Source: Stachybotrys elegans
Taxonomy: Eukaryota; Ascomycota; Sordariomycetes; Hypocreales; Stachybotryaceae
Direction of reading: 5' to 3'
Length of the DNA stretch: 64,000 bases
Assembly (NCBI GenBank): GCA_020746835.1
Contig: JAGPNK010000015.1
Location: forward strand, 496,001 to 560,000
A program made the position numbers and the translations under genes. Under the pieces are notes generated by a model, which saw nothing but the letters and a program-made list of their open reading frames with translations, was not told the DNA's origin and did no database searches. This document shows, piece by piece, positions 1 to 64,000 of this stretch (positions within the stretch are counted from its first letter, which is position 1; each line of letters opens with the position of its first letter).

Positions 1-870
1 TCCCGAAAATGACCATAGCCGAGTTTGAAGAATGGACAAAAAGGAGGCATCCTCTCGAACCTCGCCGAAGTTTGCCTGGACAAGAATCCCTCGAGCAAGT
101 CAAAGGGCGTGATTTTGTGCGTCAACTCCAAGAGATGCGTTAAGCCAGCAATCGCATATTTGAAGAGACAGACTAATTATCAACATAGGTGTTTTTAGTT
201 GATAACTCTAGACATATGCAATGCCACGTGCAGGAGGTCTCGAGACTTGTAGCGGCTCTGGCGTATCTTGTTAAGAATCTCGATCCCGACGGAGCAGACT
301 TCATATGCACGTCGAATCCCAACAAAAAGGAAAAGGTGAAGACGAGGAAAGCAGCAAAAGACTTCATACATAGGAACTTTGGCGAGGGACAACAGATCGA
401 CTGCAATATGGAGGTTGCACTGGTTAGCATTCTGCAAGACATGCCAAAACCTCCTCGAAGAAGATTGATCGGCCCCAAACCCAAACCATTGAGCGTCTTT
501 GTTCTTACCAATGGCGTATGGGATGACTCAAGGGGTGGGACAAGCGGAGCTGAGGCACCCATCGAAAGCTGCATCAAGAGAATGAAGGAACAAGGTGTGG
601 CAAGGACGCATGTTGCAATACAGTTCCTTCGTTTCGGTTCTAATCCGAAAGGAATCCAACGACTCGAGTATCTGGACAACGACTTGCCCAACAAGGAATG
701 CAACAAAGATTAGTGAGTATGCTGAACCCCGAGTTATTAATTCCTTCCAGATGCTAATCAAGTTATTGCGCAGCGATATCGTGGACCACAAGCCTGCTAC
801 ATTTAACCTTTGGGATATATTGATTGGATCGGTATCAAGGGGTGCTGATGCGTCTGATGTTATGGGGTAG
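1..870 (+). CDS. vWA-domain protein, 3' end (5' part lies outside the window)
   Basis: Last three exons of a gene that enters from the left edge, at about 3-116, 189-712 and 774-870. Introns 117-188 (GTGCGT..TAG) and 713-773 (GTGAGT..CAG) restore one frame that ends at TAG 868-870. Just after the first junction comes VFLVDNSRHM, which fits the MIDAS motif (D-x-S-x-x) of a von Willebrand factor A domain after a hydrophobic beta strand. The rest alternates strands and helices as expected of a vWA fold (ADFICTSN, PLSVFVLTNGVW, THVAIQFLRFG) and closes with DIVDHKPATFNLWDILIG, an ending I associate with fungal vWA proteins of unknown role. vWA domains bind proteins through a metal ion; the partner is unknown. 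Any N-terminal domain is missing here. The family call is fairly firm, the function is not. Confidence 0.7.
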
Positions 871-3800
871 AATTGTACAATGATTAAGAGATGTCGAATC
901 TTGTGATTCCAAAGATGGTAGTTATGGTGTTTGTCAGAAGTAGAGGGGCCGGCGTATTTTTGTCCTTTATAGTATTGAGTTAAAGCTATATAGTGGGAGA
1001 TTCAACCGCTGATTCTGGGCATGGTGGTCGAAGTCCATATCTGCGAATAATGCAATGGGAAATTTTCGTCAATCGTCCTGGACTTTGTTACCTTACTTGA
1101 CTGAATACCACAAGTTTCCCTTGCTCGGGTGCTAAATGGTTGTTTTGTGTTTTGATTCAGTCTTGTGCCTGGAGATTTTGCAGGAAGACAGGCATCATTA
1201 TAGGTGGGCAGGCCCTGTTTATCAGGGCTCATCAAAGTGAATAATTAGGACCCTGAGAGGCCGAATAGGGGCTTAAGGGGAAAACGGCGAAGTTGACTTT
1301 GATATTACCAATACTAAAAATAGGTGAAATGTCATGCGGTAGTTGATTCATGGGTGATTGGTGTTTAAAGGCTGTGATGGGTTAAGCGAGCAATAAGGGG
1401 TCGAGTGTAGGAGATGGCGGCTAGGAAAGAAATAGCGCGCTCTTGTGCAGCACTGAGCTGGCGACGCAAAGCAGGGATGCATCTCATGATAGGTTGATGG
1501 ATCTGATGGTAAGCGCCCAGCAGGGACTTCGAGTGTGTGTGGTTGCCTTTGTGATGCTGTTGTTCTATTTCGAGGAGAAACATGGCCCACTTTGAACGTA
1601 ACCCCACAAACACTTCTCAGATCAGGCGCGGTAACAGGAACTTGTAGTGTGGTTGCCTGGATAATGAAGGCCAATAAGCCTTAGGCGATGGTGGTAACAG
1701 GAGACGAGGTGTGCCGTCCTGGCAAAACAACAGATGACTGATTGGCAATGGAAGATCTGGTGCTGAAACTGCAAAGCCTTGCTTCTTCTGAGTGCAGATA
1801 GACCAGCCACCATATTTTTGGGCATCACAGAGCCAATTTGGGTATAAAAAACGCTGTCAGAAAGTCTCCAGAAGTTGCCGTGAATCTTCGTCCTCTCCCA
1901 AGCACCTCACAAGCAATAGATCCGCCAGACGCTCGTCAAAATGCCCCCTAGGCCGGTGATACTACACCACATACTCCCTCGGATCCAGAGTGGAATCAAT
2001 CGCAAAGTAGGATGCATCGTGAATTTCTCAATGCATTCTGATTTAACACATATTGCAGGGAAACACTTGGGTCTGGGGTTCCTGGGGGTACCTGTATCTA
2101 AACCGGCAAGTCCTACACCAGGTCCAGGTCATGGTGGTCACTCGCTGACAGGGCTCTCACGCGGAAACAGGGATAGAAGTGTCTACTTCAAAGGTCGTGA
2201 TGGCAAATGCATTTTTTATCGGCCTTGAGGCAGCTGCGGGGTGTGTTAAAGACCTGGGCTTGCGGCCGGACCGCTGAGGGAATCGGTGTCACAAGGGTGC
2301 TTCGGTGCTTCATAACTAGATTGGACTGATACAGGGGCCAATCCTTGTCATGCCTCAAGAGGTCTTAGGGTTTTCTGTTCGTCATAGGGCGCCTGCCGCT
2401 CAGGCTCAAATACAGGTCTCAGGCATCAGAAAGGGCACACCAGTACTTACAGGGGTATTTTGGGCAAAGATCAGCAGGTCACTTTACACCAAATTTTAGC
2501 TATAAAGTGGCCTTACCTCTTTTTAGCTATTTATGTTATAGCTGTAGTCAGGTGGATTGAAGCCATCACAACGCCTAGCCAGCCTAACATCTTTCCCTTC
2601 CACAACACTGAATTATTCATTAAAATATATGATTAACTGTTAGCTAGGCCAAATTAAACAACTGTCAATATACCTAATTCCTCTCTTATTTCTCTGCTAA
2701 TCTGATGTACAGGAACAAATCGATGATCCTGCTAATCCTTACCTAAAACACCCCTGTAAGTACCAGTGTGTTCTTTGTGATGCCTGAGACCTGTACAAGA
2801 ATAGCCACCACTGACTGCCGATCATTTCCGTCACCTACGTGCCTTCGCTTGGCTTTTAGAATTCTAACGTGGCCTGCAAAGAGGGCGAGGTGCTCATCTT
2901 CAAAAGAGACGTGGAGGCTATTGCCCATATGAAGTAGAATACGTGCATTCGGATTCCAACTACTCTCAAAGCTCACCTTGACAATACACTCAACACTCAA
3001 CAACTAGAGTGGCCTGAACTTACACCGCCTGGCCCTATATGGATGGCAACACGCAATCGAAAATCACCTATCAACTCAGATCGTAATTAGAGCGGCTCTA
3101 TTAGCCCCGACTACCAGCCAACGCCATAGGATATATTCTCAAGATGCTGCGATAAGTGCTGCCATCTCCAAAGATCTCGGGCAATCGATAGATCTAGGCT
3201 CCGCAACTCCGCAGTGGCGGCCAGCCCATCCAGATCGCCGCCAAGCATATAACGACGGCCGTGGAGGCTGCTTTCATTCTCCCACAAGGTGAGGTTTATT
3301 ATCCGTTTACTGGGTAATTGCTGTGGATATGATAGACCCTCCAGGACCAGGAGAAGAGTACAGAATAATGGCATGCCGATGCGATCGTGTAACAGGTGGT
3401 TTGGCTGACCAAGATGGGGTTGACTGCACTAATGGTAGTGGTAATTACAGCGGTACTTGAACCCCATATTCGTATTCGGTCCCGGTGGACAAGCGGGTTA
3501 TCACAACCCTTCCGAGGGACCTGTAAGTTTCCGCGACAATGGTAAAACTTGAGAAATGCGTATGCACTATAGATTCTCCATGACCATTGCGCTGGTGGCA
3601 GGATTGGCTTCGGTGACGGCCGCCAGAAATTCGAGTGGAAGAACATCGACTTCTCGAGCGGTTGGCCAGTTAGCTAACCCATGTCATCGATTGACTCAAG
3701 TGAGGTCTTCTTAGCCGAGAGCCGTAAAGTATTTGGCTGATGTATCCGAGTCTCTAGCATCATATGTGTAGCCGCACGGTTGTCTAGTCGATGGTGATAC

Positions 3801-4103
3801 AATCTTTGGCAGTGCGAAGATGAAGTTAAGGACAAAGGGATTTCAGGGGCAAACGAACTCTAGCTTTCGTATTCGGGTTAGCCTCGTATCCCCTGAAGAT
3901 GTACGGATGGAGCAAACAGTCGCTAACAAGGATCCTAGCAAGCTCCGCAGGCACAGATAGCAAAGTACTTAGCAGCACGGCTTGCATCACGGAGGAACAC
4001 AAGTATACTTTTATGAGTGCTCGGAGGGTCTAAATCAGTCAGCCCCCGAGTATCCTTCTAGCTGCCAAGCGACGGCTAAGCTTACCTGCTAATGGGGATC
4101 AGA
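871..4103. other. long gene-free stretch with a MITE-like element
   Basis: About 3.2 kb without a convincing gene. The open frames are short, lack consistent splice sites and do not look like known proteins. The part at 2413-2793 is an inverted-repeat element listed separately. The stretch 3100-3700 holds overlapping frames on the minus strand (3111-3374 and 3299-3646) that may be gene relics, but I cannot assign them. Several AT-rich runs (2500-2700) fit transposon-derived sequence. Confidence 0.5.
2413..2793. mobile_element. MITE-like element with long terminal inverted repeats and TA flanks
   Basis: The sequence starting CAGGTCTCAGGCATCA at 2413 returns in reverse complement ending at 2793. 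The arms match over about 50 bases (2413-2464 against about 2742-2793) with a few mismatches, and both include the run CAGTACTTACAGGGGT or a one-base variant. The element is directly flanked by TA on both sides (2411-2412 and 2794-2795), the target duplication expected of Tc1/mariner-type transposition. The 381 bp body is AT-rich with no coding capacity, so any movement would need a transposase supplied elsewhere. Confidence 0.7.
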
Positions 4104-4111
4104 TATATAAT
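4104..4111 (+). promoter_or_regulatory. TATA-like box of the P450 gene
   Basis: ATATATAA lies about 80 bases before the chosen ATG at 4190 within an otherwise mixed sequence, a usual place for a fungal TATA box. Assigned from position and sequence only. Confidence 0.35.
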
Positions 4112-4189
4112 AGAGGGCACTACCCACGATCGTCCTACATTACAGAACGATGTCCCCGATTCAGCCTTCTGGAATTACGTTTGATCAAG

Positions 4190-5833
4190 ATGTTACAGAC
4201 GATTGCACTCAGTTCGGTGATCGGCATCACGTTCCTGTACGGGCTGGATTGGGCTCTCGGGCTGTTTGATGATGCCCGCGAACCGCCGTGCATGCGCCCA
4301 AGTGTGCCCCTCATTGGACACTTGATTGGAATGTCGCGATACGGAAATGAGTATCTTGGCCAGATGAGGTGAGCCTTTGGAAACCCCAACCCCTGGGATT
4401 TTGTCCTCGCATATCTTGAACAAGCCCTCGCTCACACTTTCCCAGCAACAAGTCGACTTCAGAAATCTTCATGCTACGCATCTTCAACCTCAAGATTTAC
4501 GTGTCAAAGTCACGGCATCTGATTCCCATTATCCAAAAGAACCACAAGACGCTCAGTTTCCGACCATTCATACAGACTGCCATGAAGGCGCTTGGAGATG
4601 GCAGTCCACAGACCATCGAGATATTTGGTACCGGAATGGTGGATGACTTTTCTCTCGCCATGAAGAACGGCCTCGTGCCCGGCCCGCACCTGGATGAGCA
4701 GAACTTGAGAATGGGGAGACGGGTGATTCAAGATGTCGACCAACTGCTGAATGAGAAGGAGGTTAACCTTTTGTCGTGGGTTCGACACGCCATTGTTCAG
4801 GCAAGCGCCTGCGGCGTCTATGGTGCTCAGCACCCCATGCGGGATCCCAAGGTCGAGGCAGCTTATTGGTAAGCCACCCAGCACCACCCTTATCGCTGCC
4901 CTTCGAGGACGACCGCTGACAGGGATATGACATAGGACATGGCATCAGCATATGCCATCACATTTCACGGGCATGGACCTGACTGGCACGGGTTACAAAG
5001 CCCGCCAAGTGGTGTTCGATGTGTACGTGGAGTACTACAAACATATACCAGATGACGCGTCGCGGCTCGTCCATGAACGACAACGCGTACTGCGTGAATC
5101 AGGAATTTCCAAGCAAGATTCCGACCGTATCGAAGCCACCTTTACGACCGCAATCTTTGGCAACACAGCGCCTACCATGTTCTGGGCTCTGTGGGAGCCC
5201 TTTTCCCGACCAGAAATCGTCGCGGAACTGCGGCAAGAACTTGAGCGCAACGCAGTGACTGGGTCCAAGCAAGAGGGCTTCAAGATTGACGTGGCCTCCT
5301 TGAAACGAAAGTGCCCACTGCTTCTGTCAGTCCTTCAGGAAACACAGAGAATAAGACAGGTACACGCCAACATCCGCAAAGTCACCTCGGACACGGTCTT
5401 GGACGGGCGATACCTCCTCAAGGCCGGCAACTATCTCCAGATGCCGGGCAACCCAATCCACATGGACACGACCCTGTGGGGACAAGAGGCGCAGGTGTTT
5501 GACCCCCATAGGTTTGTTCCCGCCGCAGGTTCAGAGAAGGTGTCGGTGGCAGCGAATTCCTTCACGGCGTGGGGCGCTGCTCCTCACCTCTGTCCTGCCA
5601 GGCAGTTTGCGTCGACGGAGATCCTGATTCTGATGGCCTTGATGATCATGAGGGTTGATCTGAAGCCTGCAAACGACTCCTGGGAGCTGGAGTCATCGCG
5701 AGGCGAACTGGCAAGTCTGCAGAGTCCTCTCGAGGATGTCAAGGTGCAGATCTTGCCGCGGGATGATTGGGCGGGAACTTGGTCTGTCGAAATGGGCGAG
5801 AGCAAGACTCGGGTCCCAATTGCGTCCGGATGA
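4190..5833 (+). CDS. cytochrome P450 monooxygenase
   Basis: Three exons (4190-4368, 4446-4868, 4936-5833) give about 499 residues, normal for a P450. The first ATG that opens a hydrophobic anchor (ALSSVIGITFLYGLDWAL) followed by a proline segment (PPCMRPSVPLIG) was taken as start. The I-helix reads IFGNTAPTMFWAL, which replaces the usual acid-Thr pair and is typical of the group of fungal P450s related to oxysterol 7-alpha-hydroxylase and prostacyclin synthase. The K-helix ExxR is ETQR, and the heme loop is WGAAPHLCPARQFA with the Cys ligand but without the usual FGxG start. It is the first gene of a metabolic group and probably oxidises a pathway intermediate at the ER membrane. The upstream TATA-like box and conserved introns suggest an active gene. 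Substrate unknown. Confidence 0.88.
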
Positions 5834-6021
5834 GATATTTCTGGTAGACTTTTCAGTTGGAAATCTTGGCCTGGGGAGACAGTAGAAGAATTCCACGCTG
5901 CTCTTTGCCGCTTCTCCATGCAACAGAGGCCAAAGTGACCTGAAATCCACCACATTGCCCCCATTTCTGCAACTCTACCTGACTAATTAAGTAAGGTGGG
6001 TAGACGTGAAGATGTAGCATT

Positions 6022-7538
6022 ATGACGAGTACGCCACCTCTGGACCCCGCGCTGTCTCGTCTCACTCCAAGGCCTTTTCCAACCCCAAGCTTTTGGTCAG
6101 CTCCTCACATGTCGTCGAAATTTTCCGTGGAAAAGGCTCGGGCTGCGTTTCCGGCGCTGGCCTCGCCGCAGATCTTTGGCGATAACGCTGGAGGCAGTCA
6201 AGTTCTCGGGACTGTGGCTGAAAGGTGAGGTCACACCATCAGCTGGAGGATGCGCCGTTCTAATAAGCCGTGCACCAACAGTATCTCGACTTATCTCATC
6301 AAGACTAACGTCCAGCTTGGTGCGAGCTACCCGGCCTCTCAGCAGTCGACTGCACTGTATTCCGCGGGTTATAAGGCTGCTGCGAAATACGTGAATGCCC
6401 ATGAAGATGAGATAGGTCAGCGCGCTTTGTGAGCCCATATCAAGCACATGCAATGACTAACCTTGCCATTCTCTCAGTCCTCGGAGCATCCGCGACGCAG
6501 GTGCTTTTTAACCTCGCAGCATCTCTCAAGTTCAACGCCGATGATGAGGTGATTGTCTCTGAGCTGGACCACGAGTCCAACATCGACCCTTGGCTCTATT
6601 ACGCGCGCCGTACAGGATTCAAGATCAAATGGTGGACATCTTCTGACCCCAAGAACCCCATGCTCGAACTGGATACATTGAAGGGACTCTTGACTGAGAA
6701 GACGCGGCTTGTCGCCTTTACGCATTCGAGTAATATTCTGGGACACATTCATGACGTGAGGGCCATTGCGAACGAGGTACACAAGATTCCTGGCGCAATG
6801 ATCTGCGTCGACGCTGTAGCGTATGCTCCTCATCGTCTCATAGATGTCAAGCAACTTGGGGCCGACTTTTACGTCTTCTCCTGGTACAAGGTACGGTGGG
6901 AAACCCAAAACCTGGGTCAATCAGCTAATCGCCATTTGTGATCAAGGTCTATGGTCCTCACATGGCTCTTCTTTACGGGTCCATGGCCGCACAAGAACAG
7001 ATGGACTCGCTGGGTCACTACTTCAATCCGTCAAACACCCTGTCCAGCAAGTTGGGCCTGGCTGCCAGCAACTACGAGCTGTTGCAATCCCTCGTACCGC
7101 TAGTCGAATACTTTGGCGACGATCCAGCAGAAATGTGGGCAGGTATAGAAAAGCACGAGGAGACACTTCAAAAGCGACTCATAGACTACATTTCCTCGCG
7201 TCCCGATATCACGATCCGCGGCGAACCAAGCCCTGATACTTCCAGGCGTTTACCTACAATCAGCTTCACGGTAGAAGGGCGATCGTCAAGGAGCATTGTG
7301 GAAGCCATGGAGTCCATCTCAAACGTTGGTATTCGATGGGGTCATTTCTATTCGAAGCGGCTTGTGGAGAAAGTTTTGGGTCTTGAAGGTGACGGCGTCG
7401 TTCGGGTCAGCCTTGTTCACTACAATACAAGTAAGCATAGTCTACACGAAGTTGTCTTCTGGAAACTAACATGCATTGCTAGTTGAAGAGGTAGAGACTA
7501 TTATCCAGGCTCTGGATACCGTGCTGCAGAACAAGTAG
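6022..7538 (+). CDS. class V aminotransferase / cysteine desulfurase-like PLP enzyme
   Basis: Five exons (6022-6224, 6282-6415, 6478-6890, 6947-7430, 7483-7538) restore one frame of about 429 residues. A second ATG at 6109 (MSSKFSVEKARAAFP) fits the family start better and would give about 400 residues; the extra N-terminus is uncertain. Recognisable parts are DNAGGSQV near the start, the PLP ring-contact region ELDHESNIDPW, the aspartate region CVDAVAYAPHRLID and the Schiff-base lysine in SWYKVYGPH, split by intron 4. This fits the fold-type I branch often annotated as cysteine desulfurase-like, which does not by itself prove sulfur transfer; related enzymes act as lyases, epimerases or deaminases. 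Its place between a P450 and a GMC oxidoreductase suggests work on an amino-acid derived intermediate. Confidence 0.85.
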
Positions 7539-7811
7539 CATTATAACGGAGTGTAATTCCGTATGATAGATGATGGACCCCATAGCCTATTACAATTGGA
7601 ATTATCATCAAGACGCTGATTCCATTCATAAGTTGAGTTGATGCTCAAGGCTGTGCCTAAGAATAATGGACTGCACACGGACTTGGACACCATACGACGT
7701 TCATGTGTAGTCAGAGAATGCATTCATTTTGTTACGGAAGGTAGATATGCAATGGCAGGTTTGATGCCCCCTCAAATCATTGCGGTCGCCATCCAAGGTA
7801 GCCATGGCCCC

Positions 7812-9911
7812 TTAATCGAAGGTACGTGCTTTGATGATATCGGCAGCCTATTAAAGGTGGCGTTAGCAAGGGGGAGTAAACAGCAGCTCAGACCTTACCT
7901 TCTCGGCCACCGCATACACAGTCATTTGCGTAACTCCGCCAATGATGGTCGGCATGATGCTCGCATCGATGATAGAGAGGTTGCGAGTACCGTAGACCAT
8001 CAAATTCTCATCCACACAGCCTCCCCATTCGCGAGGCATCTTTGCACAGCTTCCTACAGGGTGGTATACAGATGGTATGATCTGGCCCCTCACCCACTCC
8101 ACGAGACCTTCGGTTGTGTTGACACTTGCGCCTGGAAGAATTTCCCTGGGTGCGTATGGCTCGAATGTCTCGGAAGCCATGTACCGCCGCACGAACCGAA
8201 TGTTCTCCGCCATCACCTCGAGGTCAATCTCATTCGTTGCAGCGCGGTAGTCCACGATGACTTCGCCCTGGGGGTTCTCAGGATCAAGCGTGATGGTACC
8301 ACGAGACAGTGGATGGAGGTTTTGAATCGAGCCGCCGGGGCCGAACATCATCATGGAGTTGACCGTGGTGTCAGGGGCGCGCAAGTTCCGCGCGTACACT
8401 GCTTGCTGTTGGCGGTACCCCTCAACCTGTTCCTCTGTGTAGGACTCTGGGAGATGCGACGTAGGGTCTTGCTCCTCGTACTTGGTTGTGATGGCTTCAT
8501 AGTTGTCCGGGGAGAGCACTGGAAGGCCAACTTGGGCGACAAGATTGGGCGATCCTACCATACCTCCGCCAGGGCTTCCTCCTGGATTTCTACCCCCTTG
8601 AAATAGCTGTCAGAGTTTGACGCAGTGAGGAGTTGTGGATTGAGTGCAGCATGTACTTACACATGTAGACGATGGAGGGGATGTAGCTATGGTCCTGGAA
8701 GTTGGCGCCAACGCCAGGCAGCTCAACCTTGACCTCGATACCGGCGCCATCAAGCACATGGCTTGGGCCAATGCCACTGAGCTGCAGGACCTGTGGTGTG
8801 TGAATGGTACCGGCAGCGAGGATGACCTCTCTTCGTGCTCTGACACTGACAGGTTCGGCATCCGTCTCATTCAGAGAGAAGAACCGGACGCCAGTGGCAG
8901 TAAGGTTCTCATCAAAGAGAATCTCATTGACCTTTGCGCCGACAACGAGCTCGTAGTTGTCGCGAGGAACGTTATCCCAGTGACCAGTCCGGGCGTATGA
9001 TCGTTGACGGGTCTCGGGGATATGCGACGTTGGGAACCAGTAGAGGCCATTCTCACCGGAGCCACTGTCTTCTGCAATGTTCATTCCAGGCATAGATGCC
9101 ATGGCCTCGTACAAGATTTCTGTGCCGTCAGATGTAGATTCAAGGAATGCTTATCATGCCTCTCGACTTACTAGTGACTTCTGCTGGGCTGCCATTTCCG
9201 TACGCAGCATAGATGGGAGTCTCGGTACCCCAATAGTCCATGTTGTACTTGACGTTGTACTCCTCCGCAATGGTCGCATTGGGCGGGCTGAGAGTGATTC
9301 CCTGTTTACCCACACCTATCAGTATACATATCATCATCTGTTGGGTAAGTTTAGCTGACCTTGCGGAAGTATGGCAACAAACCCTCCCAGTCCCATGTCG
9401 AATCAGGACCTCCGAGCTCTTTCCACGCGTCATATTCAGGCTTGGTGCCGCGCTGCATGACCTGGCCGTTCACGATGGAGCTTCCCCCAACAGCGCAACC
9501 GATCCCAACACTGAAGCGGCGGTTGTTAAGCTCAGGATTGGGCTCTGAGGTGATGTTGAACATGCGGCTTTGGTTCATGCCGGTCTGGTTGTCTGGGCCA
9601 TTCGTCAACAGTGCAACAGTGAACTTTGCTTCGATGTCTTACGATAGAGGCCATACTCAATGACAAGAACCGTATCTAGATTCTGTTAGAAACGAGTCTA
9701 TGTTATTACTGACAGACATACAATCCCCATCTTCGGTGAGGCGATCACCGACTGTCAAACCCGAAGTGCCCCCGCCGACAATGATGTAGTCATACTCTTC
9801 CTGAACGGCTTGTCTTTCTACCAGCTGTGCGCGAAGAGGAGGATGTGGCCAAGCCGAGGCAAATTGACCAATTGCAAGCAAGGCAACTGCGAGGGACTTT
9901 GGAGCAGCCAT
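7812..9911 (-). CDS. secreted GMC-family FAD oxidoreductase
   Basis: Seven exons on the minus strand (9722-9911, 9643-9675, 9360-9592, 9172-9301, 8661-9119, 7899-8596, 7812-7847) give about 592 residues. The 33-base second exon and its borders are the least certain. A signal peptide (MAAPKSLAVALLAIGQFASA) is followed by the FAD motif YIIVGGGTSGLTVGDRL, the GMC loop GCAVGGSSIVNG, the second signature AAGTIHTPQVLQLSGIG and the C-terminal VYHPVGSC with catalytic His at about residue 527. The partner position 43 residues on, normally His or Asn, is Val570 (GGVTQMT). The last exon (AADIIKARTF) restores the usual family ending. GMC enzymes oxidise alcohols, sugars or aryl alcohols with FAD. Here it may close or desaturate a pathway product; the altered residue makes classical alcohol oxidation doubtful. 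Confidence 0.87.
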
Positions 9912-11288
9912 GGTGTCTGTATTCAACCAAGAGATAGCTGGTTGCCAAATGACTGTACGGAGACAGCGGGGATAAATACTGCGGCACAAACAAGGAGGTC
10001 ATCCAACTCAAACTCCCTGTTCATCTGCCGTGTGCTGCCATATCTGGAATAACCAGCTTCTTCCGAGTTACTTGGTCATGCCCAGCAATCTATGCCCATC
10101 CGAGAAGCAATGATGCCGATCTCTCCAGTCTTACATGCCGAGAGGGATGCCGACTCGATGTCCCATGAATTTCTGGGCGTGGTTCAGGATATCAGCCATT
10201 AAGTAGTTGGCTCGTTTGGAGAACAACCCGGTCCATTATTCGGAGTGGTTGTCTAGGGCTGGGCGAAATTTCCAGATAGATGAGCTTGTGGCCCAGGAGT
10301 AACACGGAAGATGAAGAAATGTCCCGATCAGACATAGCCGTGTATGGACGGCTTGGCAGGTCTTGCTCAGAGTGAATTGGGCTGCCTGAATCCCAGTTTA
10401 GGTCTCGGAGATGCGTCGAGGCTTGGATATTAGGCTATGTCAGATCCCTTGGCATAGGGTGATTTCTGCGGGGAAGCCCTGTCAACGCACTATCACCATA
10501 TTGCATATTAAAGTTATGCCGATGAAGAAGTAGGAAAGATGTCAATCTGAATGAAGTCAACGTAGTCAAACATAAACTCTGTCGAGTTCAGAGTGTGGGA
10601 TGTCTTCAGGCTAAAGCACTCGAGGAAGCAATGGAACAGCCACGAACAGAGCTGCACTTAGATGAATGTCTTTATCCAGCCACAGCGGCATCATTCCAAA
10701 GACAATACTCCTCGGGTCTGTTGTTTTGGATTGCCTCGTAAATATGGGTTCAGAGTAGAAATTGCGAATACATAACGATCATATTGAGTAAAAGCCTCTA
10801 GCAACCCCCTGTCCGCGAGTTTCGAGAAGCAACTCGATCTTCCGCTGTGCCCGGAACTCCGCGTGCCACAACCATAACTCACCTCCCTCTGTTTCTTACA
10901 TCATCTGTAACTTACCGCTGAGTCCATGTCCTAGCATGTCCTGGGTTTGTAATTGGAAGTGCATTTGGAATAGAAGCATGCAGGCTGCAATGTTAGCTTT
11001 GTCATCCTCACCGTCGGACCTCCAGGTTGTACGGAAACAGTGAACTCCGACAATGCCGCGCAGCATCTCCTAGTCCGCAGGATTCTCTTGTGCCGCGAGA
11101 ATGATCAATCTGACAAATGGCCTCTGCAGCAGATGGACGATTTGTAAGTTCCAGAAGACTGGATACAGTCTTATCCAATATATATCGGCTATGAGGCACT
11201 GGATCTTGATATCTGCACCACACAGAACATTCATCATTAAACAAATACGACAAAAACATTCCAAATCATTCATTTGAGCCTTTTTACC
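9912..11288. other. intergenic region between divergent GMC and SDR genes
   Basis: About 1.4 kb without a supportable gene, lying between two genes read away from each other, so it should contain both promoters. A TATA-like run (AATATATATCGG, near 11177) lies about 110 bases before the SDR start. Nothing else recognisable. Confidence 0.4.
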
Positions 11289-12456
11289 ATGCAGCTTATC
11301 GACAGGGCAATTCCAGCCAACTCTGTTGTGGTGGTGATCGGAGCGAACGGGTTCATGGCAGTGGAAACATGCGAGAAGCTGCTGCAAGCCGGTTACAGGG
11401 TTCGAGGAACTGTTCGCGACGTGGAGCGACACAGTGCTTGGATGCACGCTCTCTTTGATGAGAAATGGCCTGGAATGTTTGACCTGGTCCAGGTGACAGA
11501 CTTTGAAGCCGATCAGGCATTTGACGAGGCGTTCAAAGGTGCGTGGCTACCACGGTCGGCCTGCATAAACTGCCACTGATATCTGCCACTTAAAGGAGCT
11601 TCTGGTGTGATATATCCATCTACACCCATCTTGTTTGACGCCGACCCGGCAAAGGTTCACAGGCCTATGATCAAGGGCGTCATCAACACCTTGGAAGCGG
11701 CTTCCCGTGCTGGAGTGAAGCGCTACGTTCTGTCCTCTAGCTCCAAGGCCGTCCATCCGGGTGTCTTTGGAGGGCATTATGAATTGACAACCGACTCGTA
11801 CAACTACGAGGCCATTGAAAAGGTCAAAGCCGGGCCCGTGGAGAATTCACTGGAGAGAATCGTTGCAGTGTTCAGCGCCGGACGGGCACTGCAGGAGCTT
11901 GCGTTCTGGGAATGGGTCGCGACCAACAAGCCGTCCTTTGTCGCCAACTGCGTGGTTCCGGATGGCCAGTTTGGGCGCATCCTAGACGTCGAGAACATGA
12001 ATGTCGGACCGTCGTCATCCACGGGGCAGTTGGTGAGCGCTCTCCGGGGAGATTGGGACAAGTGCGGCTTCGACCTGGGTGAGTACCTGCGCAACCATCA
12101 GTCATGTCTTGAACTAACGGCGATTGACGCAAGCCTACTTCACGGATGTTCAGGATTCGGCACGTCTGCTTGTGGCAGCCCTTGCCCTAGAGTCGATCAA
12201 GAACGAGCGCATCTTTGCCTACTACGTCAACAGATCGTGGAACGACATGCGGCACAAGGTCAAGGAGTTGTTTCCGGATCGCCCCGAGTTGGTTGCTGGA
12301 CATGATGATCCAACTAAAAGAAACGAGACATCCTCTGCCCCGGGCCCGATTGCACGCGCCGAAGAGATTTTGCGTCAGCTTGGCCGACAGGGATTCACAA
12401 GCGAGGACGACATAATAAGGGATTTTGTGGCCTCCATGTTTCCCAAGCAAGAGTAA
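11289..12456 (+). CDS. extended SDR / GRE2-like NAD(P)-dependent reductase with altered catalytic motif
   Basis: Three exons (11289-11538, 11596-12078, 12134-12456) give about 351 residues, usual for the dihydroflavonol-4-reductase or GRE2-like group. The N-terminal Rossmann strand reads VVVVIGANGFMAVETCEKLL, where the third glycine of GxxGxxG is Ala, followed by a basic patch (RGTVRD) that suggests NADPH. The strand YVLSSSSKA fits the serine region. The YxxxK active-site motif is replaced by F176-S-A-G-R180 at the expected position, just before a helix (ALQELAFWEWV) like the family's. The loss of the catalytic Tyr is seen in the sequence; whether the protein is inactive or uses other chemistry cannot be told. 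Its position between GMC and DMATS genes suggests a place in the same pathway. Confidence 0.82.
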
Positions 12457-12895
12457 GAGGAAGGTCTGTGAAATGCCAATGCCCTAGTGCAAGTTATTGG
12501 CTTGTATGACCAGAGCCCGCTGGCTTGGCATACCCAGCGAATTTCAAGGTCTCTACGGAGTAGATCATCTTTCATCTACGTGATAAGTTTAGCTGAGCTT
12601 ACTAGTACAAGAGTTATATTGATCTGAATCCGGCGTTCCCACTCTCACGTCACCCAAGAACCCCCGTAAAGCATCGTATCTGCATGGAGTCCCGGCCATG
12701 TGTTGTGAAATGCTTGGCGGTTGCTAGCCGAGTACAACGTTGCCCTGGCATACCGCAATTTCTTCAATTTTTTCCCCCCATGACGGACAACACACACCTG
12801 CCGACTCGGGACCAAGCATACGGCGGCGTCTGTATTTGGGGTTCGAAGCGATGCCTACATGGATGCACGATAGACAGGGTAGCCCGTGTACGCTT
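12457..12895. other. intergenic region, convergent 3' ends
   Basis: About 440 bases between the converging SDR and ankyrin genes. It should contain both terminators; no gene or repeat seen. Confidence 0.4.
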
Positions 12896-14809
12896 TCAAT
12901 CAGAGTCATCGTTGTTCGCAGAGACCAAATAAGGTTGGAACTCGGGGATAAGATCATCATCCTTGTTCAGAATCTCTTGACGCCAGGTATACGTCGGAAT
13001 CGGGGGCGTGTACAGCCGAGGGTCCCCCCCTTCGAGGTCTTTGTATTTCGCTCCCATTTCCTTACACAGCTCTCTTGCGTTTGCCCCTGTCTCTCGGAGC
13101 TCCTCCGGCGACTTTCGAGCCTGCAACCTGGCTATCCACTCTCGGTCTTCGGGACCAAGCTCCAGGCACACAAACGCCGGGTTGAGATTCTGCCAGCGTT
13201 CCTTGCACTTGGCCAGGTACTCCTCTGCCGTCTCCCTGGTTTCGAGGTGCACCGAGGTCTCGTACGTCTTGGTCATGTTCACTCTCAGAACAACGCTCAT
13301 GGGTGAGGAGATGTTGCGGATGGCTTCGTCGACGCTATTAACAGGGCCGCCGTGTCTGAGCAGGTGTTCCACGGAGGCCAGAGACTTGAGGGATATCGCA
13401 ATCCATAGAGCCGTCGGCCCTGTTGCGTACCGTCCACTAGCAAGCTGGACATCTGCGGCGTAGTCCTCCAGCAGCAGCCGCACCATGTCAGGCCTATCAT
13501 TTCCCGCCGCCGCAAATAAGGGCTTAATACCTGGAGGCATGCGGTGGCCATTGGGGTTTGCGCCATATTTGTCAATCATCAGGCGGGCGCATTCGATGGA
13601 ACCAGCCTCGGCAGCTACATCAAGTAGGTGCTGGATATTGAATCTCTGCCCATCGGGGAGCGAATCGAGTGACATGGTCTCGTGCTCTTTGATGCCAAGG
13701 TTGTATATGAACTCGAACCTCTTTGGGTCGTTGTGCTTCATACCAGCGTAAGCGCCATAGACGAGTGGCTTGTAAAGTTGCTCAGGCACCTCAAAGGGCA
13801 ACACATTGCCCTCTGCATCCGCCGGATACTGGTAGCTAAGCAGCAGCTTCAAGGACTCGAAGGATCCGTCAGCCGCTGCCCCCGGAGTCGCATCCACAAT
13901 GGCTTGCCGCTGGTCTTCTGACAACAGCTCCCCCATCGACTTGCCTTCGCGTGCCTCCATTGGGTAGCCACCTCGTTCCAGGAGGAACTTGAGAGCCTCA
14001 AAACCACCCTCTCCTTCGGCTGCAGCCTTGAGGGCCAAAGGAGTGACCCGTACGCCAGGCTCGGTACCTGCACGGCTCTTCTCACCTGTAGTAGAGCCAT
14101 GGAGTGGATGCTCAAGCAATAGTCTCAGACACTCGACATTGCCCCAGGCGGCTGCAGTTTCCAAGGCATCAGCAGTGGCAAAATCCCCCAAGTCCAAGTC
14201 GGGGTCCAGTCCCGATGTCCTGGCCAGGGGATCGGCTCCTCTATCAAGAAGATATCGCACGATGTTGGGGTGTTTTGTGCCAAGTATGAGTGGAGTTCTT
14301 CCACTGGTGTCCAGAACATCCACATCAGTTTTGCCTTCTTCCAGAAGTATGCTGAGGGCTTCTAGATGGCCGTGGAGAGCTGCGGCGTGGATCGGTACCA
14401 CGGAAGGATCCTCCCTATCAGGCATGCTCCCATTCTCCTTAGCTTCCTCGTCCCGCTCTAGATCCTCCTCGGAAAGCTCCTCGGCAGGGATGTCAGGGTG
14501 CACTTTGACACCAGCGGCAACGAGGCGCCGGACCAAGGCGGCATCGCCTCTCTTGGCTGCCTCGTACAGCATCGTATTTCTATGCATTTGCTTTGGATAA
14601 CGTTGGAGCAAAGCCTCCAGACTGGCTGTCCGCTCCTTGGCATCATCGATGAGCCATATCTTTGCCTGCTGGAGAGGATCTCGGCCAAGCTGATCGTAAT
14701 ACTCGTAATCCTCCAGCCACAAGCAGTGACCCGCAGGAAAGACACTCAGGGCCTGTCCGGGAGGGGCTTCTGGGATATCGGGCTTCGGAGGGGGCAGCAC
14801 CTGGACCAT
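12896..14809 (-). CDS. ankyrin-repeat protein
   Basis: One uninterrupted frame of 637 residues from ATG 14809, with no intron needed. Ankyrin units are clear: NTMLYEAAKRGDAALVRRLVAAG, VPIHAAALHGHLEALSILLEEG, RTPLILGTKHPNIVRYLLDRGADP, ALETAAAWGNVECLRLLLEH and KPLFAAAGNDRPDMVRLLLEDY, all with the usual helix-turn-helix pattern, spread over about residues 75-500. The C-terminal 110 residues are charged, with no domain I recognise. No effector, F-box or membrane segment is visible. It probably serves as a binding scaffold. It sits inside the metabolic group but is transcribed against its neighbours and need not belong to the pathway. Confidence 0.85.
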   Translation of the reverse strand: MVQVLPPPKPDIPEAPPGQALSVFPAGHCLWLEDYEYYDQLGRDPLQQAKIWLIDDAKERTASLEALLQRYPKQMHRNTMLYEAAKRGDAALVRRLVAAGVKVHPDIPAEELSEEDLERDEEAKENGSMPDREDPSVVPIHAAALHGHLEALSILLEEGKTDVDVLDTSGRTPLILGTKHPNIVRYLLDRGADPLARTSGLDPDLDLGDFATADALETAAAWGNVECLRLLLEHPLHGSTTGEKSRAGTEPGVRVTPLALKAAAEGEGGFEALKFLLERGGYPMEAREGKSMGELLSEDQRQAIVDATPGAAADGSFESLKLLLSYQYPADAEGNVLPFEVPEQLYKPLVYGAYAGMKHNDPKRFEFIYNLGIKEHETMSLDSLPDGQRFNIQHLLDVAAEAGSIECARLMIDKYGANPNGHRMPPGIKPLFAAAGNDRPDMVRLLLEDYAADVQLASGRYATGPTALWIAISLKSLASVEHLLRHGGPVNSVDEAIRNISSPMSVVLRVNMTKTYETSVHLETRETAEEYLAKCKERWQNLNPAFVCLELGPEDREWIARLQARKSPEELRETGANARELCKEMGAKYKDLEGGDPRLYTPPIPTYTWRQEILNKDDDLIPEFQPYLVSANNDDSD

Positions 14810-15765
14810 GCTGAAGCTTGATAGTGTTGCCTTGTTCGGTTGTTGCAGTTTTTACAAGTTGAGGTGTAAGAACTAAGAAACAGCCTGGCAATATTTGGTG
14901 GGAGAAGTGGATACAAAAACAAGGCAGCCGAATCAGTATCCCTTGCTAGTAAGGCTGGGCCACCAGCTCAACATGATGCGGTCATGAGGCTCGGTTGGAG
15001 AAAATTTTCGCAACATAATATGACTACGGTGTTGTCAATCCATGGAATTGGTCATTCCGGGATGGAAATGGTTTGAGAAAACAACCTTTTCACTTGGTCA
15101 AAATTCTCTTTTACCAGTGAACCAATTGCTTCATTAGATGGATCATCTTGCATTTCCATGGGATCTCCATGGGATCTCTTCTGCGACGTCTTAGGCCTTG
15201 GCTAGATTGTAAACCCATTAGGGCTCTCTCCCGAATTTCCATGGTACTGCTCTTCTGGGGCAACGAAAACGACGGTGGAACATGTCTCCATGTGGCAAGG
15301 AAAGATCCTCTGCCAAGCAACCGTGCCTCTGTCTCGACAGGGTACCGAGCAGAATGACCTCGGAGTGTCCTCCAATTATCGCTCCTGAATCTGTTACTAC
15401 CTTTCTTTTATGGACTGCTTGGCGAGATATGCACATTGACTCGCTTACCGAAGGCCCAAGATCCTACTCCAATTATACCGAAACCGAGAACGAAGCATAT
15501 GGATAGCTGTGTGTATGATAGGGGGTTATTGGCCGTGGTTCAGTGTAGTCCCATCCGACTAAACTAACCCCCCTGTCATGATAAGCCATGCTTGTTGAAT
15601 GGCAGTGATCCGAGGTGGCAGTGTGAAGCACTGAATGGGACAATTTATGTTGGCTACTTTTCACTTAAATAGAAAGGTTTGACCAGGGAAAGAATTTAAC
15701 TCGCCAACTACACATTTCTTATCGTTCATTTATTCATTCATTGGCCTGACTTGACTACCCCTGCG
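14810..15765. other. divergent promoter region of ankyrin and DMATS genes
   Basis: About 950 bases without a gene. It must hold the start regions of both flanking genes, which are read outward. A short direct repeat CCATGGGATCTC (15156-15179 area) is visible; nothing else stands out. Confidence 0.4.
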
Positions 15766-17161
15766 ATGTCTGTCGTCGCGGAGAATCTCGGATCTCTCCG
15801 AGATCAACCTGAGTGCCTGAAAACCCCCAGCCTCGTGGCCCAGCAAGAGCTGAGCCCCAACAAACCCCCCTCGCCATACGAAGTTCTGAGCACAGGCCTC
15901 GAGTTCCCCGATAATGACCAGAAGCAATGGTGGCCCCTCGTTGCATCGCCAATCCAGGCTCTCCTTAAGCGGGCGTCATACGATGTCACCCATCAGTACC
16001 AATATCTCATGCTGATACATCACTATGTCCTGCCAGCTCTTGGACCAGCACCCAACCGACAAAAGGGAGCCCACTGGGATAGCTTCATGACGGATGACTT
16101 CAGCCCGTTTGAGCCAAGCATCAATCTGCATGGCGGCAAAGCAACCGTCAGGTTGGGCTTGGAGCCCGTGGGACCTCTGGCAGGCACGGAGGAGGATCCC
16201 CTTAACCAGATTGCTTTGCAGCAGTTCATTACCAGCATGGAGAGCTTCTCTGACGTGACTGACCTGCAACTATGGAGGCACTTTTCCAATGAATTGCACG
16301 TCACCAAGGGGAATGCACTTTCCGTTGCCCAGAAGCTCGGCCCGGGGGAGACTCTGAGCCAGAACCTATTTGCCTTTGACCTTGGCAAAAGCAAGGCCTC
16401 ACTGAAGGCCTACTTCTTCCCTTACATGAAGTCAATAGAGACGGGCAAAACGGAACGGCAACTGATATTTGATGCTCTGGAAAAGTTGGATGGACCAAAG
16501 TGCCAGATTGCTTCCTCTCTGAGCCTCATCAAGGAGTACGTGGACTCACAAGTTGCTGAGAAGGACGTTCGGGTGGAAACAATCTCATTTGACTGTGCTG
16601 CCCCTTCCGAGTCCCGCTTCAAGGTGTATCTCCGAAGCCCATACACATCCTTTAAGAAGATGACGGAAGCCTACACACTGGGCGGTCGTCTGCAAGATAC
16701 TCAAACGCTGGCAGGAATTGCCGCGCTGAAAGATCTGTGGCCTCTGCTATTCGGCGTGGAAGAGAACTTCTCCGAGGACGAGGAGCTTCCGCTCAACTCG
16801 CACAGAACCGCGGGCTTCGCCTACAACTTTGAGATCCAGCCAGGAAAGAGTGCTCCTGACGCAAAGTTCTACATCCCGATGAAGCATTATTCCAATAGCG
16901 ACGTGGATGTCGCGCAGGGTCTGCGAACCTACTTCCAGCAGCAGGGATGGACCAATCTATCCCAGACCTATGTTGATGACATCAAGTCCATCTTGTAAGT
17001 CGATTCTGAGTTTTTGGATTCCTTCAACATCTAACATACTTCCCAGCCCTACACACAACCTTGCAAGCGAGACGGGCACCCACAGCTGGATTTCCTTCTC
17101 TTACAAAGAACCCAAGGGACCTTACTTGACCATATATTACAGCCCCAAGGTTTATCTGTAA
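15766..17161 (+). CDS. DMATS-type aromatic prenyltransferase
   Basis: Two exons (15766-16994, 17047-17161) give about 447 residues, the usual size of fungal dimethylallyl-tryptophan-synthase enzymes. The ATG at 15766 is the first in frame. Family marks are WWPLVASPIQALL, HYVLPALGP, SPFEPSINLHGG with the Glu that in indole prenyltransferases holds the indole nitrogen, then VRLGLEPVG with a diphosphate-binding Arg, SLKAYFFPYMK with a Lys, KFYIPMKHY, and the ending SETGTHSWISFSYK with IYYSPKVY. These enzymes move a prenyl group from DMAPP to an aromatic ring (Trp, Tyr, indole alkaloids) in the cytosol without the DDxxD motif. It is the only backbone-type enzyme in the 4-17 kb group and probably carries out its defining step. 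Acceptor unknown. Confidence 0.93.
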
Positions 17162-17662
17162 AAAGTACGGTTGCATCATGTCGCCATTGCTATGAAATCG
17201 CCATCTTCTTTACCAGCTATTCAGGATCGAACTGACGCTTCGTCAGTCTTGGGGATCATCCTAGCTCAAAAAGCAGAAAAGGTTCTTGATTGTAGTCCTG
17301 CAAGAGACTTGGAGTAATGCAGGCCAATCTAACTTCATGGGAGTCTCTGAATAAGAATAGAACAGGATTAAATAAAAGTTATGAGGTTCAGGCCAACACA
17401 TTTGAGCTTTTCACTACAACTTCCGTTCTAGGGAAGCACGGCTCGCCCCCTCCCAACCACCAAGTCAACATCGCATCGGTGGCTTTGCTTGTGTCTAAAG
17501 GGCTCCTAGCCTGGCTTACAAAGGCCTAATTCTCGCGATAGGTGTCGGAGAGGTTATTCGCCATGGCAACGCAGCTTAAGCATGTAGCTACTCTGTCAAC
17601 TAATTGGGTACGCCTCAGTTCTTGTTCTTGCTCACCGACGTCCAAGCTACCACCCATTTATA
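17162..17662. other. intergenic region, convergent 3' ends
   Basis: Five hundred bases between the converging DMATS and HET genes. Only short frames without domain content; expected to contain both polyadenylation regions. Confidence 0.4.
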
Positions 17663-19615
17663 TTAGACAAGCAGGAAATTTCTCAATCCCTGATTCAGCT
17701 TCAGTAGCTCTGCCTGTGGAATCACAATCTGGCTTCTCTCGAACTGGTACTGTACTGAGTCGAGGCGGGGATCTTCGGTTCTTGTAACACCCATTCCTTC
17801 ATGCCGAAATCTCCAGTAGTAGACTCTGTCCTGCTCATTGTATTGCAAAATCCTTGACCATCCATCTGGAAGATCCCCGAGCACAGCTTCGCCAAAGCTG
17901 AGCCCATGTACGAAGCAACTCCCAACCACATTGTATCGCAGAATTCCGCCCTCTCTTTTCAGAGGCCGCAAGACCACCTGATTTTGATGCCCGATAAGTG
18001 TGCATATTACATCTCCTTCTTGTGTCGCGATCGGCACCAGGGCGAAGTATCCTTCCGCAGTTGTTGCAAAAGCGCGCCCGTAGCACTTGTTGTGCAGATC
18101 AGCTGCAAATACACCCAGATTATGAGGTAGGTAGTCCTCCGTATCGGGAGATGCGTTCAGAAGAGCGCGCATGAAACTCTCTACTTGATCCGAGGAATGC
18201 GTAGTAGAGCTCGGAGGCTCATAGTTGACCTCACGGAAGCACGAGAGAGTTGCTGCAAAGGCAAGCATCGCGCTACAGCCTGTGACATACATGCCATCTC
18301 GTATACTGGCAGTTGCCAGCCGTGCTATTTCCGAGAGAACGGTCCCTATGTGATTTTCCGGTAGTTGAATGGCGCTCGCCTGACTCACCGTGGCACATTT
18401 GATGCCTTTGACCTGAAGAGTATCTGAGCCAAGGTATGTGTAGTCGGCAGCCAAGTTGGCCGACGCGACAATGGGTCCCAAAAAACTCGTCTTTGCCTCT
18501 TTGTGCAGAGTTGGAACCCAAGTTGGGCTAGATTCCACTGGATCCAGGACGGTTATAATATCCAGCACACGATGGAAGTCCATGTGTCGCAGGGTAAGCT
18601 CACGATAGACGTCTGTCACAGGAGCGGCATAATCTGGAATGAGCTTCAATTGGTCGAGAGATGCTCCGGCCAGTGGCGTTAGGGCGTACACCCTGTCCCT
18701 GTTATCGGAACATTGCAGAAAGGCCGCTCTGTGGAGGAGCTGTGGAAGCTGCAAGGACAATACAGGGCTCTGGATTGAGAGGTATGAGTCAAGGAACGAG
18801 TGCCTGCCGAGGCTGTCCACCATGGCTAGTCGATTGGCTCCCTTGAGTAAGAAGCAAAGGAGAGTATCGAGCAGTGATCTCCAACGTATCACGTCGTAGC
18901 CACAAACTACAACAGCCTGGTCATTTGCCAGTCGCGCTTCTTGAATGACCCAGAGGCGAATGAACCAGGGCCTGCGTACCAGGCTTTCGATGGCGCAAAG
19001 TTCATCTTCAGAATACGGCAGTGGTATCGCCACATCGGCCCAATGTAGCTGGTCTTGCTCAAGCTCAGGCGCTGGTCTCAGACTGAAGGAGAGCCAATCG
19101 ACAACCACCTTTGATGGGAGCTCGCGCAGCTTCTCCATGGCCAGCTGACTATTGTCAGCCGCTGGCCCAAGCCAGATTATGACTCGATGGGCCATGCGGT
19201 AGATATGCTCCATGTTGGCGACTTGGCTGCTGCGCTCGGCTAGGTTGCTTTGATCAATGCAAATAGCGTCCACCCAAAGCACACGGTCGCTATCTGCAAG
19301 GCGAAGATGGCGCAGGGCTGACACCAGGTTGGGCGTAGCCTGGAGATGGAAAGTGTGATTGGCCGAGTTCAGATCAGGGTCACGATCCTCGTCGCTATCA
19401 ACTGTCGCGACAATAGGAGATGTGCTTGAATGCAAGTCCCAGGCATACGATAAAGCCTCAAAGTGCGGTATTTGTTCCTGCAAAAGCGTTGCTGTGCGCA
19501 AGCGGACAGCTATGCAATCATCACCAACTCCTCGTACAAGGGTCAAGACGCGGGTTTGAAAGCCATGAACAGGATGAGAAAGCGGAAGTATGTCGTAAAT
19601 GGAGGTAGGTTTCAT
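17663..19615 (-). CDS. HET-domain (heterokaryon incompatibility) protein
   Basis: A single frame of 650 residues from ATG 19615. The HET domain occupies about residues 50-215 with its three usual blocks: FEALSYAWD, then LWVDAICIDQSNLAERSSQV, then YRMAHRVIIWLGP. It goes on with RPWFIRLWVIQEARLA and VVCGYDVIRW, as in full-length HET proteins, and the C-terminal half holds the variable region these proteins carry, including GRAFATTAEGYFALVP. HET domains resemble TIR domains in fold and trigger death of incompatible cells in fungi. There is no STAND or repeat region here, so the trigger is unknown. It is intron-free, unlike most genes around it. It could be one more member of the putative immunity island rather than a cluster gene. 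Confidence 0.92.
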   Translation of the reverse strand: MKPTSIYDILPLSHPVHGFQTRVLTLVRGVGDDCIAVRLRTATLLQEQIPHFEALSYAWDLHSSTSPIVATVDSDEDRDPDLNSANHTFHLQATPNLVSALRHLRLADSDRVLWVDAICIDQSNLAERSSQVANMEHIYRMAHRVIIWLGPAADNSQLAMEKLRELPSKVVVDWLSFSLRPAPELEQDQLHWADVAIPLPYSEDELCAIESLVRRPWFIRLWVIQEARLANDQAVVVCGYDVIRWRSLLDTLLCFLLKGANRLAMVDSLGRHSFLDSYLSIQSPVLSLQLPQLLHRAAFLQCSDNRDRVYALTPLAGASLDQLKLIPDYAAPVTDVYRELTLRHMDFHRVLDIITVLDPVESSPTWVPTLHKEAKTSFLGPIVASANLAADYTYLGSDTLQVKGIKCATVSQASAIQLPENHIGTVLSEIARLATASIRDGMYVTGCSAMLAFAATLSCFREVNYEPPSSTTHSSDQVESFMRALLNASPDTEDYLPHNLGVFAADLHNKCYGRAFATTAEGYFALVPIATQEGDVICTLIGHQNQVVLRPLKREGGILRYNVVGSCFVHGLSFGEAVLGDLPDGWSRILQYNEQDRVYYWRFRHEGMGVTRTEDPRLDSVQYQFERSQIVIPQAELLKLNQGLRNFLLV

Positions 19616-20251
19616 AATGATGTCTTGGCTGTTGTCCTGAATTGTATGATGCTTCGGGAACTAAGTATGTTCTTAGCAACAGCAGTCTAGCATCAGATCA
19701 TACCGACTTAGCAGCGTAAGTTTGAATTGACGGAAACTGGACTGAGTACAACCGAATGAGACGAGTAATCCCTTCGTGGCTTGTGATGAAAAGGATTGAA
19801 GTGAAGCCCATGGCGACGGTTGACCCAATTAAATCCGCGAAGCTGTGATATTTGTTCTCTGGTTATTTTGCTGGACCAGAAAAATGCTGACAGCTTGTCA
19901 CTATCAGGAATGTTAGCTAGTGACTAATAGGTAGAGAGAAGTACCTAATTCTATTAATAGACGCCAAGCTAATGGTAAGTACTTTTAGCCGTATGCTCAG
20001 TATCTTTTAAGTCCACTAGCTAGGCCACTCAAGAGAATACCACAGGTTCATATCTGGGTGGCTAGAATAAAGGGTGCATGATACATTGGCTGGGGTGCTG
20101 ATGTTGAAGGGATTGCATTCATTGCTGCGATTAGAAACTTTACGGATAGCCAAGAAATGCGGTCGTAATATATATATTTGGTCGTAACAATACAATCTAT
20201 GGATTCATTCCAGTCGTGTCTTTCCACCTTTATTTTCTTTCACTGTTCCAT
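19616..20251. other. AT-rich intergenic region
   Basis: About 640 bases holding the HET promoter and the 3' region of the sugar transporter. AT-rich between 19890 and 20200, including ATATATATATTT near 20167. No gene or clear repeat found. Confidence 0.4.
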
Positions 20252-21876
20252 CTAGATGCCCTCTCGCTGGCTTTCCGAGCCATCCTCGGCGTGGTCAACC
20301 TTGGCGCCAGCCTTGTCGGAAAAGAGAGCCTGGGTGGTGCTGGGAGGGTTCATCTTGGCGAACTTGACAGTAGACCAGACAGACGGCGACTCCTTGAAGA
20401 GAATCTCAATCTCTTCAAGGCTCCTGCCCATGGTCTCAGGGAAGAAGAAGTAGACGCTGAGCGGGATGCACGCGGCAATGACAGCGTACACAATATAGTA
20501 CTGCCAGCCGATGGTATTGATGGCCACGGGGGTGATCATGACAACGACAAAGTTCCTGCACTATGTTAGTTACGTCCACCATGAGTACAGCAGGCTGGTT
20601 CTTACCAGAGCCAGTGGTTGGCAGTCGAAATGGACGACATGGCCATGCGCAGGCGGAGAGGGGCGACCTCGGTACAGTACAGGAAGTTTGCTCCGAGGAA
20701 GCCGATGGGAACAAAGGTGTTGTACAGATAAACGAAGCAGCCAGCAGCAATCATGGCCGCCTTGTTGTCCTTGTCGAACGAGGTGGAGATGGCCAGGGCA
20801 ACCATGCAGCAGGACATGCCGACACCGCTGATCATGAAGACGGCTCGTCGACCAAACCTGTCAATGGTGAAGAATGCGAGGAAGGACGAGAGGAACTTCC
20901 AAGTCAGGGCGCCACCGGTGAGAACCTTGGACATCTCGGCAGTCATGCCCAGGTTGTCCCTGAAGATGACGGGGGCATATACCGAGACAAGGTTGGACCC
21001 ACTCATCTGCTGGAAGAACTGAAGCAGAAGGCAGAGGAGGAAGCGGTACAGCAGCTTGTCCTCTCCCATGGTGACCATCTCACTGAGCTTGGCCTTCTTC
21101 TGGCTCGTCTCCTCGAGGGAGATCTCGATGCCGTTGACCTCGGCGCGGACCTCGGGGGAATCCTCGGGAAGGCCACGGAGAGCAGACAGGATGGACTGAG
21201 CCTCGTCGCGTCGGTTCTTCATGACGAGCCATCGCGGACTCTCGGGGAGCAGGTAGATGGAGGCCATGAGGACGAGAGAGAAGGCGATGGCGATGGCAAT
21301 CGGAGGTCGCCAGGTGACGGGACCGTGGTGGAACTCGAAGAAGCCAAGGTTGATCCAAGATTCCAAGACGTAGCCCATGCAGATGAAGAGTCCGTCGAGG
21401 ACGACATGGCGGCCTCGGTTCTTGGCGCCAGACGTCTCGCTCTGCCAGACAGGGACAATGGAGCTGAGCTGGCCGATACCGTAGCCGATGATGACACGGC
21501 CGACAATGAACTGGGCGAGAGAGAAGGAGGCTGCCTCGAGGATCTCACCGATGAGCGTGCAGAGAGCAGCGAAGAAGATGACGTGCCTGCGGCCAAACTT
21601 GTCGCCGGTGTAGGAGCATGACAGAGCACCGAAGAGAGCTCCGATGGTGAATGTGGCGACAACAAATCCCTGGAGGGTCGACTTCCTGCTCTTCTCGTCA
21701 CCGGTCGCGTTGACGGTGTCGATCTCGGGGAACGTATGGACCCAATCCTCCTCGGAAAGGAGACCGCCGACGCCGGCCTGGTTGTATCCGAAGAGGATAA
21801 AGGCAGGGCAGACGACGAGGGCGATCTGGAGAACGCTCAGGGCGTGGCCCGACAGTCCAAAGTACTTGGGAGCCAT
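20252..21876 (-). CDS. MFS sugar-porter transporter
   Basis: Two exons on the minus strand (20606-21876 and 20252-20555, 50 bp intron) give about 524 residues with 12 predicted membrane spans. Sugar-porter signatures are present: GDKFGRRHVIFF after helix 2, FIVGRVIIGYGIG, LPESPRWLVMKNR after helix 6, QFFQQMSGSNLVSVYAP at helix 7, DRFGRRAVFMI after helix 8 and FFPETMGRSLEEIE after helix 12. This fits hexose, lactose or quinate-type proton symporters of the plasma membrane; the substrate cannot be read from sequence. The C-terminal tail (about 40 residues) is charged. The 5' flank to the next gene is nearly 3 kb, so regulation may be complex. No obvious link to the prenyl pathway, although export of a product is conceivable. 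Confidence 0.9.
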
Positions 21877-24850
21877 GTTGAGGAATGCGTAAGAGAGACA
21901 ATGGAAGGAGGACTGATCAGAGGCAAATGCGAAGGCGACGCGTCTTATACGAAATGAAGGTTCTCCACGCGCGGTGGCCCACGCTCAACAATGTCCCCGT
22001 GATGATCCCACGGGGTATCAGACCGGTCCCCCACACGCAGTCATTGCGATGCCGGGGCGGAGATGGAACACGAACGGACGTGTGGGAGAGAGCGAGAGTG
22101 GGAGAGGGAGAGGGGAGAGCGGGCGTGTGGGAAAGGAGGCCCGGGCAAAGAAGGGGTCCAGGAATGGATATTCAAGGCGGCAGTCAACACCAGACATTCC
22201 AGGCACGGGCAGGGCAGGGGGGGCCAGAGGCAGGAGGAGGAGGAAGAAGCCGTGCCGCGGAAAGGCCTAGGGGGCGTGTGCGAGTTGGAGTGCGACGAGG
22301 CCGGGCAGGAGTTGTTGGACGACGACGACGTCAGTGGCCGCTTCGGAAAGAACGGCTCAGAGGCAGCAGCAACAGCAGGTCGTCTCGGCAGAAGCGTGCC
22401 GTGAAAGTGCGCTTAGCGTGGCGGCAACGTGGGCCGAGCGGATCCGGGCGCGTGGGGCCAACACGGCTCTGGCTCGGCTTCTGCCCGACTGAGGCCAATC
22501 CGCGACTCGTTTTTTTTTTCTTTTTCCTCTTCACTCTCCGCGTCTGTGCAATCTCAGATAATACCGTATCCATCAAGCCCGGACCTTGGCCGAGTGTCGC
22601 CCGCCTCACAGACAGGGCCGAGCCATGGAGCCGTGAGTGAATTTTGGGACTCGGTAGTCCGGCGTTTGCCCTGGAATACCTCAAACGGCTTTCGGAACCT
22701 GCCCGGGCTTGGTCACGGGTGAGGCTGAGAGTGGTACGCCTGCTGTGCAAGATGCTCACGAATCCCGACTTTGCCAGCGCCAGATCGATTAACATGAACC
22801 TCGGGACAATGCTGCGTGCCGCCATGAGGCGGTTCGCATTCGTGCACAAGTCGAAACCTCGACGATGAGGTCATTGTCTTAGTCTTCAATCCTTCAACGG
22901 CGCTGGACATGACGGGCTTTGTCTTATCGCCAACAACACATCATCGGCATGTGCATGCGCCGAGCCGGCCTTGGCCATCGAATCTCACGGGCCGGGTCGC
23001 TACTTGCCGACGGCCCACTCCAATTTATCATGAAATAAGCCCTTGTCGGGCCTTTTCGACGCGCCTTGCCACTTGCGCCGCTTGCTGTACCAAGTAAGCT
23101 CTTCACTCAACCGATCGGCAGTCACACAGCGACTGTCCACGTGCGGGAAGCATGCAAGGGTGCCTGGATGGCAGGCTGTGAGGGCTTTTAGATGCAATCT
23201 TGTTGTCTGTCGGTCTGTCTGCCTGCAGCCTCTCGCAATATCATGCCATTTTATGCAGGCACTTTGTCCCTCTCCTAGTGCCTGGCGTAAAAGCAACCAT
23301 GCCACACTGGTCATATCCAAGCTTCTTCTGTATCTCGCACCGTCTGTTCTAGCGCCTGGCCTACTCCTCGGTGTTTCCCGACAGAACCTGCGTCACGATC
23401 GACATGAATCCCTTCTGAAAACAAGAGTCCGCATCAAGCTAGGCCGTCAGATTAAAACAGGCCCACAAACCGCGCGCCTGGAATCGCCTCACAGACATGC
23501 AATACGCATCCTGTCTCAAAAGTACCATCCCGTGCTGATAAGGCTTTCTGCATAATAACGCGGAATATGGTTTAGATATGCATGGCTCGCGTCATCACTA
23601 GCGCTAGTCCTGTGCTTCTCCTACTCCCTCTCTACGGCCGGGGCTCGGAAACAATCGCAACAGTTGCTATGCTTGATTTTAAGCTTCACGTACTCATTTT
23701 CTGGAGTAACCGAGACGCCACGGGTCGTCAACCCTCGCCTTCTGTAACGCTTAAATTGCCGTCGGAACCGGCTGTCTCCTTGATCACCCTCATCAGTATT
23801 GATGGGAGCAAGACCTCAGTGAGCCACGCCAACAACCTCTCATCGCCCTGCAATGAAACGCGAGGATTTCTGTCACGGCCCATACCCAAACAACATGGGG
23901 GTTCGGGGTCTACCCTGATACTACACATAGACCAATATTGAATCTCAACACTGCGCTCACCGCTGCCCACCGCTGCCCACCCAGTTTCTACTCAACACTA
24001 TGGGGAAGTGGGAGTAGGACCGAATAGCATGGGCCGAGAAAACTGTACTGGTGGGCTCATATATTCCTTTACTAACGCGGGAGCAGGCATATAATTTATA
24101 AGCTTGATTTAGTTGAGATCTCTCCTTTGTCACGAGATGGCAACCTGCGGGGGAGATTGTGACACCGTCTATCCTGGTATAGCACTAGTAGTGACTGGAG
24201 CCGTGCTCTCAAATCCTTACAAATATACGTAAATACTTGGTAATATGAGATACTCAGGACAGCCGAGCTTGGTGGAGGGAACTGTTGGCACCGACGTATC
24301 TGGAACATGTGGTTCCAATGACAGTGGAAATGTCGGTCAAATTCCCGAAACACCCGAACACCTAGGCCATGTCTGTTCTTTCCATTGAGTTATTTTTAGT
24401 ACTGCCAAAGCATTGAGTGTCGCCGCACGGTGGCTACCTGGAGTCCAACGGCAGATGAGACGGCGCTTGGCTTGCTCGAACTCTGATGATGCCTCGGCCG
24501 GTTATTGATAAAGAGTGGTGAGCACAAGCATTCCGTTTCGAATAGAAAGTAGTGCTTCATATGTGTTTAATGATTTCTGACCTGCGCATCCTCATGTGCT
24601 CACAATAATAGCACTTGTCTGGTCAGCCCGATGTAGTTCATGCAAGCATCAACTACCCTAGACCAAACACAGAGACAGTACATAGAACATCAACCCCGAG
24701 TTCTGAGCAGATTTTGCACCTTCGGCAGAATCGCTGTGCACGAAGAATTGTAATTCTGGATTTCCGGTCTTCTTCTTATTTCCTTATTTATTTATTTATT
24801 TTTGTGAAGGGGTGCCTTCGATCAATACGGAGTATCTACTTAAACCATCA
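21877..24850. other. 3 kb intergenic region upstream of the sugar transporter
   Basis: No gene could be supported. The part next to the transporter (21950-22500) is GC-rich and rich in G/A tracts, and is followed by a pyrimidine run near 22510-22545. The part at 24770-24800 is a TTTA microsatellite. Short frames on both strands lack splice logic and known domains. Confidence 0.45.
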
Positions 24851-27800
24851 TCACAAGCGCATAAATGGACTTCCATGCAACACGAAGGACGCCCAGTGAA
24901 AGGGTCTCCTTGTTCGCGCCTCGCCTCGAATCTCCATTACCGCAGCCTGCAAAGCACTCGCCAGATCGACAAGATTTGCCTCATTGGGTGTATCTTCCCC
25001 CACAAGGGCTTCATCAAGCTCGTTGTAAAAGTGTTCGGAAAACTGACGCCCCGTCGCTGACGATATTGGCCACATTGTCCCCAGTACAGAGCTGGCTCCG
25101 GCACACAACAGGCCCGTCACGAGACCCAGTGGTTCGTCGCCGTTGGGACTGATGCTCTGCATGGCTGAGTCGCATGCGATCAGCGTGATGTGAGGCGATG
25201 TGTCGAATTGAAGTTTGAAGACGTCGAGAACCGACAAAGACCCGTCGGCCAAGAGCATGCTTTGTTTGACCAGGTCCTCCGGGTTGAGAATGCAGTGGCC
25301 GTGGAAATGAAATAGACTGGACTGCCGGATGGACTCTCTAAAGTTGGCCATGGTGGCATTTTCACCCACCATCGCTTCGGCTTGAATCTGGACCGACAGG
25401 CTGTCCGCAGAAGCGTATATGCGGGCCTGCTCGACCGGGGAAAAGCGAGTATCCGCTTCGTCGTTATAGACGGCGACGATCGTCTTTGCTTTCTTCCGCG
25501 GCGAGGTTGAGGGAGATGCAAAAGCGCCTCGCCAGCATTGCCAAGCGCTTGTGAGACTTGCGCAGTACACAACCGGATTGCGCAATATGAGCGGCTCGTT
25601 GTCTATCCACAAAGCATGCAGTGGAATAGAATGTAGAAGGCCTGTGGCGCATAGAACGAGAAGGTCGCACTCTTCAGAGAATTCCGCGATCGGGGCAATG
25701 AGGGCGTCGAGCTGTCGCAGACAGTATTCAGGGTCGTCCTCCTCGAGCTCAGACGTGTATATTCCGCCCATTGTTGAACCCTGCTCTCCAACGATATATT
25801 TCTCATTCCATGATTTGAGCTGTTTGTCCGTCATGACGCATGGGAATACCCGGGGTTGATCATGATTCCTGACGGACACGAGGAATAGCTCTCCATCCAC
25901 GCAAACCCAGTCCACAAAAACCACATTCGTTTGCGGAACCTCTTTCTGAGCTTGGACAACCAACCCATCGAGCTGTTGTTTTGTGACGGGGTTTCCTGCT
26001 CGCAAGTCCATGAGATCTCTCAGCGACGCATGATCTTCCATCCGCCGGTGAAGAAGATGCAGCTGGTTCCGGAGCTGTATCCTTTCGCTGCTTTCAGCGA
26101 CACTAATTCTCTCTTGCAACCCCTTCTCTTCCTCGAACAAGGCCCTGGAAGCTGGGTTCTGTTCAATATCGCTCATTAGATGGTCAGGAACGAGGACCCC
26201 TAAGCCCAGCAGATCTGAGAGGCTCCGGGCCTTTGACTTTTGCGTCCACTGCCACAACTCTTCGGTAAGCCCTCTTCGAATACAAACTCTTTGCGCCATG
26301 TCGTAGACTTCCTGCGTCTTGGCCTCGCCCCTCAATTGTCGCTTGCGGTTCAGGGCATCCACTCCTCCGAAAATAACAATATCCACTCTCTCTTCATTCT
26401 TCGCTTTTTCGGCAACAGCAAGCTGCTGTAGTAGATTCTCTGCCGTCGCCAACCCATACTCCCACGCAATATAGGTGTAGAATCCGCACCAATAAGCGGC
26501 CAAGCTGACCATGTTCGTCACGTCCAGCACTCGAAAGCAGTCGAGCGCGATGCATGTCAGTTCCAGGGCCTTATCCAGCCGGACGTGGTCCCGAGACTTT
26601 CGAAAGATCGAGAAGTGGGCCAGGGCCTGCATCTGCCGGCTGTTGCATGCTTCAATGAGCGCACCGTGCTTCATGTGCAGGGGGACAGCTTTCTCCAGCA
26701 GTGCGATTGCCGATTCCTCTAGTTCCGTATCTGGATGACGCGACACAATTTGTGACATCGCAGATGCTGCCGACTCTTGGTAAAAAGCTGCGAGCTTTGC
26801 GTCGGCCATCTTGGACGTGCCAAGAAGCGGGATCAGTTTCTCTACCTTTTCAAGGTATGACACTGCCCGTGTATCCTTTGCGCGAGTGAGCAGTCCTATG
26901 AGGGCATCCAGCTTCTCGATTGCAGCTTCGACAGCCCCGTCTTGGGTATCTTGTTCAATCACACCCCCCCATCGTTCCAACAATTTGTCCACGTCCAAGC
27001 CTCCATGAGACGAAGCGTTTAGCAGAATGATTCGCAACTCAAGAGTCGTCGCATTCGCGCGATCAGTGGACTGTGGAGGTAAGAGGGCGAGACTCCGGTT
27101 TGTCCAAGTCATCGCAGTGTCGAGGTCCCCCAGCTGAAAGAAGGCTTGAGATATTACGTGGGAAAAGAGCCCTTTCAAAGTCTGAGCTTCGTCCTTAGAG
27201 ATTTTCTCGTACAGTGGAATCGATGCCTCAATGACACGTGCAGCACGCCCAGAATGAGCAAGCCAAGCAGCAATGGACTTGAACTGAATGAGTAGTGAAA
27301 ATAATCTGGCCTGCGATACCTCAACAGCCTCATTGTTCATCTGGATGAGAGACAGCTGGAAATCAAAGTATCGTGTATCGGTCAGTGACGACTGAAGTGC
27401 CTGGAGCCCCCGAAGGAGCCCCCAGATGTAGCCTTGGTCTTCAAAAGTGCTCAGGTACTTGGCCACATTTCCGACATGCTCTTCGACGTTACCCTCTCCA
27501 GAGGCGCACTTACGACTCAGCTGGCGAATATGAATGTTTGCCGCTCCATTTACGTGACCTGCTTGATCATATAACTGCATGGCATCTCGCTCATAGACTT
27601 CGCGCTGCTGCACCAGGGCGTCGAGTTGTTCAGCGTATTCGGCTATCAAATCCAACGCCGCGGCTTTGAAGACACTGGGCATAGAGGCCGCGTTGATTAG
27701 TTGTTGTGTCATCTTGAACCAACCGGCCAAAGTAAAACCACTCGAATGTCGCCCGAATCGCGTTGAAGCAGCGACTATGTATTGACGAGCAACTATTAGG

Positions 27801-28424
27801 GCGAGGCGATATTCCTTCTTAGACATACAGGCTTCGAACATGTCGTCAACCCATGCAAAAGCTTCATGGTCAATTTGGGGGAGATGAAACTGGCTCGTAA
27901 ATAGAAGCACCTTGCAATACGTGTCTCTGAAATAAATCTGTTTAGGGAGGCCCAGTCAGTCTTTGGTGCAACCACGACGGCAAGATAAATTCGGGTTTCG
28001 ATGAGACTGTACTCACCCCATGAGCAAATTTATCATCATCTAGTGACAGCCTCTTCAGCTCTCCGTGCGCAAGTCTTGCGTCTGCGAAAGATTCCGATAG
28101 ACCTTGGAGATTTTCTCGAATCATGGGACGTAGCAGGCAAATGTTCATCCGTACCCGCAAATGGATCAAGTTTGGACCATGGCCACCAGAAGATGTTTCA
28201 AGACACTCTTCCCAGGTCTTCAAGGCTTCGGCCCAATATCCCTGAGACTGCAGTGTCTGGCCGAGCTCTAGAGCAATCTCGGCTGCGTCGACAGTCGGGC
28301 TCCCCACGCTACATCGGAGAAGCTCTGCGGCCTCCTTGTACCGGCCGTGGTCGCGGAGGTGTTGAGCTTCATCTATTGGAGTTGCAAAGCCTAAGGGTAA
28401 GGCATCAACGGCTTGAGACTCCAT
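24851..28424 (-). CDS. TPR-CHAT protein (caspase-like protease fold)
   Basis: Two exons (28017-28424 and 24851-27937, 79 bp intron) give about 1164 residues. The first 750 residues are helical with tetratricopeptide-like pairs, for example DHGRYKEAAELLRCS, SQGYWAEALKTWEECLE and FQLGDLDTAMTWTNRSLAL. The C-terminal part (about 860-1160) is a CHAT domain: LLVLCATGLLHSIPLHAL, then FHFHGHC with the catalytic His near 1015, then HITLIACDSAMQS with the catalytic Cys near 1058, followed by GASSVLGTMWPI. Both catalytic residues are intact. CHAT proteins are cysteine proteases related to caspases and separase; bacterial TPR-CHAT (Csx29) cleaves a partner, and fungal CHAT genes are reported beside gasdermin-like genes. 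Here the divergent neighbour, 316 bp away, encodes a beta-domain-lipase protein, a possible substrate (inference). Confidence 0.92.
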
Positions 28425-28740
28425 CTTGTAGTAGCAATGGGACGATCGGTTCTATACAGTCACAGAGGACACAGCATTCGGCGTATGCTTAAAAAACTTG
28501 CTGCACAACGGCTGCCCAGCTGAAAAATTGCAGCCTTTATCTCTGCACGTGCATGAATTGTCAGATAGCAACACAGCTGACCAATATCCACTCAGCATGG
28601 ATCAGCTGATTCGACCTCTTCCGTGTGCGGGGAAGAATCCGCTGCTCAGTCATAGACAAGCGAGAATATCACGATAAAGCCAGTACAATATTGGGTCGAC
28701 GCGGGTAGAAGAGGGTCAGCTCTACCATCGGCGGGACGCA
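28425..28740. promoter_or_regulatory. shared divergent promoter of the TPR-CHAT and beta-domain-lipase genes
   Basis: The two start codons (28424 minus, 28741 plus) are only 316 bases apart and read outward, so regulatory sequence is necessarily shared or interleaved. CAGCTGA occurs several times (about 28515, 28575, 28605), a possible repeated binding site; no factor is proposed. Confidence 0.5.
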
Positions 28741-31043
28741 ATGGCCGATCCCAGTTCGATGGGACGTTATGACGTTTTGCAATCGTACGAGGAACGCGCA
28801 CCAACTCTTCACGAAAGCGACGACTCGGCTACGTTGGGTCAGAAGAACTATGACGACACGAGCACCAGGACCAAGATTACGCAGGTAGGGCTGGGCCGTT
28901 TGGGAATAATGGGGACAGTTCTCTCTGTAACTTATGGAACCTGGAACGGCGAAGCAGCAGCCTGCGTCACGTTTAGGTTTGACTTTCGCTGCAAGGAGGG
29001 ACGGCTCAGGTTTGAGAGCTCGGAGGTTTGGGTTTCATTCACGGTACCGAGGCCTGGCAAGAAAAGCGCGACTGCTCGATCGGGCTTGAAGGACCCTGCT
29101 GTCTTACTCTATTATCCGCAAGATCACGTCCTGCCGTCCCCGGCTCTCTCTCAACAAAGCTCCATCCAAGAGAGCACAGGCTTTGCTGGACTTTCTCTTA
29201 GAGGCCGCACCTGGTCCAAGAGATCGCGGGATGAGCCTCATCAGGTCTTCTGGACAATGCACGAAGACAAGGCAGCTCAGTCCGGTATATCAGACGAGGT
29301 GTTTCTGTGTGTCGTCGTCAGACATTCCGGGCCTTTCCGAGCTACGGTTGAGGCTCGCGCAAAGCTTGCAATAGGAATCACTCTAGAGAACGCGCCGTGG
29401 TCCAAGGATGACCCGCTTCTGTTTGACGGGATCACCGGAAAGGGACCACAGATGGACACTCCGAAATACGACTCGCTAGACGCAGAACACTGGAGAGAGT
29501 GGTTAAGCAGCTTTAGCAGGACAAAATCATTCGCATCTTCCATCAGATCCTTTCAAAGTGCGACAAGGGAAGCGAGGGACTTGAGGGCGCCTCGTGATCC
29601 ACTGGCTTACCGCATCCGAGCCATTCCTGCCAGCTGGTCCGATACATATTTGTTGGATAAGTTGGCTGATTTGTTTCAAATGAGAGCCGGAACAAAAGAT
29701 ATCTTACTGCTCAGTTTCTCGCCGAGTGCCTTTCCGCTTCGCCATGAGCAGAACGCCGTGGTCTCGTTTCCCAGGGGCCCTCCTCAAGTCTTGACAGATG
29801 GCAAGCAGAGATGGGTTCTGGAAGTAGAAGAAGAGCCTTCAATATCAACGTCTGAGGTTCACAACGTGGAACTAGTCTTTGACATTACATTTGAGGGATT
29901 CACTCCGCTCGGGACGAATAGCAACCAGATGGGTGCACCTATCAGTGCTGAGTGAGCGATCCACTCTCCCCCCGATGCTTTTACTATCGCTTCAGCGGCT
30001 CGATTTTCAGCTTTTAACCTCTCTATAGCATCATTGTTGTTCCAGGTCTAGGCGGCCACGCGTATGGATCCTTCAAGGAAAGGGGCGGCTCTTACATGTG
30101 GCTTCAAGACTCCCTGGCCAAAGACATCCAGCCAGAAGTACCTACAACTGGGGTCGTGCGAGTTCTTACATATGGCTACGAGTCCCGTGTTGCAGAGAGC
30201 CACTGTTTCCAGACACTCTGGGATCTCGGAGGAAAGCTTCAAGCATCGATACGCGAGATTCGTCCGGTATGGGAACATCCTTGTCAGCGGCGTCCTGCAG
30301 TCAAGGAGAGAACTGACAGAATGGTGTTTGCACATAACAGATAAAGCGGCCTATTATTTTGATCGCGCATAGTCTTGGCGGCTTGGTCGTCAAAGAGGTA
30401 CGCTAGTCTATCGCTTGCTTTGAAGCCCTTCGACTTGGCATTAACAAGAACCAGGCAATCATCCGCATGAGTATGGGTGATCAAAAAGACAAGGACGATC
30501 TGAAGAGCATAGTCGGCGCCTTATTTTTTGGCGTGCCAAACAAAGGCATGGACATAGTGTCTCTCATACCTATGGCCGGTGAACAGCCCAATCGTCCATT
30601 ACTGGATTCCATAAGCATAGGCTCAAGCCTGCTACAGACTCAAATCGAACAGTTCGAGACCGTTTTCCCCTTTCGAGACTCCAGCATCATTTCCATACAC
30701 GAGACGATGTTATCACCGACAGCTATTCATGTAAGTCCCAGGTGGCTGGGCGCCTATTAGGGCTCATAATAGGGGCTAATATTCTCCTTAGGATGGCTCA
30801 AAGTGGTCCATGTCCGGCCCACCCACCGTCCTTGTTGACCGCGAATCTGCAACCCATGGTCGATCATGGGAAACGTCGGGCAGGTTCGTTTTAGGCTTGA
30901 ATAGAAATCACTCAGATCTGGTCAAGTTCAGCCGTAGCTCCGATGACTATGAACTTGTGCTTGGGTATTTGCGAGACATGTTGTTAACTGGGGAAAATGT
31001 CGTGGCTGCACGATCTCAGGAGAACTTGCAGCAGATAAAATAA
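28741..31043 (+). CDS. unnamed beta-rich domain fused to an alpha/beta-hydrolase (lipase-like)
   Basis: Five exons (28741-29951, 30029-30266, 30341-30397, 30455-30730, 30792-31043) give about 677 residues. Residues 50-260 are beta-rich (TVLSVTYGTWNG, CVTFRFDF, EVWVSFTVP, VFWTMHEDKAAQSGISDE) and match in order the stand-alone protein at 60034-61017. Residues about 290-395 resemble the linker that precedes lipases in fungal proteins called LipA/NB-ARC (YRIRAIPASWSDTYLLDKLA). From 404 follows an alpha/beta hydrolase: IIVVPGLGGHAYGSFKERGG, then the nucleophile elbow IAHSLGGLVVKE (Ser about 494), then GALFFGVPNKGM. No NACHT or repeat region follows, unlike the usual architecture. It could be a membrane- or lipid-directed effector held in check until activated, with the adjacent CHAT protein as an obvious candidate activator. 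Domain calls are firm for the hydrolase only. Confidence 0.85.
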
Positions 31044-31117
31044 TATTATTGCTAGGCAGGAAGTCAACATCCCTCCCCTACAGATTTAGAGCAATAGCCT
31101 TATTACTATCTCCATCA

Positions 31118-31723
31118 TCAGGCAACCGCCATCACACCACTAATCTTCGAAGTTCTAAGCAGCCTTTTGTATCCTTCCAGTTGAGATATTCCAACTACAA
31201 TCAGTTCCTCCACGGTCTTCGGCTCAATTTTCTCCTTCCAAATGCTAATGACTCCATTCATCTGCCTATGGTCGATAGTCACCGACAACACGAGATTCTG
31301 TTCGTCCCTCAACTCCCACGAAGCCTCTCCATACGGCACCATGCTTGTTGGTTTCCAATGCAACCGTCCAAGGCCGCCGCTGGACTCGTAAGCTTCCTGG
31401 CTACCTTTTATCTTGATAACGTGATCGTTGCGCGAGGTAAAATTAATCTCGGTGGACGGCGGTATGCTGTGGAAGTCCATCCAGGCGATTTCCTTGTCTG
31501 CCTCGCGTGGCGATGTGACGAAGTATTTGTCGCCCCAGACCTCGAGAACTGTCTTTCTCCTCACCGCGTAGCAAGGTTCTGTATCGCCCACTGCCTTTAA
31601 GATTCGACGATGATCACCAACATCAGTGTAGTGTATTTCCAGAGATGGTTGTTCGTTGTTGAGTCGTGGGTCGGGAATTAGAGGGTCTCGTACAATGAAT
31701 TTTTCGAGCCAAGCTGGAGCCAT
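31118..31723 (-). CDS. LURP-one / Tubby-like beta-barrel protein
   Basis: One exon from ATG 31723 gives 201 residues including MAPAWLEKFIV at the start; an in-frame ATG at 31831 would add 36 residues that look like untranslated leader. The order of strands fits the LURP-one-related (Tubby C-terminal-like) fold: VLEVWGDKYFVTSPREADKE, IAWMDFHSIPPSTEINF, VIKIKG, ASWELRDEQNLVLSV and ISIWKEKIEPKTVEELIVVG, with the closing helix and strand. Proteins of this fold are small, often bind membranes or phosphoinositides, and have no known catalytic activity. The gene ends only 75 bases from the 3' end of the converging lipase gene. Family assignment is moderately sure; the role is unknown. Confidence 0.7.
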   Translation of the reverse strand: MAPAWLEKFIVRDPLIPDPRLNNEQPSLEIHYTDVGDHRRILKAVGDTEPCYAVRRKTVLEVWGDKYFVTSPREADKEIAWMDFHSIPPSTEINFTSRNDHVIKIKGSQEAYESSGGLGRLHWKPTSMVPYGEASWELRDEQNLVLSVTIDHRQMNGVISIWKEKIEPKTVEELIVVGISQLEGYKRLLRTSKISGVMAVA

Positions 31724-32237
31724 GGTTGAGGAAGTCTGGATTGGATGCCTGTGTTTCTTTGATAGAATCTGGATAGGATCGAGTTTAAAATGCGTCAAGT
31801 CTGATGGCCTTTGTTGAAAATTGAAGTACATAGGCTGTCGTCTTGCTTTTAATAGTCCACCTGTGCATAGCTTAGTATAATGAAGAGGTCATAGCATCAG
31901 TGAGCGAAATGACGAATGGAGACCGGCAGCCCTGCCAGGCTGAGAGGAAAAGAAGGGTCCTCCTCTAATCTCATGCATTCCACAAGAGCGTCATTCCTTC
32001 AAGCAAGGATCTGTCGTAGGGCTATGACAAGCGCCCCAGTGAGGTTGACAACGAGTGGACGCCAAGCCAGCGATACAGGGCTCATCAACTACATATGTAC
32101 ATATCTTTCAAAGGAGCTCGAAGATGCCCCTGAATCATTGAACCCCTTGGCAAAACTTTTCCAAACTGAGATCCATGGATATTGGAGTCAGGGTCACGGA
32201 CAAATGACCGGTATGATAAAGAAAAGAGTGTTCAGTA

Positions 32238-32492
32238 TCCCCTTGAGTGTGATAAGGCGACCTTTAGGTTACAGACAGGGGTTTTGTCCAATAAAATTAC
32301 AGAGGAAAATCGTGACTTTGATTTCATAAGAAATTAGGCTATAGTAGAAGTTCCTACATTCCTGCCAGGTATATATAGCTACACTGCATATATGATAGCC
32401 TAATAGAGAGTCAAAATCACTCCTTATACTGACCTAAATCAAGGGGTATGTGGGTCAAATACATGAAGGTCGCCTTATTACACTCAAGGGGA
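32238..32492. mobile_element. second MITE-like element, 27 bp terminal inverted repeats, TA flanks
   Basis: TCCCCTTGAGTGTGATAAGG at the left end (from 32238) reappears in reverse complement at the right end (to 32492) with a single difference over 27 bases, and TA lies on both outer sides (32236-32237 and 32493-32494). The 255 bp body has no coding capacity. The ends differ from those of the element at 2413-2793, so these are two families. Confidence 0.65.
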
Positions 32493-32764
32493 TAAGGTAT
32501 AAGCAGTAGAGAGCAAATAAACAGTGGGGTGGTGCCTAGTGCCTCAGCAACCAGTGCAGTCGTAAATAGTAGAGAGAAACAACAACAAGGCCATCGTCAG
32601 GCGCGCAGGGTAGTCGAGTGGCCGAGTGGCCGAGCTCCAGGTGGCAGCGAGCGCCGTCACAAGCCACACATGCGTAGGCATGTGACGCCACGGGATCTCG
32701 AGCTGGCCTCAATGACCTGTATAAGCTTTAAAGTAAACAGACGATAAAATATCTCAACATACTC

Positions 32765-32870
32765 ATTGTTTGACTCTGTTCTTTGGTTCTGCGGGCAGCA
32801 AGGCCACTATTGTTCGCGTATACTATTGTTCTTTTTTCCACACCACACGCACCTACACCATCATATTTTC
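32765..32870. repeat. dispersed repeat, copy 1
   Basis: About 100 bases including TTTGGTTCTGCGGGCAGCAA and GGCCACTATTGTTC match 41700-41785 with few changes; this copy carries an extra 16-base run near 32818 that duplicates ACTATTGTTC. Probably the remnant of a retroelement end; the parent element is not recognisable here. Confidence 0.6.
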
Positions 32871-34011
32871 GCCACACTAGCGCTTGAAGCATGCCTGCGC
32901 GTTTCGGCGGAAGCACCTCCACTAGATGGGCTGTCCAACGCCATGCGACATCTCGTTGTGGCTTTTGTATTTCTAACACCACCGTCACCTCCCTTCTTGA
33001 GCCGAGATTGTTTCCCTTGCTCGAGACCATTGTACTTTGCGGTAAAGCGTTGACGCCATGCATGCTAAGACATGGATGGGTAGAGTAAAGATCTGCAACT
33101 GGTAGAGCCCTGTTGAATGCCCCGTCTTCTCTGCTATCAATGGTTCACAAGTAAGCGGCTGAACCGGTAGCGAGCTGAATCAACGACGATGTGCTTATAC
33201 CCCTTGGGGTCATCGGATAGCCATTAATAGGAAAGCCGCTGCTGGCCATCCATTAGCTCAAATACCCTGCAAGACACCGAACACCCTTGTTGATCCTTGG
33301 TTCAGCCCGGAGCCTTGAAGTTGCATATGCCGAACAGCTGACCTCATCCGGCGGGACAATAGTGTACTATAAGACATGCATGAGGGGGCGTCGATATCGC
33401 TCAGCACAGCTGAAAGTCCCTCATTGTAGGCGAGGCTGCCATGTCTATGAGAAGGACGAAACAGACCAGGAAGGCCTGGAAAAATACTCCAAATTCGGAC
33501 AGCAATCCCTAAGCCAGCCCTCGATCGGCAGGACTACATCCTAGTAGGTGCTGCTGACGTGCCTCGGTGGCTTGCAGTAGCCTGTGATCTAGACCACCGA
33601 GGTTTCAAATTATTGGTGAGCCTCCACAGACCGAGACGCATCATCTCGACCAATGTTCAAGTGCCCTTTAGGCAAAGCTCAGCCCGGCAGCTGTGCCAAG
33701 TAATATGTGTCCACTGATCTTCACCAGGCATATCTCCGCGCTCATCACGCGGAACTATGCAGGAGGCTCCCGGCTGACCGCCCCATCAGCACACATCCTA
33801 AATGGAACTAATGATGCCTAAGAGACGGCCAGAGCGGGCAATCAGGCAGCCAATCACATAGCACGGACGACCAGCACCGTATGCAACGACGCACTGGTCA
33901 GCCGCCGAGCACACGGCGGTTGAAATCCTGATTCACCACCACCTTTTCTAACACAGCGGGAACTTTGGTGTCAAAAATTTCACAGGGCTACATTGTATCA
34001 GGGCATCCATA

Positions 34012-34722
34012 ATGACGGACTTGTTCGTGGGGCCGACTATCAGCGCTCTTTTTGCAGCAATCAAACTGACGGAGGTATCCGTCAAGCTCAAGAACGTCCC
34101 CCAAAGTGCAGCGACTTTCATCCAGCTGGTCAAGCAGGTCGACATGGACGTGGAACATGCCCTCCGATGTCACATCCATGCGGCAAAGATCCTTGAGCAA
34201 TATCCCGAGTTCTACACCAAATGGATCTCGAGTACAATCAATGCGACACTGGGGGCACTGAAGGAATTGAACGACTTTATTCTCAGGGACACGGGCAAGG
34301 ATTTTGCCGCCAGGCTGGAGTATCTCTTTTCTAATCACGCCAAGCTTGTTGATCAGGAGAGGATGCTGAGCTATGTTCATTCGACGCTTCTATCGGCCAT
34401 AAATGCCATGCACCTCCTCATTTTCCGAGCTGAGTCGATAGAAGCATCTCCGACGTCCTTCCCAACGCCATCATCATCGCTGTCTCCAATGACGCTGTCG
34501 CCGATACCGACTCCTCCGATACTGCGGCGCTATTCGCGCCATCGCCCTCCAACAAAAGAATCGTCACAACCAAGTGAACAGTGCAATCCTTACGAGAATT
34601 CGCCAGATTTACACTCCCTCTCTGAGAGCGCAATCGCACGGCAGAATCAGACTGCAGCAGACTCCAAGGCTGGTGAGGAAGAGAGTGCAAACAACCGAAT
34701 TGTCATCAAGCTAACCCTCTAG
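34012..34722 (+). CDS. hypothetical helical (HeLo-like) protein with Ser/Pro-rich tail
   Basis: An intronless frame of 236 residues from ATG 34012. Residues 1-145 are almost wholly helical with heptad-like spacing (ISALFAAIKLTEVSVKLKNV, FIQLVKQVDMDVEHALRC, INATLGALKELNDFIL, LEYLFSNHAKLVDQERML, SAINAMHLLIF). This resembles the N-terminal helical bundles of fungal death-fold or NLR-associated proteins (HeLo-like), but the match is by pattern only. The tail (about 150-236) is rich in Ser and Pro, with no domain seen. Such bundles can act as membrane-disrupting effectors when triggered. It has no NACHT domain downstream, so it may be a stand-alone effector or the front part of a lost larger gene. 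Role unknown. Confidence 0.55.
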   Translation: MTDLFVGPTISALFAAIKLTEVSVKLKNVPQSAATFIQLVKQVDMDVEHALRCHIHAAKILEQYPEFYTKWISSTINATLGALKELNDFILRDTGKDFAARLEYLFSNHAKLVDQERMLSYVHSTLLSAINAMHLLIFRAESIEASPTSFPTPSSSLSPMTLSPIPTPPILRRYSRHRPPTKESSQPSEQCNPYENSPDLHSLSESAIARQNQTAADSKAGEEESANNRIVIKLTL

Positions 34723-35211
34723 TTTTAACAGCGGAAGCTAGCCTTCGATGGCTTCAGCAGAGCAGGGAGAGCGAAATATCCGAACTTGACGACATGAGTA
34801 CGGAGTGACAGAATCGGACGATTCTGCTGTGTTCATGGCCACAAGCCCTAATGAGAAGGTGATATGTCGTTAGAACCAAGGACTCTAGGGCTGTCCGTAC
34901 ATGTTATTTGTTTATTCTATTTTTTTTTACTCGCTGAGCAACCCATTCCGTCTCAAGGGGGCGGGGGGACTTGCCTAGGACTGGGACTGGTCTACAGTTT
35001 AATGATTGTCTTTGACTTAGCTATCAAGAGGGGGCTCCCTGTCATGGCTTGCAATCAATTGCGTACAGTTCTTAAGACGGATCGCGAGAAATATTGGCTA
35101 AATAAAAGGCTGTACCGGCAAGCGTTTGGAAGCCCTGACGGGTGAATAAGCCACCCGAATTCCTCCACTTCCAAGACGAAATTTGAAGCCTTAATACAGT
35201 ACATCGGAAAG
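34723..35211. other. intergenic region, convergent 3' ends
   Basis: About 490 bases. A frame at 34864-35145 starts with a hydrophobic run (VICLFYFFLLAEQPI) but shows no family and no conserved structure; left unannotated. Confidence 0.35.
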
Positions 35212-36559
35212 CTAGGTGGGATGAATGACAACGGCAGAACAGAGCTCAAATCGAGTCTCGATAGGATGGCCTTGTTCACCACGATAACTTGTCCGGACAC
35301 ATTCCAAGCCAGGAAATACCACGATGCCGTTGTCTTTCTGCAGGCTGTCCCAGATCGGGCTCCATTCATCCGGGCTTTTGACCAGCTCAAGCCCCAATTG
35401 GCCCGCATCACGAACTAAGCCCTCCAACACGCGAACAAATCTTTCACGAGGCTCAGGGGAAAGTTCAGCGAGCACATTGGCAATTCTGCTTGTAGCACTG
35501 TGCATCTGCGGCGACATATGATCTTTGGGCAGGAAGAAGCCTGATATTTGCCGCCAGATTGAGAGAATCTCCCTACGTTCGGCCAGGTCTAGAACTCAGT
35601 TAGCGGGGCTCTGGATTGCGATGATGAGTGTAGGTACTTGGTCCTCTTCCGCTGTTCTCGCCCATACTGTCCTGTCCCCTTTTAAGGTCCTGATACATGG
35701 ATAAAAGATGCGGTGGCAGTAGGGTGGCCTCAGCAGTACCAGAACTCGTGTCGATACACGCGAATAGCGTTTGCGCGATGAGCAATCGAATGGCGAGCTT
35801 GTGCGTTTCAGGATTGGACAAGGCAGCGAGCCACGAGGTGAAACAAACCGGGGCACCTGCCAGATCCTGAAGCTTCGCCACGGTCGACGCGTCAACACGT
35901 GGATCTGGATTGTTGAAGAAGACGTCGGCGCAGCGTTCGACATCCACGCAAAGTTTTCTCATCTTTCTCTCCAGTGTAGAATCGTCGATGCGTTGCGGGA
36001 GATAGTCGAGCACGACGTGGTCGCGCTCTGAAGTTGTTATCGATTTTAAGGGCACAGAAACGATAGCTGGTAGTAGTTGACGGGGATGACGCTTGAACCA
36101 AAGGAACAAAAACAATGCCGCCAGGGTGAGAACGGCACCGCCAATGCTTGTTCCCACGCTTATTCCACCAACTTGGGCTGGAGTGTAAGAAATACCACCG
36201 TGACCAGATGCGGGGGTCGCGAGTGTCGTATTCGCCCTTCCGATGGCTGGTGTCCCCGTGACGGGGGTATCTATAGTGTTGGTCGTAGCCCAGTTGGTTA
36301 CAGAGGCTTCGGCTGGAGACGTAGACGGGCCGGCCGCAGTAGGTTCGGCTGGAGGCATAGACGGGCTGGTTGCGGTAGGTTCGGCTGGAGGCATAGACGG
36401 GCCGGCCGCAGTAGGTTCGGCTGGAGGCATGGACGGGCTGGTTGTGGTAGGTTCGGTTGAAGATGTAGGCGGGTTGGCCGCAGAGGTGCTAGCCTGTGTG
36501 TTCTGGCCATTCTGCTCCGTCTGGCGTTTCCGCGGCCCTGGTTTGTTCGAGGCCGGCAT
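35212..36559 (-). CDS. single-pass membrane protein with Pro/Thr-rich 12-residue repeats
   Basis: Two exons (35638-36559 and 35212-35588) give about 432 residues from ATG 36559; an upstream in-frame ATG at 36610 would add 17 residues. The N-terminal half is rich in Ser, Thr, Pro and Ala, and contains tandem 12-residue units of the type SMPPAEPTAAGP, about four in a row. A glycine-led membrane helix follows (ISVGTSIGGAVLTLAALFLF, about residues 130-150) with a basic stop (KRHPR). The C-terminal 270 residues are probably cytosolic and helical, with no known domain (RKLCVDVERCADVFFNNPD, LAIRLLIAQTLFACID). No cleavable signal peptide is evident, so the repeat part would be outside only if the helix works as a reverse anchor. 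I associate such mucin-like heads with fungal surface sensors, but this is a guess. Confidence 0.7.
36345..36475 (-). repeat. 36-base tandem repeats inside the membrane-protein gene
   Basis: The plus strand repeats GTAGGTTCGGCTGGAGGCAT with small changes every 36 bases about three to four times; it encodes the PPAEPTA units. Tandem coding repeats of this kind often vary in number between strains. Confidence 0.75.
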
Positions 36560-37069
36560 TGCAAGTGATCTGAATATGGGTGAGGATAAGAAGTATGATG
36601 ATGAAAGCATCCGTCACGCACCAGTGTTTGAATGGAGAGATGAACGGAGGAAAACCAGCCGCGTCTCAAGTGGCGGGTGGCAAGATCCCGGTTCCAGTTC
36701 TCTTGTAAGCTTCCCCTGTTCCCTGATGACTAGCAACTAGGTGAAAGATCGGCGAGCTGAAATGCAGCTGAAATGCAGCTGAAATGCATGTAAAATTAGT
36801 ACATATTCCAGCCTTGTTTTCAGAACGACCGCTTCACCCCCCTCACCAGTCACCCTGTATGAGTTGCACCCCCAATCTATAGTGAGCCCTTGGCACAGAC
36901 CCTACCTAAGTAACAAGGCAGCCAATGAAAAACTCTCCTCCTGCAGCCATTCCACGCCCCATACCAAGATACAAGACAGAAGGCAGGGCCACTCTACTCT
37001 TTCACCTTGCCAAGGTGGCCATACTCCTCCACAACTGACTACACCACCGCAAACCTGTTTCCAACGATA
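36560..37069. other. divergent promoter region of membrane-protein and Hsp70-like genes
   Basis: About 500 bases between outward-reading genes. A short tandem repeat CTGAAATGCAG lies near 36757-36785. No gene. Confidence 0.4.
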
Positions 37070-39485
37070 ATGGCTGGCGGTGTGGATCTTCTTGTGGGCA
37101 TTGATGTCGGAATGAGCTGTAAGTTCTACATATTGCTGGTTCTGCGTTGCTACTATAGCACTAACTGGAATTAGGTACTGGAGTTGCGTACCTCAATCTA
37201 GCAAGAGGTGTCAACAAAGTGCATATCTTCAACAAATGGCCCGGTCACCACAAGGCCGAAAGCAAGGTGCCGACGTGTCTCAAGTACCGGAAAGGAAGCC
37301 CACAGCCATCAAGCTGGGGTTTCCAATGCGACGGCGATGACCAAGGAGAACCCGAAGAGTGGTTCAAAGCAGACTTTGCTCTATCTACCACCCCGCGAGA
37401 AAGGAAAGACCGAACATGCCAGCTGTATAAGGACTACCTTGGTTGTCTTTACAACGAGATTCGTGGTCACTTTGATCCAACCCTTCTCAATGGGAAAACA
37501 TGGGAGGCTGCCAGTATACACTTCCTGTTCAGTGTGCCCACTACCTGGGACCTGAGCCTTGTCGATGAATTCCACGAGCTTGCACGGTCGTCAGGGTTTG
37601 GAGGTTGCCCCAGACATAAATTAGAGACAAGCCTGACCGAACCACATGCTGTGGCAGCCTACACTTTATCTCAAGAACGCTTCATCAAGGCAAGCAGCAC
37701 AATATACCTATACATTGTGACTTCATTTTCTGACCGCTTCTGTATTTGATACAGGACAACGAAAACATCCTTATTATTGACGCTGGAAGCTCAACTGTGG
37801 TTCGTTTTTATGTGTCCCTACGATTTGTGTCTATTTCTGACATGTCACAGGATCTTTGTCTTCTGCATATCACTGATGTTAGGGAGGGTAAAGTCAATAT
37901 GACGGAGATTAAACCGGTCCAAGGTAAGAAGATCTGGCGCCTTTATGCTTATGGATTACTCACTGTCATCTCAAGGAACGAATTGCGGATCAACCTTCAT
38001 CGACAGCGGGTTCCAAGATATTATCGCTAATAGATTGAACCAACTCCAGCCGCCTCTAGATGCGTCCATCACCAAGGCATGGGATATGTCGAGAAGCCCC
38101 AATTTTCAGTCTACCAAGGAGGACGTCGGACGCGACGTCTGGAGCGATGACGACATCTTTCAGATTGCGATCCCGGCAGCCGGGAGTTCCATGAATCACG
38201 AGTCACTTCAGATCGTACAAGGCAAGATGGAATTTCGCTGGTAAGTTTCACCGCCAGCTACAAACCATGACAGCTTGACAATGGGGCCTTACTAATATCC
38301 ATTATAGGTCAGAACTCAAGCGGCTATTCGACACCCAGATATCGCAAATCATCAAGCTGGTGGAGAAAATCATGGGCCATTGGCAGCTCCATAAAGCCAC
38401 ACGATTCACCGACGTGGTATGTCTAGACACTGCATTTCTACCACGCATCTAACACGGTTCAAATAAATAGCATCATATTATTCTTTCCGGGGGACTAGGA
38501 AGCTCCAAGTACGTCCAAGACCAGCTATCCAAGTTTCTTGAGGCTTCGGATATTGGGGCACTGAAGCAGTCTAAGTTACACCAGTCCACCCAACCTCAAC
38601 TTGCCGTGTGTCTTGGACTTGTTGAGCATGCTTCACAATCCCTCAAGGGGGAGACCATGTTTGTCAACCGACTATCACAGTCATCCTTGGGAATTGCATG
38701 CCAAATCCGTATCAGGACATCCTTGCCGACGTCCTCTAGACGGGATATCTTAAGGGAGGCGAAATCCAAAGAAATGGTTCGAAAAGACTCGGCTGGCCAC
38801 GATATTATTGATGGATATATGGACTGGTTTGTAAAGAGGGTAAGTGAACAATGACCTATCCAGGAAATTCCTGTAACACGCCCCCCATATTTGCCCAGCA
38901 GTCCCCCTGGATTGAGTATTTCCTGGCTAATAATGATATAAGGGCGACTCTATCCGGGAGGGGAAGACCATACATTACGAGTATAGCGTTGAGTTCGAAC
39001 CTAGTGTGGATGAATCTCGCCGGGTTGCCTGGGTGCCAATCATGACGAGCAATCAAGATCCCATACCGAGATTCAACGATCGGGGTAAGGAGCAATGAAT
39101 ACAACTCCAATTGACAGGAAGAACACTGAAGCTTTGCATAGGAACTGTCCGAAGCCTCAAGATGCTGGAAGCAGATCTTTCTCAAGTAAGCCCTAGCTCT
39201 ATCGCGCAGAAGCACAAAATCTTCAAGATCCCAGGGAAGAAGAGCAACATACGAGTATCGTTCCTCATTGAAGCGGAGGTTGGGGTGGCAGACGTCAAGT
39301 TCAGATGCCGTATGTGTTCTTCTCAACATAAACATGGTTTAGGCCTAAGCAACTGCTAATGAACGCGCCCAGTTGATTGTAAGACCAGGAGGGTTTTGGG
39401 TAAGGACACCTCGGTTGATATGCAGCCGCGGGAAATTATTGAGCCAATGAGGCCGAGCGAAATTATACGTGATAATATTCTGTAA
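37070..39485 (+). CDS. Hsp70-like actin-fold ATPase
   Basis: Ten exons (37070-37118, 37175-37689, 37755-37799, 37851-37923, 37976-38240, 38308-38416, 38471-38839, 38943-39084, 39118-39309, 39373-39485) give about 623 residues. Exon borders after 38839 are less certain. The three nucleotide-binding parts of the actin/Hsp70 fold are clear: phosphate 1 LLVGIDVGMSCTGVAYLN, phosphate 2 ILIIDAGSSTVDLCLLHI and the adenosine motif IILSGGLGSSKYV. This matches the group of fungal Hsp70-like proteins related to HSPA12, which lack the canonical peptide-binding domain and often occur in many copies near immunity-type genes. The intron after 37689 seems to use a GC donor (AAG|GCAAGC). Possible ATP-dependent switch; partner unknown. 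Confidence 0.8.
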
Positions 39486-39886
39486 ACGGATTATATTAGG
39501 AGTAGCTAGGAACTCATACATAGGCTGTCAAACAAAACCGTATCACCTCTCTCGACAAAGCATCAACCAGTAGGCACGCGACGGTTGATGGCACAAAACC
39601 CACACAGCCACAGACTTACTTTATCGCCGAATTTGCAAAAAAAGATTGGTGCCCCTTCAGCCCGATCTTCAATGGCATGCGAGCGTCGATGAGAGAGCTC
39701 ACATATTTAGTAATTCGAACAACTCGACCAGATGAAGCATCGAAAGTTGGGAGGTTTCGTCAGGGAACGGGCATGAATTTGCTGCCGAGCCTCCACACAG
39801 CCACATAGGAACCCAGCACGAGCTTATGGTATTCTTTGACTTAATTCACACTTAATGAGTCTTTGGATGACCTTTTTTTAGATGCT
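39486..39886. other. intergenic region before the P450 relic
   Basis: About 400 bases. May contain further decayed N-terminal sequence of the P450 relic, but no frame could be followed. Nothing else seen. Confidence 0.35.
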
Positions 39887-41102
39887 TGGAGGCGTGAGAG
39901 GAAACTAATACACAGCGCGATATCCATCCCTTTGAATGAGAAGTACCAGAACTGCATGACCCAGGAGACAGTCCCTACCCTCTGAGATCTGATTCAAGAC
40001 CCGGGCGAGTTTAACCGCCACTTCCTCCGCTATAGCTACAGTGTCCTCACACCTTCGTTGTTCGGTGTTTGTCTCAGCACAGAGAGCGACGACTCATTCA
40101 TGACATCCTACGACAACCATGCCAGCAGAGTCATACAGTCCTTTAAGCCAGACGTATACCCAAGCAATGTGTTTACCCTCCTGCACCTACTACCCACTTC
40201 ACTTCTTCCTTCTTCTCGCCGCATGGTGGAATTGCTGGATTAATCAAAGGAAATAATGCTGTCGCTACGTCGCAAGATTGAATCGGGGATTGAGCAGGGA
40301 ATTGCGCGAGACAGCATCTTCAGGGAATACGTCGAGAACAGAGAGGATTATGAAGTGACGGAACAAGAGGCCGATTACGCATTCCAGAGCATGCTTGGCG
40401 GCGGCGCACGCTCGCCCCTTAATGCGATCATGACCTTGTGCTACTTGATGATGGAGCATCCGCAATGGCAGCAAAAGCTCCAAGCAGAGGTCGATATAGT
40501 GGTTGGGGCGGACCGTCTGCCAACGTTTGAGGATATCCCCAACCTGCCCATCGTGAGGGCCGTGGTCAAGGAGGAGGTGCGATATCGTACCATTGTTGCG
40601 GAGCTGGGCATCCCCCATCGCCTCGACGAGGACGACGTATACGAGGGCTACTTCTTTGCCAAGGGCACGGTGTTCCGTGCTAATTACGCGCATGCGTGGC
40701 ATGGCCTGGGAAATGGGCGCAGCCGATCAAGGCCACAGGTCGATTCTCATGGACAAGACGGCTCACCCAGCTCGCTGGCTGGATCCAGGCTACCCGACTT
40801 ACAGAGAGCCCTTGACAGTTCACCCCGACCTGCAAAACTTCACGCCCTTTGGGTACGGAAGGTGTGCGTGTCCGGGCTACGACTTCGTAGAACGCACGCT
40901 GGTCATCATGGTGGCTCGCCTGGCCTCGGGGTTCAACTTTGAGAAACCAATCGACCCTGCCACCAAGGAGCCTGCTGTCATTGAGATACGGTACAAGCCA
41001 ACGCCGAACCCGCGACGGCTGCCGTTTGCTTGCTGTATTGTTTCCAAGGGGGAGAAGCGGGCCGAGATAATCCAGAAGGAAGCCAATAACCTGAAATTGT
41101 GA
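39887..41102 (+). pseudogene. cytochrome P450 relic
   Basis: A P450-like reading starts at about 39887 with WRRERKLIHSAIS and runs through FNRHFLRYSYSVLTPSLFGV, the region before the I-helix, EQEADYAFQSMLGGGARS, a K-helix ExxR (EEVR), and the heme loop FGYGRCACPGYDF near 40850, ending at TGA 41102. It is broken by an in-frame TGA near 39981 and a TAA at 40241-40243, and by a frame change near 40700. The N-terminal anchor and first third are not found. The type recalls P450s near O-methylsterigmatocystin oxidoreductase. The first stop stands where an Arg codon would be expected (CGA to TGA), as in repeat-induced point mutation. The broken frame makes a working enzyme unlikely. Confidence 0.82.
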
Positions 41103-43128
41103 GTCCTCATAATGATGGGGTGATTTGTGAGTTGCTTTTATTTATGAACCCTCTTGCGGGGGTATTTGGCTCACGGACGCCCCCAGCGTCCTGGTTGTTG
41201 TCTTGATCCATTGGTGTCGTCAGAGACGGAAATCTTTGGTGATAGAAGGAAGAGAAAGAAAGAGGCATGCAACGGAGAGGGCGAAGGCCTTTTTGTGCGT
41301 GTCCGTCGAACTCTATTCTAGGGCTGGGCCTCGCGATCACGCATTCCTAAACGCGGCCACGGCACCATCCGCAGCCACAGCCGTCACATGCTCCTTCGTC
41401 GTGAGCTCACGCAGTCTGAGGACTTCCATCAGAATCGCGACGGTACGTACGATAGCAGCTTCGAGGCCGGCCTTGTCAGAGCACACATAAGGGCTAGAAT
41501 ATTTATACTGCTGTTCTTGCTGTTTGCAGAATGATACCTAACATGAGAGTGAATAGGCCGACAAACGGGATGTACACACATTGAGTCTGCTAACTGCAGC
41601 CCCCCCCCCCCCCCCGACTATATACGCTTTTGCTGCCGCTGGCGCAGCCCCCTCATTGTTCTCTGGCTCCGGCCAACGGGTGATTCTGACGATCCTTTCA
41701 TTGTTTGAATCTGTTCTTTGGTCCTGCGGGCAGCAAGGCCACTATTGTTCTTTTTTCCACACTGCACGCACCTACTCCATCATGAACCCTCTTTCTTGGT
41801 GGTGCCGACAGTCCATACTCCCAATGTGACACGGACAGGCTTCACAGAAGCCCTCAGCTCCATGCAACATGAGGGTGTTGTTCGGCAAAAGCATATTCCA
41901 TTACGTGCTTAAAATATTTCATCAAGACATATGGAACAGTATCATGCAAGTGAGCATCCTTCAGTGAGTTGCGTGCTGCTTACACGCGCGTTGCGTTGTC
42001 ATGCCTGTCAGCACCAACAGGCTTGCAACAACTCGGTTAGCCTTGTTTTGATCAACATTGTCAACAAAGGGTCCTCCCTCGGGATGCAAGATTGGCGCAC
42101 AGTCCCTGTGAGCATGGGAGCTTTGCTGGAGCATGTCAGACAAACGTCCCAAAGGGGCCAAGATGAGCCAAGATGCGCATTTACCGTATTGGTATGAGAC
42201 AGTAAACTGCATAAATGCAACAGGTGTAACCAATCAACGAGTACGGAGTACTCGGTACATACATTGCGGCACCCATTTCATTTTACTCCACGATGAGCAG
42301 TTATGCAGATAATCCATCACGGTGCATTCGCAACGTCTCTTGTCATCATCATGCAGGATGCTTAGCGTCCGCCCATGGGTTCATCGTGGTGATTAGACTG
42401 TCTTGGATAGGCGAAGTTTGCAAGGGAGGGAGATTCCGCATTCCTTCTCCGATGGCGATGGTGATGATCTGGCAGCCTTTATCGCCAAGCAAGCCTCAGT
42501 AAGCCACAGCTGAAGGCTGAATGCCTCATTCGGCAAAGATCATCAGACAGCGCGGGACGGCCTTCTCAAGGCGGCGCCCCCACGATGCGTGTTTGTGCGT
42601 TGTCCCTCCTCTGCCTTGTCCCTCTTCCGTCCGTCTGGAGATGGAACTGCCGGATGCGAGCTATGCACAAGGCAAGCATCCCGCGCGCACGACGGAACAA
42701 CAATGCAGATCAGGCGGGAGCTAAGATGGATTAGGAGATTAATCTTCCTGGCAGTGCAACCTCAGCGTGCGAGACCAACATCTTGGCAGAGACAGCGCTG
42801 TGCCGTGCCGGCAACAAGTGGCGCGCAAACGTGCAAAACTCTAAGACACGCAATTCGACGTCCAATCAATGACGTTGCGGCAAAGCAGCCTCGGGCACAG
42901 AATAAGCCCGAAGCGCCGCGTGTGCATGCATTAGTGACAAGCTAGGTGTCTTGCGTTGGCCCGTCCGACTCACAGACAATGAATGCTATGACATGATTGT
43001 CGGCCCCCGTTGTCCGTCCGTGCCGCTTCTTCCAGCTCTGCTCCCCCTCAATGCCTTTTAACTTTGTCGCATGAGAGCCGTCCCTGTCTGACCAGAATCA
43101 CGTCGAATCACAGAAATCCGTGGCCATC
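41103..43128. other. 2 kb intergenic region upstream of the ABC transporter
   Basis: No gene supported. Contains the second copy of a dispersed repeat at about 41700-41785 and a 16-base C run at 41600-41615. The last 500 bases are GC-rich and should hold the promoter of the drug pump. Confidence 0.45.
41700..41785. repeat. dispersed repeat, copy 2
   Basis: Matches the copy at 32765-32870 over TTTGGTCCTGCGGGCAGCAA, GGCCACTATTGTTC, TTTTTTCCACACTGCACGCA and on to CCATCAT, with point changes and without the 16-base insertion. Same orientation. Confidence 0.6.
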
Positions 43129-46100
43129 ATGGACTCGTCACATGTGACCAGGACCGGCAACACGACCACAACCACCACGACCACCACTACGACGTATCGC
43201 AATGGCGAGGTATCGCGCGTTACAAGCACCCAGGAGAATGTAGAGAACCACGGGTCGGGCAGCGCCAGCTCCGAGAGGGCACCCGCCTTGGAGCTGCCGC
43301 ATGGCTTCGGCCACGATGCGGATTCCATCGAACGAGTCCTGACCCGAGAAGAGTTGCAACAAGACGACGACGACGATGACTCCTCGTCCTCCTCGTCGAC
43401 TACTGACGGCTTCCAGACGCCCTTGCGGCGCCGCATGTCGGAACATGTCATTGGTGACGCCGACCGCAATGAGCTCGTCAGGATCGCAACGTCCCTCTCG
43501 CGGCGCCACTCCGTCGTCGGCGGCCAAGCAAGCCGCATCCGCACGCTCGAGGTCCTCGACGAGGAAGACCCGGAGCTCGACCCAAAATCCCCCCAGTTCG
43601 ACATGGAGAAATGGGTACAGAGCTTCGCGCGCACCCTCCAGAAGGAAGGCATCATGACCCGGAAGACGGGCATCGTCTTCAAGAACGTCAACATCTTTGG
43701 CCAGGGCGCCCCCATACAGGTCCAGGAGACTGTCGGCTCTCTGCTGCTCGCGCCGCTGCGGCTAGGCGAGCTCTTCAGCTTTGGCAAGAAGCAGCCAAAG
43801 CAGATTCTGCATGGCTTCGATGGCCTTATCCAGGGCGGCGAGCTCGTCATTGTCCTCGGGCGACCTGGTTCTGGCTGCAGCACGCTGCTCAAGACGCTGT
43901 GCGGAGAGCTGCATGGCTTGACTGTCGGCGATACATCCGTCATTCATTACGACGGCGTCCCGCAGAAGCTCATGAAGAAGGAGTTCAAGGGTGAAGCCAT
44001 TTACAACCAAGAGGTGCCATTCCCTTCTCGCCAATCATTCCCCATCCACAGACTTTCTTGCTAATCCATAACGGCCAGGTTGATAAGCACTTCCCCCATC
44101 TCACCGTCGGGCAGACGTTGGAGTACGCCGCGACCGCTCGCACTCCCAGTCAGCGACTCAACGGCATGCCGCGCCGAGAGTTCAGCCGCTACGTGTCCGA
44201 CGTCGTCATGGCCATGTTTGGTCTATCCCATACGCGAAACACAAAAGTCGGCAACGACTTCATCCGCGGCGTGTCGGGAGGCGAGAGGAAGCGAGTGAGC
44301 ATCGCCGAGATGGTCCTATCCGCGAGCCCCTTCGCCTGCTGGGACAACAGCACCAGGGGCCTCGATTCCGCCACTGCCTACAAGTTTGTGCAGTGCCTGC
44401 GCATGACTTGTGACATTGGCGACCAGGCCAACGCCGTCGCCATCTATCAGGCCAGCCAGGCCATCTACGAGCTGTTCGACAAGGCTGTCGTGCTGTACGA
44501 GGGCCGTCAGATCTTCTTCGGCCCGACCAGCAAAGCCAAGGCCTTCTTTGAGGGCCAGGGCTGGTACTGTCCGCCCCGACAGACGACCGGCGACTTCCTG
44601 ACATCTGTGACGAACCCGCAAGAACGGAAGCCTCGCGAGGGCATGGAGAACAAGGTGCCTCGTACGCCCCAGGAGTTTGAGCAGTACTGGAGGCAGTCGC
44701 CAGAGTACCAGGCCCTTCAGCAGGAAATCACCACCTATGAGGCCGAGTACCTGGGCACGACGGACAAGGTGGCCCAGCTCCGCGAGCAAAAGAACTTTCG
44801 ACAGGCCAAGCACGTCCGTCCCAAGTCGCCCTACACCATCAGCGTCGGCATGCAGATCCGGCTCAACACGCGGCGGGCGTACCAGCGCATCTGGAACGAC
44901 AAGTCGTCGACCCTCACGTCCTGCATCAGTCAGGTCGTCATGGCGCTCATCATCGGCTCCATCTTCTTTGGGACCGAGGACAACACGTCCTCCTTCTTTT
45001 CCAAGGGCTCCGTTCTGTTCATGGCCATCCTCATCAACGCCCTCACTGCCATCTCCGAGATCAGTGGCTTGTACGCTCAACGGCCCATTGTCGAGAAGCA
45101 TGCCTCGTATGCCTTTTGCCACCCTGCAACCGAGGCGGCTGCGGGTTTGGTAGCCGATATACCGATCAAGTTCCTCGCTGCTGTCTGCTTCAACATTGTC
45201 CTGTACTTCCTTGCTGGATTGAGGAGGGAGCCTGCCCAGTTCTTCCTCTACTTTCTCATCACGTTTGTCTCGACGTTTGTCATGAGCGCCGTGTTCCGCA
45301 CCATGGCGGCTATGACTCGGACTGTGTCGCAGGCCATGTCGCTGTCCGGAGTTTTGGTCCTCGCGCTCGTCATCTACACTGGCTTCACCATTACCGTCCC
45401 CGACATGCACCCGTGGTTCTCGTGGATTCGCTGGATAAACCCCATCTTCTATGGCTTCGAGATCCTCGTCGCCAACGAATTCCACGGAACATCCTTCGAC
45501 TGCGCACAGTTCGTACCTGCGTATCCATCCCTGACAGGCGACTCTTTCATTTGTTCCGTCGCCGGCGCTGTGGCTGGCCAGCGCACCGTCAGCGGCGATG
45601 CCTTTATCGCGGCCAACTACAACTACTACTACTCTCACGTCTGGAGAAACTTTGGCATCCTGCTCGGGTTCCTGTTCTTCTTCATCATCATCTACTTCAT
45701 CACCATCGAGCTCAACTCCTCGACCACCAGCACCGCAGAAGCCCTTGTGTTCCAGCGAGGTCACGTCCCAGCCTACCTCAAGGAAGGCTACCAGAGTCCC
45801 GAGGATGCACCCGGCGGCGTGAGCGACAGCAAGCCTGAGCAATCTTCTGGTGCCGGGGAAGTCAGAGCAATCGAACCCCAGAAGGATATCTTCACCTGGC
45901 GAGATGTCGTCTACGATATTCACATCAAGGACGAGCCTCGGCGGTTGCTTGACCATGTCTCGGGTTGGGTTCGACCGGGAACTCTGACAGCGCTTATGGG
46001 TGTTTCGGGGGCCGGCAAGACGACTCTTCTGGATGTGCTGGCACAGAGGACTACCATGGGCGTTATCACGGGCGATATGCTTGTCAATGGAAAGCCCCTC

Positions 46101-47888
46101 GACCCCAGCTTTCAACGAAAAACGGGATACGTACAGCAGCAAGGTATGCAGCTTTCCTCCTGTTTTCCTCAACATACTAATTCTTGTGCAGACCTCCACC
46201 TCGAAACATCCACGGTTCGCGAATCGCTGCGCTTCAGCGCCATGTTGCGACAGCCAGCATCCGTTAGCAAGGAAGAGAAGTACGCCTTTGTCGAAGAAGT
46301 CATTAAGATGCTCGAGATGGAAGATTACGCAGATGCCATTGTCGGTGTCCCCGGCGAAGGTCTCAACGTGCACGAACGCAAGCTCCTGACGATTGGCGTG
46401 GAGCTTGCTGCCAAGCCCAAGCTGTTGCTGTTCCTGGATGAGCCGACGAGCGGACTCGACTCCCAGAGCTCCTGGGCTATTTGCAACTTCCTGCGAAAGC
46501 TCGCAGACTCTGGCCAGGCCATTCTCTGCACGGTCCATCAGCCCAGCGCCATCCTCTTCCAGTCCTTTGACAGGCTTCTCTTCCTGGCCAAGGGGGGCAA
46601 GACTGTCTATTTTGGCGATATCGGACAGAACTCCCGCACCCTTCTCGATTACTTCGAGGCGCACGGGTCGCGCAAGTGCGGCGATGAGGAGAACCCGGCC
46701 GAGTTCATGCTCGAGGCCGTGAACAAGGGCATCAACAAAGATGGCGACGACTGGCATTCTGTCTGGAAGGCTAGCGACGAGCATGCCGCGGTGGCCAGGG
46801 AGATTGAAGCCATCCACACCGAGAAGCTCAACGAGCCCTCAGCTGGCTCCGACGAGCCCGGCGCCCATTCCGAATTTGCCATGCCCTTATCCGCCCAGTT
46901 GAACGCCGTCTGCTACCGAGTTTTCCAGCAATACTGGAGGATGCCTGGATATGTGTTTGCCAAGTTCGCGCTCGGCATCGCTGCCGGTCTCTTCATCGGC
47001 TTCTCCTTCTACCAGCCCGACCCCAGCCAGGCTGGTATGCAGACTGTCATCTTCTCCATCTTCATGATCACGACAATCTTCTCCACGCTCGTCCAGCAGA
47101 TCCAGCCCATGTTTGTCGGGCAGCGATCTCTGTACGAGGTGCGCGAGCGGCCCAGCAAGGCGTACTCGTGGAAGGCATTCATCATCGCCAACATCCTCGT
47201 GGAGATTCCATACCAGATCATTACCGGTGTTCTCATCTACGCTTGCTGGTACTTCCCCGTAATGGGCGCGAATCAGAGCGCTGAGCGTCAAGGCCTGGTC
47301 TTGCTCTTCCTCATACAGGTCTTCATCTATGCCGGTTCCTTTGCGCAGATGACCATTGTCGCCATGCCGGATGCCCAGACTGCGGCGCATATTGTTACTC
47401 TCCTCAGTTTGATGAGCATCACGTTCTGTGGTGTTTTGCAGCCTCCCAGCTCGCTGCCAGGGTTTTGGATCTTCATGTACCGGGTCAGCCCCTTTACATA
47501 TTGGATTGGTGGAATTGCCTCAACCGAGCTCCACGGGCGACTCATAGAGTGTTCTTCTACTGAAACCTCGCGGTTCCCCCCTCCCTCGGGACAGACTTGC
47601 TACGAGTATCTCCAGCCTTACCTTGAGCAAGCCCCTGGACAGCTATTGAACCCCAACTCTACCGAGGAGTGTCAGTACTGCTCCCTGAGCAACGCGGATC
47701 AGTTTCTGGCAGGCTCCAACATCTATTGGTCGGAGCGATGGAGGAACTATGGCATCGTGTGGGCTTACGTGGCCTTCAACTTCTTCATGGCGGTGCTTCT
47801 CTACTATGTATTCCGGGTGCAAAAGTGGGATTTGAACAAGTACGCATCCAAGGTGCCTGTTCCGAAGAAGACCAAGACTGGCAAGTGA
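43129..47888 (+). CDS. PDR-type (ABCG) multidrug ABC transporter
   Basis: Three exons (43129-44013, 44079-46143, 46192-47888) give about 1548 residues in the order NBD-TMD-NBD-TMD. The second intron is 48 bp and would also read through. NBD1 has the degenerate Walker A of the family ([12 protein letters not shown]), signature [13 protein letters not shown] and the [13 protein letters not shown] segment. NBD2 has Walker [13 protein letters not shown], a degenerate signature ([11 protein letters not shown]) and Walker [18 protein letters not shown]. Each half is followed by about six membrane spans ([24 protein letters not shown] runs, [20 protein letters not shown]) and a Cys-rich outer loop. 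The N-terminus has a Thr run and an Asp-Ser run. Such pumps export azoles and other toxic compounds at the plasma membrane. Copies of its 3' end occur at 50.6 and 61.4 kb. Confidence 0.96.
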
Positions 47889-48494
47889 AGTTGAGGAGCG
47901 GCTATTCTGAATATCTACTTTCATTATTTATTTAATTCTATATCAACAATTCATTACATCCAGATGCCTTGCGTTACGGCTTTGCGTGAATGGCCGCCCA
48001 TATCATGGCCGTCCTTTCGGCAGCATGCGATGCAGCGTCATTCTGAACACGTGATGAGTGGCTACAGTTCTGGATTAATAACGAGGAGACAGACATGGCT
48101 GTTTAGTGCCAAGGTGAATGCTGTGATTGGCGCTCATGCATGTAGATGGTTGTTGGTTGACGTTGTTGGTTGGCGTTGTTGGCTGGCTGTCTAATCCATC
48201 ATACCAAAGCCGCATACATGCATGCCCTCGTGATGAATACTTCCCCTCTTCTAGCCCCCCCCTCCCACCCTCCAATACTGCTTCCCTCGGCTCCTTTTCC
48301 CTCCCAGTCTGGTTGCATACTTTGCAACCTGGAAGTTTCACAGGTGTCGCCACCACCCAACCTGAATGTTTGGGAGTAGGAATAATCATCGCATCATCCT
48401 GGACAAGGAATTTGAGCAATCCTACAGCGACAACACTCTTACTTCGATCACTTCTCTTCTCTAGGTTGTCCCTAGTTTGCAACAGAGACAAATA
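47889..48494. other. intergenic region after the ABC transporter
   Basis: About 600 bases with the 3' region of the transporter and the promoter of the next gene. The first 170 bases recur in part at 50.6-50.8 and 61.35-61.5 kb. A short tandem repeat GTTGTTGGTTGACGTTGTTG lies near 48148-48185. Confidence 0.5.
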
Positions 48495-50502
48495 ATGGAA
48501 GAAAATGCATCATTATTGCCACCTCGTTGGGGTCCGGCCAACGCCCATCATCACAATCCTGAGCGTCGAATCGATTCACGAGACGAAAGCAGACCGACCT
48601 GGACTGTCCCGATTCTGTATAATCCACCGTGTATCGGCCCACTTTGCGCACTCTGCCAATTTCCCATCGCTCCGGGAGGAATCGTGATTGGGGGTCTGCA
48701 AATTTCCTGGTCATTGCACGTAACCTCATGCTGACTTACACTGTTTAGCAAACGGAACTTGCTTCATGGGACAGTATGACCAGCTGCTATGTGAATCCCC
48801 CACTTGTCATCATCCGCGTGGTTTTATACGAGTTTGCCATACACCCTGTGCACGCCTCATCGAACCTGGGGGGTGGAAAGTAAGCTCTGTCACAATTCAC
48901 CGGCATCCGGTCGCGACAAACGAGCAAACTCGTCGCCGTCAATGGCTAAGATCTTCCCTAGCCACTAGATTATCGAAGCATCGACACGGTCAACTGCCTC
49001 ATCTCCCGAATGAGATATGGTACGATGTGGCGGATAACTTATTGCAAGAGTACGCTACAGTGAATGTGCTAGCTTTGCGGGGCTTTCCAGCCAGGTACGA
49101 GGTCAAATTGGACAACGATATATACACCAAATTTTTCGAATTCGAGGGCACGAAATACCTGTCTTCCCTTTCGTCATCACCACAGGATGAGACGGCATCG
49201 CTCGACAACCACCATCAGAAACAGCAATACGCGTCTCTTCCAACTGCATCCTCGCTTGCTGACCCGGCTCATGCGAGAGCCGGGGCATACGCGTATCTCT
49301 ATACGGCCGAGAACTATCTCGGTATCACAGATCTGATTGTTTCAGGCTCTCGCAACCGACCTCAAACAGATAGGGTCCCGGGAACTTGGTGGTGCGAGGT
49401 CGAAGTTATGGCTGACAATCCTACGATTACTGTTGTGTCAGACGTGCGTTTCTTTCTCGTCACAATTACAGACTTTGATCTAAATATTATGGCAGGGCAT
49501 AAAGATTCGCCGAATAAGTAGCCAAGGCAAGCAGTGGACTATATGGAGCGTGCTGCCATTGTCAAGGCCGCGATTCCACCTCTTTAATCCGCTCGATAGA
49601 CAAATCCCACTCAGGATGGACCACCTGATCTGTAACGACGAGCTCCTAACCGGCTATTCGGCTCTGTGGGACGATAATCTCATCACGATTCAATCACACA
49701 GGGCCGGTGAAGAGTGTGCATTCTATAAGGAATGGTCTAGAGGCTCCTGGATCTTTATGCCTCTTGACCATGATGAGCGATTAACGGAGATATGGCAACG
49801 GCCAGGAGTATCCTCGCTTTATAAAGCATTGGCGGTGTGTTTTAACCCCTTGTGATGAAGAACAAGTGGTCTGACCGACGTACCGGCTAGCTGGTCACCA
49901 GCAAGAATAGAACATACATTGCAGGCACTTACTGGAGCCTCGCCGAGGGGAGGCTCTGGAATTTGGTAGAAAGGCTGGACGATAAACCAAGGCGCATGTA
50001 TCTGGAGTCTTCTACAAGAGGTATAGGGAGTGTAGCCTTCGAAAGCCCCCATCCAGCACCTGCGGCTACACGGATTCTGTCAGCAGGCCTCCCACATAAC
50101 ATTCACAATACAGGTTGGGATAACTATTTCTCGTCAACCCACAATCTCGAAGGACTTGTTGGCGTAACACCTTGCCAAAAGGAGAATCATGATGGAGTTG
50201 TGGGACTTCTCTTCCAGTTCGACGATGACCATCGGGAATGCGCTGGAGAAGTCCGACTAGATTCTCTAGGCAAGTCCTTGGACCTGCGCCGGGATGAAGG
50301 ATGGGCGTTGGTTTTCGAAAGAAGAGCCGATGCGCGTCCATATGTCTCGGCGATACACCTGCAACATGTCGGCCCTGACTCAGATATTGTTGGATATGTG
50401 AACTTGACCTGCTCTGGGGAGTTGCATTGGCTCTGGTCTCCCCGACAATGTTACATCATGTATGAAGGACAAACAAGCCCCCAACCGGTGTTATGGGCTT
50501 AG
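48495..50502 (+). CDS. F-box-like hypothetical protein with Cys-rich N-terminus
   Basis: Four exons (48495-48693, 48749-49443, 49496-49834, 49891-50502) give about 614 residues; the first junction is the least certain. The N-terminus holds spaced Cys pairs (PLCALCQFPIAPGG, then LLCESPTCHH and VCHTPCARLI), maybe a metal-binding fold. A segment LPHLPNEIWYDVADNLL resembles the start of an F-box, after which the protein is beta-rich (DGIKIRRISSQGKQW, TIWSVLPLSRPRF, YIAGTYWSLAEGRLW, EGLVGVTPCQKENHDGVVG) up to the ending. F-box proteins select targets for ubiquitin ligases, but here the motif is weak. The gene lies between two copies of the ABC-transporter tail. I do not recognise the family beyond this. 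Confidence 0.68.
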
Positions 50503-50620
50503 CTATTCAAGCCATCAAAAAATCCAGCATCATTCTTTATCACATATTGGCCTGTAGCTCCACATAGGAACAGCATTATTGTCCTATTATTATATCAGCT
50601 ATCAGGACCCTGTTCTAGCC

Positions 50621-50800
50621 ATCCACGGTGCCTGTTCCGAAGAAGACAAAGACTGGCAAGTGAAGTTGAGGAGCAGCTGTGTTGAAGAACTACTTTCATT
50701 CTTTACCTAATTCCATGTCACAAATTCTTTTAAACCCCCGTGTCCTGCGCCACCCTTTGTCATGAGTAGCTGTCCCTACCACCATAGCCCTTTCCACAAT
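50621..50800 (+). repeat. copy of the 3' end of the ABC-transporter gene
   Basis: Bases 50621-50683 nearly repeat 47847-47909, including the last 12 codons, the stop and 16 bases of 3' flank (GGTGCCTGTTCCGAAGAAGA, then GACTGGCAAGTGAAGTTGAG). Weaker similarity goes on to about 50800. Only the tail is present; no transporter body is found upstream. Confidence 0.85.
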
Positions 50801-50801
50801 G

Positions 50802-53800
50802 TCAATCTCTGTACATCTCCGATGGTTCGACGTTCGAGGAGAAGCCAAAAATTAGAACCTGCCCATCCGCACACCCAAGAGCAACATTGTGTCCAAATAC
50901 GAGCGTCTTGACCACATCGTAACATCTAGGCACATAAATTACCTTGCGGTCGTTCCAAATGATCCACACATCCTTATCATCTTTCTCACCCTCGCACAGG
51001 ACACTGTAAGGGGCCCAGGAGGGCTGTTGGTCCTGGTTTGGCGCAGTCACGCCGTCTATAATCGGAATTGCCCTTGCCCCAAGGTCTGTCATGATGTGGC
51101 TGCTGTATCTTGGGTCGTGGCGTAGTCCTTCATAGATGTGCTTTGTTTCGATTGGACCACTCACTCTCTCCCCTTTTGTTATATCCCAAATCATGATTCT
51201 GCTGCCACTGCATGCAGACAGAATAAACTTGGACCCGGGAATGAAGGCGACGCCCACGACCTCATGTCTATGGCCCTCTAGAGCAGGGAACCGAAGGGAA
51301 CAACTTTTCAGGTCCCAAACCATGATTGTACTGCCGATTCCTCCAGACACTAGAGTCTGTCCATCGGGGGAAAAGCAGACAAATCTGACATACCCCGCGT
51401 AGTAACTCCACAACTCCTTGCTATTCGACGCATCTTCCAAGTCCCAAACTCGAATCTCAGGATTCTGAGATACCGATGCCACGTAGCGTCCGCAAGGTGA
51501 AAAGGCCGCGTGTACGACATGGCCTGTATGCTTCAACTTGTGAAGAGCTTCTCCATCGTTGACTCTCCATATTTTGACACTCCTGTCAGACGAAGATGAT
51601 GCTAGTAGGCTACCATCCGGCGAGAATGTGAGATGACGAATATAATGGCCGTGTGGCATCTCTTTTTTCCCCTCCAGGAGCTGTCCTGTCTTGGCATCCC
51701 AGAATCGAATTTGACCTCTGCAAGCTGCTGCAATGCAACTCTCATCAGGAGAGACCGCGAGGGCTTCGGTTGGGCCATCTGTGTGAACAACACCGGAGAC
51801 GGATGTTGCAGCCCTTTCATTGTGCCAGAACTTGACAGTAGCCCCTGTTGATGATGTGGCAAGGTACTGTCCGGCAGGCGAGAAGGCAACACATAGCGGC
51901 CTTCCTCGGTCTATAAACGCGGCCTTGATTTGGCTGCTCTCGATATCCCATAGCTTGATCGCGCCGCCTTTATTGGTCGAGGCGAGAGCGGTGCCATCGA
52001 AGGAGAATGCAAGGGACAAGAAAATGCCCCAGTCGTCTGACTTGGCGGAAGTAAGAACGGAATGCTGCTTGCCCGACTCAATATCCCAGATTTCGATTGA
52101 GTCTTTCGCCAAGGCGAGGCGTCTCGCGTCTTTAGAAAAGGCTAGGCATGAGCCCCCTGAGGGTAGAGACTGGAGGACTTGGAAGCTGTTGGTGTCCAGT
52201 ATTTCCACCACGTCGTCGTACATGCAGGCGGCTAGTGCACCGTCATGTGAGTACTTTGCACTCCTTACGCGCCTCGTAGTAGAAAAGTTGTGTTTTTGGC
52301 GAACGAAGGTCGTCATATCCCAGGTTGAAAACGGACGGCTAGATGCGTCCACGACAAATAACCTTTTGCCATCCAGCGAGAATTCTAGGGCTAGGATCGT
52401 TCCCATGTGATCAAATTTCACAAACAGCTGCGCAGCGGGGAGGCTCCAGATATAAAGGGTGGCTTTGTTCGAAGCCGAGGCCACAAAGCCATGGGAGATG
52501 CTGACGAGAGTGACCCAGGCATCGTGGCCTTGAATCGCCTGTTGAGTCGTCCCGGTCTCAACATCCCATATCCGCACAGTCCTGTCGTCGCATGCTGAGA
52601 CCAACAATTTTCCATCGGGCGAAAACTCAATGTCTCCTATCCAGTCGGAGTGGCCTCGCAGCTCCAAGAAAGGCTCCTGCTCTGGTATCATAGGTCTTAA
52701 AGTAACACAGGAAAAGTGTTTTGCCAGGGAGTCTTGCTTGCCTCCAGTACTGTCTGGGCAAAACAGGAAGACATCCGCAGTTGAGGCCGACCGACGAGTT
52801 CCGAGTGCGTAGACGCTCGAAAGCCGGTTTGCGTCTCGCATGAGAGAAATCAGATTGCTCTCCGACCCCAGAGTTCTCTAGGTGATCCAGTCAGCTGCCA
52901 CATGCAAGTTTTAGTACGGCGAGGCAAACGTTACCTTCCACAATAATAAAAGTGCGCGGCATTGAGACATTGCCAAACCGAGCTGTCCCAAGTCTTTCAT
53001 CGCTCCCAGCCACTTTAACAGATGCTTTTGGAGGAACCAAGAGATGGACGCTTCCGTCTCAGGATGCATGGAGATTTTCGAAATCTCGCTGGCATGCTTC
53101 ATCCAGTGAGACAACGCATAGATGACTGGCGTCAATGATTCCTCTACCGTCAATACCATCGCTGCATCGCCGTGCTGGTTTTGGGGGTTGCTGTCAAAGA
53201 AGTCGGAAAGGACATCAAGACACCTTTGGATAAGAAACAGGTGAAGATATTCCGAACCCCCATGTCTCGATTTCGCCATTTCTATAGCATGATCCTTGGA
53301 CAACTGGTGCAAAAAGTGAACGGATTTGCCTCGCATCTCGAGAAAACCGTAGCAGCTCGTCAGCATGTCGGTCACATGAACCCACTGCGGCAGCTGAGCT
53401 AGCGTTGCCAATTCGTCCACATGCAAAGGTCGATACACGGCAGCGGCAATTGAGAGGATCCTTCTGCAGTTTTGGGGGTCTTGGTATGGAAGTTGGTTAA
53501 TCCGTGTGTCCAAGTAGGCAAAGAGATCCTCGAGGCCTCTTGGGGCCTCACCAAGAATCTCAAGGACATGCCGTGGCTCTGTCGTACGTAGCATATGGCA
53601 TGCTACGCGAATCCATGCGTAGTTACCCCCAGAACGATCCAAAATCAGCTGCTGGACCTTGTCTCCCAGCGTGGTATCGTAGCGCCTTTCTCGGGCAAGG
53701 GAGCGTACATTGCGGGCGACGGACTTGTCGAAAACGCCAACCATGGACTTGGCCTCGGTATCCAAGCTCAAGTGAAAATCTCCCTTAGGTGTGGCACGAT

Positions 53801-55715
53801 CTGGATCAGTGGAGGCTAGCCATTTGATTCGTGGCGTCACCTGGCCCGATGTCTCTATGAGCTGCATGAGATGACTTGATCCCACGCACTCGTCGACTGC
53901 ATCAACCACCAAGTACGTCTGCGGGAGGTTGCTGTCTTCCAAGATGTCGTAGAAAAGACGTGATAGAGCTAGGAAGTCATTGGCATGATTGAAGTGCTTT
54001 CGTCCCGTCGAACGGCGGAGGTTTTCCAAGTGAATGTGCAGCGCGGGCTGCTGAAGCAGCATCGAGCAGATGAGGCTCTTGATAACAGAAGCAGCTGAGC
54101 GTGAGACGGGCCCGCCGGCGCTGGAAAAGCAGTGCAACAGACGTGGCGAGTCTGGAGCGTCTTGCGCCTCCGCCAAAAGGTTCTGCACAACAGTTGCCAA
54201 CAGCGTCGACTTGCCACTGCCCGGGCGGCCGGTGATCCAGAGCGTTGTGGCTTCCTGGTTGTTCCAGTCGCGGAAGTGTTGGTACTGGTCGGTTGAAACA
54301 AGCCACCGGTATGCTTCTTGGTTTACTTGGATCGAGCTGCTGACCAAGTCGAGCCTGGGATCGATGGCATCCAAGTCGGCAAAGACCTGACCCTCTTGGT
54401 GGCTGTGACTCGACTTGTTGGCAGAGCAGACAGAAGGCTGCCGGTGGTCTGGAGAGTCTAAAAGTTGATTGAGTCGGTGCTTGAAGTCGTGGCCGAGGGA
54501 GGCAGCCAAAGATTGTTCGGCGTCAGATATGGTCGACGGATCGGATGCTGGCAAGTCGGGCGGGCCTCGAGCGAAATGAATCCGCTGGGTCCCGTGGTGG
54601 CGGCATACGACGGTGATAAAGAAAGTCAAAACGCTTTCGTAGAGGCCAACAAGATGGGCTCGAAGGAGCATCAACTGCTCTTGGTCGAGGTGGGCGTGGT
54701 CGCTTTGGTGGTTGGCCGTGGCCAGTCGGCTCAGCTGCATGTACCATTCCATCTTTGTGACAAGGTTGATGGTGATGCTAGAGCGGTCGTCGGCGGACGG
54801 TTCGTTCAACTGTGCCTGGGATAGTGTTAGCAGCCGCGTCCCAAGCTAAACAAACGATGGGACTCTTGCCTCCAAGGCGGTGCAGGCCGCGACCCAGCCA
54901 AGGACGGCTTCAGGCGTTCGCTCCATCTTCTGGCGAAGCGAGGGCTTCGGCAAGAAGACATGCTCAACATGATGGCCCTGCTTCAAAGATGCCGCGGATT
55001 TGCCGAGCCAGTCTCTCAAGACCAAGCCCATCTGTAAGCGCCTTGCCGACGGACTTGTTGAGAAGACGGAACTTTCACTTAGGGCACAAAGTAAGAAGTA
55101 TGCGTCATGGCCGAGTCGGGAGTGCAAGATCCTCTCGTACCATGCGACTAGACTAGGGTTGCGAGCTCTAAGTCCATCGTAGGCGTCGTCCCACAGTGCT
55201 CCCAGCTCATCGCTTCTCGGGGAGGGAGTCGGTGTTGCATCTGCATTGGCATCTGCATCTGCATCGGCATCGGCATCGGCATCTGGATCAGCATCTTGAT
55301 CAGCATCTTGATCAGCATCTGGGTCAGCATCTGGGCCAGCATCTGGGCCAACATTCGTGGGAGTTGTGGTTGGCGCTTCCTCGTCAACATTGGGCGAAGC
55401 AGAGGCAGAAGCTACGACTAAGGCTGAGGCTTCCTGTTTGTCGACCTCCTCCTCCTCCTCCTCCTCCTCCACTGCTGGCGACAAATTCTCCACCGCGTCT
55501 TGGTCTGGGGCGTTTTCTTCCGCGCACATCATCGTCAACGGCGTCGAGGAAATCGGGTCAGAGACGTGGCCCTCGGGCTTTCCATCTTGCTTGGGAGCCT
55601 CGTTGCCCGTCTCGGTCGAGCCGCTCTGCCTATGCGCGTCATGGGAGATGGCAGCGCCGTGCTGTGAGTTGCTCCTCCTCAGTCGCCGCCTCAACCTTTT
55701 TGCGAGTGAAGCCAT
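50802..55715 (-). CDS. NACHT_N-NACHT-WD40 NOD-like receptor
   Basis: Three exons on the minus strand (54870-55715, 52935-54815, 50802-52877) give about 1600 residues. The start MASLAKRLRRRLRRSN is followed by a low-complexity Asp/Ala stretch, then LWDDAYDGLRARNPSLVAWY, the hallmark of the NACHT_N region of fungal NWD proteins. The NACHT domain has Walker A GRPGSGKST near residue 478 and Walker B TYLVVDAVDEC near 583. From about residue 930 come around a dozen WD40 units (LRGHSDWIGDIEFSPDGKLL, VRIWDVETGTT, HYIRHLTFSPDGSLLASSSS). The first intron appears to have a GC donor (GAG|GCAAGA). This is the HET-D/HET-E type layout of STAND receptors, where WD repeats sense and the N-terminus signals. 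Its N-terminus carries no known death effector, so it likely works through a partner; the divergent S8 gene is a candidate. Confidence 0.93.
55235..55335 (-). repeat. low-complexity hexamer repeats coding for Asp-Ala runs
   Basis: GCATCT, GCATCG and GATCAGCATCTT-type units repeat about 15 times and encode alternating Asp, Ala, Pro and Gln in the receptor's N-terminal linker. Adjacent to it an eight-fold CTC run (55450-55470) encodes a Glu run. Both are likely to vary in length between strains. Confidence 0.75.
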
Positions 55716-56162
55716 GGTAAAAGATGCAGTGTAGGAAGAAGGATGACGGTGTTTCGCAGCGTCGAGATGCGTCGCTGCGGGGATTTGCCAGGACGCGTGA
55801 CTCGCGGTCCGTGTTGCCAATGTCAGCAAAGAAAAGCAACGCAGGCCATGGGACATTGGATGATGGGTGCTCAGTACGGTGCCGCCCGTCCCAAGCGCCG
55901 ACCAACTGCTTGCGGAACCTCGTAGGCTCCTTGCGACACAGGTGATCAGCGGCAACTTGCATGGCGAGGCTGCCAACTCGTTTACTCTCGAGGTACAAAG
56001 ACAAATGCGCCAGAAATGGGCTCCAGCTTGTAGTACAGTTTCTCTGCCGGAAGGTTGTCTTCGTCGATCGTGTTCCGTGCATTCTAATTGACGTTTCCTT
56101 TCCCTCCTTTCAACCGTCGCGCTTCGTTCCACTCTGCCCTGCTCCTCAAAACTGGCTCGAAC
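55716..56162. promoter_or_regulatory. shared divergent promoter of the NLR and ankyrin-S8 genes
   Basis: The start codons (55715 minus, 56163 plus) read outward, 447 bases apart. The right-hand part contains the left arm of an inverted repeat whose other arm lies inside the S8 coding region. No certain TATA box was found. Confidence 0.5.
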
Positions 56163-56276
56163 ATGGCAAGCAACTGCCCTTTTATAGCAGATTGTGGCGC
56201 GGATACTCTTCAGAATGCATGGAATACGATCCACCAATACAAACCTTCGGCAGAGAAACTGTACTACAGGCTGGAG
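56021..56276. repeat. inverted repeat enclosing the start codon of the ankyrin-S8 gene
   Basis: Arms at 56021-56085 and 56212-56276 are reverse complements at about 85 percent over 62 compared bases, for example GTAGTACAGTTTCTCTGCCG in the left arm. The 126-base loop contains the ATG at 56163. Read on the minus strand the left arm keeps AEKLYYKLE, against AEKLYYRLE in the gene, so it looks like a relic of an inverted copy of the 5' coding region. Confidence 0.85.
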
Positions 56277-59200
56277 AACGCCATGATGAAAGCCCAAAAG
56301 ACGCTGTCTGAAACTGAGCTTACGAGCCCGGAACAGACCAGTCCCAATGGCGATGCTAGCCATGACGAGGAGTCCTGCCCGAAGGACGCACTTTTTCAAC
56401 AACTAAAGGCATTTCTCGACTGGGGAGACCGCGTAGGAGTCAATCGTATTCCAATCCTCTCCCAAGCAGTCAAGGATTACCAGACCTCTCTCCCATGGAA
56501 TAGCCCGTCAAATGACCATTCGAAACATCTCTCGGGTTCGGGGACTTCGACATCGGCTCTGCCAGCTCTGGACCAAAAAGAAGACGACGACCAATACAAT
56601 GGCTCCGGAAAGACACCCCAAGATCTTCCTGCCTACAGTATAGCGCTGGCACTGTGCCAGGTCGATCCCACGCTGGCCTTTACAGGGTTCGATAATGAAA
56701 TGACACCGTTTCATGCCGTAACAGATGCGGGGCTCATTCCGCTCTTAGAGATCATGCTAAGCGGACTGGACAACTATGAAGGAGACGTCACCAAGCACAT
56801 ATGCGTCGAATACAACGAAAGAATAGCGCTCCAGATGGTGACAGCCACAAATCCACCCCGTCTAGATGTCCTCAAGTTGTTGCTAAGCAAGTTTGCGGAT
56901 ATGGTCGACGTCGAGAGTATCACCTCGACGATACAAAAGACCAGTCCCAAAGATGAAGGAAAGGCAGACGCTACTCTAGAGGCTTTCAACATGCTCGCAG
57001 AGGCCGGGGGTGTTTTCAGACCCGAGCGGACCCCGCACGATGACAAGGTATGGGAGCGGGCCATCAAAGTCGGTTCTATGAGTGTGTTGAAACGACTTCT
57101 TCAGCCCGACTGTTACAACAAGTTCGCTACGTACGAAAATGCAAAGCTAGGCATCGAGATTGGAGATTTGTGGTTGTGGAAGCTGTTCGACAAGGACACT
57201 CGGAAAATCTTCATGAGCAGACCTGGGTGCGACTTCTTGCACGTGGCGGTGCGGAACCAGAGGCAGGATATGGTGGCCTACATGCTAGACGAATTCCCAG
57301 CACACGCCGGAGTGAAGGCTCCCAACTATCCTTTGCAGAATCTCCCCCCAAAGGGCCGCAGCAAGGACGATGCCACATTCACTTCTATTCGCAACGACCT
57401 CATAGCTGCCATGATATGGAACAGAGACTTGAGCATCCAGGATATTCGCAAAGTCCTGAAAGACTCCCAAAGTATGTGACCAATGACCCATGGAATGGAA
57501 GAAATATTAGAAGCATAGTGGCTAACCGATTGCAAATAGTTGACGGTACGAAAGCAACGCAGTGAAATGAATTCCTCTACATTACTGTAGTGTCGCTGAC
57601 TTTGAACATCAGCAAGTCAAATGTGCCTCCATCTGGCTACGGTAGATACCTCGGAGCGCAGTTTCTCCGACTACGTCCAGTTTCTCAACTCTTCCGAGAC
57701 CGAGCAAAGGTCCTTCTTCAAATTCGAGAGCGTGCTCAAGTATGCTTGGTTCCCCAATCTCAGAACCCCATCCTCCCCCAACAATGCGCTGCCACTCGGA
57801 AACAAACGGCTTGAGCACGCGGAGATTCAAGTTGTGTACAAATGGTTGAAAGGCCTCGGAGTCACGAAGGTAATGGAGGTTTCGGTCCCCGACCGGCTGG
57901 ACACTCCCCACTCGGACGACGTGGTAGCCGAGTGCGTAAACGGGTGGGACACTAGGATTCTCAAATGGAAAAAGCTGGATCTATATCTCGGCAACCTCTA
58001 CCCTGGCGGCAGCGAGGACGAAGATAAGCTGGAAGAGCTGGAGCTCTATAGTAGCGGTAACCGTTCGGTGCATGATCAGTGGTATAAGCAGCTGGAACGC
58101 TTCAAGAAGGTGAGGCGAAACCACAGTGGCCATCCAGGTTCATTGTCACTGACAGGGAAATTGTAGTTGCGAAAACTCTCGGTCTGGGTGGTCAAGGTGA
58201 GTGAGCCCGTGCTATTCATCTTTCCTTTTATTGCTTTCTAAGCATCAGAGGTCGGGTGAAGGGCTAATGATTGGCACGTCTAGGACGTGATGAGCGATGC
58301 CCGTGCGGAACAGGTCAAGGAAGAGCTTGAAAATGGACTAGCCCTGGTAAAGAAGCGCTTAGAAGAACAGCATTCGGGGAGGTTCGCCGAACAGGACCAC
58401 GACCCTGACAACCAGCCATTCACGCTGGACAGCTGCTTCTGGGACAGCAACCTGTCCTATGTTGTTCCGACTAATCTCGAAGATATGTATGTGTTTCCCC
58501 CACAGCCTATTCTTCAGACCTTGGAATACTTATCCTATGATCCGAGCAGTGCGGTGAAGACAGCCTGGCCGACACTCGACGCATTTACCCAGGCTTTCAA
58601 AAACCACTCACTCGCCAACGGCGCCCCCAGAACAAAGGTTGCAATCATAGACAGCGGAGTGGTAGTTTACGGGGGCCTGAGCGAGATCAACTCGTCGAGC
58701 AGTGCAAACCCCGACAAGGACCTTGCCCATCGGATTGTCGACGGGGTGTCACTGGTGAGTAGTGGCAACTCAGAGGAGCCGTTCTGGCACGCCACCGAAC
58801 CGCACGGCACGCAGATGGCAAAGCTGATTAGCTCCATCAACCCGTTGTGCGAGCTCTACGTGATCAAAGTCACCGAGACCAGAGCCGCCGGCGTATCGGC
58901 GAATAACGTTGCTGCCGTAAGTACACGACACACTCCTTGGAGCAGTCTGCACATACTTAGCATCACCAGGCCGTCGAGTGGGCGCGAGAGAAGGAGGTGG
59001 ACATCATATCACTCAGCCTCGTGGTGCACCAGGATAGGGACCAAAATCTGGCGCGCGAGATCATCCTAGCCAAGGACAAGGACATTGTGATACTATCGAG
59101 CACGGCCGACGGCGGCATGCGCAACGAAAACACAACTACGAGCGCCGACAAGCCGGCCCACAGAGATGTCATCACTATTGCAGCTTCGGACTGGAACGGC

Positions 59201-59563
59201 AACGTGCTCGATAAGAGCCAGAAGACGGGCTACAACTACTGTATAGTTGGAGACAACGTCCCCGTCGGCCTCGTGCCGTTCCTCAAGTCCCGCGAGGTCG
59301 TCAGCGGGAGCTCCGTGGCGACGGCGCTCGCTGCGGGGTTGGCCTCGCTGATTGTGGCCTGTTGCCGCATCTCGGCAAACTGCAACACGGAAGGCGATGC
59401 CAAGTGGCGCTATAGAAAGGTCATTGACACGATGGAGGCCATGAGCATCGGGGGGATGCCTCCCAAGTGGGTGGACCTGGACAACTTTTGCGGCAAGGGG
59501 AAGCAGCTCGGCGGGCAATTTCAGTTTGAGCTGTTTGTGGATAGCAACTTCAAACTTCCTTGA
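56163..59563 (+). CDS. ankyrin-like protein with C-terminal subtilisin (S8) protease domain
   Basis: Exons 56163-57471, probably a 6-base exon at 57540-57545, 57613-58109, 58167-58196, 58284-58916 and 58970-59563 give about 1022 residues. The tiny exon does not change the frame, so a single longer intron is an equal option. The N-terminal part (about 140-440) has weak ankyrin-like units (MTPFHAVTDAGLIPLLEIML, LHVAVRNQRQDMVAYMLDEF). The C-terminal third is a peptidase S8 domain with all three catalytic residues: Asp737 in VAIIDSGVVVY, His788 in EPHGTQMAKLI and Ser940 in SGSSVATALAAGLASLI. There is no signal peptide, so it should act in the cytosol. Repeat-plus-subtilase proteins in fungi are linked to incompatibility, where HET-Q2 cleaves a gasdermin-like partner. 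The next gene downstream encodes the beta-rich domain and is a candidate target (inference). Confidence 0.9.
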
Positions 59564-60033
59564 GCGCTACCTTTAGAACGTGGAGTTGGGAGGGCATCAA
59601 CACAATGAAATGCCATATGCTTGGCAAGTGGACTACAGACTCTCTCCATCCATTAATGGCGAACTTGGTGACTCCAAGACTCCAAGACTCCAAAAGCTCA
59701 GCGCCATGTACCGACAAGTACCGCTTATCGAAGCGAGGTAGCAGCACAACGCCAACAAGACTCGTATGACAGGCCAGGGGGTAGAGTAGGAACGGCCCCA
59801 CCAGGCCGAGGGGGACGCCCAACCAGGTGACTGCCGAGGAGGTTTGATAAGGCGAACTGCATCCAATAATGAATGCAGTGTAATGAGGCTCAGTGAGTGA
59901 TGGAGGGGGGCCGGTGTCGAAAGCGAGCAACACAGGAGTTGAAGTACCTACTCCCTATGTGGCCTTATAAGCACTTGAGCACACAATCTCGCCATGGCGG
60001 TCTGGGTCTAATACCGAGCTATCCCAATACATC
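59564..60033. other. intergenic region between ankyrin-S8 and beta-domain genes
   Basis: About 470 bases. A TATA-like CTTATAAG lies at about 59963-59970, 65 bases before the next start. No gene seen. Confidence 0.4.
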
Positions 60034-61017
60034 ATGGAGACCGACGATTGCTTCTACCAAGAGCTCGACACCGACTTCAGTCGCAGCCTCGGCGAGCTGA
60101 AGACGGACAACCCGGACGACGACCGGTTCCAGCGACAATTCGTGCACCTATCGCCCGTCAAGTCCAAGTTCAAGAAGACGGTCGAGACGGTGCTCTGCGT
60201 GCACGGGCAGAAGAGCGAGGCGGAGCCGGGGGTGCCCATGACGCTGCTGGTGCTCGGCGTGCAGCTCAACTGCCACGGGCGGGACTTTCGCTTCCAGTCG
60301 GTGACGGTGCGGCTCGAGTTCGGCGAGGACGACAAGGCGGATCTGCCGAACGCGGCGCCTGCCAATGCAAAGGTCGTCGCGTTCGCGCCGTGGGTGCAGG
60401 AGCGGCGGTGGAACCAGAGCGATGCGAGCATCACTGATACGAAAGGCGGTGGCGCCGCGCTGGGCGTTGAGCAGATGGCCAAGGCGGAGCTGAGCGCGAC
60501 GTTGGAGCGCCAGATTGCCTACACGCGGACGCATTTCGACCGGGGCACGGCAAGCCGGCTTGCCGACGAACGCACTGGTAGAGTCCATGGAGTCGAGTGG
60601 TACTGCGAACAGAACAAGCTCCAGAACCTCGGCGTCGAGCCCTACTTCCTCCTCGCCGTGCTTGTCGAGCGTGCTTCTGCGGCTGCTACCTTCAGCGCCA
60701 CGTACAACATGCGCATCGAGGCTGGCTTCATGTACGATCTGCGGCAGGGCATACGCACCGCCTTTCGTCTCCGCCGTCCCGAGGACGCGCCGCTGTACTA
60801 TGATCCGTCCCGGCCACCCCAAGCCAATGGGTTGGAGGACAAAGGCATCAGTCTACTCGCCAAGGTCGATCCGAAGAATCTTGGTGCCCTGGCTGCTGGG
60901 AGTCAGTTGAGTAAGATTCTGGATCCGGACGAGGGTTTGCGTTTGTCTGCTTTTGAGCCGCTTCAACCACCGAAGGCGGCTGGCGATGACGGGGAAGAGT
61001 ATGCGGACGATGCGTGA
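60034..61017 (+). CDS. stand-alone unnamed beta-rich domain protein
   Basis: An intronless frame of 327 residues from ATG 60034. It contains the same succession of motifs as residues 50-260 of the lipase fusion at 28741: a strand pair ending in a phenylalanine-rich run (CHGRDFRFQSVTVRLEF), a VVAFAPW strand, a long variable part, then VEWYCEQNKLQNLGVEPYF with W at about 189, a hydrophobic strand (LLAVLVER), an alternating strand (FSATYNMRIEAGF) and DAPLYYDPS. Length and composition suggest a beta sandwich with a helical insertion; no catalytic motif is seen. The C-terminal 40 residues are acidic. It follows the subtilisin gene on the same strand. High third-position GC suggests good expression. 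No name is known to me. Possible roles are effector, regulator or protease substrate. Confidence 0.75.
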   Translation: METDDCFYQELDTDFSRSLGELKTDNPDDDRFQRQFVHLSPVKSKFKKTVETVLCVHGQKSEAEPGVPMTLLVLGVQLNCHGRDFRFQSVTVRLEFGEDDKADLPNAAPANAKVVAFAPWVQERRWNQSDASITDTKGGGAALGVEQMAKAELSATLERQIAYTRTHFDRGTASRLADERTGRVHGVEWYCEQNKLQNLGVEPYFLLAVLVERASAAATFSATYNMRIEAGFMYDLRQGIRTAFRLRRPEDAPLYYDPSRPPQANGLEDKGISLLAKVDPKNLGALAAGSQLSKILDPDEGLRLSAFEPLQPPKAAGDDGEEYADDA

Positions 61018-61344
61018 ACTTTGTGTTTTTATGCTGATTATTTGGAGAAATAGAGCATAGTATGTGCGAATAATTGTGGCCTTGCTACCTGCAGGACCAG
61101 ATAACAGAGTTGAACAATAAAGGGATTGTTAGACTGTAGCGTACATGACATCACCTGTTGGCCGGAGCCAGAGAACAACGAGGAGGCTACGGCAGCGGCA
61201 GCAAAAGCAAAAGCATATGTAGTCGGAGGGGACCTGCGGTTAGCAGACTCGATGTGTGGATATACCGTTAGTCGGCCTATTCAGTGTGTTCAGACGAGGC
61301 TGGCCTCGAAGGTGCTGTCGTCGTGATGCCGGAAGAAGTCCTCA

Positions 61345-61480
61345 GGCGATTTAATATTATCTCATTAACTTTTTCAAACTCTTATATATTGCGCCACATT
61401 TTGTTATAAATAGCGGCCACTACTACCAGTGCCCTTTCCACAGCGTGCGATGCAGCTAATTCTGAATAAGTGGTGACTGA
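61345..61480 (+). repeat. third copy of the ABC-transporter 3' flank (degenerate)
   Basis: TTGCGCCACATTTTGT, then CCACTACTACCAGTGCCCTT followed by TTCCACAG match the copy at 50.73-50.80 kb, and GCGATGCAGC with TTCTGAA nearby match 48025-48050 behind the intact gene. No coding part of the transporter is present. Confidence 0.6.
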
Positions 61481-61649
61481 CGCAGTACACACGCGAGCTC
61501 TACACACGAGCACGTAATGTCTACTAATCTTGCTTAGAGAGTAGAGTTAGGGCATGGCAGGCATTCACGGTGTTGGCTGCGCTAAGGGGTCATCCACATA
61601 CACCGCTGCATCGTAACTTGCTGTTTTTGAACTCTCGTCATCCGCCCTC

Positions 61650-61860
61650 CAGCCGGTGTATCGGGTTCGGAGATAGACAGCATCTCTGCATAGCGTGCCT
61701 AATATAACAGTGACTCACACAGTATATAGTGGCCAGCCAGTGTGTCAGGCTCGGAGATAGATGGCATCTCCGTGTGGCGTGCCTAGTACAACAACATCTC
61801 CGCATAGCGTGACCAGTGCAACAGCATCTCCGCAGTGCACGGTGGTCAGCCGGTATCACC
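61650..61860. repeat. imperfect tandem repeats
   Basis: A unit of about 75-80 bases beginning CCAGCCGGTGTATCGGGTTC occurs twice, followed by two shorter partial units that share CATCTCCGCATAGCGTG-like cores. No coding function is seen. Confidence 0.65.
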
Positions 61861-62200
61861 TATCGACTTATCACACTGGATGTCTTGGCTAATTTGCAGC
61901 CTATAAGAGCATGCATGAAAAAATGGCTCAGCTGCAGCAACATATTGCATCCCACGACGCGTGGCCAGGAGTAACCCTCGGCCCACGCACCTTTACACAT
62001 CGACTGACAGAGGCCAATCAATGTTCTGAATAGCGTAATCCGCGTCCTTGCCATATCCACAGCACAATCAACTTGTCCGGCTAAGCCGAGGCTGCCAACT
62101 CACGCTGACAAGTAGATATATAGTTTCGTCGAGTGGCATTTCAATGTCATTCTTCAGAGCGCAAGATCATCCGCCGATATCTCTCGCTCTAGACGACCCA

Positions 62201-63392
62201 ATGATGACGGCCGTTTCTAACATTAAGTATAACGTCGGCACAGCCGAGTGGACCTTGGATGCTGCAAACTTGCAACGCCAGAATGACCTTCTCACGAAAA
62301 TATTTGAGTTGAACCTAAATGGTCTTGATTCTGGACCTCTATACGTAGGCCCCACAGCGCATAATGCAACATCGCCCACAGAACCCTTACAGAAACTGAT
62401 CTTGGTTACCATCAGGGAAATGGTGGCTGTGAGCAGTTTATCGGCCGTTCCGGGGCCCTGAAGCATCTTCAAATTACCTCGAAGGTCCCAGGTGGCTACC
62501 TCCCGGGTGGATCTACCCCGGAGGCGGTTTCCAAGTTCCTGGACGGTACGCTGAAGAGCTTGGGTGTTGAAAAGGTCATTGCACTCATCGGAAGCCTCAC
62601 GGCTCTTCACCGGCGCTGACAGGCCACTGGCCGCAGATCCCCATTTACCTTATCCACGCTCCAGACGACTCTGTACCCGTCTCCGAAACACTCGATGCCT
62701 TGCAAGAGCACTATAAACAGGGCAAGTTTGAGGAGGTGAGGTACTACTCGCCTGGAGACCCAAGCGACGTTTGCTGACTACTAGCAAAGCTTGGCCTGTC
62801 CAATTTCACGGCAGAGCAGACGAGGGAAGCCTACGAATACTGCAAAGCCAAAGGCTACATTCTCCCGACGGTATACCAGTTAATGTATAGCTTGGTCAGC
62901 CGAAACAGCGAGGCAGAACTGTTCCCCACTCTGCGGGAGCTCGGCTTTGTTGTACAAGTCTACTCGCCCATCGCAGGCGGCTTCCTGGCCAAGACGTCTG
63001 AGGACATCCGAGCCGGCAAGGGGAAGTGGACCAAGACGACCTTCCTGGGCCAGCTGCTGCACCAGTCCTACAACAAACCCGAGCTGCTCGAATACCTCGA
63101 CAAGTTCAACGACCTGGCTACGGAGGCGGGCGTCAGCAAGGTGGAGCTTGCATATCGTTGGGTGCGGTGGCACTCGGCGCTTCGGGACGGCGACACCCTG
63201 ATCCTCGGGGCAAGCAACGCGAAGCAGCTCGAGGAAACGGTGCGCCAGCTAGGGAAAGGGCCGCTGGAAGATTGGATTGTCGAGCGGCTGGCGACAATGT
63301 GGAAGTCTATTTCGGCACACGCCAATGATAACTTCTATAGATCCTATGTTGAGTTGCTTCGGGCAGGGTCAAGCGGAGAGATGACTGTCTAG
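62201..63392 (+). CDS. aldo-keto reductase
   Basis: Four exons (62201-62344, 62416-62574, 62637-62735, 62790-63392) give about 334 residues, as in the AKR7-like or short fungal AKR group; an upstream ATG at 62144 would add 19 residues. The catalytic tetrad can be placed: Asp and Tyr in GLDSGPLY, Lys in ITSKVPGGY and His in IPIYLIHAPDD. LGLSNFTAEQ, VQVYSPIAGGFLAKT and the cofactor-end LILGASNAKQLEET complete the barrel. The acceptor of intron 3 (AAAG) is chosen only to hold the frame. AKRs reduce aldehydes and ketones with NADPH in the cytosol. Upstream tandem repeats and the transporter-tail relic suggest that this side of the region has been rearranged. Confidence 0.75.
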
Positions 63393-63514
63393 ACGGTATA
63401 GGTTTTGTAGCTGGGGGCTAGTAGTGTCTTACGTGTGGCAGTGCTCGTGTACTGTCTAATGTATCGTTCGGTTTATAGAAAAAATCGTTGCAAGATAGCA
63501 GCTGGCGATTATAT

Positions 63515-64000
63515 TCAGGGCTTATGTGTATTCTTATAGAGATCCCCCAATGTCTTCATAGCTTCATCTGCAGAACTAAATTTTCCTTGCCAACACCCTT
63601 GAATAATACTTGTAGTAAGCAGGTGACCTGTCTCTGGAAAGAGCCGGTTCTGGAATCTGCGTGTTACCTCGTATTCCGGGAGGCTATTATAGGGCTCTTC
63701 GCCAGCCTCGATGAGATAAATGACTGAGCCAAGCGCGAAGATGTCGTCCTTACAAGTAGGGATATAGTCCTTCCTCCAATGCCGAGATTGATACCTGGAG
63801 CCTGGGCAGCCAGCAAAAACAGGCTGCCCCTGAAGCAAGCTCCCCGTAAATGCACTCCTCCCATGGAGAAGGCTTCCGGCAAAATCACAAAGCAGCAAGT
63901 TGCAGTCTGCATCAACCAGGAAGTTGCGAGGCGTGAGATCAGTGTGCACCACTCCTGCGAGATGGATGTAGGATACACTTGAAACTGCTTGCTGAATCCA
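63515..64000 (-). CDS. protein kinase-like protein, 3' end (5' part outside the window)
   Basis: The C-terminal 161 codons of a gene entering from the right edge. The catalytic loop reads VVHTDLTPRNFLVD, with the invariant Asp and Asn but Thr in place of Arg after His. The metal-binding DFG motif is DFA (LLLCDFAGS). CKDDIFALGSVIYLIEAGEEPY fits the F-helix Asp-x-x-x-x-G region, and a short C-lobe closes the frame at 63515. This resembles the small fungal kinase-like proteins often seen alone or in front of NLR-like genes. With DFA the protein may be inactive or use a changed metal site. The N-lobe is not visible, so activity cannot be judged. Confidence 0.8.
   Translation of the reverse strand, partial: WIQQAVSSVSYIHLAGVVHTDLTPRNFLVDADCNLLLCDFAGSLLHGRSAFTGSLLQGQPVFAGCPGSRYQSRHWRKDYIPTCKDDIFALGSVIYLIEAGEEPYNSLPEYEVTRRFQNRLFPETGHLLTTSIIQGCWQGKFSSADEAMKTLGDLYKNTHKP

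What the first reader, a model, noticed from the sequence alone, without database searches (positions are those of the whole stretch)
24851..61017. One unnamed beta-rich domain sits beside two unrelated predicted proteases
The N-terminal region of the lipase fusion (28741) and the whole protein at 60034 share ordered motifs: a Phe-rich strand, then V(F/E)W with a charged segment, then (I/V)-(S/E)-(D/P), a hydrophobic strand of type V(V/L)V-x-R, an F-x-A-T-x-E or F-S-A-T-Y-N strand, and D-(D/A)-P-L-x-(F/Y)-D. One gene is divergent from a TPR-CHAT gene, the other directly follows an ankyrin-S8 gene. This recalls the reported clustering of fungal gasdermin-like genes with S8 or CHAT protease genes, but these proteins do not look like gasdermins to me. 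They could be a new class of protease-controlled effector.
Basis: partly seen in the sequence, partly recalled or inferred. Interest (0 to 1): 0.93.

Follow-up and report, generated by a model that had tools for sequence, protein, structure and literature searches.

The report
Fungal protease-paired toxin-fold effector proteins
A fungus carries an undescribed family of proteins whose predicted shape matches bacterial pore-forming toxins, and each intact copy found in its genome sits beside a gene for a protease that may switch it on, which would make it a possible new kind of fungal cell-death switch.

Summary
The N-terminal ~240 residues of the 28741 protein and the 60034 protein are one homologous beta domain: hhalign E 2.2e-7, no column shuffle of 100 near it. 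A third copy in the same genome (Stachybotrys elegans, contig C4, L021) bridges them and also lies beside an S8 protease gene. Whole-genome searches find three intact copies and one fragment. All three intact copies adjoin an S8 or CHAT gene (chance 4e-5 within 10 kb); the fragment does not.

Best reading: a non-gasdermin, protease-switched effector, probably pore-forming in its stand-alone form, with a lipase replacing the stem in the fusion. Cleavage and pore formation are inferred, not shown. Neighbours in other fungal genomes could not be surveyed.

The parts
24851..28424 (-). TPR-CHAT-type protease gene, divergent from the lipase fusion; candidate activator
   Evidence: CHAT 124 bits, E 9.7e-36; TPR matches under cut-off; CHAT domain at C7:520869-521708
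28741..31043 (+). beta domain + RRM-like region + alpha/beta hydrolase fusion (677 aa in P0019), with introns
   Evidence: last coding ORF 30792-31043
28864..29445 (+). beta domain of the fusion (residues 42-235), haemolysin-like sandwich, no stem-like segment
   Evidence: model m228c2795b63a; VIA-align; joint alignment
56163..59563 (+). ankyrin-like + S8 protease gene, apparently in several exons; candidate activator
   Evidence: S8 hit C7:554955-555356, 28.4 bits; ankyrin hits under cut-off; stretches IIDSGV, HGTQMA and GSSVATALAAG, taken from recall as the D, H and S sites, read in the ORFs
60034..61017 (+). stand-alone beta-domain protein, 327 aa, single ORF
60154..60825 (+). haemolysin-like beta-sandwich of the 60034 protein (residues 41-264)
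60409..60531 (+). low-confidence insert (residues 126-166) holding the alternating segment, candidate pre-stem
   Evidence: pLDDT under 50 at 125-166; alternation; no counterpart in the lipase-fused clade

Best explanation
The two proteins belong to an undescribed family of cytoplasmic fungal effectors built on a haemolysin/leukocidin-like beta-sandwich and encoded in two-gene units with a repeat-bearing protease (S8 or CHAT) that senses a trigger. When activated, the protease cuts the effector (inferred: its conserved C-terminal tail in the stand-alone proteins, the linker in the fusion). In the stand-alone proteins the alternating segment then inserts as a beta-hairpin stem and the oligomer opens a pore that kills or seals off the hyphal compartment. 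In the fusion clade that segment is missing and the attached alpha/beta hydrolase (lipase-like) is the harmful part. Shown: shared domain, gene neighbourhood in this genome, predicted fold, presence or absence of the segment. Inferred: cytoplasmic location, cleavage, membrane insertion, cell death, the trigger.
Against: Mean pLDDT is only 63-64 and the candidate stem is unmodelled. Foldseek TM-scores are about 0.2 for its first hits, and its 50 rows for the 28741 model show no haemolysin (YcnI first); VIA-align only re-ranks Foldseek's first 1000. Many rows are repeat entries of a few toxins, and many, including the first for the 60034 model, fit at 8-11 A. The alternation is modest in the 60034 family (median run 3), core strands alternate as strongly, the sequences are related and so not independent trials, and segment lengths overlap (37-72 in the fusion family, 58-79 and 76-78 in the others). 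The C32 fragment has no S8 or CHAT hit on its contig. No neighbour data from other fungi. No cleavage site identified.
Confidence: 0.45

Rival explanations
1. The beta domain is not a pore former but a protease-sensing or inhibitory module (docking or bait domain, or ligand-binding sandwich). The protease acts on it to release or recruit another activity: the fused lipase in one case, an unknown partner in the others.
For: The domain persists without the alternating segment in the 13 proteins of the 28741 family, 6 of which show the whole hydrolase and 1 its start; the other 6 gene models end before it. YcnI and Ig-like sandwiches are among the first Foldseek hits of that model.
Against: The stand-alone proteins show no other effector part, and both models rank haemolysin-type pore formers first in VIA-align.
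Confidence: 0.3
2. It is a very diverged gasdermin, so the pairs are ordinary members of the known fungal gasdermin/protease clusters.
For: The same neighbours, S8 and CHAT, as fungal gasdermins.
Against: No match to any PDB sequence up to E 10 with any of the three profiles; no gasdermin hit in Pfam. Absence from the VIA-align rows does not exclude it.
Confidence: 0.08
3. The neighbourhood is coincidental: accessory, NLR-rich regions hold both kinds of gene, and the beta proteins do something unrelated.
For: The window also holds a NACHT NLR, and the C32 fragment precedes what reads as an ankyrin-rich gene, without a protease. The chance figures assume uniform placement.
Against: 3 of 3 intact copies adjoin a protease gene, of two different classes; chance 4e-5 within 10 kb, 2e-6 within 3.1 kb, the latter distance chosen after the fact.
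Confidence: 0.12

Closest known systems
Fungal gasdermins with HET-Q2-like S8 or CHAT proteases (HET-Q1/HET-Q2 type pairs)
   Same: Two-gene unit of an effector and a repeat-bearing S8 or CHAT protease (PMC10197012, PMC12881547, passages)
   Different: No sequence match to gasdermins found; predicted fold closest to haemolysin-type toxins; one clade is fused to a hydrolase
Haemolysin/leukocidin-type small beta-pore-forming toxins (Epx, NetF, NetB, delta-toxin, leukocidins, Vibrio cytolysin)
   Different: No sequence similarity found; no signal peptide evident by eye; fungal; protease gene next door; stem not modelled, rim not examined
Fungal alpha/beta-hydrolase (DUF676, SesB-like) effector domains of NLR proteins
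   Same: Hydrolase part of the 28741 protein, under Pfam cut-offs
   Different: Preceded by the new beta domain and an RRM-like region; neighbour is a CHAT gene

Membership tests
Fungal gasdermin | Sequence similarity to known gasdermins | tested here: not met
   No PDB chain up to E 10 with profiles A1, A2, A3; no gasdermin hit in Pfam up to E 1
Fungal gasdermin | Gasdermin N-domain fold | tested here: inconclusive
   re-rank Foldseek's first 1000 chains only and show 50 rows each
Fungal gasdermin | Gene next to an S8 or CHAT protease gene | tested here: met
   3 of 3 intact copies in this genome, not the fragment
Haemolysin/leukocidin-type beta-PFT | Beta-sandwich cap fold | tested here: met
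Haemolysin/leukocidin-type beta-PFT | Amphipathic pre-stem between the sandwich halves | tested here: inconclusive
   Alternating segment in stand-alone clades, not in the fusion clade; structural equivalence not shown, segment unmodelled
Haemolysin/leukocidin-type beta-PFT | Sequence homology to the leukocidin family | tested here: not met
   No leukocidin hit in Pfam or NCBIfam up to E 1; no PDB sequence match
Haemolysin/leukocidin-type beta-PFT | Secreted, with signal peptide | tested here: inconclusive
   By eye only: N-termini in the alignments look polar and acidic; no predictor was run
Haemolysin/leukocidin-type beta-PFT | Oligomeric transmembrane pore | not testable with these tools
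   Needs liposome or EM work
Protease-switched effector pair | Cleavage of the effector by the neighbouring protease | not testable with these tools
   Needs co-expression

The most novel reading that the evidence does not exclude
Fungi have turned a haemolysin-fold pore former into a cytoplasmic death effector, run by S8 or CHAT sensor proteases in parallel with gasdermins, and in one lineage the pore stem was lost while a lipase took over as the killing part.
Probability: 0.35. Interest if true: 0.92.

Novelty: new variant of a known kind. Interest (0 to 1): 0.8.

Why it matters
In the reviews whose passages I saw, protease-switched pore formation in fungi is a gasdermin story. A second, unrelated effector family under the same two protease classes would mean that the protease side of these pairs is modular and that a toxin-type fold serves inside the cell. 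It could help to explain S8 and CHAT sensor genes that have no gasdermin beside them, and it is directly testable with one effector and one protease gene.

Tried and rejected
Gasdermin membership: no sequence support; gasdermins are also missing from the VIA-align rows shown, which proves nothing. Prokaryote or viral relatives: P0147 in genome contigs and viral contigs gave 39 and 6 pattern matches, none confirmed; one query only. CHAT genes elsewhere in this genome (C18 two, C34, C19; 10-kb stretches L003-L005): no beta domain by HMM. Of 20 stretches around protease genes (17 S8, 3 CHAT), 1 held a copy, L021. C21 (L008, L023): S8 genes, one related to the window's, but no beta domain by HMM; an ORF beside them (L008:1291-2133) that I thought might be a gasdermin had no Pfam or PDB support, so I dropped it. 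Set aside: C7:147242-147559 matches only the RRM-like part of the query. C32:53705-53905 is a real fragment of the domain (A3 HMM E 1e-10, A1 HMM E 2.5e-6, 117-aa ORF) and is counted in the 3-of-4 figure. Literature: six searches (7 of 7, 15 of 56, 15 of 18, 15 of 350, 2 of 2 and 9 of 9 papers listed) showed no title or abstract start describing an intracellular haemolysin-like effector of fungi; the nearest listed is a yeast killer toxin of the aerolysin family (PMC12691639, listing only). Word searches inside three fungal immunity papers found no 'hemolysin' (PMC12881547, PMC12258605, PMC10197012). The library holds open-licence papers only, and the gasdermin/protease paper of Clave et al. 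is not held.

Full report
What was checked. The window is from Stachybotrys elegans (Hypocreales): its 28741 gene is identical over the 404 residues searched to P0019, B0I35DRAFT_442232. It lies in contig C7 of a held 43.4-Mb assembly.

The shared domain is real. Two-sequence BLASTP finds nothing. With 18 sequences of the 60034 family (A1, the window's own included) and a 14-row alignment of the 28741 family (A2, two rows of it the window's own protein), profile-profile comparison aligns 201 columns at E 2.2e-7, probability 93.5. Restricted to the domain, the score is 69.9; the best of 100 column shuffles is 21.7 and the reversed profile gives 17.1. A third protein, L021 (P0032, B0I35DRAFT_396956, contig C4), came from an HMM scan of 20 stretches around protease genes. 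Its family (146 found, 120 listed; 34 aligned as A3) matches A1 at 1.8e-18 and A2 at 3.3e-11, and BLASTP of L021 against the 60034 protein gives E 1e-6. No Pfam or NCBIfam model matches the domain up to E 1 in the proteins tried, except one sub-threshold NDT80 hit in P0003 (13.7 bits, cut-off 27) that I take as noise.

Neighbours. The 28741 gene is divergent from a CHAT gene and the 60034 gene follows an S8 gene. The L021 gene lies upstream, on the same strand, of a gene with S8 exons (42.5 bits in one) and sub-threshold ankyrin matches; its S8 part is distantly related to the window's (BLASTP E 4e-7). Because L021 was found by looking beside proteases, I also searched the whole genome with homologues. 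P0147 and P0127 each return the same four places: C4, C7 twice, and C32; the 28741 copy (E 0.003 and 0.15) and C32 (0.03 and 0.05) are weak in these searches, so more diverged copies could be missed. Six other queries find one copy each and add none. With 88 S8 and 5 CHAT hits as the protease set, 1.3% of positions lie within 3.1 kb, 1.9% within 5 kb and 3.5% within 10 kb; chance for 3 of 3 is 2.3e-6, 6.9e-6 and 4.1e-5, and for at least 3 of 4 it is 9.1e-6, 2.7e-5 and 1.6e-4. The 3.1-kb limit was set after seeing the distances, and uniform placement is assumed, which accessory regions may violate. The fourth place, C32, is a 117-aa fragment, confirmed by HMM (A3 E 1e-10), that precedes what reads as an ankyrin-rich gene (by eye); no S8 or CHAT hit lies on that contig. 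At least eight of the 120 listed L021 homologues are named intracellular serine protease by a source although they are about 255-307 aa long and have no recorded Pfam domain. This suggests names carried over from adjoining or fused gene models; it is weak evidence of the same neighbourhood elsewhere.

The segment. Between the strand ending near residue 125 and that starting at 168 of the 60034 protein lies a stretch that AlphaFold models with low confidence. In the L021 family the corresponding stretch alternates hydrophobic and polar residues over up to 10 hydrophobic positions; runs of 4 or more occur in 66 of 119 sequences (13% in shuffles), in 8 of 17 of the 60034 family (11%), and in 0 of 13 of the 28741 family (5%). 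One sequence each of 120 and 18 was dropped for gaps at the anchor columns. The members of a family are related, so these are not independent trials, and 0 of 13 against 5% says little alone. In the joint alignment the 7 rows of the 28741 family lack the segment and have a variable, partly Ser-rich linker or a gap, while the 13 stand-alone rows have it; the segment lengths overlap (37-72 against 58-79 and 76-78). This is what one would expect if the segment is a pore stem that became dispensable once a hydrolase was attached; of the 13 proteins, 6 show the whole hydrolase, 1 its start, and 6 gene models end before it. The alternation is no stronger than in core strands.

Mechanism and limits. 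By analogy with gasdermin/protease pairs, about 80% of which are clustered (63% S8, 19% CHAT; PMC10197012 passages; PMC12881547 passages), I infer that the neighbouring protease senses a trigger and cuts the effector. No cut site, trigger or activity is shown. The distribution is patchy: the nearest relative of the L021 protein (85%) is from Arthroderma, Onygenales, and the second nearest of the 60034 protein (68%, after Clonostachys at 82%) is from Byssothecium, Pleosporales, as is often seen for immunity and incompatibility genes (recalled).

Noticed in passing
L024:6702-7055 (C32:53702-54055): Fragment of the beta domain (C-terminal half, 117-aa ORF; A3 HMM E 1e-10) ahead of what reads as an ankyrin-rich gene with a hydrolase-like stretch; no S8 or CHAT hit on the contig
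   Followed up: partly
window 52911-55727, minus strand: NACHT NLR gene with a NACHT_N domain (Pfam NACHT_N, NPHP3_N, NACHT), another immunity-type gene in the window
   Followed up: no
P0041, P0044, P0063, P0078, P0092, P0102, P0120, P0129: At least 8 of 120 listed L021 homologues are named intracellular serine protease without a recorded Pfam domain, perhaps carried over from fused or adjoining gene models
   Followed up: no
window 29602-29883 (residues 288-381 of the 28741 protein) and C7:147242-147559: Region between beta domain and hydrolase that I call RRM-like from its strand-helix order (no family hit); a related stretch occurs elsewhere on the contig (E 8.5e-5)
   Followed up: no
L008 and L023 (C21:15001-33000): Two S8 genes, one related to the window's (42.6% over 136 residues), with an unidentified 281-aa ORF nearby (L008:1291-2133)
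   Followed up: partly
P0033 and P0003: Close relatives come from other fungal classes (Onygenales 85%, Pleosporales 68%), suggesting horizontal spread or patchy loss
   Followed up: no
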